Shown in pieces: positions 1-55,235 of a DNA stretch of 55,235 bases. The stretch's first letter is position 1, and each line of letters opens with the position of its first letter. Below the pieces are notes generated by a model. That model saw nothing but the letters and a program-made list of their open reading frames with translations, made no database searches and was not told the origin of the DNA. This DNA is from a virus, in IMG/VR virus record IMGVR_UViG_3300025121_000064, positions 1 to 55,235 of that record, one strand, 5' to 3'. A program made the position numbers and the translations under genes.

Positions 1-117
1 TGTGGACCCAACTGAGGGACCAACTGGGGAGCCAACTGGGGAACCAACTGGGGAGCCAACTGGGGACCCAACTGGGGGACCAACTGGGGAGCCAACTGGG
101 GAACCAACTGTGGACCC
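1..117. repeat. Terminal direct repeat (copy 1)
   Basis: Bases 1-117 are identical to 55119-55235. This is the overlap expected of an assembled circle or a terminally redundant genome. The overlap falls inside the 12-bp tandem array, which weakens it on its own, but the DUF6745 frame reads correctly through the joint. Confidence 0.85.
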
Positions 118-200
118 AACTGAGGACCCAACTGGGGGACCAACTGGGGAGCCAACTGGAGAGCCAACTGAGGACCCAACTGAGGAACCAACTGGAGATT
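1..200. repeat. 12-bp tandem repeat, left part
   Basis: About 16 imperfect copies of a 12-base unit CCAACTGGGGAN, where the last base varies (A, C or G). In the DUF6745 frame each unit is one xQLG tetrapeptide. Copy number could be wrong because short-read assembly collapses such arrays. Confidence 0.9.
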
Positions 201-812
201 GGAGGATGGAGCAACGGATCGCTTGAGGCAGGTTGGTGTAATTTTTATGATTTTCTTCTTTCAGTCGTTTTTTCAGGAAAATTCAGCGGTATGAAAAATT
301 GGAATCTATACAAAGAATACGTGAAAACATCCTTCGTAATTTATCCTTTCGATGGGATTTGTTTTGCTTCCGATAGGCCAACGCATCTACAATTCAAAAA
401 TGACAGATTGCATAATGAAAAAGGAATGTCTGTAGAATTCAGCGATGGCTGGGGATGGTACAATTTAAATGGCGTGGTAGTTTCGGAAGAGCTTGTGATG
501 ACTCCAGCAAAGAAACTTGACGTCAAACTGATATTACATGAGAAAAACGCTGAAGTGCGGCGTGAAATTGTGCGAAAGATTGGCATAGAACGGGTTTGTA
601 AAGAGTTGAATGCTAAATGTATTGATGAACATAATGGCTATGAATTACTGATGCTGGACATTGGTGACAATAGGAAACGGCCATACTTGAAGATGCAAAA
701 TCCAAGCATTGGAACATGGCACATCGAAGGAGTTCCAACAGGGATTACCACAGTCCGACAAGCTCTAACTTGGAGAAATCAAAACGAGAATAAACCTATA
801 ATTTTAACGTAA
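1..812 (+). CDS. DUF6745 protein, C-terminal part (continues from 54866 across the circular joint)
   Basis: The frame opens at base 3 and runs to the stop at 810-812; its start lies at 54866 at the other end of the window. Joined across the 117-bp overlap the protein is 354 residues: an N-terminal segment, about 20 tetrapeptide repeats of the type xQLG (residues about 70-150), then a conserved C-terminal domain. Recognised from family knowledge by the ICFASDRPTHL, LHNEKG, YLNG-like and ELVMTPAKKLD stretches typical of DUF6745. Function is unknown for the family. An internal ATG at 291 is not needed as a start, because the frame is open upstream. AT-rich relative to its neighbours, so possibly transferred. 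Confidence 0.85.
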   Translation, partial: WTQLRDQLGSQLGNQLGSQLGTQLGDQLGSQLGNQLWTQLRTQLGDQLGSQLESQLRTQLRNQLEIGGWSNGSLEAGWCNFYDFLLSVVFSGKFSGMKNWNLYKEYVKTSFVIYPFDGICFASDRPTHLQFKNDRLHNEKGMSVEFSDGWGWYNLNGVVVSEELVMTPAKKLDVKLILHEKNAEVRREIVRKIGIERVCKELNAKCIDEHNGYELLMLDIGDNRKRPYLKMQNPSIGTWHIEGVPTGITTVRQALTWRNQNENKPIILT

Positions 813-827
813 GGGAAAAGAGGAAAG

Positions 828-1133
828 ATGAACAAATTTTACCAACAAGGCGAAGTAATCCTGGAGCAAATCGACAAAATACCGACAGGATTAAAAAAAC
901 TCAAGACTACTGTTCTTGTAAGGGGCGTTTCCACCAGCAATGAACACAAAGTAGTAGGTGCTGGAACAATTAAACAAAGTAAAGAAAAAGAGCTATTTCT
1001 CGAAGTTACCGGTAAATGCTCAATCAAACATCCTGAACATAAGCCAATACCGCTTCCAAAAGGATGCTATAAAATAGTTATCGTTCGAGAATACGATCAC
1101 TTTGCAGAAGAAGCGAGAAAGGTGGAGGATTAG
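828..1133 (+). CDS. Small protein of the type often next to DUF6745 genes
   Basis: 101 residues, ATG after AGAGGAAAG. The order QGEVILEQIDKIP, then RGVSTSNEHK, then HPEHKPIPLPKGCYKIVIVREY resembles a small family of phage and bacterial proteins that I associate with DUF6745 genes. Its biochemical role is not known to me. It lies 15 bases downstream of the DUF6745 gene and is probably co-transcribed. No membrane segment or signal peptide. Confidence 0.8.
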   Translation: MNKFYQQGEVILEQIDKIPTGLKKLKTTVLVRGVSTSNEHKVVGAGTIKQSKEKELFLEVTGKCSIKHPEHKPIPLPKGCYKIVIVREYDHFAEEARKVED

Positions 1134-1138
1134 AGAAA

Positions 1139-1396
1139 ATGAGTGGAACATCAGGAGACCAGAAGTGCCCCGCCTGCGGAGGCACGCTTTACACCTACTC
1201 GGACTACAAGCCGGTGGACAGCGTCTCCGGAGAGTGCCTGGACTGCGGGTTTTCATACCAGACCGAGTACGGCCGGATGAGCCTGAAGGCCGTCAACGAC
1301 CGGAGAGTGGAATTTGATAGGCTTCCTATCAAGGCTCTCCGGAACATCAGGAAGAAATTCACCAAGTATTTTGGAATACTGAAGGAGGTCAAATGA
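1139..1396 (+). CDS. Zinc-ribbon protein, unknown function
   Basis: 85 residues. CPACGG near residue 10 and CLDCG near residue 33 make a four-cysteine zinc ribbon; the rest is short and basic. ATG after GAGGATTAGAGAAA. Its stop overlaps the next start by four bases (ATGA), indicating translational coupling. No catalytic motif, so a specific role cannot be assigned. Confidence 0.8.
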   Translation: MSGTSGDQKCPACGGTLYTYSDYKPVDSVSGECLDCGFSYQTEYGRMSLKAVNDRRVEFDRLPIKALRNIRKKFTKYFGILKEVK

Positions 1397-1737
1397 GCCA
1401 AAGGAAATGTTCAACCTGCCGGCATTATGCATTGGCAAAATCAGACCCACAATGTCAACCATGCGATGTAAACAATGACCTAAAGAACTGGGAGCCAATC
1501 CTTACCCCGTCACAGCTTAAGGCCAACCTGCGGAAGCTTCGCTGGCAGCTGGTGTGGCTGACGGCAAAGGCGGTGGGAAACATTGTGGTGGGACTCCTGA
1601 AGGTACTGCTTTGCGTGGGGGTGCTTCTCGGTAAGATTCCGTGGGGAACAGCCTGGCCACTGATGGCCCTGTTCTACATAATGGAAATATTCTGGAAGGT
1701 TCGCAATATCGAGAAAATGCTGAAGGAGAAGAAATGA
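1393..1737 (+). CDS. Zinc-binding membrane protein
   Basis: 114 residues. An N-terminal CSTCRHYAL...CQPC module is followed by a NWEP stretch, a pattern common in small phage Cys proteins. The second half has one long or two short hydrophobic segments (residues about 52-95) and ends in a lysine-rich tail. Likely a membrane protein with a cytoplasmic zinc knuckle. Overlaps both neighbours by four bases, in the same operon as the Ycf46-type ATPase. Confidence 0.8.
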   Translation: MSQRKCSTCRHYALAKSDPQCQPCDVNNDLKNWEPILTPSQLKANLRKLRWQLVWLTAKAVGNIVVGLLKVLLCVGVLLGKIPWGTAWPLMALFYIMEIFWKVRNIEKMLKEKK

Positions 1738-2165
1738 ACCTTAAAGAGATCTTCGGAACCGCCAAGCCCAAGGCCGTAGTTAAAAAAGACTACGGCCTTA
1801 TCGCTTCCATCTGCCAGGAGCTTGACATCAGGAAGCCCCACCGGGAATACGACGAGTGGGACATGTACATCGGTAAGGATGACCAGGTCTGCTACTGCAC
1901 CAAGGAAGACCTGGTGATCGAGGACCTGAGCAATCAGATCTGGCTTCCCATCCAGCTCAACGGGCAGACTGCCAGGCTCCAGATCGATGACCTGATCTGC
2001 ACAGCCCTGAAGACCCAGGACCCCAACAAGGTCAGGGAGATCTACCTGCAGTGGCTGGTGGTGGACATCGAGGGGCCGGCCTTTCGCTACGGGTCAGACA
2101 TCGTGCTGCGCTTTGAGTTCTACCGGGACATCGTGAAAAAGAGACTGAAGAACCACAAAAAGTAA
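1734..2165 (+). CDS. Hypothetical protein, 143 aa
   Basis: ATG at 1734 follows GAAGGAGAAGAA. A soluble, mixed-charge protein with no motif I recognise. It sits directly before the Ycf46-type ATPase gene with a 19-base gap containing AAGGAG, so the two are probably made together. Confidence 0.8.
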   Translation: MNLKEIFGTAKPKAVVKKDYGLIASICQELDIRKPHREYDEWDMYIGKDDQVCYCTKEDLVIEDLSNQIWLPIQLNGQTARLQIDDLICTALKTQDPNKVREIYLQWLVVDIEGPAFRYGSDIVLRFEFYRDIVKKRLKNHKK

Positions 2166-2184
2166 ACTTTACATAAGGAGTACA

Positions 2185-3705
2185 ATGGCCCCGAGAAAAC
2201 AACCACAGCAGACCACCGCCAACCCTGCAGTTCACAAGCTCGCCGCCTACGTCCTCTCCGGCTACCCCGTCCTGTGGGTCAACACCCTGGAGGAACATCG
2301 GACAGTGGAAGCCATCGTGGACTGGGCCCAGAACCTGAAGCTGGAGGGCGGAGGGTCAAAGAAGGTCTACAAATGGGAGCTGGCGAACGGATGGGTGGAC
2401 TTCCAGAGCGGAGTGGCGGATGCCAAGCAGAACGACCCGGCCGCAGTGCTGCCGATGTTCGCTTCCAAGTCCGATGACAGCATCCTGCTCCTGCCGGACT
2501 TTCACTTCTTCTGCCACGAGCGCACCCCCAGCACCATCAGGCAGTTCAAGGAAATGTCTGAGGAGCTGAAGACCAAAGGCAAGACCATCATAATCATCTC
2601 CCCCAAGGTGGCCATACCCCTGGAACTGGAGAAGATGATGTCCATTGTGGAGTTTGCCCTGCCCACCGAGACCGAACTCTACGAGAAGGTCAAGCCGATG
2701 GTGGCCAAGAACGCCAAGGACATCGCCCACAACATCAACGCCGAAACCCTGAAGCCGGCCAGGGGACTCACCATGGAGGAGTGCGAGAACGCGGTGGCCC
2801 TGTCCCTGCGTGAGCACCAGGACATCAAGAAGTCGGTCCTGGAGTCCGAGAAGCTGCAGGCGGTAAAGAAGACCCACGGACTGGAACTCTACCAAAGAAT
2901 TGATGTTGGCGAGTTGGGAGGATTAGAGAACCTCAAAACTTATATCCGCAACCGGAAAAAAGCCTTCTATGACGATTCTATGCCCAACCTGCGAGGAATA
3001 ATTTTGATAGGGTGTCCAGGAGTTGGTAAAAGTTTAGCGGCAAAGGTAATTGCTTCCGAGTTGGATTTCCCTTTAATCCGGCTGGATATCGGTTCCCTGA
3101 AAGGACAGATGGTAGGACAGTCGGAGGAACGTATGCGGCAGGCCCTCAAACAAATAGATGCCATCAGTCCCTGTGTGGTTTGGTGTGACGAATTAGAAAA
3201 AGCGATAGGTGGGGTGCAGTCGTCGAATAAAACTGACGGCGGGACCACCAGCAATATGTTCGGATACCTGCTGACCTGGATGCAGGAGTCCAAGACCAAA
3301 AAATATATCGTGGGAACAGTAAACGATATAGGAGACCTATTGCAAATCAGTTCTGGTGCGCTGGTTCGCCGGTTTGACGATATCTTTTACGTTGATGTCC
3401 CGTCGACCAAAGAACGGAGGGAGATCCTGGCCATCATGAACAAACGCTACAATACCAAGATCGAACTGGCTTACGCTGAAGTAATGGAGAACTGGACCGG
3501 AGCCGAGATAGAGAAATGTGTAATAGCATCGGTGTATGATGGCTTTGAATCGGCTATGAAAATTATCCGGCCCATCTACAATAGCAATAGCGCAAACATG
3601 AAAACCCTCAAGAAGTGGGCACTGGACAACGCCCGGGTCGCCAACGTGCTCGACAGCGAGGAGCACCCGTCAGACGGGGTGAGGTCCATCAGCAAGGAGG
3701 TGTGA
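2185..3705 (+). CDS. Ycf46-type AAA+ ATPase
   Basis: 506 residues. The N-terminal about 230 residues match the Ycf46 layout: YPVLWVNTLEEHRTV, a region ending LLPDFHFF, then an IPLELEKM stretch. The AAA+ core has Walker A GCPGVGKS (residues about 276-283), Walker B VVWCDE (about 333-338) and an arginine-finger region ALVRRFDDIF (about 391-400). In cyanobacteria and plastids Ycf46 is often encoded near DUF1257 (Ycf35), and both DUF1257 and DUF2997 occur downstream here. Substrate unknown. The last residues, SDGVRSI, match a motif shared with other proteins of this genome; the final KEV comes from the Shine-Dalgarno of the next gene. Confidence 0.88.
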   Translation: MAPRKQPQQTTANPAVHKLAAYVLSGYPVLWVNTLEEHRTVEAIVDWAQNLKLEGGGSKKVYKWELANGWVDFQSGVADAKQNDPAAVLPMFASKSDDSILLLPDFHFFCHERTPSTIRQFKEMSEELKTKGKTIIIISPKVAIPLELEKMMSIVEFALPTETELYEKVKPMVAKNAKDIAHNINAETLKPARGLTMEECENAVALSLREHQDIKKSVLESEKLQAVKKTHGLELYQRIDVGELGGLENLKTYIRNRKKAFYDDSMPNLRGIILIGCPGVGKSLAAKVIASELDFPLIRLDIGSLKGQMVGQSEERMRQALKQIDAISPCVVWCDELEKAIGGVQSSNKTDGGTTSNMFGYLLTWMQESKTKKYIVGTVNDIGDLLQISSGALVRRFDDIFYVDVPSTKERREILAIMNKRYNTKIELAYAEVMENWTGAEIEKCVIASVYDGFESAMKIIRPIYNSNSANMKTLKKWALDNARVANVLDSEEHPSDGVRSISKEV

Positions 3706-3788
3706 TGGAAATACTGTTATTAGTAATTATTATTGTTATCATTGCAGTCATTATTGACCGCGACTGCCAAAAGGAGAAGAAGATATGA
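3705..3788 (+). CDS. Tiny single-pass membrane protein, 27 aa
   Basis: ATG at 3705 overlaps the ATPase stop and follows AAGGAGGTGTG. The product is nearly all Ile, Val and Leu for 17 residues, then a charged tail (DRDCQKEKK). It may act as a membrane anchor or regulator for a neighbour; nothing more can be said. Confidence 0.6.
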   Translation: MEILLLVIIIVIIAVIIDRDCQKEKKI

Positions 3789-3964
3789 AGGTAGTCATCA
3801 AGCTGTCCACCAAGACCGGCAGGAGCAGCGCCCATTTTGTGGGGAGTCTTGCTTGCTGTGCGCTGGGTCCACAGGCAGATCCTGAAAAAGAAAGGGTAAG
3901 ACTGTTGGCGAACAAGGCTCAATATCTCGTGGCAAGAATAATGAAATCTGGAGGGAAAGAATGA
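3785..3964 (+). CDS. Small protein with a DUF2997-like N-terminus
   Basis: 59 residues, ATG at 3785 after AAAAGGAGAAGAAG. The start VVIKLSTKTGR resembles IKIRFSTKTGK of the DUF2997 protein at 4986. The remainder does not follow the family, so it may be a diverged or disrupted paralogue, with the HNH gene inserted immediately downstream. Its stop overlaps the HNH start by four bases. Confidence 0.6.
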   Translation: MKVVIKLSTKTGRSSAHFVGSLACCALGPQADPEKERVRLLANKAQYLVARIMKSGGKE

Positions 3965-4290
3965 GAGCAAAGCCAATTGATTTACAGGAACTTAAGAAAG
4001 TTTTCAGATTAAACGAGAATGGTACCATAGAACGTTATCGTGTTGTGCATCATGGTGGAGGCTTGTTAAAAAAACCTTACTGGAGAGAAGTTAAGGGTAG
4101 TAAAAGAGGAAACTATCTTGGTGTTAAATGGAATGGATCAATGTATCCATACCATCGTATTCTGTGGGTTCTTCAGCACGGAGAAGAACTTTCAGCCGAT
4201 TTGAAGATAGATCATAATGATGGAAATAAAATGAACAATTCTCTCCAAAATCTTAAGGTTGTGACTAATCGTGAGAATCTTCAAAAATAA
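3961..4290 (+). CDS. HNH homing endonuclease
   Basis: 109 residues. YPYHRILWVL, KIDHNDGNKMNNSLQNLKVV and TNREN form the HNH-3 type core, with catalytic His in the IDHNDGN stretch. Such genes are selfish elements that cut a DNA target and spread by repair. AT-rich compared with the genes on both sides, and it sits inside the Ycf46/DUF1257/DUF2997 cluster, consistent with late insertion. Confidence 0.88.
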   Translation: MRAKPIDLQELKKVFRLNENGTIERYRVVHHGGGLLKKPYWREVKGSKRGNYLGVKWNGSMYPYHRILWVLQHGEELSADLKIDHNDGNKMNNSLQNLKVVTNRENLQK

Positions 4291-4318
4291 AAAACATATT
4301 AAAAAAGGAGGAACAGTA

Positions 4319-4687
4319 GTGTCGCACACAGTTGTGCTGGACTTGAAGCTGAAGGATAAGGCCGTCATACAGGCGGTCTGCCGGAAGCTCGGTCTGCCCA
4401 TCGAGGAGGATGTCACCTTCAAGCAGTTCTCCACCACCGAGCACGGCACCAAGATCACCCTTCCCGGGTGGAACTACCCGGTCTGCGTCAAGGAGGACGG
4501 GACCATCACCTACGACAACTTCAACGGCCGGTGGGGAGCGCAGGAGGAGCTGAACAAATTCACGGCCCACTACGGCATGGAGAAGGCCAAGGTGGAGGCC
4601 CGCCGGCAGGGGTTCGAGATCTACGAGGGCGTCTACCAGGATGGGGTAGACGAGGGCCTGGAATTAACCATCAACGTCGAAGACTAA
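4319..4687 (+). CDS. DUF1257 (Ycf35-like) protein
   Basis: 122 residues. GTG start at 4319 chosen because AAAAAAGGAGG lies seven bases upstream and the start SHTVVLDLKLKD matches the family beginning. Typical DUF1257 features follow: an LPGWNYPVCV segment, a GTITYDNFNGRWG segment, and a C-terminal EVY/ELTI end. In cyanobacteria and plastids this family (Ycf35) accompanies Ycf46 ATPases; its molecular role is unsettled. Its presence with the Ycf46-type ATPase at 2185 and DUF2997 at 4986 suggests a conserved set. Confidence 0.7.
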   Translation: MSHTVVLDLKLKDKAVIQAVCRKLGLPIEEDVTFKQFSTTEHGTKITLPGWNYPVCVKEDGTITYDNFNGRWGAQEELNKFTAHYGMEKAKVEARRQGFEIYEGVYQDGVDEGLELTINVED

Positions 4688-4689
4688 TT

Positions 4690-4986
4690 ATGGTAAATCT
4701 GCATTGTTCAAAAGAGGATGCCGTTTTAATTCAAAAGATCGCAGTCAGAGCTGTTAAACTGGCCACAGACAATAAAGTGGAATATTCCAGGTTGCATTGT
4801 GAGATGGATCTCACGGCGGTCCATCTGAACAGCAATCCATTGAAGCTGGAAGAACTTTTAACGGCCCCAGATAGCGACTTTGGGCATGATGTGTTCGGCA
4901 TCCGCAGGTTTTTAGACAGGGAAACTGGGAGGTTGCGCGAGTGCTTCTGTCCCAGGTATTCAAAACCAATCACGAAAGGAGAATAA
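4690..4986 (+). CDS. DUF6874-like small protein
   Basis: 98 residues. ATG at 4690, two bases after the previous stop. The pattern SKEDAVLIQKIAVRAV, then CEMDLTAVH, then FGHDVFGIRRFLDRETG resembles the DUF6874 family; this is from memory and not certain. Function unknown. Its stop overlaps the DUF2997 start by one base, so it belongs to the ATPase operon. Confidence 0.65.
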   Translation: MVNLHCSKEDAVLIQKIAVRAVKLATDNKVEYSRLHCEMDLTAVHLNSNPLKLEELLTAPDSDFGHDVFGIRRFLDRETGRLRECFCPRYSKPITKGE

Positions 4987-5195
4987 TGGCACAGATAAAG
5001 ATCAGGTTCTCAACCAAGACCGGCAAGCCGGTCCTGGGTGTCAAGGGAGTTCACGGGGGCAAATGCACCGACGTCAGCAAGGCCATCGAGGAGGCCCTGG
5101 GCACTGTGGCCGAGAGGGTCAAGACCGCGGAGTACTACAACATGGAGGTGGAGACCCAGGGCCAGACTGTCAAGATGGAGCAGCAGGATGGGTAG
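4986..5195 (+). CDS. DUF2997 protein
   Basis: 69 residues. The sequence MAQIKIRFSTKTGK, GVKGVHGGKCTDVSKAIE and EALGTVAERVKT matches the DUF2997 layout (N-terminal beta hairpin, GxxC, helix, LG). The family is a frequent neighbour of DUF1257 and Ycf46-type ATPases; the function is unknown. A second clear copy lies on the minus strand at 42346-42513. Confidence 0.75.
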   Translation: MAQIKIRFSTKTGKPVLGVKGVHGGKCTDVSKAIEEALGTVAERVKTAEYYNMEVETQGQTVKMEQQDG

Positions 5196-5340
5196 GACCC
5201 TGGACGCCCTGAAGCGTCTGATGGATGTGGCGCAGAAGTGGCAGACTTCGTGTGTCTGCGCTACCCAGGAGGACCACGACGAAATGGATACCGCCATCGC
5301 ACTGGCGGAGGAAGCGGTGGGCAATGGAAACGAAGATTAA
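5188..5340 (+). CDS. Small acidic helical protein, 50 aa
   Basis: ATG at 5188 overlaps the end of the DUF2997 gene by eight bases; GGAG lies upstream. The product begins MGRTLDALKRLMD and is largely helical, with TAIALAEEAV near its end. No known family recognised. Confidence 0.6.
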   Translation: MGRTLDALKRLMDVAQKWQTSCVCATQEDHDEMDTAIALAEEAVGNGNED

Positions 5341-5617
5341 GAAGGAATACCACTTCGCCGTGTTCCTGCGGATTGAAACACCGCTGTGCGAAGAAAAGAG
5401 TTTTCAAGACCTGATGAAGCTGTTGAACCTGAAGCCTGTCCTTACGGGACGGGCTCAGGTTGCCACTGGAATCATCAGCAATACTGACGGGGAGATCAGC
5501 GAGCCCGACCTGGAGAAAATGAAAAACATGACTGAAGATGTATTCAACAAACACTTCGCCATGAAGCCAGCCTTCAAGGAACTGAACGCCAGCTTCGAGG
5601 TGGAGTGGATAAAGTAA
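5324..5617 (+). CDS. Hypothetical protein, 97 aa
   Basis: ATG at 5324 (METKIKKEY) overlaps the previous gene by 17 bases; GAGGAAGCGG lies upstream. Soluble alpha/beta composition, no recognised motif. Confidence 0.7.
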   Translation: METKIKKEYHFAVFLRIETPLCEEKSFQDLMKLLNLKPVLTGRAQVATGIISNTDGEISEPDLEKMKNMTEDVFNKHFAMKPAFKELNASFEVEWIK

Positions 5618-5638
5618 ATCCCACAGAAAGGGGAGAAA

Positions 5639-6226
5639 ATGGACATTAAACAACGCCTTGACCGCTTTTGGGAAGCGCTCAAAAACAGCTATGAAATTGA
5701 AGACAGAGAATACTTTGAGCGGGAAGCTCCATTAAGCGGTAACTGGTCACCTGAAGAAATGGCATTGCACCATGTTTGGAAGCGGGATCCAAAGGTTACC
5801 GAGCTGACCGAGAAGCTGGCGAAGGCGGAGGAAACGCTAACAGAACAAGACAACGCCCTGATGCAGTTTCAAGTAATGCTGGCCGACAAAAAAGCCCAGC
5901 TCAAGCGGATGGGGGCAAAGGCAAATAATGCTTTATATTTTGATGACCGTCACGACTTTAAGACCGCATTATGGGAAATATTAGCATTGGCATTCCCCGA
6001 AAAGTGTGATGCCGATGGGGAAATAATCGAAGAACTTGAATTTATCGAAGAACTTGAATTTATAGATGAAGCCGCCCTCACGGGTAATGGCAATAACAAA
6101 TGTTCACATTGTGGCGGGGAACTTCCGCCAGATGGAAACTGTATTTGCCAAGAGACTGACGATCGGGTAGATGCTGAAATGGATGACGGCCCCAACTTCC
6201 CCGCCCTCACGGGCAAGGAGGAGTGA
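5639..6226 (+). CDS. Coiled-coil protein with C-terminal zinc ribbon
   Basis: 195 residues after GGGGAGAAA. The middle (residues about 60-100) is coiled-coil like, rich in Glu, Lys and Gln. A CSHCGGELPPDGNCIC ribbon follows at about residues 160-175. Residues EELEFI are duplicated in tandem at DNA level (6026-6061). Two copies of a CTCAC-loop hairpin lie inside its 3' end. Function unknown. Confidence 0.75.
   Translation: MDIKQRLDRFWEALKNSYEIEDREYFEREAPLSGNWSPEEMALHHVWKRDPKVTELTEKLAKAEETLTEQDNALMQFQVMLADKKAQLKRMGAKANNALYFDDRHDFKTALWEILALAFPEKCDADGEIIEELEFIEELEFIDEAALTGNGNNKCSHCGGELPPDGNCICQETDDRVDAEMDDGPNFPALTGKEE
6026..6061 (+). repeat. 18-bp exact tandem duplication
   Basis: ATCGAAGAACTTGAATTT occurs twice in a row (6026-6043 and 6044-6061), duplicating the residues IEELEF in the surrounding gene. 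Confidence 0.9.
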
Positions 6227-6456
6227 TGGGGTATAAAATAGAATTATGGCGGAGAAAAGCCATATGGGTTATAAGGCGACCATATATTTGGTTTCGCCAT
6301 TATATTTTAGGAAGAACATATTGTGTCGGAGTTGACCATGGGCTACTCTATGACTATGTGGCCGAGGGGTATCGGGACAGAAAAGGAATATATCATTTAA
6401 CCAAACAATATTCAATACCCACTAACCAGCCGCCCACAGCGGCAAAGGAGGGGTAA
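6226..6456 (+). CDS. Small Trp/Tyr-rich basic protein
   Basis: 76 residues from ATG 6226 (a GTG at 6223 is also possible; AAGGAGGAG is better spaced for the ATG). The N-terminus is basic and aromatic (LWRRKAIWVIRRPYIWFRHYI), possibly membrane-interfacial. Contains CVGVDHGLLYDYVAEGY. Ends PTAAKEG, encoded by a repeated hairpin plus the next Shine-Dalgarno. Confidence 0.65.
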   Translation: MGYKIELWRRKAIWVIRRPYIWFRHYILGRTYCVGVDHGLLYDYVAEGYRDRKGIYHLTKQYSIPTNQPPTAAKEG

Positions 6457-6716
6457 TGAAACTAAAAACACCCAAACCAAGAACAGGTTACGGCTATGTC
6501 GGAACTTGGAATGATGGCTCAATCGGCTGGATGGTTACTGATTTTATTAGCGGTGCATACGATAAGAGATGTCCTGACGATGCATTCCGTGACGATGGTT
6601 GCCACGAACATATGCGGGGGCAACGCCTATTCCTTTGCGAAATCAGGCTCGTTCCAATCAAAGACAAAAGGGGCAGACCGATAACAAAAATAATTCCCAA
6701 CAAGGAGGACAAATGA
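6456..6716 (+). CDS. Hypothetical protein, 86 aa
   Basis: ATG at 6456 after AAAGGAGGGGTA. Contains DDAFRDDGCHEHM and a basic C-terminus. No family recognised. Overlaps the next short gene by four bases. Confidence 0.65.
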   Translation: MKLKTPKPRTGYGYVGTWNDGSIGWMVTDFISGAYDKRCPDDAFRDDGCHEHMRGQRLFLCEIRLVPIKDKRGRPITKIIPNKEDK

Positions 6717-6805
6717 AACATTTGAAATTTACTGACATAGACGCTCGCTCGACCAACTGCCTGGTCTTGGGCAAGATTGGTAACAGTCACCCGTATGGTG
6801 ACTAA
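6713..6805 (+). CDS. Mini-protein, 30 aa
   Basis: ATG at 6713 follows AAGGAGGACAA, a strong ribosome site, and overlaps the previous stop. The product ends NSHPYGD. Too short to classify. Confidence 0.5.
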   Translation: MKHLKFTDIDARSTNCLVLGKIGNSHPYGD

Positions 6806-6840
6806 CCCCCACAACCGGGCGAAAGCCTAAGGAGGACGAA

Positions 6841-7134
6841 ATGACAGACTTTGAATGCCTACATCACCTGGTATGTAAAAGCATATCAGAAAAGGGATTT
6901 TGTGCCGGACCACGATGTAAACATCTTTTACCGCCCCAGCCCACCGGGTTGCGGGAGGCGACAAAGTTGGCCTTGCAACAACTTGAGAAAGACTGCGTAA
7001 ATAAATATTCCCATTGTAAATACTGCGACAGCGGAACAGTAAATTTTGGCAATCATTATGATTCTTGTATAATATTCAAACTCAAAGCCGCCCTCACAGC
7101 GGCAGAAATAAACACTAAAAAGGAGGCTCAGTGA
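6841..7134 (+). CDS. Cys/His-rich small protein
   Basis: 97 residues after AAGGAGGACGAA. Several Cys and His (FCAGPRCKH, HCKYCDSG, HYDSC) suggest one or two zinc sites. The AALTAAE segment is encoded by the hairpin repeat at 7087-7103. Function unknown. Confidence 0.65.
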   Translation: MTDFECLHHLVCKSISEKGFCAGPRCKHLLPPQPTGLREATKLALQQLEKDCVNKYSHCKYCDSGTVNFGNHYDSCIIFKLKAALTAAEINTKKEAQ

Positions 7135-7511
7135 AGGAATCTTATTTTCACCAGAGGGGAGAGAAGCACCAGTTCACGCTCTGCGGTTTGGTAACCGAGG
7201 ACGGAGACCTGAACATCGGAGTGGCCATGTGCTCTACCAGGGAGCAGAACTTCGTCAAGGCCACTGGCCGGAGCATTGCCAAGGCCCGGGCACAGCAGAA
7301 ACCCTACGATGTCGTGCCGGACTTCGAGCTGCACCACGGAAACATGGAGATGGTCAAAGCCATCAACCTGCACCTGCAGCAGACCACCCAGAGGATCCAG
7401 GAGAACCCAACAGCCATAAGGGAGATCACCCAGCTCTACCACAAGAACCGGGTCAAGAAGGTCAAGCCCGCACCCCGGTTCACCATGGTGGAGGAGAAAC
7501 TCGCATTCTAA
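7131..7511 (+). CDS. Hypothetical protein, 126 aa
   Basis: GTG start at 7131 after AAAAAGGAGGCTCA, overlapping the previous stop. The N-terminal half is beta-rich (FTLCGLVTEDGDLNIGVAM) and the remainder helical and basic. The CSTREQNFVKATGR stretch may define a family, but I do not recognise it. It precedes an AAA+ ATPase gene and may act with it. Confidence 0.75.
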   Translation: MKESYFHQRGEKHQFTLCGLVTEDGDLNIGVAMCSTREQNFVKATGRSIAKARAQQKPYDVVPDFELHHGNMEMVKAINLHLQQTTQRIQENPTAIREITQLYHKNRVKKVKPAPRFTMVEEKLAF

Positions 7512-7541
7512 CGGAACTATTAACATAAAAGGGAGGTATTC

Positions 7542-8420
7542 GTGAAAGAATACAAAGAGCTGCTGAAGATGTCCTACTACGTTCCCATGGCGAAGGAGAA
7601 GCCGCCGTCCCTGCTGTTCATCGGAGTCCCGGGTGTTGGCAAGAGCCATCTGCTGGTGAATAACAGGGCGTCCAACTGCATGATCCTTTCGGACATGACG
7701 GCAGCCGGAATCGAGACAGTGCTGGAGAAGTTCGACAAGGACCCCGAGTTTTCCTACATCGTCTGCCCAGACATCATCACGGCGCTGACCAGGAGGGCCA
7801 AGAGGCTGACCTCGTTCCTGAACGTAGCCTTGGAAGAAGGCGTCAAGGGGATCCTGCGGGCCGACACCAACTTCCAGACCCGCAACGGAGGAGCCCACAT
7901 CGGCATCATAGCGGCCGTAACCTCGGGAGAGTTCAAAACCAACATGAGTATGCTCAGGTCCACCGGGTTCCTGTCCAGGAGCCTGCTGATCGACTTTGAC
8001 CCGGAGGTAGAGGACATAGCCAGGCAGATGGCGGCCGGGTACTCGGCACCGGGAGAGGAGATCCAGATCGAACGCGGGAAGTACTTCGACGTGCCCATCA
8101 GCCAGGAAGCTCAGGATAGCATCCTGGCCATCGGCAAGAGCTGGGCCAAGGAGGAGAATGAGAAGCCACTGCGCAAGGTGGGCATCATCCGGAGATATGC
8201 CCGGGCACGGGCCCTCATCCGCCATCTGGAAACCCAAACCGAACTGAAAGTGCTGAAGGAGGATCCCGAATATGTCTGGGACATCATCAGAAAAACCAAA
8301 TATCACGTCCGAGCCCAGGACTTCTCCGGAGGAAACCACTTCCGGGACCGGAACGGAACCGGAGGCTCAGACAAGCCAGTGCGAAGAATCGAGTCCGTAC
8401 ATCCCAAGTGGGGTCATTGA
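7542..8420 (+). CDS. AAA-family P-loop ATPase
   Basis: 292 residues, GTG start after GGGAGGTATTC. Walker A GVPGVGKS at residues 28-35; a Walker B-like strand YIVCPD near 70; a sensor-like IAAVTS strand near 127; and SRSLLIDFDP near 147. The C-terminal helical region could be a lid. The layout suggests a helicase, helicase loader or MCM-like ATPase, but no subfamily is secure. With no packaging ATPase recognised, a motor role cannot be excluded. Near the C-terminus SDKPVRRIES loosely resembles the DGVRxI motif. Confidence 0.75.
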   Translation: MKEYKELLKMSYYVPMAKEKPPSLLFIGVPGVGKSHLLVNNRASNCMILSDMTAAGIETVLEKFDKDPEFSYIVCPDIITALTRRAKRLTSFLNVALEEGVKGILRADTNFQTRNGGAHIGIIAAVTSGEFKTNMSMLRSTGFLSRSLLIDFDPEVEDIARQMAAGYSAPGEEIQIERGKYFDVPISQEAQDSILAIGKSWAKEENEKPLRKVGIIRRYARARALIRHLETQTELKVLKEDPEYVWDIIRKTKYHVRAQDFSGGNHFRDRNGTGGSDKPVRRIESVHPKWGH

Positions 8421-8424
8421 GCTG

Positions 8425-8532
8425 ATGGACGAGACCCTGTTCAACGAGGACAGGGCCATCGAGTTCTTTGAGCAGACGCCGGAGGGCCGGCAATTCATAG
8501 CGCTGATGAACGGGGAGCTGGACCGAAGATGA
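8425..8532 (+). CDS. Acidic mini-protein, 35 aa
   Basis: ATG at 8425, four bases after the ATPase stop and overlapping the next start by four bases. Acidic helix (DETLFNEDRAIEFFEQ). The ribosome site is weak, so the call is tentative. Confidence 0.45.
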   Translation: MDETLFNEDRAIEFFEQTPEGRQFIALMNGELDRR

Positions 8533-8867
8533 AGAAACTTTTTGAGTTTGTGGCCGAAAGCGAACAGAGGATCCGACTGGAGCTGATTGAGAAGATCAAA
8601 GCCCTGCCGGATAACCCACTGGTGCAGCCTGTCGGCAGCAAGGCGTTTTCGATCAACTGGAAAGACCTGAGCAACAACCTCAGTCCGGAATACTATTCAT
8701 GGAAAGCCCAGCACCGGATGATGATCGAGGAGCTGGAGTCCAGCACGAACATCACGGCCACGATGGAGAGGTGGCTGACCGAGAAGAAGATCAGAACCAG
8801 CGGGAGAAATTACTTCAACATCCACCCCGGGGTGGTAAACCAGATCCAATCAATTTGGGAAACATAA
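8529..8867 (+). CDS. Hypothetical protein, 112 aa
   Basis: ATG overlaps the preceding stop (ATGA). Helical N-terminal half (FEFVAESEQRIRLELIEKIKA) and a basic C-terminus ending in IHPGVVNQIQSIWET. May bind DNA in the replication cluster; no family recognised. Confidence 0.7.
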   Translation: MKKLFEFVAESEQRIRLELIEKIKALPDNPLVQPVGSKAFSINWKDLSNNLSPEYYSWKAQHRMMIEELESSTNITATMERWLTEKKIRTSGRNYFNIHPGVVNQIQSIWET

Positions 8868-8882
8868 TAAAGAAAGGACACC

Positions 8883-9008
8883 ATGAACAAGGAAGACGCA
8901 AGGGCACTGGTCAAGATGTGCCGGAGCCGCTACCACGACAAGATGAGGAAGCTCAGCGACGAGTTCAACACCAAGCTGCTGAAGGCCATCGACGGGCTGA
9001 CGTTATGA
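8883..9008 (+). CDS. Small basic helical protein, 41 aa
   Basis: ATG at 8883 after AAAGGACACC. Basic and helical (ARALVKMCRSRYHDKMRKL). Its stop overlaps the nuclease start (ATGA), so they are translationally coupled. Confidence 0.6.
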   Translation: MNKEDARALVKMCRSRYHDKMRKLSDEFNTKLLKAIDGLTL

Positions 9009-9820
9009 ACCTGCCCAGCGAGGCGGAGCTTCGCCAACAGATCCTCGACGCCCTCTACGAAAGATACCTGAAGGATAACCGGGTTTCGGGAACCTGGAGG
9101 TTCTCGGACTGCGGTTATCTCGGCATGGACGGCTATTGCCGGAGGAAACGGGTCTTGAAGTTTCACGGAATACATGGTATCGTTACCGACAACCAAAAGC
9201 GGGTTTTCCTGCGGGGGCACATGGCTGAGGGCATCATGCTGGAATCGCTGAGGCTCAAGTTTCCCAACATAGTCTACCAGCCGTTCCCCGAGGGCATCGA
9301 GTACAAGATCCCGGGCCGGCCAGACATCCGGTTTGCCGGCCGCACCGACTTCATCGTCCTGCCGGACCTGATCATCGACGGCAAGAACATCAGCGTGGAC
9401 GCCAGGCTGACCGAGGCCCGGGAGGGCCACAAATGCCAGGTGATGCTGACCATGGCCGGACTGAAGCAGATGTTCGGGACCGGATACGATCCCACCGGAA
9501 TGGTCTACTATCAGCGTGAGGGCCGGGCCTTTGACATCGCGCCGTTCTACGTGCATTACAACACCCAGATGATACAGATCCTGGCTCAAGAGGTGGTGGA
9601 ACTGCAGGACAAGTATGGCGGTCTGATACCGGCTTTACCCGACCGCAACCCCGATATGCAGGCCATCGAAGGATGCACAGACCCGGTGAAATACCCCTGC
9701 TCCTGGTGGAGCAAAAAAGAAGGCCGGCTGACCTGTGACTATTTCAGGCAGTGCTGGCCGAACTTCACAGAACCGCCGAAGGTGAGAAAAACGCCAACCA
9801 GAAGGAGGAGAACAACGTGA
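9005..9820 (+). CDS. PD-(D/E)XK nuclease, Cas4/RecB-like
   Basis: 271 residues. The GRTD motif (about 112-115) and IIDGK (about 123-128) supply the acidic and D-x-K residues of the PD-(D/E)XK fold; an upstream GHMAEG helix fits the same fold. Cysteines at 36, 45, 224, 232, 244 and 250 could hold an iron-sulphur cluster as in Cas4 and AddB exonucleases. Likely a DNA end-processing exonuclease for recombination, next to the RecA-like ATPase at 10150. There is no CRISPR array, so this is a phage recombination enzyme and not adaptation machinery. Confidence 0.78.
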   Translation: MNLPSEAELRQQILDALYERYLKDNRVSGTWRFSDCGYLGMDGYCRRKRVLKFHGIHGIVTDNQKRVFLRGHMAEGIMLESLRLKFPNIVYQPFPEGIEYKIPGRPDIRFAGRTDFIVLPDLIIDGKNISVDARLTEAREGHKCQVMLTMAGLKQMFGTGYDPTGMVYYQREGRAFDIAPFYVHYNTQMIQILAQEVVELQDKYGGLIPALPDRNPDMQAIEGCTDPVKYPCSWWSKKEGRLTCDYFRQCWPNFTEPPKVRKTPTRRRRTT

Positions 9821-10119
9821 AACTGAAGGACCTGAAGTGGCCCTGGCAGTGGGAGGAACAGATGCTGAAATGGCTGAAAGATCCGGAGAAACCACCCCTG
9901 AAGGAGTATCAAGTTCCCGAGAAACACTTGGAAGAACTGACCCGCCTGAGTGACGAGTTCCAGAGAGCGCCGAACGGCGGAGACAGAAACGCCAAGCTGC
10001 ATATCTGGCAATTTATTTATCGACTTTTCCCGCAAATGGAGATGAAGAAGCATTATATTTTCTGGGGCGGAGTCTTTGATGTGCGAGTGCGGGATGGGGG
10101 CCCCGAAGATTGGAAGTAA
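9817..10119 (+). CDS. Trp-rich hypothetical protein, 100 aa
   Basis: GTG start at 9817 after AAGGAGGAGAACAAC, overlapping the nuclease stop by four bases. Begins VKLKDLKWPWQWEEQ. No family recognised; the position between nuclease and recombinase genes suggests a recombination accessory. Confidence 0.7.
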   Translation: MKLKDLKWPWQWEEQMLKWLKDPEKPPLKEYQVPEKHLEELTRLSDEFQRAPNGGDRNAKLHIWQFIYRLFPQMEMKKHYIFWGGVFDVRVRDGGPEDWK

Positions 10120-10149
10120 CCACAACATAAACTCAAACAGGAGGAAAGC

Positions 10150-10905
10150 ATGACCCCAATAGGACAAGCGGCGGAACCGATCCAGTTCACCAGGGCGGTG
10201 CGGAGAAAGAGCAAGCTCCGCATCTGCATCGCCGGACCATCAGGTTCCGGCAAGAGCTACTCATCGCTGCTGCTGGCCAAGGGGCTGGGCGGGAGCATAG
10301 CGGCCATCGACACCGAGCACGGATCCCTGCCGCTGTATTCACACCTGGTCAAGTTCGACAGCTTCTCGCTGGGAGCGCCCTACAGCGCCGACCGCTACAT
10401 AGCGGCCATCAAGGAGGCCGAGGCTGCCGGCTACGACAACCTGATCATCGACAGCTTCTCCCATGCCTGGTCCGGGGCCGGAGGCATCCTGGATATGCAC
10501 AGCATGGAAGAGCTGAAGCAGAAGAACGGCTTCCGGGCCTGGCGGGAGGTAACCCCCAAGCACAACGAGCTGGTGGACACCATCCTGGCCAGCAAGATGA
10601 ACATGATCGTTACGCTGCGGTCCAAGCAGGACTGGGTGAACGAAAAGGACTCGGACGGCAAGTGGAACATCAAGAAGGTCGGCCTGGCCCCCATCCAGCG
10701 GGAAGGCATCGAGTACGAGTTCACCCTGGTCTACGACGTGGACCACACCACCCACAAGGCGGTGGCAAGCAAGACCAGGATCGATCTGTTCGACAAGAAG
10801 GTGGAGATCATCTCCGAGCAGACCGGCCGGGACCTGATCGCCTGGATGGAGTCCGGCGAGGAAGAAGAAAAGAAACCCACGGCGGTGCGCCAGATCGAGA
10901 GGTGA
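10150..10905 (+). CDS. AAA_24 / RecA-like ATPase (phage recombination NTP-binding protein)
   Basis: 251 residues after AGGAGGAAAGC. Walker A GPSGSGKS (residues 29-36), AAIDTEHGS, and a Walker B-like DNLIIDSFSHAWSG are the signature of the AAA_24 family common in tailed phages, where members are usually called recombination or ssDNA-annealing partners. Probably acts on DNA with the nuclease upstream. The C-terminal VRQIER looks like the shared tail motif but overlaps the next Shine-Dalgarno, so it may be coincidence. Confidence 0.85.
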   Translation: MTPIGQAAEPIQFTRAVRRKSKLRICIAGPSGSGKSYSSLLLAKGLGGSIAAIDTEHGSLPLYSHLVKFDSFSLGAPYSADRYIAAIKEAEAAGYDNLIIDSFSHAWSGAGGILDMHSMEELKQKNGFRAWREVTPKHNELVDTILASKMNMIVTLRSKQDWVNEKDSDGKWNIKKVGLAPIQREGIEYEFTLVYDVDHTTHKAVASKTRIDLFDKKVEIISEQTGRDLIAWMESGEEEEKKPTAVRQIER

Positions 10906-10908
10906 GAC

Positions 10909-11112
10909 ATGGCGCTGAACTGCGGGTGGGAGATCCTGATAACCCACAACAGCGGGACAGTCAAACGCACCTGCGGATTTAACGGGAAACCCTGCGTGGT
11001 GGAAGGCTGTAAGAAGAAGGCAAAGTGCAGGAAAGCCTACGATATGCCGGTCCCACCGGAGGCCACCTACATGATGCAGGCGGGTGAAAGGATCTGGCCC
11101 AAGATAAAGTAA
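10909..11112 (+). CDS. Cys-rich small protein
   Basis: 67 residues, following GAGAGGTGAGAC. A C-terminal cluster (TCGFNGKPCVVEGCKKKAKC) suggests zinc binding. It ends the left non-structural block, just before the large non-coding stretch. Confidence 0.7.
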   Translation: MALNCGWEILITHNSGTVKRTCGFNGKPCVVEGCKKKAKCRKAYDMPVPPEATYMMQAGERIWPKIK

Positions 11113-11735
11113 ACAGTTTAGTCGAAACCGGGTGAACTGGTTCACGGCACCCTGTGGTGCTGGCGAACTGGTAGAATGGTCACTGTGCGCTGTGACAGTT
11201 TACAGCATTAACCAGCGACCATAGGACGTGACTTAGGAACACAATGCAGGCTGAATATGCGAAGAGAGGGAGTCTGCCCCAAATGCGGGGTTCCGCTCCG
11301 GTTGAAATCAACAGATCCGGGTACATCGCCCGGGCGTTCATGCTCGGAGCATTTAGGCCACATAGGGACGGCAGCAGCGACGATGGCGTTGCGAGTCAAT
11401 AAGTCTGCCGGAGCCCGTTTGGGCCGTTTCCAAAGGACAGCCTTTCCAGAACGTAAGGTGGTGAATGCAGTACCCAGGACGGGTCCTCGTCCACAGGACG
11501 CAGCTGGAGAATTCGAGGGAACTTCACAAAAACTCGGGATGTCATGGCTTTGCACGATTACGCTGACGAGCGGAAAAGCACTGCCTGACTACCAGACACT
11601 GAGTGATGTATTCCCTGGAATGCCGAAAGCATCTGTTCACCGGCGATAGGCCGCCGGCTCACGTCCCCCCGGTACACGGAGCGCCACTCCGTGCTGATGA
11701 TGACAGGCTTCCCAAAAATAAAAGAAAGGAGTTCC
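11113..11735 (+). ncRNA. Candidate large structured RNA (about 600 bases)
   Basis: The longest gene-free stretch in a tightly packed genome. Successive inverted repeats are visible: 11132-11145, 11147-11160, around 11179-11196, around 11276-11290, 11341-11353, around 11413-11424, around 11641-11658, and 11676-11694 (seven-base stem). Two overlapping open frames exist on opposite strands (11257-11649 plus, 11208-11555 minus), but neither has a good ribosome site. Size and phage context recall the ROOL and GOLLD families of large phage RNAs, but no family consensus was matched. The strand is inferred from the neighbouring genes. Confidence 0.5.
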
Positions 11736-12224
11736 ATGAATACTTTAACAATTGATTTTAAAGAAGCAGAAAAGATGTTTAGACTTAATACTAATGGTAA
11801 ATTGGAAAGACATTTTAAGAGAAGTGGCTGGAGGATTATTAAGCATAAAGCTCACAGCGATGGTTATTGTAGAGTTGGGTGGAATGGGAGAAACTATCGT
11901 TATGCTCGGCTTGTTTGGGTAATATGCAACAAAAAAGATATTCCAGATGGGTTTGAAATAGATCATATAGATTTAAACAGACTCAATGATAATATAACTA
12001 ATTTACGAATTGTAACCCATAGAAAAAACAATCAAAATCGCTTTATTCATGGTATTAATCAAAAGGGAAAACTTGTTGGAAGTTGCTTCAATAAACACAG
12101 GGAAAAGTATGAAGCATCAATTACTATTAATGACAAAAAAATCTTTCTCGGATATTTTGCAACAGAAAAAGATGCACATGAAATCTATGTGAAAGCGTGT
12201 AAAGAACGAGCTAACAATAATTAA
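11736..12224 (+). CDS. HNH homing endonuclease with C-terminal AP2-like domain
   Basis: 162 residues, ATG at 11736 after AAAGGAG. The HNH core is YRYARLVWVI, FEIDHIDLNRLNDNITNLRIV and THRKNNQNR. The C-terminal part (GSCFNKHREKYEASI, IFLGYFATEKDAHEIY) is AP2-like, a DNA-binding fold often fused to HNH endonucleases. Strongly AT-rich against GC-rich neighbours, so recently acquired. It lies directly downstream of the structured region. Confidence 0.88.
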   Translation: MNTLTIDFKEAEKMFRLNTNGKLERHFKRSGWRIIKHKAHSDGYCRVGWNGRNYRYARLVWVICNKKDIPDGFEIDHIDLNRLNDNITNLRIVTHRKNNQNRFIHGINQKGKLVGSCFNKHREKYEASITINDKKIFLGYFATEKDAHEIYVKACKERANNN

Positions 12225-12238
12225 CATAAAGGAGAACT

Positions 12239-12526
12239 ATGCCGGAGGAGAAACCAACTCCAAAGTTCCTCACCTACGAGCAGTGGAAGGCCAGCTTCCC
12301 GGACGAATCACTTCCGTGTGAGGCGTGCGATGGCAAAGGCAAAGAGGAAGTGGAGTGCCCGCACTGCGACGGGACTGGATATGTAGATCAGAGATGCTCC
12401 ATCTGCAACGGGACCGGAACATCGAATGGAAAAGAGAAGGCGAGGTTTGAACGCCAATACGCCAACGACAAGGCCAACTGGGAGAAGTGGCACAAGGCTC
12501 TCCAGGAACAGGAGGTGAAGCCATGA
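12239..12526 (+). CDS. DnaJ-type zinc finger protein
   Basis: 95 residues after AAAGGAGAACT. Repeats CEACDGKGK, CPHCDGTGY and CSICNGTGT match the CxxCxGxG units of the DnaJ central zinc domain; no J domain is present. Usually such small proteins bind zinc and sometimes partner proteins. A helical, charged tail follows. Confidence 0.75.
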   Translation: MPEEKPTPKFLTYEQWKASFPDESLPCEACDGKGKEEVECPHCDGTGYVDQRCSICNGTGTSNGKEKARFERQYANDKANWEKWHKALQEQEVKP

Positions 12527-12732
12527 TCCACATCACAGTCCGCGGTGGTGTGGTGGTGGACGTGGCGACAGATTCACCGGTTGAGAACGGATGCGTCGTC
12601 ACCGACTACGACAACCAGCGGTTCGATCAGAACTATTTCTTCACCCTTACGGAGATGAAGCCCAAGGAAGCAAAGAGGCTTTACAAGAAGGCAACTTCAT
12701 TTGGTCCGAAACCGAAAGGAGCCAAGCCATGA
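12523..12732 (+). CDS. Hypothetical protein, 69 aa
   Basis: ATG overlaps the previous stop and AGGAGGTGAAGCC is upstream. The N-terminal IHITVRGGVVVDVATD forms a likely beta hairpin. Its stop overlaps the RuvC-like start by four bases. Confidence 0.7.
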   Translation: MIHITVRGGVVVDVATDSPVENGCVVTDYDNQRFDQNYFFTLTEMKPKEAKRLYKKATSFGPKPKGAKP

Positions 12733-13526
12733 AATATCAGAAGGTCATCTTCATAGACCCGGGGACGAAGTGGGGCTGGGCAACCTGGCAAGATCCGTTT
12801 GCCGGAACTGGCCTCATAAGAAACTATAGGCCCTCTGAAAAAGAGTTTTCAAGCGGAGCACTCTCTGCGTCAACCGAGCCAGGACCACGAGTGATTGGAT
12901 TCTGGAACGAGCTGGAGTTCAGGTTCGTCACGACCACGATGGAAAGGATACAGAGGAGGCTTAGTTTGAGCACCATTCTCGCCTGGGAGGAAGCGGCGTT
13001 CTGCGGCCATAGCAAAGCCGACCGGATGTACGGTACCTGGGAGGGCCTGCTGATTCTTTTCTGCGAGGTTCACAAGATCCCCTACATGACCCTGAACCAG
13101 AGCACCATCAAGGCATACGCCAGGAAGCAGGGGTTTTACGAAAAGAAGTCCGAGATTGTCGTGGCTTCACCAAAGAAAACCAAAAAAGGATTCTATGTAA
13201 AGAAGCCAAAGTCTAAACCATCGCCCCGGCCGGAGTGGAAACTGAACAGCGCATCAAAACTCCAGGAACACGAGATCGACGCCCGGTGGGGTCTGGAATG
13301 CCTGCTGGAAAAACTTAAAGAGGAGGAGGACTTCCACATCAGCGAAACACTGGGGACACCGCCACGAGATGCTTACGTTAGCGATGGTGTCCGAAGGATT
13401 GAAATGCCAATAGGAGACGGAGACAGGGTGGAGATCACACCAGAAAGACTCGAACCCGGGGCCGAGGTGACACAGCCTCTCCAGGCCACAGTCCGGAGAC
13501 TCCGCAGAGATCGAAACCAAAACTAA
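12729..13526 (+). CDS. RuvC-like Holliday-junction resolvase
   Basis: 265 residues. IDPGT (Asp10), the AWEEAAF strand (Glu87/Glu88) and HEIDARWGLE (Asp184) are placed as in RuvC-type nucleases, which cut four-way junctions. Asp184 may be the last metal ligand; no second conserved Asp or His was clearly seen. After about residue 200 comes an extra tail with SDGVRRIEMP at 13380-13409, one of the clearest copies of the motif found in several proteins here. Likely resolves recombination intermediates before packaging. Confidence 0.82.
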   Translation: MKYQKVIFIDPGTKWGWATWQDPFAGTGLIRNYRPSEKEFSSGALSASTEPGPRVIGFWNELEFRFVTTTMERIQRRLSLSTILAWEEAAFCGHSKADRMYGTWEGLLILFCEVHKIPYMTLNQSTIKAYARKQGFYEKKSEIVVASPKKTKKGFYVKKPKSKPSPRPEWKLNSASKLQEHEIDARWGLECLLEKLKEEEDFHISETLGTPPRDAYVSDGVRRIEMPIGDGDRVEITPERLEPGAEVTQPLQATVRRLRRDRNQN

Positions 13527-13537
13527 AAGGAGGATAT

Positions 13538-13963
13538 ATGCCCGAGAAACCTTACAACTTTATCGACCAGAAGAAATGCTCCTGCGGGGTGACCAAGATG
13601 AACCCAGTGGAAGTCGAGGGCGACACGCCGGCCGGTTACATCTGCTCATCCTGCCGTAGACCTTACGATAGGCATGGTGATGCCATAGACCTTCTGGAGA
13701 AGACCGCGGTGGAGGAGCAGAAGAACGAGCCTGAGTCTCCCGAGCCGGTGGAGCCCTTCTGCCCCCTCATGTCCACCCCGCCGGACGGGATGACGCCGTG
13801 CATCAAGGGCCTGTGCGCCCTGTGGTCCGAGAGCACCGCCTTCTACGGAATGCCGGAGGGCAACTGCGCCCTACTGCTGGGAGCCGAGGCCCAGGCTTTC
13901 ATGTCCAGAGGAGATCAGGCCAGGGAGATGGGCGACAGAGGTCTGGGCGGAAAGGCAGGGTGA
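13538..13963 (+). CDS. Cys-rich protein with zinc ribbon and CxxxCAxW-type module
   Basis: 141 residues after AAAAGGAGGATAT. A ribbon with CSCG and CSSCRRPYD is followed by CPLMSTPPDGMTPC, CALWSES and GNCALL. The second module (four spaced cysteines with a C...CAxW pattern) recurs in the next gene. Function unknown; metal binding inferred. Confidence 0.7.
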   Translation: MPEKPYNFIDQKKCSCGVTKMNPVEVEGDTPAGYICSSCRRPYDRHGDAIDLLEKTAVEEQKNEPESPEPVEPFCPLMSTPPDGMTPCIKGLCALWSESTAFYGMPEGNCALLLGAEAQAFMSRGDQAREMGDRGLGGKAG

Positions 13964-13964
13964 A

Positions 13965-14741
13965 ATGCCGCCAAGAGCAACAGTAGCGCAGAGCTTCAGG
14001 AACGTAACCGACCTTTTCCCAATGGTCACCGATGAGGTGATCACTTACGAGGATACCCGGATAGTCCAGATGGACCACGCTTTGATGTTACGGAGGCTCC
14101 AGCGTCTGACGAGTCCATTAAAGATGTATGTTTTATGGCATCGGCTGGAGCTACTGAGAAGACAAAGAGCTATAATCAGTAACTCGTCTTTGAACGCTGT
14201 GTCCTGTGGATTGTTGAAAAGAGGTATAGAGATAAAGCTACCGAGGCAAGGGTTCGACATAAATGGACTGCGTGCAGGAATTGGACTTGATGTACGCAGA
14301 GCCGAGCAGCGGGCAGAAAGATTGTTTTGCAGTGGAAGCGTATTCGTTTTCACTGCACCACGAACAGACCTGCCAGGAGTTAGGCCAACCCCACTAAGTG
14401 CACGAGTAAGGCCGAACCCAGCAAGGGTCCTCGCCGTTCCTCCAAACCCTCGTGTTGTAGTAATACCGAGAGAAGATCTTCATGAGATGGCCGCAGAGAG
14501 AAATGCCGTAGGTATAGCCAGAACCAGAAGCAAGAATACTCTCAAAGGCGGCCTGATGGACAGTTCCAGTCACCTCAGGTGTATTCATGCTATGCCGTCA
14601 GTGCTGGGATGTCTTGGTGAAATCTGCGCTGCATGGCGCATATTTGATGGTGAGGTTGGCTATTGCGGACTTGCCGGCAAACCGGAGATCCAGAGAACCA
14701 ATAACGACGGAATAAGAACAATAACAAGAGAGGTAAAATAA
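13965..14741 (+). CDS. Hypothetical protein with Cys4 module and DGIRTI tail
   Basis: 258 residues. A mostly basic body (many Arg) has no recognised domain. Near the end CIHAMPSVLGC, EICAAWR and GYCGL repeat the four-cysteine module of the previous gene. The last residues NNDGIRTITREVK carry the shared tail motif, but the REV part overlaps the next gene's Shine-Dalgarno. Codon use looks unusual in 14190-14600, so part of the frame could be imported. Confidence 0.65.
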   Translation: MPPRATVAQSFRNVTDLFPMVTDEVITYEDTRIVQMDHALMLRRLQRLTSPLKMYVLWHRLELLRRQRAIISNSSLNAVSCGLLKRGIEIKLPRQGFDINGLRAGIGLDVRRAEQRAERLFCSGSVFVFTAPRTDLPGVRPTPLSARVRPNPARVLAVPPNPRVVVIPREDLHEMAAERNAVGIARTRSKNTLKGGLMDSSSHLRCIHAMPSVLGCLGEICAAWRIFDGEVGYCGLAGKPEIQRTNNDGIRTITREVK

Positions 14742-15298
14742 TGCCGGAGAACGACAGCAAGCAAGGCCATACCCCGATGTTCGATCCCACCAAGCCCATC
14801 GACATGGAGATACTTTTCAAGGCCCAGATCGACGACCTGGACGAATACCTGGAAGCCCGGGAGAAGATCCTGCGGGGCGACAAGAAAGACGTGAGGATCA
14901 AGACCAGGGAGTTCCTGCCGGAGATCGAAGGCGACCTGAGCAACGCTGTGGATGCCCTGGTGAAGTCGGCCGTGAAGTACGGGTCATCAAAGAAGAACAG
15001 CGTTCTTTCCATGAGGATTGCCTTCGACCTGCTGGACCGGAAGCACAAGATGGTGCTGACCGAACACCTGCCCTACGAGATCATCTACAACATCGCCATC
15101 TTCGGCAAAGCGATGAGCGCCATTTCAAACCCGTTCTCCGGAGGTCTCCCAGTCGGAATGAAGATGCCGACAGGAGAGGAGATCCGGCAGCTTGACTCGA
15201 AGGCCCTGGAGGATATGCCGCAGGAAGTTCGCCAGGGGTTGCTGGAGGTCATCACCGAGCTGAAGAAGAAGCTGGAGGAGGGCAATGCGGGTTTCTAA
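14741..15298 (+). CDS. Acidic hypothetical protein, 185 aa
   Basis: ATG at 14741 after AGAGAGGTAAAATA, overlapping the previous stop by one base. Helical and acidic at the N-terminus; later a glycine-proline loop (SNPFSGGLPVG). No recognised family. Confidence 0.75.
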   Translation: MPENDSKQGHTPMFDPTKPIDMEILFKAQIDDLDEYLEAREKILRGDKKDVRIKTREFLPEIEGDLSNAVDALVKSAVKYGSSKKNSVLSMRIAFDLLDRKHKMVLTEHLPYEIIYNIAIFGKAMSAISNPFSGGLPVGMKMPTGEEIRQLDSKALEDMPQEVRQGLLEVITELKKKLEEGNAGF

Positions 15299-15611
15299 CA
15301 TCTTCGAGAACCGGAGCGCCTTCCAGAAAGGGAACATCTCCAGGTGCGGAGCCCAGATGATTTTCCCGAACTTCAGGTCGTCCTCCATGAAGATGTCGGT
15401 GTTCGAGATCTGCTGGCTGGAGGAGTCAGGCGAGTGGATCGTCCAGGACCTGAACTCCCTTCGGATTTACCTGATGGATACCAAGTCCGAGACCCCCGAG
15501 AAGGCGGTCGGCCTGATGGCAGGTTGGAAGTGGTCAAAAAAGAAGGTTGAGGACATTTTCCCGGAATTTCCCGAGATAGCCTGCAAAACACCCCAGAAAA
15601 CCAAAGAATAG
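15285..15611 (+). CDS. Hypothetical protein, 108 aa
   Basis: ATG overlaps the previous gene by 14 bases; GAGG lies upstream. Contains CWLEESGEWIVQDLN, a beta-hairpin-like stretch, then a basic C-terminus. A gap of about 130 bases follows in which I see nothing clear. Confidence 0.7.
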   Translation: MRVSNIFENRSAFQKGNISRCGAQMIFPNFRSSSMKMSVFEICWLEESGEWIVQDLNSLRIYLMDTKSETPEKAVGLMAGWKWSKKKVEDIFPEFPEIACKTPQKTKE

Positions 15612-15741
15612 GCGTCACAGGGAAGCATCCGGACAAAAGCGGCCCACCTGGACGCCGAAATCAACCTGGGGCATCTGTGCGATTCTGGGGCCAATTCTGA
15701 GAATGGTATTAAAATCACCGATAAAATTACAGGAGGAGATT

Positions 15742-16038
15742 ATGGGTCTACGAGATCACATTGACTACTCTCCGATCTCTAAGTTTGAACCACTGCAGGA
15801 CGGGAAGGAGAACTTCGAAGACTTTGCCGTCATCATTGAGGATTACTTCGACCAGGACTACGGTCGGTATGAATACGACCGGGAGAAGGGTGTCCTTACC
15901 CTGGCCACCGGAGGGTGGTCGTACAACGAGGCCGTGATAGCCGCCATAGAGATGAACAGCATGGCAATGACAATGTGGTGGCAGAAGTCGGAGCGGGGCG
16001 GCCTGCACGTCTTCGCGAGACAGATGGGGGCAACATGA
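15742..16038 (+). CDS. Hypothetical protein, 98 aa
   Basis: ATG at 15742 after AGGAGGAGATT. Acidic and aromatic (FEDFAVIIEDYFDQDYGRYEYD). No family recognised. Overlaps the next start by four bases. Confidence 0.7.
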   Translation: MGLRDHIDYSPISKFEPLQDGKENFEDFAVIIEDYFDQDYGRYEYDREKGVLTLATGGWSYNEAVIAAIEMNSMAMTMWWQKSERGGLHVFARQMGAT

Positions 16039-16454
16039 AGAAATGGAACGTTGACAAAATTGCCATAGATCGCATCATAGATAAGAATAGTTTATCTGAT
16101 GCTGTGACAGAAGGAAGCTCATGGGAAGTGGTCGAGGATATCACGGTTACATCACACCAGACGATGTTCTTCAAAAGGGAAGAAGACCTGGTAGATGCCA
16201 GACAGGATGTGAGAGGGTCGGCCATGGTGTGCCCACAGGGTAGTGAGGACGCTGCATTATGCAATCTTCTCTGTCCATTCCTTTCGTTGGGAGAAGACCC
16301 CGGAAAGAGGCTTATTCTCGTTTTAACTTGTGCACCAGCCAAAAGGGTCCTGGTGGCAAAGACCTGGACGGATCAGAGGAAACGAGTGCCAAAGGCGGAG
16401 GACAAGGTCAGGGTAATTGAAATGAAACCAAAAGAAGAAAGGGAGGCCGAATGA
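16035..16454 (+). CDS. Cys-containing protein with DKVRVIEM tail
   Basis: 139 residues. CPQGSEDAALCNLLC and a later single Cys may form a metal site related to the Cys4 module at 13538. The C-terminus KVRVIEMKPKEE resembles RRIEMP in its neighbours. Function unknown. Confidence 0.7.
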   Translation: MKKWNVDKIAIDRIIDKNSLSDAVTEGSSWEVVEDITVTSHQTMFFKREEDLVDARQDVRGSAMVCPQGSEDAALCNLLCPFLSLGEDPGKRLILVLTCAPAKRVLVAKTWTDQRKRVPKAEDKVRVIEMKPKEEREAE

Positions 16455-16780
16455 GAAAATACCGGAACATTGACGAGTTCTACGACGACAATCCGGCCAG
16501 GAGGACATCCGGAGAATACGACTTCGGGGTCTGGTGGAGGTCCAAGGCGCTGGGGCATTCCCACTGGGACACCTTCAGGATCACCTGGATCACCGCCACC
16601 GGAGAGGTCTACCTGTGGAAGTCCGTAACAGAGGAGATCTACCTGCTGGACAAGAAGTTTCCCACCGAGGCCGACATCGAGAAGCACATGCTCCACTGGG
16701 CCGACCGCTGCGGGAAGGTTGACCTGGACACTTATTTTCCGGAGGTGATTGAGTATGCCAAAAAGCAAAAGAAAAATTAA
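16451..16780 (+). CDS. Trp-rich hypothetical protein, 109 aa
   Basis: ATG overlaps the previous stop (ATGA). Contains FGVWWRSKALGHSHWD and WITATGEVYLW, with the ADRCGK segment near the end. No family recognised. Confidence 0.7.
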   Translation: MRKYRNIDEFYDDNPARRTSGEYDFGVWWRSKALGHSHWDTFRITWITATGEVYLWKSVTEEIYLLDKKFPTEADIEKHMLHWADRCGKVDLDTYFPEVIEYAKKQKKN

Positions 16781-17165
16781 GCCGAGAAAATATGGCCAGC
16801 TTAAACAATTTATTTGTCCGGGCTGTGGAGCGGTTTCATCAAGCGCAAACCCGGATCAACTCTCCTGCTCGAACAGGTGCCGAACGAGAAAGTGGAGAAA
16901 GGCTATTGGGTCAATGGCTGCAAAACCGCAACCCCGACTAGCTATCCCGGAGAGTTGGAACCAACGGAAGGAGCCCTTACGCAGCAGCGGAACGAAGGCT
17001 GGAGGCAGCAGCATTGAGAAGTCAGGAGGAGGAACACCAGAGGATCTTCAATTAGGCGCAAATCGAGGCAGATGCAGAAAGTGGAGAGCACTCAAGACTG
17101 CTCGAAGTGATAGCACGCTCACGAAGAGAAAGAGAGGAGGAGGAAAGAATGGCGAGAATGAATAA
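16755..17165 (+). CDS. Basic zinc-finger protein
   Basis: 136 residues from ATG 16755, overlapping the previous gene by 26 bases. CPGCG and CSNRCRTRKWRK form a CxxC...CxxxC zinc finger. The C-terminal half is rich in Lys, Arg, Gly and Ser, which would suit nucleic-acid binding. Confidence 0.6.
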   Translation: MPKSKRKIKPRKYGQLKQFICPGCGAVSSSANPDQLSCSNRCRTRKWRKAIGSMAAKPQPRLAIPESWNQRKEPLRSSGTKAGGSSIEKSGGGTPEDLQLGANRGRCRKWRALKTARSDSTLTKRKRGGGKNGENE

Positions 17166-17784
17166 TATGGGCTCGGTTCATTTAGTCCCTATGCCAGAAT
17201 CCACGCCGGTAACCCTTCAGGACATCGTCTTAGTCCCTATGCCAGAATCCACGCCGGTAACCCTTCAGGACATCGTCAAGGAGGCCATTGCCAAAGGCGT
17301 CATGCTGTGCCCTGAGCTGATACCGCACCTCAACAGTGGAGTGACCCAGTTCGACATCAACGCCATGCGGTGCCTGGGTGTAGTCTGCGGAAAGTATACG
17401 CGGTGTTTCCCGGATGAGAACGACGCTACCAATGCAATGCGAAGGGACGAGATGAGGCACGCCACCCGGGTGATCGACGATGAACTGAACTTTCGGACAA
17501 TGCCCGACAACGATGGCGTCAGGCGGATCGAGATGCCGGCCAGGGAGGAGGAGCATATCCGAATTGAGAACCTGCAAAGATCAGACGTCGGTCGCTGGGT
17601 GGAGTACAGAGAACTCAGGAATGAAGGTATGCACCAGAGGGGTAGGCTAAAAAACTGGAACGAACATTACATCTTCGTGGTTTATAACAGCAATGAAGAC
17701 TGGGAGAACTTTATGAACTACACCGGAGCAGCCACGAGGCCGGAGAACCTCTTTTGGTCAACTCCACCTGGAGGTGGACCATGA
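17149..17784 (+). CDS. Hypothetical protein with an internal tandem duplication
   Basis: 211 residues from ATG 17149 (GAGGAGGAAAG upstream; an in-frame ATG at 17107 is also possible). Residues LVPMPESTPVTLQDIV occur twice in a row from an exact 48-bp repeat. A RCLGVVCGKYTRCF cluster could bind metal. NDGVRRIEMP lies at 17509-17538 with about 80 residues after it, so here the shared motif is internal. Function unknown. Confidence 0.65.
   Translation: MARMNNMGSVHLVPMPESTPVTLQDIVLVPMPESTPVTLQDIVKEAIAKGVMLCPELIPHLNSGVTQFDINAMRCLGVVCGKYTRCFPDENDATNAMRRDEMRHATRVIDDELNFRTMPDNDGVRRIEMPAREEEHIRIENLQRSDVGRWVEYRELRNEGMHQRGRLKNWNEHYIFVVYNSNEDWENFMNYTGAATRPENLFWSTPPGGGP
17182..17277 (+). repeat. 48-bp exact tandem duplication
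   Basis: Copies at 17182-17229 and 17230-17277 are identical, adding 16 residues in frame. Identity of this length points to a recent duplication, or an assembly artefact. Confidence 0.95.
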
Positions 17785-18389
17785 GATACTATCAGCTCCG
17801 CATTGTTTTTTACCATACTGAATACAGTAATGTGTTTTTTTCTTCGGAAGCAATTATCGAACACCTGAACGATACCCCGCTCGTGAGAATGCTTTCACTG
17901 CAAGGGATTTCACCAGAAGAAGAATTGGTAAAGCATATTCACCGGGAGTCGCCGGTCCTGCTTCGCCGGGACCTCATGAGAAATGCGTACGAACCTATTC
18001 ACATAATGCTGGATTGCTTTGAAGACAACAATATCAGCATGAGCAGATTCAACCAGAGAACTCGTTTTCCTGTGGAGCATGAGCTGCCGTCTACGGCGAG
18101 AAATGACAACTTTGAAGCCTTTCTATCCTTGCCAATCACAAAAGGCAAGATCATCGGAACGATCAGACAAATGCTGTTTGAGCTGGAGCAGTCGATACGG
18201 GAAAGAGTGGCGAGGGATGAAGGAGGGAATATTTTCGTGGGTTCTTTGCGTGACTCAGGCATTGAACCACCGCCTCAACCTGCGCCACCTGCACCAGAAC
18301 CAGAGAACGACGGCATCAGGAGAATTGTCATGCCGAATGTTCAGGACGCTCCACGAAATTCAGACGATAACGAAGAAATGTCATTTTAA
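17781..18389 (+). CDS. Hypothetical protein with NDGIRRI motif
   Basis: 202 residues, ATG overlapping the previous stop, GGAGGTGGACC upstream. Mixed alpha/beta N-terminal domain, a proline-rich linker (PPPQPAPPAPEPE) and then NDGIRRIVMP at 18306-18335 in a short acidic tail. The linker-plus-motif arrangement resembles a flexible docking tail. Confidence 0.7.
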   Translation: MRYYQLRIVFYHTEYSNVFFSSEAIIEHLNDTPLVRMLSLQGISPEEELVKHIHRESPVLLRRDLMRNAYEPIHIMLDCFEDNNISMSRFNQRTRFPVEHELPSTARNDNFEAFLSLPITKGKIIGTIRQMLFELEQSIRERVARDEGGNIFVGSLRDSGIEPPPQPAPPAPEPENDGIRRIVMPNVQDAPRNSDDNEEMSF

Positions 18390-18408
18390 CAAAAACAGAA
18401 AGGAGACC

Positions 18409-18687
18409 ATGCTAACTGTAAGGATGCTGGACACGGAGCGGCCCGGGACGATACTGCAGAACGGCATCTTCCTGGACTGCCCGGAGGACGTGAACATCAA
18501 CAACACCGGCCAGGTTCTCCGGTATGCCGTCGTCCTGGGCGGAGCCCACGACTGGGCGGTTTACTGCGGCAGGCCGGCCTGGACCCCGGCCGACATCGCC
18601 AAGTACGGGGACAAGATCTCGGCCAACAATGCCCTTCGCCTGGTGGTGGTGGATGACGACGAGGTCAGAAAGAGATACCGGCCATGA
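18409..18687 (+). CDS. Hypothetical protein, 92 aa
   Basis: ATG at 18409 after AAAGGAGACC. Beta-rich, with RYAVVLGG and LRLVVVDDDE. No family recognised. Confidence 0.7.
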   Translation: MLTVRMLDTERPGTILQNGIFLDCPEDVNINNTGQVLRYAVVLGGAHDWAVYCGRPAWTPADIAKYGDKISANNALRLVVVDDDEVRKRYRP

Positions 18688-18956
18688 GCAAGGAGATTCC
18701 TGTCGACCTGTTCGGCCGGCCTTTAAAGAAAGCTGAGTACAGCACCAGGGGACCCTACGGCCAGAAGAAACTCCAGATGAAATACAGAAGGGCCGAGCCC
18801 GGGGCCGTGAAGCGCTGCAAGACCTGCGGGAACCACCTGAAAGTCAGCTGTAACAAGGACTACCATAAGTGCGCGGTCCTGGGCTGCAGCGCCAGCGAAG
18901 CCACGGACATCAGGATGAGTTTTGTTTGCAATGAATGGAGAGAACGGAATAATTAA
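18684..18956 (+). CDS. Small zinc-binding phage-type protein
   Basis: 90 residues, overlapping the previous stop by four bases. Begins SKEIPVDLFGRPLK, a DLFG stretch reminiscent of clamp-binding peptides. CKTCGNHLKVSC, CAVLGC and FVCNEW supply likely zinc ligands. Small proteins of this kind are frequent in phage replication blocks. Confidence 0.65.
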   Translation: MSKEIPVDLFGRPLKKAEYSTRGPYGQKKLQMKYRRAEPGAVKRCKTCGNHLKVSCNKDYHKCAVLGCSASEATDIRMSFVCNEWRERNN

Positions 18957-18983
18957 ATATCAACTCAAATCAAAAGGAGGAGC

Positions 18984-19469
18984 ATGAAATACCGGAAACT
19001 GGACCAACGGGGAGACGTGTCGGTGGAGCTGGTGTCGGGCAAGAAGATCGGAAAGGATGCCCAGGACCGCATCGTGGTGATGTATTCCAAGCCGACCGAC
19101 AGCGAAGTCGAGATGCTGAACGCCTTCGCCCAGGAAGCCACCACGCCAACCCTGGTGGACAAGATCTCCCGCTTCGGCGACAAGAAGAAAGGGGTGCTGG
19201 TGTTCACCGGCCCGAGCGAGGCCCTGGCCACGATGATGTCCCGCTTCATGGAACTGCAGGCGCACAAGGTGAAGAACGGAGCGAGCTTCTTCATCGAGTT
19301 CCGCAAGGACGGCTCCACCGCCATCAAAGCCGCCAAGAGCAAAAAGCTGGAACAGGTCTCAGTGGACAGCATCAAGGAGATCTGGCACGTCGAGGCCGGA
19401 GCCCGGGGTTGCGGCGAGGCCATCTCAGCCTCAGAGACAATGGCGGAGAAGCTGGATGGAGGAAAATAA
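18984..19469 (+). CDS. Hypothetical protein, 161 aa
   Basis: ATG at 18984 after AAAAGGAGGAGC. Soluble alpha/beta protein, lysine-rich, ending EKLDGGK. A GCGEAISASETMAEK helix lies near the end. Function unknown. Overlaps the next start by 14 bases. Confidence 0.75.
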   Translation: MKYRKLDQRGDVSVELVSGKKIGKDAQDRIVVMYSKPTDSEVEMLNAFAQEATTPTLVDKISRFGDKKKGVLVFTGPSEALATMMSRFMELQAHKVKNGASFFIEFRKDGSTAIKAAKSKKLEQVSVDSIKEIWHVEAGARGCGEAISASETMAEKLDGGK

Positions 19470-19794
19470 AACACCGCTGCAAAAGGCTGAGGAACTACTG
19501 TTCGCTCACCTGGACCAGAAGCAGGCTGCGGACTTCGCTGCGGACTTCAAGGAATACGGCATGATCCGGGTGATGGGTTCAAATGGCGAGCTGTTCTACC
19601 TGGCCACAGACGATGCCATGCAGAAACATCAAGTCGCCAGGGTCTACAGCAAGGACCGGGAGGGGAAGCGAACCTACTGCGTGGACTTTCCCAGCCTGCT
19701 CCCTCCGGAGAAGATCCTGGTGATGAAGATCGTGATCGAGCAGTGCTGCTCTTTAATAACCGGATACGTTGACAGATATGAAAGGGTGATTTAA
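19456..19794 (+). CDS. Hypothetical protein, 112 aa
   Basis: ATG at 19456; GGAGG overlaps just before it. Helical N-terminus (QKAEELLFAHLD), then beta-rich segments. No family recognised. Ends one base into the next gene. Confidence 0.7.
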   Translation: MEENKTPLQKAEELLFAHLDQKQAADFAADFKEYGMIRVMGSNGELFYLATDDAMQKHQVARVYSKDREGKRTYCVDFPSLLPPEKILVMKIVIEQCCSLITGYVDRYERVI

Positions 19795-20432
19795 TGGACG
19801 AGCTCCAGAAACTCAAAGCAAAAGAAATCGTGAAGTTCGCCATCGGCGTTTACGAGCAGGCGGTTCACGAGACCGCCGAGAAGGTCAGGGCCCTGATGGA
19901 AGAAAAGGACGAGCAAGAAGCCCTGATGTACCTGAAGGTGATGAACAAAAAGATGATTGGAGGGTGGAGGATGGTGCAGGATGTAATCGAGCCGGCCGTC
20001 TTCATGATCCAGGCAGAGAACGAAAACCCGGTGGCAGAGGTGCTTGGCGATGACGAGGAGGACTTTGATGACACCATGAGAAGCAATCCAATCGGTTTCG
20101 GTCGCCGTGCAAGAAGGTATCGGATCACAGTGCCGAGGATCCGTCAGCATGGCGGTATCTTTACCGGAGGAGACGACACAGTTGCCGGAACGCCACAGCT
20201 CTCCGGTTTTGCAGACCAGATGAAGTCGCTGGTGAACAACCTGGAGGAACCGAAGCGCCTGGGAATACTTCTCGACTCCATGCAGACCGCCGAGGAGCTT
20301 CTGAAGGCCCATCCCGACAACGAGCTTTACAAGAAAACCAAGGAACAACTTTCAAAGGATATCCAGGCAGTGCTGAACCGGCCAGTGCTGTCCGAGGTAA
20401 AACCGCTGGAGGAACTGGAGAGCCACACCTAA
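19794..20432 (+). CDS. Hypothetical protein, 212 aa
   Basis: ATG at 19794, after AAAGGGTGATTTA. Helical N-terminal 80 residues, an acidic DDEEDFDDT stretch, a basic RRARRYRITVPRIR patch, and a second helical region. Last gene of the left non-structural operon; a terminator follows. Confidence 0.75.
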   Translation: MDELQKLKAKEIVKFAIGVYEQAVHETAEKVRALMEEKDEQEALMYLKVMNKKMIGGWRMVQDVIEPAVFMIQAENENPVAEVLGDDEEDFDDTMRSNPIGFGRRARRYRITVPRIRQHGGIFTGGDDTVAGTPQLSGFADQMKSLVNNLEEPKRLGILLDSMQTAEELLKAHPDNELYKKTKEQLSKDIQAVLNRPVLSEVKPLEELESHT

Positions 20433-20464
20433 CCCTTTGCAACGCCGCCGGACTATAAGAAACC

Positions 20465-20505
20465 AGACCGGACTGCTTCCACCCGGAGGCGGTCCGGTTC
20501 TTTTT
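20465..20505 (+). terminator. Rho-independent terminator
   Basis: A 15-base imperfect stem (GACCGGACTGCTTCC with GGAGGCGGTCCGGTT, G-T pairs allowed) closes on a short ACCC loop and is followed by TTCTTTTT. It ends the transcript of the left block. Confidence 0.85.
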
Positions 20506-20625
20506 GTCTTCAAAACTGACCCTGAGCATGGCCGGGAAACGCCGGGATTAACCGGGAAACACCGGGAGAGCCGGGACCCGGGTGAAAAGCCGGTGAAATA
20601 GCCGGAAAATAGTTTAAAAAAGGAC

Positions 20626-20654
20626 TTGACATTCGGGAGACGTGGAGTTATAAT
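20626..20654 (+). promoter_or_regulatory. Consensus sigma70-type promoter
   Basis: TTGACA at 20626-20631 and TATAAT at 20649-20654 with a 17-base spacer: a perfect consensus. It lies after a terminator and drives the HNH and replication-initiator-like genes. Confidence 0.92.
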
Positions 20655-20696
20655 CAGGTCGTTGCGGGAACCATTAACTTTAACCGGAGTTTTTTT

Positions 20697-21113
20697 ATGC
20701 CTAAAATTTACATAGACCCCCGAAATTACCACACCAGCATCCTCCGGGGTTGGTGGTTCCCGCAAGAACAGGTAAGAGTAGGGGGTTCTATTGTTTTAAA
20801 GGACAACGATATGAGAAAGTTTAACCCAGTAAAAACAATTCCAGGCGATCTCCGGCAAAAATTATGGAATCAGCCTTGTGCTATTTGTGGAAACAAGGAC
20901 AGAATTCAGATAGATCACATTGTGCCAAAATCAAAGGGCGGTACAAGTGTTCCGAAGAATCTACAATCTCTTTGCATGTGGTGTAACGCGAGGAAAGGGT
21001 ATAGATTAACTAACGAAGAATTTATACTTAAACTGTTTCTTTATAACCAAATGAAACACAATAATCCTAAAGTGTTTATCCGTAATTTCTGGTGCAACAA
21101 TGAAGAAATATAA
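20697..21113 (+). CDS. HNH endonuclease
   Basis: 138 residues. CAICGNKDR, IDHIVPKSKGG, NLQSLCMWCNARKG give the classic HNH core with two zinc CxxC pairs (McrA-type). The first 60 residues are unrelated to a known domain. Located first in its operon, before the replication-initiator-like gene. Moderately AT-rich; may be a homing or packaging-associated nuclease. In the absence of a terminase, the packaging idea has no support. Confidence 0.85.
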   Translation: MPKIYIDPRNYHTSILRGWWFPQEQVRVGGSIVLKDNDMRKFNPVKTIPGDLRQKLWNQPCAICGNKDRIQIDHIVPKSKGGTSVPKNLQSLCMWCNARKGYRLTNEEFILKLFLYNQMKHNNPKVFIRNFWCNNEEI

Positions 21114-21945
21114 AAAGACTGGTAAACGTAAAATGATCTACGGATCATTAAGCACGTCGAAGAAATTCAACAGCTCCGCCATATCAGATAAAGCAAGACT
21201 GTTGTATTTTATGATGTATCCCCACTCTGACGATTTTGGCAGAATGGAAGCTGAACCTTCATCCATAAAAATGACAGCTGTTCCTGGACTCGACTGGTCA
21301 TTTAAGGAAATCGAAGCCTGTTTGTCCGAGTTATCCACAGGGTTTTTGATCGAGATTTATGAAGTTGAAGGCCAAAAATACCTTCAAATAGTGGCTTTTG
21401 ACGATCACCAAATATTTGAAAGAGAAAGAGTTGAAAGTTATCCCCCGCCTTTACAGCATTTGAAATGCTCTAAAACTGAATTTTACAGCCCTAAGATAAG
21501 GGAAGGTAAGGGAAGTGAAGGGAAGGTAAGTGAAGGTAAACATATTCCGGCTGCGCCGGTTTTTTTAGAGACAGTGATCGACCAGAATTTCAAGAACGGG
21601 AAACGGGAAAGGATGCTCGCCGATTTAAAGGCCATGCCTTTATTAAAAACCGGAAATGAAGACGAGGAGTACACCTACACCGCGGTTTATATCCTGGCGA
21701 GCGTGAAAGATATCAGGGATCGCTACCCGAAGTTTAATATTTACAAGTTCGCTCAGCAGGCCATCCGGGAAAACTTTAATCTTCAGGCCATAGCCGGAGC
21801 CATTGACGCAATGCTGAACGTAGAGAAGGATCCAAACGATGCGGTGGCGTATTGGAAAAGTCTGCTGTTGAACACAGCAGTGCTGCAAAAGACCTGGGAA
21901 GATAAAATATGGCCGGAGGTGAAGCGTGAAGCGCTTAAACTTTAA
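21100..21945 (+). CDS. Phage replication initiator / replisome-organiser-like protein
   Basis: 281 residues from ATG 21100; a second in-frame ATG at 21133 is equally possible, and neither has a strong ribosome site. The N-terminal domain (KARLLYFMMYPHSDDFGRMEAEP, then EIEACLSELSTGFLIEIY, then YLQIVAFDDHQ) matches the winged-helix initiator family common in phages, which binds the replication origin. A simple linker rich in GEGK-type residues (21498-21536) follows. The C-terminal part is helical and may recruit a helicase. Confidence 0.78.
   Translation: MKKYKKTGKRKMIYGSLSTSKKFNSSAISDKARLLYFMMYPHSDDFGRMEAEPSSIKMTAVPGLDWSFKEIEACLSELSTGFLIEIYEVEGQKYLQIVAFDDHQIFERERVESYPPPLQHLKCSKTEFYSPKIREGKGSEGKVSEGKHIPAAPVFLETVIDQNFKNGKRERMLADLKAMPLLKTGNEDEEYTYTAVYILASVKDIRDRYPKFNIYKFAQQAIRENFNLQAIAGAIDAMLNVEKDPNDAVAYWKSLLLNTAVLQKTWEDKIWPEVKREALKL
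21498..21536 (+). repeat. Purine-rich short repeat (GGGAAGGTAAG-like)
   Basis: Short irregular copies of GGGAAGGTAAG and GGGAAGTGAAG inside the initiator gene. Such low-complexity arrays can be origin iterons, but in this position they mainly encode a flexible linker. Confidence 0.7.
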
Positions 21946-22297
21946 CAGTGCCGTGAAGGTTCCTCGAAAAAACGATCCAAACTACCGGCAGGTACGGGAG
22001 CTCATCGCCAGGCATTTTATTCAAAACGGATTGTTTCTTTCGGAGGAACCTGATGCGAAGTGCAGTAAACACGGAATTATGGCGACACCCACACTGTTTG
22101 GTTTTTTCAGTTGTGTGGAATGCGCGAAAGAAGATCTCATTCAGCGGGACATTGTCGTCAAGCGTGAAATAGCCGAGGCCGACAGAAAGCGCAAACAAAA
22201 AGAAAGCGAGGAGAAAGAAGCCAAAAAAGCCAGTAAGAGTAGTGAATTCAGCGTTAAGCGAGGAATCAGGGGGGGAATTTTTAACGCATCCGACTGA
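21926..22297 (+). CDS. Zinc-ribbon protein with charged helical tail
   Basis: 123 residues, GTG start at 21926 after GGAGGTGAAGC, overlapping the initiator gene by 20 bases. CSKHG and CVECAKED form a zinc site; residues 70-110 are a Lys/Glu-rich coiled coil. It may be an initiator partner. A strong terminator follows. Confidence 0.7.
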   Translation: MKRLNFNSAVKVPRKNDPNYRQVRELIARHFIQNGLFLSEEPDAKCSKHGIMATPTLFGFFSCVECAKEDLIQRDIVVKREIAEADRKRKQKESEEKEAKKASKSSEFSVKRGIRGGIFNASD

Positions 22298-22301
22298 ATT
22301 G

Positions 22302-22367
22302 TTTCAAAGATCTTTACGGCTCCAGCCTGTAAAAAACAGGTCAGGAGCCGTTTTTTTGTCTTTGAAA
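22302..22367 (+). terminator. Rho-independent terminator
   Basis: An ACGGCTCC stem (22316-22323) pairs with GGAGCCGT (22344-22351) and is followed by seven T. Outer arms TTTCAAAGA and TCTTTGAAA extend the hairpin. It ends the replication-initiator operon. Confidence 0.9.
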
Positions 22368-22442
22368 GTAATCTGCACCACAAGTAATGTTTACAAAGTG
22401 TTAATAAACTAAAGATTTTTCTTTTATTACTGAAGATTTCTC

Positions 22443-22471
22443 TTGACTTTTTAAAACTAACTGCGTATAAT
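22443..22471 (+). promoter_or_regulatory. Sigma70-type promoter of the virion operon
   Basis: TTGACT at 22443-22448 and TATAAT at 22466-22471 with 17 bases between, preceded by an AT-rich stretch. First promoter of the block starting at 22504. Confidence 0.92.
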
Positions 22472-22503
22472 TCGCACCCTAACATAAAAAAGGGGGTGAG
22501 AGT

Positions 22504-23634
22504 ATGGACCTGGAAGAGAGAAAGGTCTCAGCGAGAGAACTTTTAGGCACTGCCTTCGATGACCGCATGGTCCGGGAAGTGCCACAGGAGAAAATAGCGA
22601 TCTATGTTTACTCCATCGGCCCAAACAAACAGCGAGAGAATCTTACGCAAGGTCAGCCCATTGAAGGCTACCTTGACTCGGAGGATTTAGAAAAGCAGTT
22701 TGGCGTGGGCCGTTTTTATTTGGTCGCCAAGAACAAAGAGACCGGGGTGGTCATAACCCAGAAGACAGTCGACGTGATGCGTCAGACCCCGCACCCGCTG
22801 GAAGCGGCAGCCCACCAGGAGGAAGGCACCGAGGAAGAAAACGACCAGGGGATCGGCAGCGAGGTGACAGCAGTGCTGGAGTCGGTGATGGCCAAGCTGG
22901 AGGAGCTGGAGAAAAAAGTGAACCGGCCGGCCAAGTCCATCTTCGGAGACGAGAGCGAAGGCGAGCTCCAGGGCGGAACCCTGATGGAAAAGATGTTTCT
23001 CCGGATGCTGGACCAGACGGCGAACCAGAAGCAGTCCCAGGCCGAACAGATGCAGGAGGTCCTGAAGAACGCCCTGTCAGTCCAGAAGGAAGCGATGATG
23101 GCGGCCACCCAGTTCCAGATCGAGGAGAAGCGCGATGAGCTGGAGACCAGGAGAGCGGAGCGGGCCCGCCGGTGGGAACGGGAGGACATGGCGTTCGAGG
23201 CGAAGCAGGCCCTGGTAGCGAAAAGGGTTCAGGAGGTCCAGGGAGTTTCGCAGATAGACCCCGAAGGCGGGAATGCCATGACGCTGGTGGAAGCCATCAA
23301 GGACATCATCGGCGAGAAGAACAGCCTGAACATATTCGGCTTTGATCTGGGAATGCTGTTGGAACCCATCGTGCCGCAGCTGGCCAAAGCGCTGGAAGAC
23401 CGGGGCCTCTACATCGTGGCCAAGAAGCAGATGGAAATGATTATCAAGACCTCGGTGGACCGGGGCCGGATCGAAGGACAGCAGGAAGCCCTGAACGAGA
23501 TCTACACGGCCGACGAAGACCAGAAACCACAGCAAGGAGCGGAGCAACATGGACCAGATGGCGGGCAGGGTAACCCAGAACCTCAAGACAATCCAGGACC
23601 CGACGATAATCCGGGTGGTGGAGCTGGCAGTTGA
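22504..23634 (+). CDS. Scaffold-like coiled-coil protein
   Basis: 376 residues after AAAGGGGGTGAGAGT. An N-terminal 100 residues with beta character is followed by a long charged coiled coil (about 150-260) rich in Glu, Arg and Gln. The C-terminal 40 residues are Gln/Pro/Gly-rich. It is the first gene of the virion operon; the layout is compatible with a scaffold or internal structural protein, but no family is recognised. Confidence 0.7.
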   Translation: MDLEERKVSARELLGTAFDDRMVREVPQEKIAIYVYSIGPNKQRENLTQGQPIEGYLDSEDLEKQFGVGRFYLVAKNKETGVVITQKTVDVMRQTPHPLEAAAHQEEGTEEENDQGIGSEVTAVLESVMAKLEELEKKVNRPAKSIFGDESEGELQGGTLMEKMFLRMLDQTANQKQSQAEQMQEVLKNALSVQKEAMMAATQFQIEEKRDELETRRAERARRWEREDMAFEAKQALVAKRVQEVQGVSQIDPEGGNAMTLVEAIKDIIGEKNSLNIFGFDLGMLLEPIVPQLAKALEDRGLYIVAKKQMEMIIKTSVDRGRIEGQQEALNEIYTADEDQKPQQGAEQHGPDGGQGNPEPQDNPGPDDNPGGGAGS

Positions 23635-24163
23635 GGGCAGCTGGTCTCCCCAGGTGCATATGCTGGCCCAGAGAATAATCCAGGATCCGAAGCTGGAAGG
23701 ATCCACTCCTGTTGAGAAATTGTTTTACGTCTGCCAGAAGGTGATAAGATATCACCCCGACCCGATCACTGCCGAAATGATAATCTGGCCGAAGGAGATG
23801 GCCAGGCAGATATGGGATTATCTTTACGAAGGCTCCAAGGTTCAGCCGATGGAAGACTGTGACGGAAAATGCACAATGATGCTGGCTCTTTGCTTTAACC
23901 GAAGATACACCGCCCGGGCGGTGGGAGCGTGGCAGTCGCAGTATGCACCCAACCAGAAAACCATCAACCACGTTTATCCAGAGCTGAAGGTTGACAGCCA
24001 GGTGGAAGACTTCGTGAGAAAGAATCCCGCGGTGATGAGAACCTCTGACGGATGGGTCCCCATGGAAACATCGTCAACCACTCTGAAGTTCGGAGAACAG
24101 CGCAAGACTGTGGTCCCAATGACCAGGTACTACGCCAGGGTTGACGGGGTGGAAATCAGATAA
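23549..24163 (+). CDS. Transglutaminase-like cysteine protein
   Basis: 204 residues, ATG at 23549 after AAGGAGCGGAGCAAC, overlapping the previous gene by 86 bases. A DCDGKC motif near residue 104, INHVYPEL near 141, and WVPMETS near 170 give the Cys-His-Asp/Glu order of the transglutaminase-like fold, which often acts as a peptidase. Encoded among virion genes, it could be a maturation or cross-linking enzyme. A pseudo-enzyme cannot be excluded. Confidence 0.6.
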   Translation: MDQMAGRVTQNLKTIQDPTIIRVVELAVEGSWSPQVHMLAQRIIQDPKLEGSTPVEKLFYVCQKVIRYHPDPITAEMIIWPKEMARQIWDYLYEGSKVQPMEDCDGKCTMMLALCFNRRYTARAVGAWQSQYAPNQKTINHVYPELKVDSQVEDFVRKNPAVMRTSDGWVPMETSSTTLKFGEQRKTVVPMTRYYARVDGVEIR

Positions 24164-24187
24164 ACCAAATTAACAGGAGCATGAACT

Positions 24188-25612
24188 ATGTCTTACGCAA
24201 TTCAAGGCCAGGTCGGAGTCGCCCGCCGGAGACGGCAGGTTTCACGTCAGGTGGGAGCCAAGGGCAGTCTTACGATGTCGTCCACCGGGAACCGGATGGC
24301 CTACGGCACCAGCCAGAGCCAGAATTACAACACCATGGACGAGGGCATGGATGCCCAGGTGGGTTATCCGGGTGAGCAGAAGGGCGGCCGTGGATCCTCA
24401 ACCGGCGGAAGACCTGAAGGCCGGAAGATCACCACGCAGAAGATGCAGAAGGACGGCGTCAAGGTTGTGGTAACTGACGGAGTGGTTACCGGCACCGCCC
24501 TGACAGCGGAGGCCATCCAGCAGTTGATACGAGAACTGCCCAGGATGAACGCCATGCAGCGCCATGCGGCCATGAAGGTGATCATCGCTTATAAACTGGC
24601 CAACCCGGATGCCCAGGTGGGAGCCCTGGCGGATGACCCGGTGGTCCAGACCGCAGCTGCGGTAGACCCGACCGGCTTGGTTGGCAAAGCGGTCTCAATA
24701 CAGAACGCCATCAAGAATCTGTTCGGCGGCGGGATGAAGGAAAAGATGAAACAGCGGGAAGCTGTCATAGAGACCTTCAAAACTGCTCAGGCTGAAATGC
24801 AGAAAATAGTGGATGCTTTTCATGCCAGCCCTGCCGGAAGGTGGGCCAACGATACCAGCGTCAAGTACTGGAACCCCGGTCTGAACGACTACAATATGCT
24901 CCGGTGGGCATTGGACCCGTTCAATCAGTGGATCATGGGCGTTTATTATCCGAAGGTAATCAACGATGGATCCAAGAACAAAACTCAAGGGACAGCCAAT
25001 TCCCAGGCAGCTCTCGGCATGGAAGCAAATGCCGCATCAATAGCCGGTGAGAAAACTGCCGATGGGAGCACGAATATATTTCTGATTCAGGCGGAACGGA
25101 TGGCCAAGGTGAACGAGTCGTTCATCAAACTTGAAGCCGAGAAGCTGAAGGCCAAACCCACCCAGCAGGATCTGGCTGTCGCAGCCACAGCCCTGACCAA
25201 TTCTTCAGACCCCAAGAGCCAGAACCTCGGCACTTCCATCACCACTGCCCAGAACCAGACCGGCAAGACCGAAGCCCAGGCCGCAGTTGACCTCAGCAAG
25301 ACCGCCCAGTACCCAACCATCACCGAAGGCACTCCGGTCCCGGCCAACACCCCGTTCGTGGTGGGTTACGATGTCGGAGCCGATGTGACCCGGGACGTGA
25401 AGCCGGGCGACACAGTGAAGAAGGGCGAGGTCGTGAGGGCGCAGGTTCCGGTGGCAGTCCGTGGCGGTGTGGTGGTCAAGGTTTCCGACAGCATGGTGCA
25501 GAAGGTCTGGGGAACCACCACCGGAAAGGTCGGAGTGATACTCGGAGGGAGCGCCCTGATCCTCGGCGGAGGGTTCCTCGTCAAGAAGATGATGGCCAAA
25601 CGCAATAAATAA
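24188..25612 (+). CDS. Virion-module protein with C-terminal membrane anchor
   Basis: 474 residues. Basic Gly/Ser-rich N-terminal stretch (SYAIQGQVG, then a VARRRRQ run), helical middle, Thr/Gln-rich segment, and a terminal GVILGGSALILGGGFLVKK membrane anchor. Contains QVG four times (first copy at 24209-24217, residues 8-10). Likely an internal or membrane-linked structural protein. Confidence 0.65.
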   Translation: MSYAIQGQVGVARRRRQVSRQVGAKGSLTMSSTGNRMAYGTSQSQNYNTMDEGMDAQVGYPGEQKGGRGSSTGGRPEGRKITTQKMQKDGVKVVVTDGVVTGTALTAEAIQQLIRELPRMNAMQRHAAMKVIIAYKLANPDAQVGALADDPVVQTAAAVDPTGLVGKAVSIQNAIKNLFGGGMKEKMKQREAVIETFKTAQAEMQKIVDAFHASPAGRWANDTSVKYWNPGLNDYNMLRWALDPFNQWIMGVYYPKVINDGSKNKTQGTANSQAALGMEANAASIAGEKTADGSTNIFLIQAERMAKVNESFIKLEAEKLKAKPTQQDLAVAATALTNSSDPKSQNLGTSITTAQNQTGKTEAQAAVDLSKTAQYPTITEGTPVPANTPFVVGYDVGADVTRDVKPGDTVKKGEVVRAQVPVAVRGGVVVKVSDSMVQKVWGTTTGKVGVILGGSALILGGGFLVKKMMAKRNK

Positions 25613-25635
25613 ACCATAAAACAAAGGGGTGAAAA

Positions 25636-25917
25636 ATGGGAAACATAATCAAAACAGTCTTCGCCGACCAGCGCAAAGCCCTGGAGCCGGTCATTCAGGA
25701 GCAGGTCCGGAAAACAGCAGAGGAAGTGATGGCCCTGCTTCAGCAGGCAAACGGAATGGAACAGCAGCTCGTTCAGCTGCAGGCGGCCGGAAGCATCAAC
25801 TCGGCAATCGGCAACAAGCAGGCGGTGGACCAGGTGGAACAGCAGTCCAGAATGCTCTCCAACGGAATCGACAAAGCCTACCTGCTGATGGCGGACAAAC
25901 TCGGAATGAAGGTGTAA
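25636..25917 (+). CDS. Small coiled-coil protein, 93 aa
   Basis: ATG after AAAGGGGTGAAAA. Gln/Glu-rich heptad-like helix over most of its length (QEQVRKTAEEVMALLQQ). Probably a structural or oligomerising component of the virion module. Confidence 0.7.
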   Translation: MGNIIKTVFADQRKALEPVIQEQVRKTAEEVMALLQQANGMEQQLVQLQAAGSINSAIGNKQAVDQVEQQSRMLSNGIDKAYLLMADKLGMKV

Positions 25918-25918
25918 C

Positions 25919-26188
25919 ATGGCCATACTGCAAATGAACGCCAAGATCCTCGTCGACACCACGACCATGACGGCTACATTTGTGGTTCCGGACGGGGACG
26001 TTCAAACCCTGGTAAAAGGCGTGAATGACCTGATGGCCACCGGAGGGATCCGCGGACTGAACCCCTTCACCAAAGCGCTGGCCGAGGGAACCCTGATGAA
26101 CTGGACCCGTGAACTGGTGGCCCGGGGTTGGGTGAGCCTGATACCGGAAGGCAAGATGTGGAAAATCATAATCAAAAGAGCGAGATAG
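25919..26188 (+). CDS. Hypothetical protein, 89 aa
   Basis: ATG at 25919, two bases after the preceding stop, with GAAGGTG upstream. A KILVDTTTMTATFVV beta strand pair, then helices and a basic tail (KIIIKRAR). No family recognised. Confidence 0.7.
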   Translation: MAILQMNAKILVDTTTMTATFVVPDGDVQTLVKGVNDLMATGGIRGLNPFTKALAEGTLMNWTRELVARGWVSLIPEGKMWKIIIKRAR

Positions 26189-26197
26189 GAAACTGCA

Positions 26198-27532
26198 ATG
26201 AGCTATGCACAGATCGGTCAGGGTGATCCGCTGAGAAGCGGACCCGAGAGGGAAAAGATGACCCAGATGGACATCGCCAAGCTTCCGAAGCCCGGGGACG
26301 ACATCATCTACGCAGTCCGTCAGATCCCGACCACAGCGCCGGAGCCCGACACCAGCATCAGCGGAGTGGGGGCAGGTGAGAAAGCCATCGGAGACTACAA
26401 CCCAAAGCACCCGGAGTTCCAGGCGGCCTATGACCCGATCAAGAAGTCCGCGAAGATAAACGACCAGCAGAAACGATCAGCCCTGAATATCCTGGATTAC
26501 GTTGACGCCAACTGGGACAAGGCCCTGACCGACCCGGTGCTGATGAAGGCTCTGAAGTCAAAACTCGACGTTGCGACATCTTATCTGGGAACCCTGGAGA
26601 ACATTAAAGAAGACGCCAAGATCACCTTCGGAAAGATCTTCGACCCGGCCAAGTTCATAGCGAAAACGACACAGGTGGCGAAGGCTGTCATTTATACTCC
26701 GGCCCAGATTGCCCAAGCCGAGAAGAACATCAACGACTTCTGTTCCGTCTGGGCCAACACCCTGATACAGAAACAATACTGCGACCGGCAGCTTCGCAAC
26801 TTCAGGACGCTGGCATTATCCCAGGGCAAACAGGTGACAGACCCCGATGTGAAGATCATCCTCGACGGATACAGCTCCGCCTCAAAGAAACTGATGGACC
26901 AGCTCTACGCAATGGAGCCGACCATCAAAGGGTTTGCCTCAAAGGACAATTCATTCTACGACGCATTGAACACGGCGGTCCGTCTGGCCCAGACCGAAGG
27001 AAAAGGTTCACTGACCTCTGCAAGCGGGACCAGGGTTACGGCCACACTGATCTCGGGCGACAAGATACCGGCAGACCAGGTGGGAGTTCCAGTGGGCGTG
27101 ATAATGGTTGGCATCATAGTGGTTGGTCTGGTATTCACCATGAGCAAAGCGTTGGCCGCCGGAGCCGAGGTGATCACCCGTCAGAACAACTACAAGATCA
27201 ACTCAAAGACCATCGCCGGCATCGACGAGTCTGCGGAGCGCCAGAGAAAAGCCTGGGAGGATTTCAAGGCCGGCAAGATCACCGCAGTCGAACGGGACGC
27301 CATCATCAAGCAGGAAGAACAGGTTCAGAAGAACCTGAAGGAAGTCCAGGACAAAGGGGTGGACAACAAAAAGAGCATGGACATTCCTTGGGCCCCTTTC
27401 GCCGTAGGTGCTGGCGTATTCTTGATAGGATGGATCGCATACAAGAAGGGCTGGATACAACAGAGCATGAGTGCCCTCCAGGGCGGGGGGCTGGCGGGGA
27501 ACCTGATGAAAGGAATCACGGGTCCAAAGTAA
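26198..27532 (+). CDS. Virion-module protein with two membrane segments
   Basis: 444 residues. Starts SYAQIGQGD, like the start of the 24188 protein. A hydrophobic IMVGIIVVGLVF segment near residue 310 and a second one (PFAVGAGVFLIGWIAY) near residue 400 are likely membrane passes. Contains DQVGVPVG. A structural membrane protein is the simplest reading; no family recognised. Confidence 0.65.
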   Translation: MSYAQIGQGDPLRSGPEREKMTQMDIAKLPKPGDDIIYAVRQIPTTAPEPDTSISGVGAGEKAIGDYNPKHPEFQAAYDPIKKSAKINDQQKRSALNILDYVDANWDKALTDPVLMKALKSKLDVATSYLGTLENIKEDAKITFGKIFDPAKFIAKTTQVAKAVIYTPAQIAQAEKNINDFCSVWANTLIQKQYCDRQLRNFRTLALSQGKQVTDPDVKIILDGYSSASKKLMDQLYAMEPTIKGFASKDNSFYDALNTAVRLAQTEGKGSLTSASGTRVTATLISGDKIPADQVGVPVGVIMVGIIVVGLVFTMSKALAAGAEVITRQNNYKINSKTIAGIDESAERQRKAWEDFKAGKITAVERDAIIKQEEQVQKNLKEVQDKGVDNKKSMDIPWAPFAVGAGVFLIGWIAYKKGWIQQSMSALQGGGLAGNLMKGITGPK

Positions 27533-27552
27533 TTTTTTGAAAAGGGGTGAAC

Positions 27553-27822
27553 GTGAATTGTTCCTTTCATGCACAGGCCAGGAAAATCTACAAGCTCTGC
27601 CACGATGAAACGATGCAGTGCCTCATCAGGATCAAGGCCGGACCATCAGCCTGCGATACCTGCCTGGAACTTGAAGACGAATGTCCGGCCCGCTCGGTGA
27701 TGAGGCACATCGACAGCCAGTATGCCGAGAACGGAGACCTGGTCAAACTGCACGGCCTGAAGAACATCAAAAACGGGGCCGTTCACATCACCATAAACGA
27801 CATTGACGAGGCGCTCGGATGA
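27553..27822 (+). CDS. Cys-rich small protein
   Basis: 89 residues from GTG 27553 (27547 also possible; AAAGGGG lies upstream). NCSFHAQ, KLCHDE, CLIRI, CDTCLELEDEC supply six or more Cys and His, so metal binding or disulphides are likely. Its stop overlaps the next start by four bases. Confidence 0.65.
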   Translation: MNCSFHAQARKIYKLCHDETMQCLIRIKAGPSACDTCLELEDECPARSVMRHIDSQYAENGDLVKLHGLKNIKNGAVHITINDIDEALG

Positions 27823-28226
27823 GCATGAGCTTTAACAACGGATTTATGTCCGAGATGGTTTCTCTGGAAGACCAGATCAAGAAGTCGGCCGAGCTTTACA
27901 AGAAATTTCTCTGGAACAATAACCTCCAGGGTGAGCTGATCGAGGCCGAGATCCCGATGCCCGAAGTGGTAGAGTTCGCCGACGGGACCAGGATCAACTT
28001 CAGGGAGTGGACCAAGAAGATGGGCGCACGATGCGCCATGACCCACCTGGGAGTGGTGGCCGCCATACTGACCATGCAGCCCAAAGGCGACCAGGGATGG
28101 CAGCCATACTTCCACCAGTTCAAACCGCAGAACGCTCCGCACCTGGCCCTGGATCCCAACAACATCCGCCAGCTCTACCTGGTGGGAGGCAAATACCAGG
28201 TGACTGACAGGGGAATAATGGACTGA
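27819..28226 (+). CDS. Hypothetical protein, 135 aa
   Basis: ATG overlaps the preceding stop. Compact soluble protein; REWTKKMGARCAMTHL helix and RQLYLVGGKYQV strand. Function unknown. Confidence 0.7.
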   Translation: MSMSFNNGFMSEMVSLEDQIKKSAELYKKFLWNNNLQGELIEAEIPMPEVVEFADGTRINFREWTKKMGARCAMTHLGVVAAILTMQPKGDQGWQPYFHQFKPQNAPHLALDPNNIRQLYLVGGKYQVTDRGIMD

Positions 28227-28250
28227 CAATATAAAAGAAGGGGTGAAGAA

Positions 28251-28460
28251 ATGAAGACGTGGATACTGAAGAAGATCTGGAACTTCCGGCTGTGGCACCT
28301 GAAGCGCAAACTTTACAAAATGGCCTACCTGCTGCAGACCCTGGATGAGATCTTCAAGGCCAACGGGGTCAAGCGCTGGGAGCGGAAACAATTCTGGCGG
28401 GAGTTCTACACCAGGTCCGAAATGCTCAAAGGAATATTGGACACTTTGAATTGGGATTAA
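28251..28460 (+). CDS. Small basic aromatic protein, 69 aa
   Basis: ATG after AAGGGGTGAAGAA. Strongly basic, with alternating Trp and Arg/Lys (KTWILKKIWNFRLWHLKRK). May be a peripheral membrane or DNA-binding component. Confidence 0.65.
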   Translation: MKTWILKKIWNFRLWHLKRKLYKMAYLLQTLDEIFKANGVKRWERKQFWREFYTRSEMLKGILDTLNWD

Positions 28461-28461
28461 C

Positions 28462-29145
28462 ATGAAAGCAGTGATGATGAACCCGGCCGAGCCGGTCAGG
28501 GAAGTGGTGGTGGAGTGCAACCGCAAGGACAATCCGCCGGACGAGGTGGGGAAGAAGGCCACCACTTACTCGGGGAGGACCGGAGGCAGGATCGTCATTA
28601 CCCAGGAACTCTGGCGGTGGATACACGACCGGGCGGTCAGGCTCAAGGAGGATCTCGGGAAGAAGGGCGACATAATCAATCAGATCAAGTCCGAGCTGTC
28701 AACCGGGAATTACAACGGCGAGGAGATCTCACTGGGAGCCTCCACCATCGAGAAGATCCTTTCCTTCAGATACCTGGACCTCCTTAAAAGCGGCTTTCCT
28801 CCCGAGCAGTCCACGATGGAACACTACGACAGCATGAAGCAATTTGAGAGGCAGGCGGAGAATCAGGCTTATCAGGATGCGCTGCTCATCCGCAAGTTCT
28901 TCGTCCAGGTTTACTCGGCACTGAAGGCCGACAGGTTCCTTTACGGAGATGCCCTGAATTCCAAGAGCGCCAAAGTTCTGAAGTCCATGTTCCCGGAAGG
29001 CATCGAGTGGCCGACAAATGATCTGGAGTCCCTGAAAGAGCTGGTCAAGCGGGCGTTCGTTCTGCAGTACACCAGCTTCAGGATGGGCAAAAAGGTTGAG
29101 CCGGAGGGTGAAGCTCAGGAACAACCGAACTTTACTTTAATTTAA
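28462..29145 (+). CDS. Hypothetical helical protein, 227 aa
   Basis: ATG at 28462, two bases after the preceding stop. Helical, with an EVGKKATTYSGRTGGR loop region near residue 35. No family recognised. Ends just before an AT-rich intergenic gap. Confidence 0.7.
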   Translation: MKAVMMNPAEPVREVVVECNRKDNPPDEVGKKATTYSGRTGGRIVITQELWRWIHDRAVRLKEDLGKKGDIINQIKSELSTGNYNGEEISLGASTIEKILSFRYLDLLKSGFPPEQSTMEHYDSMKQFERQAENQAYQDALLIRKFFVQVYSALKADRFLYGDALNSKSAKVLKSMFPEGIEWPTNDLESLKELVKRAFVLQYTSFRMGKKVEPEGEAQEQPNFTLI

Positions 29146-29201
29146 TTAACCGCCTTTTGAGCTACGGCACAACTACAATCCATCCATAGGAGGAACACCC
29201 A

Positions 29202-30383
29202 ATGGCTACCATAGCCGAAATCGCCAAGAACCCGGCAGTGCGTCCGGTCAAGGCGATTGACCAGCTGGCCAAGCAAGGCCACTCCCCCGATGTGATCGCC
29301 AGGATGATAAACGAGAAGCTGCGGGCTGCCGGTGAGAAGAAATACCAGCTGACTGCCGCCTCCGTCCGTTCATACCTGGGGATCCATACCGCAGGCCCGA
29401 AGGTCGTCTACAAGAAGCACAAGAAGTCCGGGATGCGGGTCCCCGTCACCCTGTCCACCGAGCAGGTCCTGGCCCTGCGCCAGAAAGCTTCCGCCCGGGC
29501 CAAGGCCCGCAGGAGCGAGATCCAGAGCACCGGCTTCGAAGGCTTAGAGCAGGCGTATGCCCGCAGAGCCGGAAAAGGCGGAGTGCCGCACATCACCAGC
29601 AAGGTGCGTGAGCGGTTGCAGACCGAAGCCTATCTCCGCGGTCAGCTGAATGCCCTGAAGTCCAAGCTGGGCATGAAGAGCAAAGCGGCTTCCAAGCGCC
29701 AGGATTACATCACCTCACGGCTGGCCCTGCCGACCATCGGATCCCAGGTCGGTAAATATGCCAACCGGCGCAGAGTCGGCGGCATGGTCGCCATGAACCC
29801 GGCCTTCGGCAATCCCTCGTTCAACTTCACCAAGGAAGCCATCATGGGCAACGTGGTTTCCGGCGGACAGACCGCACTGGGCGTGGTGGCCGGAGTCGCC
29901 GCTGCCAAGTACGGGAACGACCTGGTGGTCGAGAAGATCATGCAGTCCGTGTTCAAGAAACAGGCCGGCGACAAGCTCTCCATCTGGCAGAGACTGGCCA
30001 CTGCCGCCATCACCGGCGTCGTGGTCCCGGGCATGGCCCGTTCATTCCTGCCCCGTGAGGAGTGGGTTGACAGGGTGGCCGACGGCATGGTAGCCGGTTC
30101 TGCCCTGTATGTCCTGGGCGGCATCGAATACCAGGGCAAGCCCGTCATCAACGTGGGCCAGATGATCGGTGCCAGCGACGATGTGGTCATCGACCGCAGC
30201 GTCCAGGCTTCCGAGAACATCCCCGGCGTGCAGGCTTACGGCTCAGAGCGTTACGTCATAGACAGCCCGGTTTCCGCCTATGACCAGAACGAGGACAGGG
30301 AATACGTCGAAGGCAACGACACCATGACCGACAACCTGGTGGGCGGAGACTACGACCTGACCGAGAACCCCGAACTGCGGTAA
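29202..30383 (+). CDS. Basic virion-module protein with hydrophobic segments
   Basis: 393 residues after ATAGGAGGAACACCC. The N-terminal 190 residues are very basic and helical (many Lys/Arg; one SQVG copy near residue 183). Two glycine/alanine-rich hydrophobic stretches follow (about 205-245 and 265-310). The last 60 residues are acidic. Such a charge layout could place a DNA-contacting head on a membrane protein. No family recognised. Confidence 0.7.
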   Translation: MATIAEIAKNPAVRPVKAIDQLAKQGHSPDVIARMINEKLRAAGEKKYQLTAASVRSYLGIHTAGPKVVYKKHKKSGMRVPVTLSTEQVLALRQKASARAKARRSEIQSTGFEGLEQAYARRAGKGGVPHITSKVRERLQTEAYLRGQLNALKSKLGMKSKAASKRQDYITSRLALPTIGSQVGKYANRRRVGGMVAMNPAFGNPSFNFTKEAIMGNVVSGGQTALGVVAGVAAAKYGNDLVVEKIMQSVFKKQAGDKLSIWQRLATAAITGVVVPGMARSFLPREEWVDRVADGMVAGSALYVLGGIEYQGKPVINVGQMIGASDDVVIDRSVQASENIPGVQAYGSERYVIDSPVSAYDQNEDREYVEGNDTMTDNLVGGDYDLTENPELR

Positions 30384-30414
30384 ACCTTAAACCCCTTAAC
30401 GCCACGTATCTCCC

Positions 30415-30443
30415 TTGCATGTTTTAACGCATTGGAGTATCGT
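30415..30443 (+). promoter_or_regulatory. Possible weak promoter before the capsid candidates
   Basis: TTGCAT at 30415-30420 and TATCGT at 30438-30443 with a 17-base spacer; each has four of six consensus bases. Only suggestive, but located before a gene expected to need high expression. Confidence 0.3.
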
Positions 30444-30472
30444 GGTACAAAATCCAAGAGGAGAAAATACCC

Positions 30473-31189
30473 ATGGCCAACCCCAACATCGTTCCCCGCA
30501 CCGGCACCGGCCTGATCCGTCAGCAGTCGTTGCCCCAGGGTGCCCAAAAAGGTCTGGTCGCACAGGTCCGGAAAATCGTGCGGATCAGCATGGGCCCCCT
30601 GTTCCACCGGCAGCTCCTGACCGGCCTGGCCGGACAGCAGGAGATCACCTTCTTCGCCAACCGGCCGGCGGCCGGCGCCCTGTCCTGGTGGATGGGCAAC
30701 TTCAAGAATGACTACATCAAAGTAGCCACCTTGCTGTTCGGCGTGCGCCTGTATATCATCGGCTCGGGTGCCACCGCCACCAACCACTCCGGTATCATCG
30801 TCACCACTGCGGCTACTTTCGTCATCGCCAACGCCTTCATGCTGACCTGGAACCAGCTGAACAACGGCCTGGTGCGGATGAAGGTCAACGACACCGAGCA
30901 TCCCTGGATCGACGCCTCGAAGATGCTGGCTCCGTTAAAGTACACCGAGTGGGGCTTTGATGACGGCGTCGGTAACGCCTCCTACGCCACCTTCCCGCAG
31001 AACGACACCATGGCCGGCTACTTCATGTTCAAGAAGTCGTCCCGCGAGATCGACCCCATCAGCATCAGCAAGGACGACGAGTTCTCCATCACCATGAGAC
31101 TCCCGGCGGCCCTGGCTGCTGCCCCGGCCGACACCTACGTCAGCTGCGACCTGATCACCGAAGCCTCGCAGATGCTGTACGCCGGCTAA
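30473..31189 (+). CDS. Candidate major capsid protein A (beta-rich)
   Basis: 238 residues after CAAGAGGAGAAAATACCC. Successive hydrophobic beta strands separated by Gly/Asn/Thr turns fill the protein; QQEITFFANRPAAG and FSITMRLPAALAA are typical. No transmembrane helix is evident. Length and composition suit a single jelly-roll capsid protein like those of tailless viruses, but there is no recognisable signature. It is followed by a strong hairpin and another beta-rich protein of similar size. It may also be a major virion protein of another fold. Confidence 0.5.
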   Translation: MANPNIVPRTGTGLIRQQSLPQGAQKGLVAQVRKIVRISMGPLFHRQLLTGLAGQQEITFFANRPAAGALSWWMGNFKNDYIKVATLLFGVRLYIIGSGATATNHSGIIVTTAATFVIANAFMLTWNQLNNGLVRMKVNDTEHPWIDASKMLAPLKYTEWGFDDGVGNASYATFPQNDTMAGYFMFKKSSREIDPISISKDDEFSITMRLPAALAAAPADTYVSCDLITEASQMLYAG

Positions 31190-31215
31190 TCACCACGAGC
31201 AGGCAAAGTCAAACC

Positions 31216-31250
31216 CACAGGGGAGCCGGTATCCAATCCGGCCCCCTGTG
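31216..31250 (+). terminator. Strong hairpin between the two capsid candidates
   Basis: CACAGGGG and CCCCTGTG arms with an inner CCGG/CCGG pair. No T tract follows, so it may be a processing site or attenuator that raises the upstream gene's mRNA level. Confidence 0.6.
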
Positions 31251-31277
31251 TAAAAACTTAAACGGAGATCACGAACT

Positions 31278-32075
31278 ATGATGAACGCACTTGTCCTCAA
31301 CCCGCAGAACCGGCGCAAGGTCCGCAAAGCGCCGATGAACATGGCCATCAAAGGCTTTCATCTGCGCGGTTACCCCCAGACAAACGACACCTGGGCCTCC
31401 AGCGTAACCTTTACGCTGAGGGTCAACGGACGGGCACGGCTGGACACCCTGCCATGTTCCCCGTTTGTCTATCCGTACTTCTTCGACCAGCCCATGTACG
31501 TGGCGCAGAACTCGGAATTTGAATTGGAATACAACGCATCGGCGGCCCTGATCGCAGCGGTAGACGCCAACCCGCCGGTATTAGTCCTGGAATATGAGCC
31601 CATCGAACAGGTGAAGCGCTCCGGCAATACCATGATGAAGCACTTCCGGTTCGGTCCGGGCCTCACATACCAGGATTTCACTTTATACCCGAAGTATTAC
31701 TCCCGGGTGCTGAACTCGTTCTGCTACGAAGACGACAACGCCCTTGACCCCGTCATCGCCGTCACCGGAGCCGCCGGCCAGAACACCACCAACCGCTTCG
31801 TGCTGAAGTATTACCTGGACAGCTCCAGGTTCGTCAGACTGGTGGACGAGGGCGACTGGGAGTGGTGGAGGTGGGGTTCCTTCCGGCGCTGGGTCGCCAA
31901 CCATCTGCAGGAAGTCAAGCGCAGACGCTACTGGCCCGGGATCCTGATCCGGCCGGATATGCCGTTCTTCATGGAGCGGGTCATTCCGGTGGGCGGACTG
32001 ACCGCAGGCACCAACATCATCTACGAGTTCGAGTTCATGGATGAGGTCGAGTTCAAGAAAACCATGAAGCGTTAG
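31278..32075 (+). CDS. Candidate capsid protein B (beta-rich)
   Basis: 265 residues (ATG at 31278 or 31281; GGAGATCAC upstream). Dense beta-strand pattern, e.g. SSVTFTLRVNGRARLD, FELEYNASAALI and IIYEFEFMD. It contains an aromatic/basic stretch (WEWWRWGSFRRW). No homologue recognised. Adjacent to capsid candidate A, consistent with a two-protein capsid as known in some single jelly-roll viruses. Confidence 0.45.
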   Translation: MMNALVLNPQNRRKVRKAPMNMAIKGFHLRGYPQTNDTWASSVTFTLRVNGRARLDTLPCSPFVYPYFFDQPMYVAQNSEFELEYNASAALIAAVDANPPVLVLEYEPIEQVKRSGNTMMKHFRFGPGLTYQDFTLYPKYYSRVLNSFCYEDDNALDPVIAVTGAAGQNTTNRFVLKYYLDSSRFVRLVDEGDWEWWRWGSFRRWVANHLQEVKRRRYWPGILIRPDMPFFMERVIPVGGLTAGTNIIYEFEFMDEVEFKKTMKR

Positions 32076-32080
32076 GAGGC

Positions 32081-32320
32081 ATGATGACACCTCACAACGA
32101 CCGAACTAAAGAAGGATTGGAGGGTGCTATATGCCGCATGGCAGAAACACTTCAAAAAAAGCCCGTCATGCTGATGGCGTTCCTGACCGGGATGGTCTGC
32201 GGAGTAATTGGCCTGCTTTTCATCCTGTACGTTCTGTTCCTCGGAGTCAAGGAGCTGATATCGGCGCTGGTGGCAGCCATAGCCAGCAACCCGGGCAAGG
32301 CTGGAAAATTGCCCTCTTAA
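32081..32320 (+). CDS. Small membrane protein (holin-like or virion membrane)
   Basis: 79 residues, ATG at 32081 (a second ATG follows at once). One long hydrophobic stretch (MLMAFLTGMVCGVIGLLFILYVLFLG) spans the centre, with a charged N-terminus. Its 3' end overlaps the hydrophobic frame of the glucosaminidase. Could be a holin or virion membrane protein. Confidence 0.6.
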   Translation: MMTPHNDRTKEGLEGAICRMAETLQKKPVMLMAFLTGMVCGVIGLLFILYVLFLGVKELISALVAAIASNPGKAGKLPS

Positions 32321-32382
32321 TAGGGGGCGTCATAGTCCTGGGTGTGGTACTGGCCAGAAAGCCAATAACGAGCGGAGCTAAA

Positions 32383-33063
32383 ATGCTTGTAGACAAAATG
32401 AAAATAAAGGATCTGTTAAGCAAGTATGGGAAACTGACCTTCGCCTCCGCTCCGTTAGAAGCCAAGCCTGCGGCCCTGGCAAAGATTTACCCTTCCATCA
32501 CCAACCCTGAGACTAAGACGAGATTGGACACGATCCCGTTGAATCAGCTTTGGGGAGTGGAAGGGTTTTTCAGTTTCAACCCCGACACCGCAATGGTGAA
32601 CAGCGTCAAGAAGATCTCCGACGGACCGGAGCAGTTCGTGAACCTGATGCGCCAGCCGGCCATCAACATCGCCAAGAAATACGGGATGACAGATCCCAAG
32701 ATCATAGTGGCCCAGGCTGGGCACGAGGGCGGCTGGGGTAAGTCAGCCATAGGCGGGACCAACATCTTCGGACACGTCGCTACGGCCTCATGGCCCGGGA
32801 GATACAGCTTTGAGAACACCTGGGAGGACACCAAGAACGGGCCGCAGAAGACAGTCCGGCCGTTCAGGGTCTATGACAGCCTGGAGCACGCCCTGGACAG
32901 CCACATGAAGATCATCCTGGCCAAGTGGCCTAATGCAGTCAAGGCCACCACTCCCGGAGCCTTTGCAGATACCTTAATCTCCGGCAAGGTCAAATACGCC
33001 ACCGACACAGCCTACACGAAGAAGCTGGAAGACGCTTACAAAACAGTCACCAAATACTGGTAA
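32383..33063 (+). CDS. Glucosaminidase-type peptidoglycan hydrolase
   Basis: 226 residues from ATG 32383 (CGGAG upstream). IIVAQAGHEGGWGKS carries the catalytic Glu of the FlgJ/LytG-like glucosaminidase fold; NIFGHVATASWPG and YATDTAYTKKLEDAY are further family hallmarks. It cleaves the glycan chain of peptidoglycan. In the same frame upstream, codons back to about 32280 encode a hydrophobic segment (IALLIGGVIVLGVVLA), but no normal start codon precedes it. A -1 slip at the A-AAA of 32307-32311 could join it to the preceding membrane protein. Confidence 0.82.
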   Translation: MLVDKMKIKDLLSKYGKLTFASAPLEAKPAALAKIYPSITNPETKTRLDTIPLNQLWGVEGFFSFNPDTAMVNSVKKISDGPEQFVNLMRQPAINIAKKYGMTDPKIIVAQAGHEGGWGKSAIGGTNIFGHVATASWPGRYSFENTWEDTKNGPQKTVRPFRVYDSLEHALDSHMKIILAKWPNAVKATTPGAFADTLISGKVKYATDTAYTKKLEDAYKTVTKYW

Positions 33064-33073
33064 AGGAGACCCT

Positions 33074-33277
33074 ATGCCGCAGGACGATATGGAAGACATC
33101 CAGGCTGAGATAGACGAGCTTCAGGCTCTGGTGGGCGAGGAGGACCTTGAAATAGGCATTAGCGACGACGAGCGCATGGAGATAGCTCAGTCAATCCGTG
33201 ATGGCGAGAACGGCGGAGTGCTGGTGCGCGAGAACGGCCAGCAGATCGTCTGGGACCTGAATCTTACCGAGGAATAA
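33074..33277 (+). CDS. Acidic protein, 67 aa
   Basis: ATG after AAAGGAGACCCT. Acidic (EDIQAEIDELQALVGEEDLE). No family recognised. Next start follows its stop immediately. Confidence 0.65.
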   Translation: MPQDDMEDIQAEIDELQALVGEEDLEIGISDDERMEIAQSIRDGENGGVLVRENGQQIVWDLNLTEE

Positions 33278-33895
33278 ATGAAACTCTCCAAGCACGACAT
33301 AAAAGCCATCGGCTCACTGGTGGGCAAGGACCAGCTGAAGAAGCCAGCCAAGCACATGACCAAAGAGAAGAAGGACCGGTTGTTTGAGTCTGCCTATCAG
33401 CTTTACAAGGAGCTGCAGGCCAAGTCAAACCTGAAGCGGCCGGGACGTCAGTATGAGATCGGCGCAGGCGAACCCCGGGCCAAGTTCATCGGATTCCAGG
33501 AGACCGGAGACGGGAACAGGATCGCCCTCTTTAACGTGCTGGATAAAAACCTGCCCCAGTACAGGTCAACTGTGACAGAACAGACCCTTGTAAAGCTGGG
33601 CATCCCGGTCCCGCCAAAGGTGATCGACGATGGTTACACTCCGGCCGGTATGCCAAAGGGTAAATGTCCAATCCTGTCTGAGGTCAACTCCAACCCATCC
33701 TGGGTGGCAGACCACGACATCTGGATGGCTGCCAAGGCCAAGGCTCCCGGCGCTCCCTGGGGTGTGATCACCAACCTCTACAAGCAAATGGGCGGAAGGA
33801 TTTTCAAAAAGCAGGACTTTGCCAACCAGGTTCTGCAGAAGCGTAAACAGCAGAACTACCGGAACAGAATGAAAACAGCAGGAGTAGATCAATGA
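33278..33895 (+). CDS. Paralogue 1 of an LSKxxIKAI protein pair
   Basis: 205 residues. Begins MKLSKHDIKAIGSLVG and contains HDIWMAAKAKAPGAPWGVIT plus LYKQMGGRI near the C-terminus. The W..AK...LYK-MGG stretch occurs in many phage virion proteins, where it is a small domain of uncertain role. The next gene shares both the start and the C-terminal domain. Confidence 0.75.
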   Translation: MKLSKHDIKAIGSLVGKDQLKKPAKHMTKEKKDRLFESAYQLYKELQAKSNLKRPGRQYEIGAGEPRAKFIGFQETGDGNRIALFNVLDKNLPQYRSTVTEQTLVKLGIPVPPKVIDDGYTPAGMPKGKCPILSEVNSNPSWVADHDIWMAAKAKAPGAPWGVITNLYKQMGGRIFKKQDFANQVLQKRKQQNYRNRMKTAGVDQ

Positions 33896-34494
33896 GCCTT
33901 TCCAAACGTGAAATCAAAGCCATCGCCGCCATCGGCGCTCCGGTGAAAGCTCCCAGCTTCAAGCCTTCGCACAAACGGGTGGAGATGGTGCTCAGGAAGA
34001 TGTCAAACGAAGGCCACTACCTGATGACCAAGCCCATAGCCAAGTGGGATAAATACGATATGGCCAACTGGAAGGCCATCGTCAGGAAGTTCAAAGGATT
34101 CGCCGGAACGCAGGCCCAGGTGGGCGGTCAGGACTGGGTACAGGACCCCGACAAGTGGGCCCAGGCTCGGAAGGCCGCACTGAAGGACCGCGATGCCGAC
34201 CACCCGGCCTACTGGTCACTGGTGACCCATCACTACAAGCAGGCCGGCGGCAGGATCAGGGCGATAGACGCACAGGTGGGCGGTTGGCACATCTTTCCAA
34301 AGGATGTTGAACCTTCCGACCAGCTGACCAAGGGTATCGAGCACGAGAAGGAGCATTACAAAACGCTGAGTAGACTTTATGCTCAGGACTTAACTATAAA
34401 TCAGGCAGTTGAAGCCATTGCTAAGGACCATCTCGCTTCGATCCCCGACTACTACGACCGGCTGGCCAGGATGGAGCAGGAGGCCCGGTCGTGA
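33892..34494 (+). CDS. Paralogue 2 of the LSKxxIKAI protein pair
   Basis: 200 residues, overlapping the previous gene by four bases. Begins MSLSKREIKAIAAIG and shares the WxxA...HYKQAGGRI stretch with its neighbour. Two copies of AQVGG (QAQVGGQDW and DAQVGGWHI). A helical tail follows. Probably a duplicated virion component. Confidence 0.75.
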   Translation: MSLSKREIKAIAAIGAPVKAPSFKPSHKRVEMVLRKMSNEGHYLMTKPIAKWDKYDMANWKAIVRKFKGFAGTQAQVGGQDWVQDPDKWAQARKAALKDRDADHPAYWSLVTHHYKQAGGRIRAIDAQVGGWHIFPKDVEPSDQLTKGIEHEKEHYKTLSRLYAQDLTINQAVEAIAKDHLASIPDYYDRLARMEQEARS

Positions 34495-34826
34495 AGACCA
34501 GCACCAAAATAATCATCGGCCTGTCCATTGCACTGGCTCTTTGTATCTGGGTATCAGCCATAGTTATCAAGGCTCAGCAGAGGGTGATCCACAACAACGA
34601 CCTGTTGCACCAGTCAGAACTGGAAGCCGACTCGATCCTGCTGGCCAACGCCAAGTGGCAGGTTCGGGAACTGGACTCGGCCTTTTCCGACCTTCAGGCC
34701 AAACACCTGCTCCTGGTAAACAAGTGGGCCAACTACAAGTTCAAATGGACAGTGACCGACACGCTGAAGGATGCCGAGCTCCAGAGAATACTCATCAATA
34801 AAATAGAGGGGAAGAACGATGACTAA
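34491..34826 (+). CDS. Spanin-like membrane coiled-coil protein
   Basis: 111 residues, GTG start at 34491 overlapping the previous stop. A short basic N-terminus and one membrane segment (KIIIGLSIALALCIWVSAIVI) precede a long helical region. The shape matches an inner-membrane spanin (Rz type) or an internal virion anchor. Confidence 0.55.
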   Translation: MKTSTKIIIGLSIALALCIWVSAIVIKAQQRVIHNNDLLHQSELEADSILLANAKWQVRELDSAFSDLQAKHLLLVNKWANYKFKWTVTDTLKDAELQRILINKIEGKNDD

Positions 34827-35658
34827 GTTAAAAGACCTTTCGGCCCTGGATGCTCTGGTGGGCGTTGAGGAACCAAAACAGGACAAGAACCAGAAAGCCC
34901 TGATGCTGAAGATGGACCAGGTCTACCGGGACACTCTGAAGCGCACCGGCACATCCGAGAACTCCATCTCCAACTCAGCCCTGAAGCAAATGCTGGAGGG
35001 CATCTACTGGAGGTTCAAACCCGACTGGCCGGGTAACGATCTGGATTACGGCAAGGTGTTCTCCAAGACCTTCGCCGGCCCGCTGTCGATCCTTCGCAAT
35101 TCCAAAACCTTCATTGTGGCTCCCGGAGTGGGCACGGCGGTATCAAAGCCCAGGAAGCCCCGGGTAAAGAAGCAGGTGGGCACGGCCGTTTCAAACGACA
35201 AGGACCACCTGAAGTGGATGGCCGAGAAGGGCCTGCTGGGCAAGCCGGTAGAAAGCGCCGTGCAGTCAAACATAGCGGAGGCACAGACCATGCAGGATCT
35301 GTATCAGAAGCTGGAAGATATCAATGAGGACCTGAGCATGGAGCAGGAAGTGCTGCTGCAGTTCGCCGGTGGCCGGCCCTTCTCCGTCAGCGCTCCCCAC
35401 GCCAAGATCACCGACGACAACTTCTTCAAGGTCTTCTCCCGGCAGGGCAAGGATACCCTGATCCCGGTGGCCGAGATCAACCTGCTGGAAGACCCCATCG
35501 TGGAAGTGCTGGAACTGTCCAGCGGGGACTACATCGTGGAAACCAAGCACGGCGTGGTGCTCACCATCCTTCACCCGGTTCCTGCCAAATCGTCACCCAC
35601 CAAGGCATCTGTCTCCGGCTTCACCGACGACATCATGCCAAACGATATAATGGAGTAG
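34819..35658 (+). CDS. Hypothetical protein, 279 aa
   Basis: Begins MTKLKDLSALDALVG, overlapping the previous gene by eight bases. A linker with VGTAVSKPRKPRVKKQVG separates a helical N-terminal from a beta-rich C-terminal domain (FSVSAPHAKITDDNFF). One KQVG copy. Possibly virion-associated; no family recognised. Confidence 0.7.
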   Translation: MTKLKDLSALDALVGVEEPKQDKNQKALMLKMDQVYRDTLKRTGTSENSISNSALKQMLEGIYWRFKPDWPGNDLDYGKVFSKTFAGPLSILRNSKTFIVAPGVGTAVSKPRKPRVKKQVGTAVSNDKDHLKWMAEKGLLGKPVESAVQSNIAEAQTMQDLYQKLEDINEDLSMEQEVLLQFAGGRPFSVSAPHAKITDDNFFKVFSRQGKDTLIPVAEINLLEDPIVEVLELSSGDYIVETKHGVVLTILHPVPAKSSPTKASVSGFTDDIMPNDIME

Positions 35659-35662
35659 AACC

Positions 35663-35833
35663 ATGTCTTTCAGAGTTCTGACCGAACAGGGCGAGCCCCC
35701 CCTGATGGAATCCCAGGTGGGCCAGACGGACGACAGCAAAAGCTTCAACTTCCGGTGTCCGGTGTGCGGAGCCCATGTCATCAACGGAATCAAATCATGC
35801 CCCGGCTGCGGGCAAATGCTGAATTGGAAATGA
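35663..35833 (+). CDS. Short zinc-ribbon protein
   Basis: 56 residues, ATG after GGAGTAGAACC. CPVCG and CPGCGQMLNWK form a four-cysteine zinc ribbon almost identical in layout to the end of the protein at 48967. Contains ESQVGQTD. Stop overlaps the next start by four bases. Confidence 0.7.
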   Translation: MSFRVLTEQGEPPLMESQVGQTDDSKSFNFRCPVCGAHVINGIKSCPGCGQMLNWK

Positions 35834-36189
35834 AAAGAATTTACTTTATACTGGCCCTTATCGTATGTCAGTGGACGTTGGCTCAAAGTCAGATATTGTT
35901 AAACGCGCCACAGGCGCGAATACTTATCGCCAAACTTGATTCACTCGACTACGTTCGGGCTGGTTATGCCTTCCAAGACTCCCTTCTGACTGTGTCGGAA
36001 CGGGAAGTTTATAATAGACAGATGGCAGTGGAACAGCGGGACAGCATCATAGCGCTGCAGGTGCGGAGCATCAACGACCAGAAGACCCTCACCCGCAAAG
36101 CCGAGTCCAAGATCAGCTTCTGGAAATACACCTCCGGCGGTCTGGCCATCTCAACCATAACCGCAATCTTAATAGGAATATTCAAATGA
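35830..36189 (+). CDS. Membrane-anchored coiled-coil protein with signal-like N-terminus
   Basis: 119 residues, ATG at 35830. A signal-like KRIYFILALIVCQWTLAQS start, a helical middle and a C-terminal membrane segment (GGLAISTITAILIGIF). May be a spanin-type or envelope-linking protein. Overlaps its neighbours by four bases on each side. Confidence 0.6.
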   Translation: MKRIYFILALIVCQWTLAQSQILLNAPQARILIAKLDSLDYVRAGYAFQDSLLTVSEREVYNRQMAVEQRDSIIALQVRSINDQKTLTRKAESKISFWKYTSGGLAISTITAILIGIFK

Positions 36190-36659
36190 CGCCGATAGGC
36201 CACTTCGCAACAAGCATGACAGCGGGGACTGTGGCCTGGAAAATATCTGGATCTCCTGTGGCCGGCGCCATCGCTGCTTTCCTGACGCATATCCCGGCCG
36301 ACCTGCTGTTCAATGAGTTCTACGACTGGGGCAACACCCGGACCAGCCAGATCCTCAAGAAACTGAAACTGTTCCTGATGCTTATACCCGCCATGTTCCT
36401 GTACTACTCTGCCTTCACGGAACTGGGAGCCTACCAGCAGATGTGGTTTGGTTTGATAGGCATAGCGATGGACGTGGACGACGTGATAAAGGCAATATTT
36501 GGTCTTCCAATCTTCCCCTGCCACCCCGGGTCGCCGTTTTACATCCCGGCCGTGTGGCTGAACCACTGGGAGCCACGGATGCTGAACCTCTACGAGACCG
36601 CCCTCTGGGAATCACTACTGGCGGTGGTGGCCGTGATAACGATAATAATAATGTTTTAA
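36186..36659 (+). CDS. YdjM-like membrane metal-dependent hydrolase homologue
   Basis: 157 residues, ATG at 36186. Begins TPIGHFATSMTAGTVA; the THIPADLLFNEFYDWG region carries the H..PAD layout of the DUF457/YdjM membrane family. Several hydrophobic segments run to the C-terminus (VVAVITIIIMF). No enzyme activity is established for most members. Its presence in a virion operon is unusual. Confidence 0.55.
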   Translation: MTPIGHFATSMTAGTVAWKISGSPVAGAIAAFLTHIPADLLFNEFYDWGNTRTSQILKKLKLFLMLIPAMFLYYSAFTELGAYQQMWFGLIGIAMDVDDVIKAIFGLPIFPCHPGSPFYIPAVWLNHWEPRMLNLYETALWESLLAVVAVITIIIMF

Positions 36660-36745
36660 CCTTCGCCAGCGTGGGGCCTCTGCCGGGTTTTTGGCTTCAC
36701 CCCTTTTTCCTGGTAAGCCCCTGCTGGCCGCTTTGGGAGAAGAAA

Positions 36746-37909
36746 ATGATATCTGACAAATGGAAAGCGATCATAAGCACCATCCTGGTGCTGATGGCCC
36801 TGGGCGGTCTGGCCAAGATAGTACACGGCGGTCCCCTGGACGTGGGCAAGGGCAATGTCGGCAAGATGGCGGTGTGGGAAGTGGCCAGCCTGACCTGGAA
36901 GCCCTGGACACTGGCCGGGTATGGCCTGGTCACCCAGCTCTCAGTGGGCAAGGGTGAGGTGAGCCGGATGGCCTACTGGAACGGAACAGCCTGGACTGCC
37001 TGGAGTGGCACAGTGCCCTCCACCTGGCTGACAGGCGGGAACTGGAAGACCTTTTACACCAATGGATCTGGCGTGATGCAGGAGTTGGCGCTCCCGGCCG
37101 CCTACTACTACCTTCAGGGAAACGGCGTGGCTGCCGCCCCGACTTTCAGCAATATCCTCCGGCCAGCCCGGATCACCACGACTGCAGGGCCGGACACCTT
37201 TGCAGCGACAGCTACTGAGCCAGTTGTGTTCGGTACTCGGAGTATTTACGATGCTGGTGCCTCGATATTGGCAATAATGGGAAATATTCGGGTTGGAAGC
37301 AGCTCTTACACGAACAATGCAACGTTAAGCCAAATAGGATTTACTTCATCTACCACCGGAACCGGATGGACACTTGGAAGCGTTACGGGCACTACTACTT
37401 GTGGATGGCTGTCAAATGGTGGCTCGAAAATGTATAAAGGCGACTCACTTAAAGCCACCCAACAGATTTCCACCGACTCCGTCCGCCTGAATTCTCTCGG
37501 CGGTGTTGACGTCCGCCTTTACAATGGCTCCGGTGTTACCATGTATCGCGGATGGATCGTTGAGGGATCCACCGGGTCCTATAAGAAAACCACCTACGCC
37601 ACTGCCGGCGACCTTATGCCCATAGGAACTGTCTTTGACGTCTCGGTAGCCAGCCAGGACTGGTACTGGTGCACGGTCAGCGGGTGCGGGTATGTGGCCG
37701 TGATCGACGCCCCGACTGCAACAGTGATAAACGGCGACCGGGTGCTTGCTCTTTCAGCCGCCACGAACGCCCTGGCCGACTGCTACACCCTGGTGGGCGT
37801 TCCCGTTCACGACCGGGAAGTGGGCCACCCGATATCCGATGGCATCATAGGACAGAACACCTCTCCGGCCACGGACGACCTGGCCATAGGAATTATTCAC
37901 TTCAGGTAA
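36746..37909 (+). CDS. Surface/spike-like protein with N-terminal membrane segment
   Basis: 387 residues from ATG 36746 (GGGAGAAGAAA upstream). A hydrophobic IISTILVLMALGGLAKIV segment anchors a Thr/Gly/Ser-rich beta protein with WNGTAWTAWSG-type repeats, and a C-terminal part with VRLYNGSG, RGWIVEGSTG and REVGHPISDG resembling DUF2190-like virion decoration proteins. The bases of 37200-37450 are clearly AT-richer than the flanks, pointing to a swapped domain, as in receptor-binding proteins. Confidence 0.65.
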   Translation: MISDKWKAIISTILVLMALGGLAKIVHGGPLDVGKGNVGKMAVWEVASLTWKPWTLAGYGLVTQLSVGKGEVSRMAYWNGTAWTAWSGTVPSTWLTGGNWKTFYTNGSGVMQELALPAAYYYLQGNGVAAAPTFSNILRPARITTTAGPDTFAATATEPVVFGTRSIYDAGASILAIMGNIRVGSSSYTNNATLSQIGFTSSTTGTGWTLGSVTGTTTCGWLSNGGSKMYKGDSLKATQQISTDSVRLNSLGGVDVRLYNGSGVTMYRGWIVEGSTGSYKKTTYATAGDLMPIGTVFDVSVASQDWYWCTVSGCGYVAVIDAPTATVINGDRVLALSAATNALADCYTLVGVPVHDREVGHPISDGIIGQNTSPATDDLAIGIIHFR

Positions 37910-37911
37910 TA

Positions 37912-38472
37912 ATGGGCAAATTAACTATACCAAAAGATAAACAGGCCGGATGGGACGCACTGGACCCGGCATTCAGGACCAAAGTCACGACTGCTGCCGG
38001 ATCGGTCCCCCACGACTCGATCCTGGTCTTCGGCAAGCGGACGATGGAGGAACAGAAGGATCTCTATGCACAGGGAAGAACCACCCCAGGAAATATTGTC
38101 ACCAAGGCTGAACCTGGACTGTCGGCACACAACTGGGGTCTGGCTGTGGACCTTCTCCCGGTCAATCCAGCGACCGGCAAGGGAGATTGGAATTACGATG
38201 CAGGATTTAAGGCTATGGCTGAGGCGGCGAAGAAACAGGGTCTTACTTCAGGCTACTTCTGGAAGTTCAAGGACAGCCCTCATATAGAGGATCCCTCGTT
38301 CACAGTGGCCAAGGCGAAGGAATGGCTGAAGGGTGCCGGTGCAGCCCTGGGCAAAGCGGCCACCAGCAAGGCCGGCATCACCGCGGGAGGTATCACGGCT
38401 CTCCTGCTCACCGGAACTCTGGCTCTGGTAGTCTACAACAGGAAGCAACGGGAGAAAAGAGGTCTGGTATGA
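37912..38472 (+). CDS. M15 D-Ala/L-Ala endopeptidase with C-terminal membrane anchor
   Basis: 186 residues. SAHNWGLAVD (His73, Asp80) and DSPHIED (His124) supply the zinc ligands of M15 peptidases, which cut peptidoglycan cross-links or stems. A glycine/alanine linker and a single hydrophobic segment (ITALLLTGTLALVVY) end the protein with basic residues. A tail-anchored lytic enzyme suggests a virion-membrane location rather than a soluble endolysin. Confidence 0.82.
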   Translation: MGKLTIPKDKQAGWDALDPAFRTKVTTAAGSVPHDSILVFGKRTMEEQKDLYAQGRTTPGNIVTKAEPGLSAHNWGLAVDLLPVNPATGKGDWNYDAGFKAMAEAAKKQGLTSGYFWKFKDSPHIEDPSFTVAKAKEWLKGAGAALGKAATSKAGITAGGITALLLTGTLALVVYNRKQREKRGLV

Positions 38473-38639
38473 GTGAATTCATGGTAGCACCCGGGTTCTC
38501 CCCGGCCGACTTTCTGAAGTTCCGCCAGGAACAGATCAAGCAGTGGGTCGACAACCCGGACAATAAGGACAAGATCAAACAGGAGAATCATCATGGTGAC
38601 CTCGCTGCTCCCGACCAGGCAATACTTCGCACTGGGTAA
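38469..38639 (+). CDS. Small protein, 56 aa
   Basis: ATG overlaps the peptidase stop by four bases. Begins SEFMVAPGFSPADFL and ends with a charged tail. It overlaps the next gene by 47 bases. Function unknown. Confidence 0.55.
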   Translation: MSEFMVAPGFSPADFLKFRQEQIKQWVDNPDNKDKIKQENHHGDLAAPDQAILRTG

Positions 38640-39342
38640 TAAAAGCCTGCCGGCCAGGGGCAACAGGTCTTTACAGACCATAGACGAGGCAGGGTTCGCC
38701 CAGTGGCGCTGGGACTGGACCATGAGCAACAAGCTCCCTCCGGGCAATTACACAGACGGCAGTCCGGTGTTCGTCCAGGGCGACGATGCGATAGTTTCTT
38801 CCCCATGGAACTTCTACGACGGGATCGGCGAGTACATACCGACATGGGCCACCCCTGATTCCTTTGCCAAGTCTTCCCGCAGGCGGGATGTCTGGTGCCT
38901 GCTCGACTACACCATCGTGAACACCAACCCGGGCGGAGCCGGCATCTGGCCTCTCCTGATGGCGGTGGAACCAGGCAACTTCGCCAGGAACATCATGACG
39001 CTGAGGCCGGGACTCAGCATGATACGGGACCAGCAGACAGGGCCATTCTTTGATGTTCTATCCTTCACCAACGATCTGGACGCCCGCAGGAATAAGCTGC
39101 TTATCAACATATTCTACTACTCGGCAGACGTCAAAGCCATAGCAGTGATGGGTTGGGACAGGGTGCTCGGGAGAATCGTCGGGATCCTCTATCCGATGTG
39201 GGAAGCAATAGTCCCCGGGTCCGGCACCTGGCTCCCTGTCTTCGGGATCAACCCCAGAGAGGACATGACGGAAGGTTACTTCGTTATCCACGACTTCCAG
39301 ATCTCCGACACCCAGCCTGATTATGGTTCACCACCACTATAA
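38593..39342 (+). CDS. Beta-rich surface-like protein
   Basis: 249 residues, ATG at 38593 after AGGAGAATCATC. Beta-rich with Trp and Tyr; the end FVIHDFQISDTQPDYG is related to the C-terminal FDLDQIWISDTENRV of the 39740 protein. Probably part of a family of virion surface proteins with variable centres. Confidence 0.65.
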   Translation: MVTSLLPTRQYFALGNKSLPARGNRSLQTIDEAGFAQWRWDWTMSNKLPPGNYTDGSPVFVQGDDAIVSSPWNFYDGIGEYIPTWATPDSFAKSSRRRDVWCLLDYTIVNTNPGGAGIWPLLMAVEPGNFARNIMTLRPGLSMIRDQQTGPFFDVLSFTNDLDARRNKLLINIFYYSADVKAIAVMGWDRVLGRIVGILYPMWEAIVPGSGTWLPVFGINPREDMTEGYFVIHDFQISDTQPDYGSPPL

Positions 39343-39354
39343 GAAAGGATCCCC

Positions 39355-39684
39355 ATGAGCCCCCAATTTAAAGAAGCCCTGTCCCGGGAGGGCAAGCGTC
39401 TGGCCTCCCGAAAGTTCATCGCCTGGATCATGTTTTCCGGCCTGTACGCCGTGGTGACCGGGGTGTTCGTGCGGACCTGCTCCATGGCCACCTGGGAATC
39501 CTACGAAGCCATAGAGAACGCCCGGGCCGTCACGGAAGCCCTGGGAGCCATCAAGGTACTGTATGACGCCTGGGTTTACATGACGGGATCCTACGTGATG
39601 ATCACCCTGCTTTACATGGGGTCCAACCTGGCTGAGAAGTTCCTGGGAGCCAAGTTCTCGGGCACCGGACCGGCCACCCAATAG
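39355..39684 (+). CDS. Membrane protein, holin-like
   Basis: 109 residues. Two hydrophobic segments (FIAWIMFSGLYAVVTGVFV, YVMITLLYMGSNL) separated by a helical loop, with a charged start. The shape fits a class II holin, though a virion membrane protein is possible. Confidence 0.6.
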   Translation: MSPQFKEALSREGKRLASRKFIAWIMFSGLYAVVTGVFVRTCSMATWESYEAIENARAVTEALGAIKVLYDAWVYMTGSYVMITLLYMGSNLAEKFLGAKFSGTGPATQ

Positions 39685-39687
39685 GCA

Positions 39688-39716
39688 TTGACAATTAACC
39701 ATCAAAGAGCTATAAT
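39688..39716 (+). promoter_or_regulatory. Consensus sigma70-type promoter
   Basis: TTGACA at 39688-39693 and TATAAT at 39711-39716 with a 17-base spacer: perfect consensus, placed 23 bases before the next start codon. It gives surface-gene expression independent of the upstream operon. Confidence 0.92.
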
Positions 39717-39739
39717 AACGGCTTAAAAGGAGAACGATC

Positions 39740-40465
39740 ATGGCTGGAGAGAGACTGCCAGTAAATATATTCCAGGGCGTGCTGCCGGGGGCGTACCTGT
39801 TCCTGGACGATGGGAGTGATGATAGTAAGTGGATCAACTCTGTGGCGAGTCCTTTTCAAAGTATTGTTGCTGGTGATACTTATGGATACAACGGAAAGGG
39901 TTTAAGATTCACATATGATCAAGCTCTTGGAGGAATTCAAACCGCAAGAAGAAGTATACTCCCAGTAGGTAATGTTGGGACTGAACGTTTCTTCGGATTT
40001 ATTCTTCGATCAAACCTCTATTCACTTACTCCTATTCAAGCTGCTGGTATCATTTCGACAATTACAATAACGTTTCCTGTTACTTATTGGACCGATCTTG
40101 GTGGAGGTCGGTGGGAAATGAAAGAGGCATTCGCAAACACAACCTTCGCCGATCTTTATTGGGCTCCTTCTACAAGTTTTCATTCTGACATCAGTGTCGT
40201 TGGAAGTCAGGTTACGAGAATATGGCCCACTACGATTCCTCAAGAAGATCCCTGGTATAGAATTTCTTTTATGATGAATGGCCTAACTCCAGCATTAAGT
40301 ATTGTAAATTCTTTACATCGCATTCCTGGATCCGTTCTCGTTCCATCTGCTTTATGGCCAACAAATTCAATACAAGTATCGTGGCAATTCGGAGGTTTAC
40401 CTGGAGTTGATGTCTACTTTGACCTCGACCAGATCTGGATCTCCGACACCGAAAACAGAGTATAA
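39740..40465 (+). CDS. Surface/receptor-binding-like protein (AT-rich centre)
   Basis: 241 residues after AAAAGGAGAACGATC. Beta-rich, many Ser/Thr/Gly/Phe, and a conserved-looking end (DQIWISDTENRV). Bases 39830-40380 are markedly AT-rich while both ends match the genome, a mosaic typical of exchanged receptor-binding domains. Placed directly behind its own promoter. Confidence 0.65.
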   Translation: MAGERLPVNIFQGVLPGAYLFLDDGSDDSKWINSVASPFQSIVAGDTYGYNGKGLRFTYDQALGGIQTARRSILPVGNVGTERFFGFILRSNLYSLTPIQAAGIISTITITFPVTYWTDLGGGRWEMKEAFANTTFADLYWAPSTSFHSDISVVGSQVTRIWPTTIPQEDPWYRISFMMNGLTPALSIVNSLHRIPGSVLVPSALWPTNSIQVSWQFGGLPGVDVYFDLDQIWISDTENRV

Positions 40466-40477
40466 GAAAGGCTCACC

Positions 40478-41038
40478 ATGCGAGTCATAAACTTCCCCCA
40501 CCAGCACCGGATCATAGCGCCCGGGCAGTACATCGAGTCCTTCAGGGTTCCCTGCGAGGGCACAGCATCCAGGGTAGAAGGCTCGATCATCATAGTGGCT
40601 AAGGACTACACCAACCAGCCCACGTTCGACCAGGCGGACATCACCTGGCTGAACACAGTCTTCCACATGATGCCCAACAACACCCTGACCTTCGCTGCCA
40701 CCTTTGCGGGCGCTGCAGTGACCCCACTGGTGACATTCAAGGATTCAGACGTGGGCGTTCATATCGAGGGCGTGATATCCACCGGCGGTGAGCTGCTGAC
40801 CATCACGCTGAACCTGACGGCAGTGCCGGATCCCTTCATGCTTTACATCAGACCCATGCTCAGGGTTTACGGGCTGACCACCGGAACGGCCTTTGACGGC
40901 CAGAAGCGTCAGGGCACGGAACTCCTGTTCACCCCGCCCAACAGCGCCATCCCCTTCAAGTACGACAGCGCGAATCCGATGGTGGACGGACAGGTTGGCG
41001 GGATCGAAGTCATCAAAGAGGTAGTCAGGAATAAATAA
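40478..41038 (+). CDS. Beta-rich virion-module protein, 186 aa
   Basis: ATG after AAAGGCTCACC. Strand-rich; contains DGQVGGIEV near the C-terminus. No family recognised. Likely a structural component. Confidence 0.65.
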   Translation: MRVINFPHQHRIIAPGQYIESFRVPCEGTASRVEGSIIIVAKDYTNQPTFDQADITWLNTVFHMMPNNTLTFAATFAGAAVTPLVTFKDSDVGVHIEGVISTGGELLTITLNLTAVPDPFMLYIRPMLRVYGLTTGTAFDGQKRQGTELLFTPPNSAIPFKYDSANPMVDGQVGGIEVIKEVVRNK

Positions 41039-41068
41039 CCATCAACCAATAAAAGAGAGGTGAACAAA

Positions 41069-41290
41069 ATGGCTCCATTTGCTTTCAGGAAACATCACGG
41101 ATCCGTCAACCGGACCAACATGACCCCGGAGATGGCCCAGGCCGCCGTGGAACTCTCCACCCCGCTCCCGTCAGTGGACGAGCAGGCGGAGATGCAGCCG
41201 GAGGACTCAGAGCAGTCAGTGGCCGCTCCGGTGGAACAGGAACCCCCGGCCGAGATACCGGCCAAGAAGTCAAAAAAGGGTGTGAAGTGA
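41069..41290 (+). CDS. Small acidic protein, 73 aa
   Basis: ATG at 41069 (AGAGAGGTG upstream). Acidic Gln/Glu/Pro-rich with a lysine-rich end (KKSKKGVK). No family recognised. Confidence 0.65.
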   Translation: MAPFAFRKHHGSVNRTNMTPEMAQAAVELSTPLPSVDEQAEMQPEDSEQSVAAPVEQEPPAEIPAKKSKKGVK

Positions 41291-41296
41291 ACTGAT

Positions 41297-41319
41297 AAAA
41301 TACCCAAACAGGGCATTTT
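41297..41319 (+). terminator. Possible weak hairpin terminator
   Basis: AAAATACCC and GGGCATTTT arms (one mismatch) flank an AAACA loop. Weak but placed between two genes. Confidence 0.35.
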
Positions 41320-41355
41320 ATAATAACACTTCAATTCAATCAAAGGAGACTCATC

Positions 41356-41967
41356 ATGGGAAACTTCTGCGGATCAAACCACTGGCGGGGCCAGCGGCTG
41401 GACGTCACCCAGCTGTTCATCGCCGCCAACACCGCTGCCAGGGTAGCCCTGGGCAACAACGTGCCGGGACCGACCCAGGCCAACGTGGGCGACATGTGCA
41501 CCCAGACCGACACCTCGCAGTGGTACATCATGTCGGCCAAGTCCACCCCGTCGGTTGACGGCGACTGGACCGCGATCACCCCGGCCAACGCCGCCCTGAT
41601 CGCCAACACCCCGGCCGGCGGAATAGCCGCCGTAAACGTGCAGGCCGCCATCAACGAGCTGGACACCGAGAAGGGCAACGTGGCCGGCATAGTCACAGTC
41701 GGACCGCTGGCCCTGGCCGGAGCCGGAGCCCTGGCCGCCAACACCACCGCCATGGAAGCCATCGCCGTGGCCGGTATGCCGGCTGATGCCGTCATAATCG
41801 GTTTGCAGCTGTCGGCTGCCCCGATAGCGGGTGCGGTATTCGCCCAGCCCAGAAACGACGGAGCCGGAAACGCCGAGGTCACCTACGGCAACATCACGGC
41901 CGCCCCCATCGCTGTGGCCGCCGATGCAGCCATGTACATAACCTACATCTCTCCCGCCGCCTGGTAA
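41356..41967 (+). CDS. Ala/Gly/Thr-rich virion-module protein, 203 aa
   Basis: ATG after AAAGGAGACTCATC. About 60 residues of mixed composition, then a long low-complexity Ala-rich part (AAINELDTEKGNV, GPLALAGAGALAANT). Looks like a fibre or decoration protein. Preceded by a TATAAT box at 41319-41324 without a good -35 box. Confidence 0.65.
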   Translation: MGNFCGSNHWRGQRLDVTQLFIAANTAARVALGNNVPGPTQANVGDMCTQTDTSQWYIMSAKSTPSVDGDWTAITPANAALIANTPAGGIAAVNVQAAINELDTEKGNVAGIVTVGPLALAGAGALAANTTAMEAIAVAGMPADAVIIGLQLSAAPIAGAVFAQPRNDGAGNAEVTYGNITAAPIAVAADAAMYITYISPAAW

Positions 41968-41989
41968 ACCAGGAGAAAGTGAGTAATTT

Positions 41990-42280
41990 ATGGCAGAGAT
42001 AAGAAGGATCCGTAACTTCGTCGTGGTGGACGTCCGGACCCCCGAGGAGAAGGCGGCTGACATGGCCAGGGGCACAGCCAACCTTCCCAAGAAGATGCAG
42101 CGGCCACCCCGGGAAATAGCCCCTGCGGTCAGCTTGGACTCCGTTCCGGCCCAGTTCAGGGTTCGCGGAACCCCGGTAAAGGCCACCTTGCAGGCTCAGG
42201 CTCCGGCAACCCCCCAGAAGGCTCCGGTTAAGCCAGAACCTATCAAGAAGGGCCTCTTTAAGGGCAAAACGAAGAAGTAG
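41990..42280 (+). CDS. Basic protein, 96 aa
   Basis: ATG after AGGAGAAAGTGAGTAATTT. N-terminal strand (IRNFVVVDVRTPEEKA), then Pro/Ala/Lys-rich, ending KKGLFKGKTKK. Last plus-strand gene before the convergent terminator. Confidence 0.65.
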   Translation: MAEIRRIRNFVVVDVRTPEEKAADMARGTANLPKKMQRPPREIAPAVSLDSVPAQFRVRGTPVKATLQAQAPATPQKAPVKPEPIKKGLFKGKTKK

Positions 42281-42291
42281 TCCACGGACAG

Positions 42292-42335
42292 AAAAAAGGC
42301 CGTAGGCGCCTTAAATGGCTTCCTACGGCCTTTTT
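42292..42335. terminator. Bidirectional Rho-independent terminator
   Basis: AAAAAGGCCGTAGG (42293-42306) and CCTACGGCCTTTTT (42322-42335) form a perfect 14-base stem with A and T tracts on both sides. It separates the plus-strand virion operon from the minus-strand cassette. Confidence 0.95.
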
Positions 42336-42345
42336 AGTAAACAGA

Positions 42346-42513
42346 TTATCTTTCTACCCAGTCCACCGCCTTGGGGTTATCCCTGGCAGCCTTCCTGAGC
42401 AGTTCCTTGACCTGTTTGACGGCCCGGTTCATCCCCTCGCAGGGGTACAGACCGGCAGCTTTGGCCTCCACCCGGCCGGTCTTGGAGTCGATGTTGAATG
42501 TAATTTGAGCCAT
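42346..42513 (-). CDS. DUF2997 protein, second copy
   Basis: 55 residues. AQITFNIDSKTGRVEAKAAG and a helical LYPCEGMNRAVKQV region follow the DUF2997 pattern of the 4986 protein. GGAGGTTAAATA precedes the start. It is the last gene of the minus-strand cassette. Confidence 0.68.
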   Translation of the reverse strand: MAQITFNIDSKTGRVEAKAAGLYPCEGMNRAVKQVKELLRKAARDNPKAVDWVER

Positions 42514-42716
42514 TATTTAACCTCCGCGCTTGAATTTGGCCATAAAAGACAGGTAAAGTCAGTAAAATAGTGCTGTTCGTTCTTGCACAGGCCCCAGATC
42601 AAGACATCCATGAACCTGATTCCAAAAATAGTTTTCCCATTCTGAGTGGGAATATTGGTATAGAGTCCCAGGATCTCAGCCCCAAAGAGCCTCAGTTGGA
42701 AGTACCACGGCTTCAT
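42513..42716 (-). CDS. Hypothetical protein, 67 aa
   Basis: ATG after GAGAGGTGATT on the minus strand. Contains KTIFGIRFMDVLIWGLC, a hydrophobic stretch, and a Cys in TDFTCLLWP. Its 3' end overlaps the DUF2997 start. No family recognised. Confidence 0.6.
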   Translation of the reverse strand: MKPWYFQLRLFGAEILGLYTNIPTQNGKTIFGIRFMDVLIWGLCKNEQHYFTDFTCLLWPNSSAEVK

Positions 42717-42718
42717 AA

Positions 42719-43360
42719 TCACCTCTCTATAAGTTGTTCTTTGAATGTTTCCCGGATCTTCGGCACTGCCAGTCCGTAGCGCTTCAGGGCTCCGTAGATG
42801 ACCTGGCGGGACATATTGAAGGTGTTCTCGACCTTCTTGGTCTTGAAGCCCCTTTTGAACATCTCGGCTGCAGTGCGGGCCTGCTCCTCGTTCATCTTGC
42901 ATTTCCGGCCGAACTTGACACCCGCGGCACGTCTGGCCGACTGCATCCGCAGGTTCCGTTCCCGGTCAGCCTCCCACTCCTTGTTGGCCAGGTAGCCATA
43001 AATGGCCACCATCAGCTGGCCCTCCGGAGTGGTGAAGTCTCCCCCCTGGTCAAGTGAAATCAGCTTGGCTTTGATCTTGGATACGATGGTGTTCACTGTG
43101 ATCACCATGTCGCCTATGCCCATCCTGGTGAACCTGGACAGCTCGGTGACAACGATGATGTCCTCTGAGGTCAGATCCTTCAACAGCTCGGTCATCCCGG
43201 GCCGGTTGGCCTTCTTCCCCGAGATACCCTTGTCGACGTAGAACTTGCAGTCCGGCTCAGAGAAGTCTGGAAACCTGTGCTTCAGGTAGCGCACGATGGC
43301 ATGGCGCTGGGTTTCGATATCCTGGACCCCGGTGGATGTTCTGATGTAGGCTCGTATCAC
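42719..43360 (-). CDS. Serine recombinase (resolvase/invertase family)
   Basis: 213 residues, GTG start (AAAGGAGG upstream, minus strand). IRAYIRTST holds catalytic Ser9; GISGKKANRPGM and VTELSRFTRMG are resolvase hallmarks, and a C-terminal helix-turn-helix (SRQVIYGALKRYG) binds DNA. Size fits the small resolvase/invertase group. It may resolve genome dimers or invert a segment; no obvious crossover repeats were seen nearby. Confidence 0.9.
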   Translation of the reverse strand: MIRAYIRTSTGVQDIETQRHAIVRYLKHRFPDFSEPDCKFYVDKGISGKKANRPGMTELLKDLTSEDIIVVTELSRFTRMGIGDMVITVNTIVSKIKAKLISLDQGGDFTTPEGQLMVAIYGYLANKEWEADRERNLRMQSARRAAGVKFGRKCKMNEEQARTAAEMFKRGFKTKKVENTFNMSRQVIYGALKRYGLAVPKIRETFKEQLIER

Positions 43361-43563
43361 GTCTGGCCTCCTTTCTCTTCCCAGCTGACCACTGGCGGGC
43401 CCATCAGGGTCAAACAGGGCTGCATCTCGGGCATGGTACCCATCTGCTCGAAGCAGTTCTTATTGGGGCACAGCGGCTTCTTTCCGTCCTTCCACTCCTT
43501 GTGGGACATCAGGACCTCGACCGACTGGTTGCAGTTGGGGCAGTAGAATTCATAAAGAGGCAT
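43357..43563 (-). CDS. FmdB-type zinc-ribbon protein
   Basis: 68 residues, minus strand. MPLYEFYCPNCNQSVEVLMS with CPNKNC matches the FmdB-like zinc ribbon family, small regulatory-type proteins of unclear role. Its 3' end overlaps the recombinase start by four bases. Confidence 0.75.
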   Translation of the reverse strand: MPLYEFYCPNCNQSVEVLMSHKEWKDGKKPLCPNKNCFEQMGTMPEMQPCLTLMGPPVVSWEEKGGQT

Positions 43564-43750
43564 CTTGCACCCCCAGGGCTTCTACCAGCCTCTCGTTCCT
43601 GACCGGGTTGCAGATGGCGTGCCTGATCGCCTTGGCCTCTTTCTTCAGGCAGGGATAACACCGGGAATTCAGGAAGGCATCCCCGCAGTTGATGGTGGTT
43701 CCTTCAGCTCCGCAGACGGCACAGCATCCCGGACGACCCTCGTTTGCCAT
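43550..43750 (-). CDS. Zinc-binding protein, 66 aa
   Basis: Minus strand, AGGAGGAAGT before the start. CCAVCGAEG and CGDAFLNSRCYPCLKKE give two CxxC-like pairs. First gene of the minus-strand operon. Confidence 0.68.
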   Translation of the reverse strand: MANEGRPGCCAVCGAEGTTINCGDAFLNSRCYPCLKKEAKAIRHAICNPVRNERLVEALGVQDASL

Positions 43751-43796
43751 ACTTCCTCCTCTTGTAATTTAATCAGTGTTGTGTTCAACTGTAATT

Positions 43797-43825
43797 ATTA
43801 TACTTAAAGATTGTCAGTTTGTCAA
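43797..43825 (-). promoter_or_regulatory. Consensus sigma70-type promoter, minus strand
   Basis: On the minus strand TTGACA (43820-43825) and TATAAT (43797-43802) with a 17-base spacer: perfect consensus. It drives the zinc-ribbon/recombinase/DUF2997 operon. Confidence 0.92.
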
Positions 43826-43895
43826 GCCCTCACCATAACTTTCCCCTTGTTAAGAAAGGGGCAGTTTATTACTTAACTTCTTACGGAGATCACCC

Positions 43896-44651
43896 ATGTC
43901 AAACTTCAAAAGGCGCATATTCTCTACTGAATATATCTGCAACAAGTCCGTCGTCATGTCTGAGATCTCCGATGTGACCGATCTGGACGTCATTGGTTTC
44001 CGTTCCTATAACCCAGTGACAATCGACTTCAGGGATCCCTGCTCCTATGCCGGCCTTTTGGCCAATGGAGCGTTTCACATGATGGCAGGTGGATATATAG
44101 GCGAGAAAAGCAATCAGATCACCAATTACACCAACCGAATCAACTTCGCCTGCTGCGTGTACGAATGGCAGGCTTTGGGAGCGCGGAATATGGTCCCGGG
44201 AATCAACTATGGGATTGGCATCAACACCTTCTACGCCGTCGACGCCATAACTCATGCAAAAAGCATCCAGCTTCACATCTCGTCTACCTATCGCCTTCCC
44301 GGACCAGCCTGGAATAACTGGCTTTACGTTGAAGAAGGAGGCGGAACAACTTTACACACCTTCACCCCCCTCAACTCAAGGGACATCTCCACCGGGAAAA
44401 TCAAGATCACTTCCACCAGGATAAACGCCAACCTCAAGCGCTACGTCTTCAGCGGTTGGGACAGAACCACTGGATTGGTCTGGACCTATACCTTCGACGA
44501 TACCCGGGCTTTGGCTGGGGACTCTCCGATAATCTGGGGCTTTGATGAAGAAGCCGGCGGATACGACTCTGCCGACGGATACTGGTCCTCAATTCGTTCA
44601 TTCTCCGTTGCCGACACGGACCTTCCCCTGGGTGCAAACACAACTCCATAA
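43896..44651 (+). CDS. Surface-like protein A (paralogous pair)
   Basis: 251 residues after ACGGAGATCACCC. Begins SNFKRRIFSTEYIC; the next gene begins GHFRKRIFDTPALP and has a similar layout of aromatic, beta-rich segments. C-terminal DTDLPLGANTTP. Probably a virion surface protein. Confidence 0.68.
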   Translation: MSNFKRRIFSTEYICNKSVVMSEISDVTDLDVIGFRSYNPVTIDFRDPCSYAGLLANGAFHMMAGGYIGEKSNQITNYTNRINFACCVYEWQALGARNMVPGINYGIGINTFYAVDAITHAKSIQLHISSTYRLPGPAWNNWLYVEEGGGTTLHTFTPLNSRDISTGKIKITSTRINANLKRYVFSGWDRTTGLVWTYTFDDTRALAGDSPIIWGFDEEAGGYDSADGYWSSIRSFSVADTDLPLGANTTP

Positions 44652-44687
44652 ACCACTTATTTTTAATCTTTTATTAGGAGACCTATT

Positions 44688-45479
44688 ATGGGACACTTCA
44701 GAAAACGCATCTTCGACACCCCAGCCCTGCCTGACAAGCAGTTTCCATCTGTGCTGGCGTCAGCGGCCGACCTTAACGCAGCGGGGTTCTTCACCTGGAA
44801 CGGCGTGGACGGATACACTACTCCCATCACCACCCACTTCGATTACTTCCAGAACCAGATCATTCCCTTGGTCTGTGGTTCCCCCTGGGCCCCTGGCATG
44901 GCCGTCATATCCGAGTTTACTCCCACCTGGCAGGCCGCTTTCGCCAACACTTTAGAAGACCGGCGGGACTTCCTAAGTCAGCTGGTAGATCTCAGGGCTG
45001 TCGGTTTTAACGGCGGGGTAGCCCTGGGCATTGGAGGAGTGATGGAAGCATGGAGCTGGTCCAATGGATACTTAAATTGGATTGATGTCGAGGTCAATTT
45101 CACGGGAGTGGCCTATGAATGGTTGTATTCCTTCAATGGCGCTCCATTCGTATCCTTCCTCACAGTGACCAACTTCGTCGACGCCTACAGTAATATCATC
45201 AAGATGAACATGGTCCGCAATGGAGCCAACCAGAAGGATCTCCAGTTCACAGTCTACGATTCGAGCGTCGGGGCCTTTGTCACCTCTGCTGTGATTCCCT
45301 GGGCCGTTGCCGGAATAGGCGACGAGATATTCTGCGGAGGGTTCCAACCGAATGGTACCGGTTCCGGACTGGTATCCAGCTTTTTTACTTCAGTGGCCAT
45401 CTGCCGCAACTGCATCATCAAGAGCTCCAACATCGACCATGCAGCCTACGCCCTGGCCAACCCCCTTTTCCAGATGTAA
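44688..45479 (+). CDS. Surface-like protein B (paralogous pair)
   Basis: 263 residues after TTAGGAGACCTATT. Same N-terminal plan as the previous gene and a beta-rich body (GVAYEWLYSFNGAPFV parallels CCVYEWQALGARNMV). Likely arose by duplication; may recognise a different receptor or ligand. Confidence 0.68.
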   Translation: MGHFRKRIFDTPALPDKQFPSVLASAADLNAAGFFTWNGVDGYTTPITTHFDYFQNQIIPLVCGSPWAPGMAVISEFTPTWQAAFANTLEDRRDFLSQLVDLRAVGFNGGVALGIGGVMEAWSWSNGYLNWIDVEVNFTGVAYEWLYSFNGAPFVSFLTVTNFVDAYSNIIKMNMVRNGANQKDLQFTVYDSSVGAFVTSAVIPWAVAGIGDEIFCGGFQPNGTGSGLVSSFFTSVAICRNCIIKSSNIDHAAYALANPLFQM

Positions 45480-45504
45480 TCTATAAAATAAAAGGAGCAA
45501 TATC

Positions 45505-46011
45505 ATGGACGCAGTACTAGTCAATCCGGCTCAGCCCATCTCCCAGGAGGAGGCTGACAGGCTGATGGCCGAGTATCAGGCCACCCTGGACAAGCTGGCG
45601 GCCGCAGGTCTGAAGCCACCCCGGGCCATCCGGCCTCCGGTCTCTTTCCAGCCCACCGGACAGGACGAGATGATGGAGCTGGTCCGTCAGGCATGGACCG
45701 ACCCCAACGGCAGCGTGCTGGTCTTCTTCCCGGCGTCAGGCGGAGCCAGGGTGGTCAAGCGGGCGCCAGAGCTTGAGCCTGCCCCGGCCAGGTCTCCCCT
45801 GTATTTCACCATCCACCGCACCGGCACCAGCAAGCCCACCAAGGTCTCCCCCGGCGGAGTCAAGCGGAACTTCGGGGTGGCACTGAAGATCGCCACTTAC
45901 GAGGATTCCACCCGTCTGAGCAAGGCCACCGGGAAAACAGTCAACCCCGGGGACGTCATAGCCTCTGGCTACAATGTCGAGGCCAGCGACCCGACCGAAA
46001 CCGAAGTATAA
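45505..46011 (+). CDS. Hypothetical protein, 168 aa
   Basis: ATG after AAAGGAGCAATATC. An N-terminal helix (EEADRLMAEYQATLDKL) then Pro/Arg-rich and beta segments. Last base adjoins the next start. Could be a partner of the large protein that follows. Confidence 0.7.
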   Translation: MDAVLVNPAQPISQEEADRLMAEYQATLDKLAAAGLKPPRAIRPPVSFQPTGQDEMMELVRQAWTDPNGSVLVFFPASGGARVVKRAPELEPAPARSPLYFTIHRTGTSKPTKVSPGGVKRNFGVALKIATYEDSTRLSKATGKTVNPGDVIASGYNVEASDPTETEV

Positions 46012-48906
46012 ATGATCCAGCAGCTGAAACAAAAAGTCACTCAGCTCGACCGGAGATTCATCTCAGCCCCCTCCACTGCCGAACGTATCCAGGCGGTGGA
46101 GGAGCTGGGGGATCTCCTGTTTGCCTTTACGGACACCCTGGCCTCTGAGATCAGGGCGCTGATGCCGTTGCGGTTCCAGGTCAGGTCGGCCAAGTCGGAG
46201 AAGGTCTCCAGGCTGTTCGATCCCGAGCTGGATGACCGGCCGGAACCCGCCCAGGAGACCACCCTCCCGGCCACTCCCGCCCAGTTAAAAATGCCGGCCC
46301 TGCCGGACCGCTTCCTGGCTGCCATGTCCAACACCGGAGCCATGGAGAAGCTGAAGCTGGAGCAGGAGATAGTCCGGTCAGTTCTCCATTACAGTTTCAT
46401 GCCCTCCGAGAACTGGCTTTACATGACCCCCGAGATGGAGGAGATCGTCCAGAACTACTTCGCCTCGCGCCTCACCCGGGACGAGTACCTGAAGCAGATG
46501 GAAGACCTGAAGGCGTTCCAGGACCCCGTGCCCATAGATCTTCTGGTCTATGAGATCCGGGACTTCCTGGATGACCGCTACCAGATCGTGGACCTGATCG
46601 ACCGCGGGGTGGCTCCCACGGCCCGGGGCCGCAACCCACTGGCTTCAAGGATCCAGTCCAACCTGCAGATGTTCGTGGAGATCTTCCGGCACCTGGCCTA
46701 CATCGACGCTGCCATCTCAGGCTGGGTAGACAGGCTCTACGGAGGGCCCCTGCACACCAAACTGGCTCCGGAGCTCTACAAGGACCTGACCTTCTTCATG
46801 TTTGAGTCCACCTCTGTCCACGAGGCGTGCGTCAAGCAGGCTTTGGGTCAGAAGTCCTCCAAGTTCTCCGACCCCATCACCGGGCTTCAGCCGGTTGACC
46901 GGCCCATCTCCAGCACCTTCGCCTCGGACCCTGTCAGATTTGCCGTCAGGTATGCGTCACTGATGGCTGCTGTGGCCAAACCAGCCTCCATGGATGACAG
47001 ACGGAAGGAACCATTCGACTGGTCATTCCTGGTCAACCCCAGGGTTTACAACGTATCCCGGGAGGCCGAGGGCCAGATCATCTTCCAGGAAGTGCTGGGA
47101 ACCAGGATCCCCTACCGGAGAACACCAGAGGACAGAACCTGCTTTGTGGCTGTCAGGACCATGCTGAACGCTATGATGCTGGGCTACCAGCCGTCAGCTC
47201 AGGGCCAGACCATCGCTCAGGCTTACGAGCCCCTGCTGCCTACTGAAACCCCGGCCGACTTCAAGAAGCTCCTGGCCTGCGTGGGAGATCTCCTGCTTCC
47301 GCATCCCGACGTCCACCGGGCCTTTTTTGAGGAACTGTTAAAGAATCTTTCGTCACCGGACGTGGTCACGGAGGTATTCACCAGGGCGGTCCGCACCGGA
47401 AAGTTCGACGTGGTTCTGCGTCAGGAAGCCTTCAACCGCACCAAGGCCATGCTTGACACCCGGTTAAAGAAGCACCAGCTGGACAAGTCCGAGCACCAGG
47501 CCCTGGTGGACCAGTCGGCCACCGGCATCGCTGCGGAGCCAATCACCGAAGTCGTCAACAGGTTCACCTGGGAAGACCATGCCTACCTGCTGTCCGTGTT
47601 CGCCTTCCCCAACCTGGTGCAAGACGGGAAGATCATATCCCTGGAGTCGTTCTTTGCCGAGCTGAAGAAGACCAACAAGCAGAAGCTGATCGAGAACGTG
47701 CTGAAGCCCGGTCACTACTACCACCACCAGACCAAGTCCTTCAACCAGTCCACCCAGAAGTGGGAGTACCACCAGGAACGCCGGTTCAGGCCCAACTATC
47801 TCTTTTTGTGGATGCAGCATATTCTGAACTTCGTGAACCTGCACAATCTCAGGCTCCCAGACGGGAAGATCGACGTGGCCAGGACCCAGAAGTACGCCCA
47901 TGTCGCCACCTGGATCGACCCCGACACCGGGACACCCATGCAGGGCCCCTTGACAGTGCGACGGCCGGAGTACGGGCTTCCCCCGTTCTTTTTCAAGGTT
48001 CAGACCAGCCAGGGCAAGGATTATCCAGTCGTAGTCAGGAACACCTACTCGTTACGCAACCGCAGGGCCACCTTCCATGACTTCCAGATCTTCATGCTCC
48101 TAGACGAGAACAACATCACAGAGCTGGACCTGGGCGGATACGTCAAGGACGGGGTGATGCTCCCGGTCAACGAGGAGAACCTGAACCGGCTATCCAACCA
48201 GCTGTTGTTTAAAGAACGGGTCACCCTGCCGGACGGAAGCCTGTCGCCTTTAGAAGTCAACAAGCACAACGTCAGCATCCTGACCACCATGATGAACGAC
48301 GACGTGGAGGATGAGATCAGAATGGCTGAGATGGCGCTGCAGGACCAGGTGAGGCATGTGGCGGAGTTCGTAGAAGCCGAGAAGGAATCCCTGGAGGGTT
48401 ACAGCCAGAACGAACAGAACCAGATCATCTATGACAAGCTCTCCGATCAGGACTACGACCTGCCGGCCTTACGCAAGATGGCCGACATCATGCAGAAGAT
48501 CCGTGAAGTGGAGGAACGTCCTGAAGATTCCGTGATGCCCGACCCCCAGCAGAACATCCCAGAGCAAAAGCCCGAACCCCGCACCCGGAGGCTCTCTCCC
48601 AGGGAGATCACCAGGAAGATGGAGATCGACTATGCTCAGGCGGAGTCCGACGAGGAGAGATCCAGGATCATTCACGATGCCCAGAACGAGCTGATGCTCT
48701 GGGAGGAACGCCTGGAAGACGAGCCGGAGGAGAAGCCGCTGAAGATCAAACCCATCATCAAGCTGCCCATCGGCCGCGAGATGCTTCAGTCAGACGAACA
48801 GTTCAAGACCCGACTCAAGAACATCCTGGAACGCAAGTCCCCGCCAGGTTTCTCAGAAGAGGAGAAGCTGGTGTGGCGTGAACAACTCAGTTCAAACATT
48901 AAGTGA
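46012..48906 (+). CDS. Very large protein of unknown fold, 964 aa
   Basis: Longest gene in the window. Mostly helical with many Glu, Leu and Arg; LYMTPEMEEIVQNYF and the YHHQTKSFNQSTQKWEYHQE segment are notable. The C-terminal about 200 residues are acidic/charged and coiled. No transmembrane helix, P-loop or catalytic motif was seen. The size fits a structural or assembly factor. It is not a recognisable tape measure, portal or polymerase. Confidence 0.75.
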   Translation: MIQQLKQKVTQLDRRFISAPSTAERIQAVEELGDLLFAFTDTLASEIRALMPLRFQVRSAKSEKVSRLFDPELDDRPEPAQETTLPATPAQLKMPALPDRFLAAMSNTGAMEKLKLEQEIVRSVLHYSFMPSENWLYMTPEMEEIVQNYFASRLTRDEYLKQMEDLKAFQDPVPIDLLVYEIRDFLDDRYQIVDLIDRGVAPTARGRNPLASRIQSNLQMFVEIFRHLAYIDAAISGWVDRLYGGPLHTKLAPELYKDLTFFMFESTSVHEACVKQALGQKSSKFSDPITGLQPVDRPISSTFASDPVRFAVRYASLMAAVAKPASMDDRRKEPFDWSFLVNPRVYNVSREAEGQIIFQEVLGTRIPYRRTPEDRTCFVAVRTMLNAMMLGYQPSAQGQTIAQAYEPLLPTETPADFKKLLACVGDLLLPHPDVHRAFFEELLKNLSSPDVVTEVFTRAVRTGKFDVVLRQEAFNRTKAMLDTRLKKHQLDKSEHQALVDQSATGIAAEPITEVVNRFTWEDHAYLLSVFAFPNLVQDGKIISLESFFAELKKTNKQKLIENVLKPGHYYHHQTKSFNQSTQKWEYHQERRFRPNYLFLWMQHILNFVNLHNLRLPDGKIDVARTQKYAHVATWIDPDTGTPMQGPLTVRRPEYGLPPFFFKVQTSQGKDYPVVVRNTYSLRNRRATFHDFQIFMLLDENNITELDLGGYVKDGVMLPVNEENLNRLSNQLLFKERVTLPDGSLSPLEVNKHNVSILTTMMNDDVEDEIRMAEMALQDQVRHVAEFVEAEKESLEGYSQNEQNQIIYDKLSDQDYDLPALRKMADIMQKIREVEERPEDSVMPDPQQNIPEQKPEPRTRRLSPREITRKMEIDYAQAESDEERSRIIHDAQNELMLWEERLEDEPEEKPLKIKPIIKLPIGREMLQSDEQFKTRLKNILERKSPPGFSEEEKLVWREQLSSNIK

Positions 48907-48909
48907 ACA

Positions 48910-48945
48910 GCCAATAGGCTTAACCCTGGGGTTAAGCCTATTGGC
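48910..48945 (+). terminator. Strong 16-base hairpin
   Basis: GCCAATAGGCTTAACC (48910-48925) pairs perfectly with GGTTAAGCCTATTGGC (48930-48945) around CTGG. No T tract follows, so it may be a protein-binding or processing site. Confidence 0.65.
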
Positions 48946-48966
48946 CAGCTATCACATAGGAGCAGT

Positions 48967-49170
48967 ATGGCAGACTCAGACAACAAGTTCATCGAGAAGA
49001 TGGCCGTTATCGTGGGGCTCATCTCGTCAGGGATCTACATCCGTTCACACTTGAACTCACCGCCTGTGCCAAAGTGCCCGCAGTGCAAGCTTCCCCAGGC
49101 TTACCCCGGGGAGCGGTACTCTCAGTGTCCCCGCTGCGGACAGCTGATGGACTGGAAGGTAAAGATTTAA
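48967..49170 (+). CDS. Small membrane zinc-ribbon protein
   Basis: 67 residues after TAGGAGCAGT. A hydrophobic AVIVGLISSGIYI segment precedes CPQCKLPQ and CPRCGQLMDWK, a zinc ribbon like that at 35663. Related by duplication or a shared module. Confidence 0.7.
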   Translation: MADSDNKFIEKMAVIVGLISSGIYIRSHLNSPPVPKCPQCKLPQAYPGERYSQCPRCGQLMDWKVKI

Positions 49171-49258
49171 GTCAGCTGAAGTTGCGCCACCGCTCGGCCC
49201 GCCTTTTAGGGGCGTGCCGGCGTTGGCTTACGGGTTTTAACACAATTCGGAGGACCAC

Positions 49259-50557
49259 ATGATAGGCTATTCTACCCATGGGTACATCACGTCACTGGCC
49301 AACGTGAAAGAGCTGTCACTGCTCCAGGGCTCATCCTGGTTCGATGACTCAGCTCTGGACGGCGAGAAGTCCCGGGCTGTGTGGGTGACACTGAAGCCTG
49401 AAGACGCTCTCAGGCACCTGTTTCCAGCCAGCATACACGAGCTTCCCGAAACCTCTATCGAAAAGAAACAGTATCAGATGGCACTCCTGGCTCCTGAGAA
49501 CTACGTCGAGAAGATGGAGCTCTCACCCGATTGGCAGGAGGTTCTCCAGGACGGCCAGGGCGGACACCTGTATATTCTCCCAGTCGGCCGGACCATAGAG
49601 CCATCACCACTGGGGATGCTGGCGGAGATGGAGGTTCACGAGGTTCAGCCGGACTTGTCCGACGAAGCCTCGGCGAAGTCGGAGATCGGCAAGATGGTGA
49701 AGCCCATGTCACTGGTCAGCTATCTGGGTGGGAAGAAAAAGTGGATCGAAGTGTTCGAGCAGGATCTGCTGCCGCTGTTGCACACCAGGATCAAACAGCC
49801 TTACGCATTCCTGGACGCCTTCGGGGGCTCAGGCATTGTCAGCTATACTTTCAGGATGGGTGACTATGGCTCTGATGTCAGGAAGGTCTACTACAACGAC
49901 GTCAACGACAACATGGTGAACCTGCTGAAAGCCGTGAAGAATAAGACCCAGGAAATGTATGACATACATCAGGAATTGATATCCATCTTCTCCAAAGACC
50001 CGACACAGAAAGGCTTCCAGGCTCTTAAAGCCATCTCCGAGAACGATCCGAGCATAGCCAGGCGTGCAGTAGCATACGTGATGCGCATGAAAGCCTCCTA
50101 CATGGGGAAGGGAGCCAATATCCCGAAGCAGGCGGAAACGATAGAAGGCTCCGTCAGGAAAGCCATCCATGCCCTCGACAGCCTGGACTCGTGGCATGAA
50201 GCCTTCAAGGATACCACCATCCTGCACGGATCCTTCGACGAAGCTATCGAGAAGTTCGAACGGGAACAGAAAGCACCGCGGGTCATCTTCTGCGACCCGC
50301 CCTACATCGGCCACAAAGCCTCAGAGCAGTATGAAGCCGCCTTCGACCACAGTCTGCACCAAAGGCTGGTGGACATGATAGCCGGCCGGACCTCGACCTT
50401 TGTGCTGACCCACAGCATCAACCCCGAGTTCACCGCCATCTACGGGCCGGTGCTGAAGACCCGCGACTTCAACCTGGACGTGGACGTCAGGTATGGCAAC
50501 AGGGGCGACCACGAACGCCAGCACGAGACCCTGTCAGTGTGGTTTGCCAAGAGGTGA
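49259..50557 (+). CDS. DNA adenine methyltransferase (D12 class) with an extra N-terminal domain
   Basis: 432 residues after TCGGAGGACCAC. The methylase core is YLGGKKKW, DAFGGSG (Asp186, SAM binding) and CDPPYIG (Asp346, catalytic), typical of the D12 class of N6-adenine methylases. An additional about 155-residue N-terminal domain (WVTLKPEDALRHL and GGHLYILPVG stretches) precedes it; I cannot name it, though it resembles regions in some phage proteins. It could protect viral DNA from host restriction. Confidence 0.88.
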   Translation: MIGYSTHGYITSLANVKELSLLQGSSWFDDSALDGEKSRAVWVTLKPEDALRHLFPASIHELPETSIEKKQYQMALLAPENYVEKMELSPDWQEVLQDGQGGHLYILPVGRTIEPSPLGMLAEMEVHEVQPDLSDEASAKSEIGKMVKPMSLVSYLGGKKKWIEVFEQDLLPLLHTRIKQPYAFLDAFGGSGIVSYTFRMGDYGSDVRKVYYNDVNDNMVNLLKAVKNKTQEMYDIHQELISIFSKDPTQKGFQALKAISENDPSIARRAVAYVMRMKASYMGKGANIPKQAETIEGSVRKAIHALDSLDSWHEAFKDTTILHGSFDEAIEKFEREQKAPRVIFCDPPYIGHKASEQYEAAFDHSLHQRLVDMIAGRTSTFVLTHSINPEFTAIYGPVLKTRDFNLDVDVRYGNRGDHERQHETLSVWFAKR

Positions 50558-50619
50558 TCGCCACCCTCACCGGAGACTAAGAGAGACCCGCCATTCCCAA
50601 AAAATGCTTCAGGACGCAG

Positions 50620-50658
50620 GCCCGGATTGCAATTCAAACCGCAGTCCGGGCTTTCCAT
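50620..50658 (+). terminator. Hairpin, possible terminator
   Basis: GCCCGGATTGC (50620-50630) and GCAGTCCGGGC (50641-50651) pair with one G-T; TTTCCATTT follows. It ends the methylase transcript, though the T tract is imperfect. Confidence 0.6.
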
Positions 50659-50769
50659 TTGCCATATTTTCCGCAGTCCGATAAGACCCTTTGCGGATTG
50701 GGCAGGGGTGCTGGGTAAGGCTGGCGGAAAGACTGGCCGAGTTAAACAAATCAAAATAGGAGACCAAAA

Positions 50770-51273
50770 GTGGAGAACGAGAACGTCGCCACGGCTGACC
50801 AAGTCGCAGTCACAGCGGAAGCCACCATCAATCCGGCAGAACTGCTGGAGAGCCTGGGCCAGCTGGCCGCCCAGATGGAAAAGGTGAACCCTGCCGGAGC
50901 CAAGCAGATCCGGGCCCAGGCAGTCCGCCTGGAGAAGCAGATGCAGAAGGTGGTGGATGTGTTCCCGGCCTACGAGGAGGCAAAGCTGGAGGAGGCCCTG
51001 GATGCCTTCCACAGCGAGTATGCCGACTCGCCCGACACCACCGAGTTCCTGATGGTCAGGGGCAGCGAGGTGCGGAGGATGAAACTGGACCGCAACAACT
51101 GCTACATTACCTCCACCGGCATCAAGAAGATCCTCCAGCCGGCCAGAGAGAACTCTGGCGGCATCAACCCGCAGGCTCTCTCCATCACCTTGAACCAGGA
51201 CGGCACCTTCACCCTGGAGCCCAGCCACGCCGGGGTGGACTACAAGGACCACCTGGCCAACAAGTGGAAATAG
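50770..51273 (+). CDS. Hypothetical protein, 167 aa
   Basis: GTG start after AGGAGACCAAAA. Helical N-terminal 100 residues, then SEVRRMKLDRNN and a beta-rich end. No family recognised. Confidence 0.7.
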   Translation: MENENVATADQVAVTAEATINPAELLESLGQLAAQMEKVNPAGAKQIRAQAVRLEKQMQKVVDVFPAYEEAKLEEALDAFHSEYADSPDTTEFLMVRGSEVRRMKLDRNNCYITSTGIKKILQPARENSGGINPQALSITLNQDGTFTLEPSHAGVDYKDHLANKWK

Positions 51274-51297
51274 GCCTTTGCAAACCAGACCAAAGAG

Positions 51298-51320
51298 ACC
51301 GCCTTCGGGCGGTTTTCTTT
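51298..51320 (+). terminator. Rho-independent terminator
   Basis: ACCGCC-TTCG-GGCGGT stem-loop followed by TTTCTTTT. Confidence 0.9.
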
Positions 51321-51365
51321 TGCTTCAATAATTTCAACCAGTTAAAAATAAAAGGAGTCAAACCA

Positions 51366-51743
51366 ATGACTCAGGAAGAACGGCAGGCTAAGCTGATAGA
51401 GACCGCACAGAAGATCGGGTTTAAAGGGGACAAAGAGGACCAGGGTATCTTTGGCCCTGATTCTTTCGTGGCCGGAGTTCAACTGAAGAACGTGCTGGAG
51501 GAGTTGACAGTGAACGAGGACGTTTTCAACAGCTTCATGGAGATGAACGAGCACCAGCAATTCTCGGTGATCGCCACCGGCATCAGGACCGCTCAGCAGA
51601 GCCTGGTTACCAAGTGGAACGAGTACATCAGGGTGGCGATGGAATACCGGATCGAAGCCATCAAGGAAGACCAGCGCCAGACGGCCATCTCCGGCATCTC
51701 AAAGCAGGCCAGCTCAAAGCTGCCGGACGGGACGGGCAAATGA
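51366..51743 (+). CDS. Hypothetical protein, 125 aa
   Basis: ATG after AAAAGGAGTCAAACC. Helical; contains NEHQQFSVIATGIRT. No family recognised. Overlaps the next start by four bases. Confidence 0.7.
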   Translation: MTQEERQAKLIETAQKIGFKGDKEDQGIFGPDSFVAGVQLKNVLEELTVNEDVFNSFMEMNEHQQFSVIATGIRTAQQSLVTKWNEYIRVAMEYRIEAIKEDQRQTAISGISKQASSKLPDGTGK

Positions 51744-52000
51744 GCTGGAACAGCAAGTCACCTGCAGCGGTGGTGGAAGCGCCAATCACCTTCCAGTTCG
51801 CCAAGAAGAAAGTCATCGAGATCAGAACCGGCGTGTTCAAGCCATCGGATCCTCCCAAGATAGACAAGGACTACATCTGGTCGGGCCCGGTGGAAGGCTA
51901 CTGCCTGGGACACCTCTGCGAGACCTGCGGAAAGCCTTTCGCAGTGCACAGCTCGGACGAGGCCATGTGCCCGACTGACCGGATGAAACGGGTGGACTAA
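51740..52000 (+). CDS. Small Cys-rich protein, 86 aa
   Basis: ATG overlaps the previous stop. CETCGKPFAVHSSDEAMC resembles a zinc site, with CLGHL upstream. Function unknown. Confidence 0.68.
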   Translation: MSWNSKSPAAVVEAPITFQFAKKKVIEIRTGVFKPSDPPKIDKDYIWSGPVEGYCLGHLCETCGKPFAVHSSDEAMCPTDRMKRVD

Positions 52001-52201
52001 GAACGTCCCCCCTATGATGGGGGTTGACGAGCGGTCCCAGTGCGAGGCTGGGCCCAGAATGATCTGGTGTGGTTAAAACCCGACAACCAGCCGCTGTAAA
52101 GAAGTGCTGCAAGGACGGCCGTGTGGTCCGGTAGAAGTCCGGTTAAATCGTCCTCACTGAGCAGAGCCACACAACAACATAATTTTTAACCAAGGAGATT
52201 T
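52001..52201 (+). ncRNA. Candidate structured RNA (about 200 bases)
   Basis: No gene fits here. Hairpins are visible: CCCCC-TATGAT-GGGGG (52007-52022), CCCAG with CTGGG near 52036-52052, and CCGG arms near 52130-52141. GTGTGG at 52069-52074 can pair with CCACAC at 52167-52172, closing a larger domain. ACGTCCCCCC also occurs at 11661 in the other candidate RNA. No family recognised. Confidence 0.45.
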
Positions 52202-52633
52202 ATGGAGAACGAGAAAAAGCTCTGGCGGCATATGCTGACGGAGAAGATGGAAGGGAACAGCACCACCGCACTGGGCAATTACGAGGAGATAGACGTGATC
52301 GGGGTTTTCTTCATGGAAGCCCACAAGTACGCCGGTCACCACATCATTCGCAAACTGAACGAAGACGGGCCCCTGAAGGATACCTCCATTGACAAGAGCG
52401 AGATCATCAAGGCTTTCTGGGCGCAGTATCCACAGGACAAGAAGGCCAAAGTGCTGGAGCTGGTGTCCGAGGATGTGGCAGCCTGCCTGATCTACTACTC
52501 GGCGAGTCTGGCAGTTACAATCGCACAGCATACGTTCAATCAAGGTCCTGCGATAAGGATACTGAGCAGTCTGGACGGCTTTCTTAAGCGGCCCCTTGCC
52601 GACCCGGACCATCCGAACCACAACGAAGGATAG
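52202..52633 (+). CDS. Hypothetical protein, 143 aa
   Basis: ATG after AAGGAGATTT. Helical, with a His-rich HKYAGHHIIRKLN stretch. No family recognised. Confidence 0.7.
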   Translation: MENEKKLWRHMLTEKMEGNSTTALGNYEEIDVIGVFFMEAHKYAGHHIIRKLNEDGPLKDTSIDKSEIIKAFWAQYPQDKKAKVLELVSEDVAACLIYYSASLAVTIAQHTFNQGPAIRILSSLDGFLKRPLADPDHPNHNEG

Positions 52634-52671
52634 CTAATCAATATTATATTATAGAAGGGAGGTGACAATAC

Positions 52672-52989
52672 ATGGCAGAAGAATATCCCAGACCATCAAG
52701 CGCCTGGACAGTGGCGGAAGTGCTGGATCTCAAGCCCCTGCCGGCACTGGCCGACGGGCAGGCGTCCACGCTGTGCGAGGCCGAGATCAAGATCAGGGTT
52801 CTGGTCAAGTCCAAGGACGTCGAGATCCTGAACGGGCCCGAGATCAACAAGGGCGACCTGGTTTCAGGCTTCCTGAACCTGGAGTTCCGGAAGAACGACC
52901 CCAAGAAGACCAACGTCTACCTGGGCGGCATACGCAAGTATGTGCCCAAGGACCAGCGGGTAGCGGAACCGGAGCCGGTGAACGCCTGA
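52672..52989 (+). CDS. Beta-rich hypothetical protein, 105 aa
   Basis: ATG after AAGGGAGGTGACAATAC. An alternating hydrophobic strand pattern over residues 30-90 could be an OB-fold, but no signature is seen. May bind single-stranded nucleic acid. Confidence 0.65.
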   Translation: MAEEYPRPSSAWTVAEVLDLKPLPALADGQASTLCEAEIKIRVLVKSKDVEILNGPEINKGDLVSGFLNLEFRKNDPKKTNVYLGGIRKYVPKDQRVAEPEPVNA

Positions 52990-53015
52990 AAGGACGAGGT
53001 GCCCTTTTAGTGAAC

Positions 53016-53050
53016 AACCCCTCAAGCAGAAATGCTTGGGGGGTTTCTTA
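53016..53050 (+). terminator. Rho-independent terminator
   Basis: AACCCCTCAAGCA-GAAA-TGCTTGGGGGGTT stem-loop, then TTCTT. Confidence 0.85.
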
Positions 53051-53095
53051 GGTATAACCTATCCAGTCAACCAAAAAGTTTACAAGGAGGATACC

Positions 53096-53332
53096 ATGCC
53101 AGAGAGAAAGATGGTCTATGGCAAGAAAGAGCCTGACCACTTCGCACCCATCGCCACCTACATCGCCGGCAAGACCTTCAGCACCTACTCCCACATCGCT
53201 CCCCACATCATCGGAGCTAACCTGCTGGGGCCCACTGACGACAAGCCTTACCAGCTGCTGTTCAAGAAGGTCATCATTGAGATGGCCGGAATGATCGGTT
53301 ACACAGTCAGCTTCCGGGAGATGAAGAAATGA
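53096..53332 (+). CDS. Small protein, 78 aa
   Basis: ATG after AAGGAGGATACC. Compact, with YSHIAPHIIGANLLGP and a helical end. No family recognised. Next start overlaps by four bases. Confidence 0.7.
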   Translation: MPERKMVYGKKEPDHFAPIATYIAGKTFSTYSHIAPHIIGANLLGPTDDKPYQLLFKKVIIEMAGMIGYTVSFREMKK

Positions 53333-53766
53333 CAAACTACATCGAACGGGACGGGAAGATCTTCTGGAGAAAGCCGGTGGCCAAGGTCGGCGGATGCCCG
53401 GTGGCAGACCGGCTGGTCCCCGAGGAGAAGATAGCCAGGTATTTGATGCTGGAGCTTCGCAGGGGAGGAGGAACGAACAGCCAAACTTGTCGTGCCCTAC
53501 GCTCCGAAACCAGGCAGGTCTACCACATTCACTTCACCGACAAGGACATGAGGGGCATTCTCAGACGGATGCAGATCCAGGGTAAGCCGGTGGTCAGCAC
53601 ACCGCACGGGTTCGCGCTGGCCACCAAAGCGCAGGTGGCACAGCAGGCAGCCAGGATGATGAAGCACGGCTTCGCTGAGGTGATGTATGCCCGGAGACTC
53701 CTGGGCAGCAGGCTCTGGTATAGGCTGGTGGGCCAGCTGAGGCTGAACCTGAAAGCGAGGGGGTGA
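53329..53766 (+). CDS. Basic hypothetical protein, 145 aa
   Basis: ATG overlaps the previous stop. Basic and helical; the LRRMQIQGKPVVSTPHGFALA stretch suggests a helix-turn-helix. Could be DNA-binding. Confidence 0.68.
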   Translation: MTNYIERDGKIFWRKPVAKVGGCPVADRLVPEEKIARYLMLELRRGGGTNSQTCRALRSETRQVYHIHFTDKDMRGILRRMQIQGKPVVSTPHGFALATKAQVAQQAARMMKHGFAEVMYARRLLGSRLWYRLVGQLRLNLKARG

Positions 53767-53771
53767 TAATT

Positions 53772-54002
53772 ATGAAGAAGAAACCACCTTGTTTGAGTCA
53801 TACCCCAGATTATGTTGCACACGATTTGACGTTGCAAAACCTTTTCAACGACCAGATGCTATCGCTACGTCAAAAGCTGGAGATCTATATCCATGAGAAG
53901 CGCTGGCGTCGTGAAAACTCCATAAATGCTTCCATTTTTGGAATTGAGCCTGCTGTGCAGGAAGGAATATTTGAAGATCTCGAACGTTTGATGGGGAGGT
54001 AA
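53772..54002 (+). CDS. Helical hypothetical protein, 76 aa
   Basis: ATG at 53772 (GAGGGGGTGAT upstream; GTG 53763 also possible). Basic helix KLEIYIHEKRWRRE. No family recognised. AT-richer than its neighbours. Confidence 0.65.
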   Translation: MKKKPPCLSHTPDYVAHDLTLQNLFNDQMLSLRQKLEIYIHEKRWRRENSINASIFGIEPAVQEGIFEDLERLMGR

Positions 54003-54004
54003 AC

Positions 54005-54601
54005 GTGAAGAAGGACACCATCCGGCTTCTCATCACCTTGGACTGCAACCTGAGCTGTTCCTACTGCTGCAATAAACAGCAGAGGGTTTACAGCCAGTTC
54101 CAGAAGAAGACCTTTTCGGAGATTGACTTCAGCAAATACCAGAACGTCTGTATCACAGGTGGGGAGCCATTCCTGAAGAAAGACCTGCTTTACCAGATCA
54201 TAGATGACATACCGGAGGGGAAGAATGTTTACCTCTACACCAACGGAGTTCTCATCACAGACGAGGACGTGGTGCGGTTGCGTTCTCTGGAGAAGGCAGG
54301 ACGGATCAAGGGCATCAACATCGGGTTCCACGAAGGGCAGAATGAATTTCTTCTGGAGTTGGAGAAGCGACACCCGACTGGACATATACCTCTGCGCTTC
54401 CTGAGATTGCAGTTCGAGAGGAAAGCCTGGGAAAGATACCAGAGGATCGAAGGTCTCAGTTGGATCCACGACAGCCTTTACCTGAAACATCCACGAAGTT
54501 TCAAATTCTTGACTCTCAACGACTGCGACAGACCGAACGAGGACTGGGTTCAGCTTCAGGCGGTGCCGGCAGTGCGGAGAATTGCCAGGGAGGTAACATA
54601 A
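54005..54601 (+). CDS. Radical-SAM enzyme (small)
   Basis: 198 residues, GTG start at 54005 after GATGGGGAGGTAAAC. LDCNLSCSYCCNK gives the CxxxCxxC iron-sulphur motif (Cys14, 18, 21), and ITGGEPF (about 50-55) the SAM-binding GGE motif. The protein is short, so the second half of the barrel is reduced. The substrate is unknown: RNA, peptide or base modification are possible (QueE-like enzymes occur in phages, but this is not shown). The C-terminal AVRRIAREV overlaps the next Shine-Dalgarno. Confidence 0.82.
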   Translation: MKKDTIRLLITLDCNLSCSYCCNKQQRVYSQFQKKTFSEIDFSKYQNVCITGGEPFLKKDLLYQIIDDIPEGKNVYLYTNGVLITDEDVVRLRSLEKAGRIKGINIGFHEGQNEFLLELEKRHPTGHIPLRFLRLQFERKAWERYQRIEGLSWIHDSLYLKHPRSFKFLTLNDCDRPNEDWVQLQAVPAVRRIAREVT

Positions 54602-54885
54602 TGCCAAAGATCAATAACCCCAAGTTCATCAGGGGAGCAAACAGGACCCCCATTGTTTACAACAGGCTTAAGCCCTGCCCGGACTGCGGAGGCCACCGGA
54701 TATGGCTCTGCGACGAGAACATGAGGATAGTGCTGGGAAACGACGCTCCCATAGAGAATCCCCGCTGGCAGTATTACTGCGACAGCTGCGACTACCAGGG
54801 ACCCTTTGCAATAACCAAATATGAGGCGAAGCTCGCCTGGAATAAACTTGAAAGGAAAAAGAGAAATGATAGAGAAACTAACTAA
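54601..54885 (+). CDS. Lar-like zinc-ribbon protein
   Basis: 94 residues, ATG after GGGAGGTAACATA. LKPCPDCGGHR, CDSCDYQGP and EAKLAWNKLE follow the Lar (restriction alleviation) family pattern: two CxxC pairs and a WN end. Lar proteins modulate host restriction enzymes in some phages; this role is inferred. Confidence 0.62.
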   Translation: MPKINNPKFIRGANRTPIVYNRLKPCPDCGGHRIWLCDENMRIVLGNDAPIENPRWQYYCDSCDYQGPFAITKYEAKLAWNKLERKKRNDRETN

Positions 54886-55235
54886 ATCACAAGAGAAACG
54901 CATTCCTGAATTCAACAAGAAATGGAATGCAATAGGTTATAACACAGAACCCGTCGACCGGAAGAAATCTACAGAAGCAATCAAAAATTATTTAGCCGTT
55001 GCAAATATTAAATGTAAAGATGTAATGTATTTTTCTTCTCCCATGATGTGCAATTTGGCTTATAGTATTTTGAGGACCCAACTGGGGACCCAACTGGGGA
55101 CCCAACTGGGGAGCCAACTGTGGACCCAACTGAGGGACCAACTGGGGAGCCAACTGGGGAACCAACTGGGGAGCCAACTGGGGACCCAACTGGGGGACCA
55201 ACTGGGGAGCCAACTGGGGAACCAACTGTGGACCC
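54866..55235 (+). CDS. DUF6745 protein, N-terminal part (continues at 1-812)
   Basis: ATG at 54866 overlaps the previous gene by 20 bases; AAGGAAAAAGAGAA lies upstream. The open frame runs to the window end and continues at base 3 of the window with no stop, giving 354 residues in total. The first 68 residues (KLTKSQEKRIPEFNKKW, then a PVDRKKSTEA segment) match DUF6745 N-termini; xQLG repeats follow. Confidence 0.85.
   Translation, partial: MIEKLTKSQEKRIPEFNKKWNAIGYNTEPVDRKKSTEAIKNYLAVANIKCKDVMYFSSPMMCNLAYSILRTQLGTQLGTQLGSQLWTQLRDQLGSQLGNQLGSQLGTQLGDQLGSQLGNQLWT
55077..55235. repeat. 12-bp tandem repeat, right part
   Basis: Continuation of the CCAACTGGGGAN array, with four further copies before the duplicated 117 bases. 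Total about 20 copies in the circle. Confidence 0.9.
55119..55235. repeat. Terminal direct repeat (copy 2)
   Basis: Identical to 1-117; marks the circle joint. Confidence 0.85.

Follow-up and report, generated by a model that had tools for sequence, protein, structure and literature searches.

A very probably complete circular 55-kb viral genome with a virion-module layout resembling that of SSIP-1

The window, i.e., the whole stretch of DNA analysed here (55,235 nt), is an entire IMG/VR virus record, and its genes are denoted below by their start positions. A scan of 46 early and right-end ORFs found replication-type and other early genes, including a phage-type replication initiator at 21100. 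The features on which the analysis draws are as follows.

7542-8420, plus strand: orphan P-loop ATPase with the Walker A motif FIGVPGVGKSH
10150-10905, plus strand: early-region RecA-fold ATPase of the AAA_24/Sak4 type (phrog_1366, 1.5e-76; AAA_24, 3.9e-22)
22504-23634, plus strand: first gene of the virion module; by its sequence, a small N-terminal domain, a long charged coiled coil and a helical C-terminus
23549-24163, plus strand: transglutaminase-like protein (DCDG...HVY...DGW), from blastp and hhalign against SSIP-1 gp34
24188-25612, plus strand: 474-aa virion-module protein with the C-terminal tail anchor VGVILGGSALILGGGFLV plus KKMMAKRNK
26198-27532, plus strand: 444-aa membrane protein with two transmembrane segments by hydropathy (residues 295-313 and 396-414)
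29202-30383, plus strand: 393-aa protein with a basic N-terminus and Ala/Gly-rich, weakly hydrophobic segments (sequence and position)
30473-31189, plus strand: candidate for the small major capsid protein (238 aa), with a putative single jelly roll (position, AF2 and Foldseek)
31278-32075, plus strand: 265-aa candidate large major capsid protein, probably of two beta domains (AF2 and Foldseek)
32081-32320, plus strand: small transmembrane protein (hydropathy and tail-anchor count)
32221-33063, plus strand: N-terminally membrane-anchored, FlgJ-like glucosaminidase lysin (start codon inferred)
33892-34494, plus strand: DUF5661-domain protein (PF18905, 9.3e-11)
34491-36659, plus strand: lysis-cassette membrane genes 34491, 35827 and 36186 (transmembrane calls)
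37906-38472, plus strand: M15-type peptidase lysin with a C-terminal tail anchor (PF13539, 1.9e-9; VanY, 4.9e-8; start inferred)
38593-42280, plus strand: putative vertex or spike genes 38593, 39740, 40478 and 41356, with the holin-like membrane protein 39355 (from sequence)
42719-43360, minus strand: serine recombinase (DNA invertase/resolvase) between spike-like genes (Resolvase PF00239, 4.2e-26)
43896-45479, plus strand: two spike-like proteins, 43896 and 44688, with similar N-termini (FKRRIF and FRKRIF)
46012-48906, plus strand: 964-aa protein, the last of the module (family, PDB-sequence and phage searches)

Salisaeta icosahedral phage 1 (SSIP-1) is a tailless phage with an internal membrane and two types of capsid protein (PMC6356626, PMC4958249). 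In its circular genome (NC_017983; 43,788 bp), the coiled-coil protein gp33 is followed by gp34, a transglutaminase-like, tail-anchored protein annotated as structural, then by small tail-anchored proteins, the Ala/Gly-rich, membrane-like gp44, gp45-gp47 (210-256 aa), and gp49 and gp50 (membrane-like, spanin-like), while gp54 is transglycosylase-like with a tail anchor. From their size and position, gp45-gp47 would be the SSIP-1 capsid proteins. The window runs from the coiled coil of 22504 through the transglutaminase-like 23549, the membrane proteins 24188 and 26198, and 29202, 30473 and 31278 to the membrane-linked lysins. The two modules thus match in order (coiled coil, transglutaminase-like, tail-anchored, membrane protein, small beta series, membrane lysin), a likeness judged by eye and without a statistical test. 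In this layout 22504, lying beside the transglutaminase-like gene as gp33 lies beside gp34, is the positional counterpart of gp33, and 29202 that of gp44. Both genomes are circular dsDNA of similar size (43.8 kb vs. 55.2 kb for the window) with one large plus-strand virion module, consecutive small beta-type proteins of 210-265 aa, a tail-anchored lysin and a serine recombinase, which in SSIP-1 is gp3 (Resolvase, 1.6e-41).

The layout is joined by one detectable, probable homology between virion proteins, that of 23549 and gp34. This pair had a blastp E value of 1.8e-4, the best all-vs-all pair among the matches listed, and an hhalign score of 84% (E 7e-6), the best of 1209 pairs; the alignment is 31% identical and covers the DCDG, HVY and DGW blocks, which are of catalytic type. 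The gene overlaps 22504 and has its own SD. On these comparisons 23549 is a probable homolog of gp34, and it is possibly a maturation protease. The next non-P-loop hhalign pair joined 24188 to the tail of gp34 over 19 columns, and that tail (LLLGGGILLGGGYLIAQ) resembles the anchor of 24188 (VGVILGGSALILGGGFLV). For the remaining layout pairs the hhalign signal was nil, 22504 and gp33 reaching 0.5% with no sequence-level support. The transglutaminase-like fold is widespread, and gp34 also matches an apparent Bacteroides-type bacterial transglutaminase at 5e-3; MT839222, considered as a viral relative via gp34, was rejected since it encodes apparent Bacteroides-type bacterial transglutaminase proteins.

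We consider it rather probable that the window holds the entire circular genome of a phage that is lytic and apparently does not integrate, with a tailless icosahedral virion, most likely two jelly-roll capsid proteins, an internal membrane and an SSIP-1-like layout. That the virus is tailless and membrane-containing is likely, as judged from genes alone, and rather than being unprecedented it probably belongs, as a second and distant member, to the SSIP-1 kind. The original prediction of a tailless, possibly membrane-containing dsDNA virus remains the best explanation, but its view that there was no known counterpart was overstated given SSIP-1. An undescribed lineage had been proposed; SSIP-1 is of similar size, with the same virion-module layout and one detectable, probable homolog, so that the claim of a genome much larger than those of known tailless membrane viruses was likewise too strong. 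In place of PRD1 and PM2, to which the virus had been compared, the apt comparators are SSIP-1 and the vertical single-jelly-roll viruses P23-77 and SH1.

The two genomes also differ: the capsid candidates share no detectable similarity; SSIP-1 has an in-module virion ATPase of the AAA_25 type, gp40 (Pfam, 5.3e-11), whereas the window module has none; and SSIP-1 has an integrase and a 2319-aa protein that the window module lacks. P23-77 (a Thermus phage, Matsushitaviridae) and SH1 (a Haloarcula virus, Sphaerolipoviridae) resemble the window in the adjacency of a small and then a large capsid gene, in their many tail-anchored virion-module proteins and in a weak fold-level resemblance of 30473 to VP16. 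However, their genomes of 17-31 kb are two to three times smaller, no sequence similarity to them was found, and they have a recognised packaging ATPase, whereas no FtsK/HerA type was detected in the window; this ATPase is a core gene of the group (PMC5332951).

Relatives of the module were sought more widely. IMG/VR was scanned with 30473, 46012, 31278, 23549 and 26198, with an alignment of SSIP-1 gp46/gp45 and with one of the transglutaminase-like proteins, and SSIP-1 itself was the sole relative to emerge. An IMG/VR scan with the Sak4 alignment gave 80 loci, and no Sak4-locus stretch examined shared the virion genes of the window. Genome scans, tblastn against phages (which included 26198) and plasmids, and PDB sequence searches yielded no useful relatives of the module proteins. 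The pattern-based scans catch only fairly close relatives, and therefore the lack of relatives is no proof of isolation. The novelty of the window is one of distance: the queried module proteins have no relatives in the scanned viral, phage, plasmid and genome collections except SSIP-1, via one protein.

Membrane proteins were assessed by a hydropathy census (19-residue window, cut at least 1.7). Eight of the 11 membrane proteins originally listed pass the cut, while 29202, 36746 and 48967 fall below it, and tailed phages score nearly as high: the module rate is 11/37, including two probable false calls (30473 and 41356), only modestly above three tailed-phage controls under the same scoring (3/28, 6/26 and 4/25). 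Given this overlap, the census was not accepted as proving a membrane. By itself, membrane content argues only weakly, the majority of these proteins being in the lysis cassette: seven of nine credible module cases fall within the lysis-like stretch 32081-39684. A stricter count, that of tail anchors, is more informative and does set the groups apart. Defined as a hydrophobic run free of charged residues within the C-terminal 42 residues, tail anchors were found in 5/36 module proteins (44688 being borderline) and in 0/42 elsewhere in the window, as compared with 17/68 in known membrane viruses (SSIP-1 8/26, P23-77 6/26, SH1 3/16) and 1/79 in three tailed phages (0/28, 1/26 and 0/25). By sequence, these counts support virion membrane proteins, short of proof, and an internal membrane is what we infer from them and the layout. 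The hydrophobic segments of 29202 are under the census cut, and its gene directly precedes the capsid candidates.

Packaging and tail genes were sought by scanning 39 module ORFs one by one against Pfam, PHROGs and NCBIfam, none of which gave a terminase, portal, HK97 capsid, FtsK or HerA match. The credible matches were Glucosaminidase, VanY/M15, D12 methylase and DUF5661, the remainder being chance or generic; the sole tail-labelled one, to PHROG 326 ('tail protein with endopeptidase domain', 4.8e-4), is probably one of the lysins. Six-frame searches of the genome with Terminase_6N, Terminase_3, Phage_portal, DUF87/HerA and FtsK_SpoIIIE gave no match at E<=10, with control genomes positive. 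Across both strands, the search for genuine Walker A motifs yielded three genes, 2185, 7542 and 10150, each of them early; no P-loop protein lies within 22504-48906, and a packaging ATPase of the gp40 or the FtsK/HerA kind was not found in the virion module. No tape-measure-like gene was detected in the genome. The originally reported lack of a recognisable terminase, portal, FtsK/HerA-type packaging signature or tape-measure-type gene is thus borne out, and profile comparison of the virion-module products with capsid, portal and packaging ATPase families, proposed at that time, returned no match in the three collections. The protein at 46012, singled out as a possible refutation, has no terminase, portal or tape-measure sequence match, drew no other hit in the family, PDB-sequence and phage searches, and lacks a transmembrane segment; a 45-residue match to it in a Sak4-bearing stretch (5.7e-4, 12.5 bits) was dismissed as spurious. 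Because the entire module is dark, missing matches carry less weight than they usually would.

A further reading, which we regard as tentative and on balance doubtful, is that the window represents a new lineage at the level of a family, made up of single-jelly-roll phages with a large genome and a membrane lining, whose motor would belong to neither the terminase nor the FtsK/HerA class and in which 23549 would be a transglutaminase-fold protease acting at AQVG-like sites. The motor would then perhaps be an ATPase of the RecA or AAA fold, for instance 7542 or 10150. The former, one of two candidates for a non-canonical motor, has no match in family and phage searches, and the latter has relatives in tailed phages. 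SSIP-1 gp40 is AAA_25-like rather than FtsK/HerA in Pfam, and therefore an unconventional packaging motor would have precedent. No claim is made for 10150 as the gp40 counterpart, their similarity covering only ~26 columns around Walker A. As to cleavage sites, the module contains 11 copies of the Q[VI]G tripeptide vs. 3.6 expected, an enrichment made optimistic by the choice of the motif by eye, and the remainder of the window has none.

A rival reading is that of a tailed phage so far diverged that its terminase, portal and capsid can no longer be recognised. The window shares with Caudoviricetes its replication proteins (the Sak4-type ATPase 10150 and the AAA protein 2185) and HNH endonucleases, 41356 carries a fibre-like VQAAINELD motif, and the darkness of the module weakens every absent match. 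However, the window lacks a detected terminase, portal, HK97 capsid gene or convincing tail gene. With no terminase-like Walker A in the module or on either strand of the genome, no terminase or portal even at the permissive threshold, no tape-measure-like gene, tail anchors that are rare in tailed-phage modules and an SSIP-1-like layout, this explanation is unlikely.

The capsid candidates were modelled with AF2 from single sequences, and the models are poor (pLDDT 37.8 for 30473 and 40.5 for 31278). Among the top 50 PDB matches of the 30473 model in Foldseek, counted by hand, 25 are viral capsid-type jelly-roll chains, eight of them P23-77 VP16; the best E is 0.034 and no match is individually significant, so that the evidence lies in the enrichment. 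This enrichment could partly stem from the predictor filling in a viral-looking sequence. Residues 1-110 of the 31278 model form a beta domain (pLDDT mostly 50-68, seven longer strands), whose PDB matches are jelly-roll or beta-sandwich domains (nucleoplasmin-like, CBM35/36 and TNF-like; best E 4.4e-3), and its viral-library matches are non-specific. Neither model had a PDB match at E<1e-3, and in sequence neither protein resembles anything in SSIP-1, P23-77 or the phages and plasmids searched. The small 30473 precedes the slightly larger beta protein 31278, an order also seen in VP16/VP17, VP7/VP4 and SSIP-1 gp45-gp47. A jelly-roll capsid fold is thus suggested for both by these models; the jelly-roll match originally looked for in them appeared as enrichment for 30473, with no single significant hit.

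Another tailless architecture, either a double jelly roll of the PRD1 type or a membrane virus that is pleomorphic or non-icosahedral and lacks a packaging motor, would fit the lack of a detected packaging ATPase, and double-jelly-roll proteins (iridovirus, D13 and Sputnik) do occur in the 30473 match list. Scans of the module gave no Pfam or PHROG match to a PRD1/PM2-type double-jelly-roll capsid. However, 238 and 265 aa are short for such a capsid protein (the iridovirus chain has about 455-459 aa), and the adjoining small/large pair fits single-jelly-roll viruses, which makes this architecture distinctly improbable.

It is very improbable that the contig is incomplete or mis-joined, with packaging genes on an unassembled part. 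Its first and last 117 bp are identical and lie inside a CCAACTGGGGA-type tandem repeat, which occupies 55074-195 at the circle junction, and an overlap resting only on such a repeat is prone to false joins. The junction was tested for coding continuity because tandem repeats can join falsely. An ORF from 54821 continues uninterrupted and in frame across the junction into 1-812 (298 + 812 bases), its product being a DUF6745 protein (profile E 1.6e-11), and a single gene of the Mycobacterium prophage prophiGD102-1, gp38, aligns to residues 34-322 of this product, covering both halves. On this evidence the genome is very probably complete; early, virion-module and lysis genes are, moreover, all fully represented in it. 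Packaging genes are therefore truly absent or unrecognised, rather than lost in an assembly gap. A plasmid or other non-virion element is hardly credible: circularity and the want of a proven capsid are compatible with one, but the genome has two membrane-linked lysins, spanin-like genes and a phage-type replication initiator, and the tested module proteins have no relatives in 72,556 plasmids.

For a tailless, membrane-containing phage of the SSIP-1 kind, the genes suggest the following cycle. DNA would be replicated by a host polymerase recruited by the initiator 21100, with Sak4-type recombination via 10150. The small and large capsid proteins would assemble over a membrane studded with tail-anchored proteins (24188, 26198, 29202 and others), and 23549 may cleave virion proteins at AQVG-like sites. 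Spikes encoded at 38593-45479 would stand at the vertices and bind the host, and the serine recombinase may switch, or have moved, their genes. Release would involve the membrane-linked glucosaminidase, the M15 peptidase, and holin-like and spanin-like proteins.

To our knowledge, SSIP-1 has been alone in its kind since 2012. If the favoured reading is true, a second, larger genome with its particle-gene layout would make SSIP-1 one of a group instead of a curiosity, would extend the size of such membrane-lined phages to 55 kb, and would help, by comparison, to sort the capsid, membrane and spike proteins of SSIP-1. It would also be a warning that viral databases can contain SSIP-1-like viruses in which none of the hallmark genes has been recognised.

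The lytic enzymes are membrane-linked, as had been noted: the glucosaminidase (PF01832, 4.8e-15; TIGR02541, 1.7e-19) has a transmembrane segment at residues 27-45, and the M15 peptidase has its tail anchor. By their architecture, 34491, 35827 and 36186 would be spanin-like or holin-like. A 3' repeat, D3, is common to the spike-like genes 38593 and 39740. The serine recombinase lies in a minus-strand cluster (42516-43750) that was absent from the original prediction; no convincing invertible repeats were found around it and the spike genes. SD-like sequences precede 45 of 58 starts vs. a 26% background, and a typical Bacteroidia host is therefore argued against.

The short motif Q[VI]G is over-represented in the proteins of the virion module, with 11 occurrences observed against 3.6 expected, a margin that is optimistic as the motif was chosen by eye, and none was found in window proteins outside this module. 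The carriers (named by gene start) are 24188, 26198, 29202, 33892, 34819 and 40478, and AQVG[GA] is a frequent extended form; gp36 and gp34 of the tailless membrane phage SSIP-1 contain AQGMG/ARGMG. The Q[VI]G sites are possible processing sites.

Among the early proteins, another short motif, [SN]DG[VI]R[RST]I, is repeated across the C-terminal parts of 2185, 12591, 13965, 17107 and 17754, followed by xMP in some early proteins; weaker occurrences are present in the P-loop ATPases 7542 and 10150 and in protein 54005. This motif is perhaps a docking peptide. The early proteins carrying it show no kinship otherwise. Gene 17107 also contains a perfect 48-bp tandem duplication (17182-17277).

Four genes lie on the minus strand, the rest of the genome being on the plus strand:

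Within 42516-43750, minus: serine recombinase (PF00239)
Within 42516-43750, minus: 68-aa zinc-ribbon protein (Zn_ribbon_8)
Within 42516-43750, minus: two small proteins

A perfect 14-bp hairpin (42293-42335) accompanies this cluster, which resembles a cassette inserted into the genome. Spike-like genes flank the cluster on both sides.

Two further genes lie towards the record ends:

54005-54601: 198-aa radical SAM protein, the domain match lying in its N-terminal half
54821-55235 and 1-812: DUF6745 gene, divided by the record ends

The middle part of the DUF6745 gene is a QLG/QLR tandem repeat.
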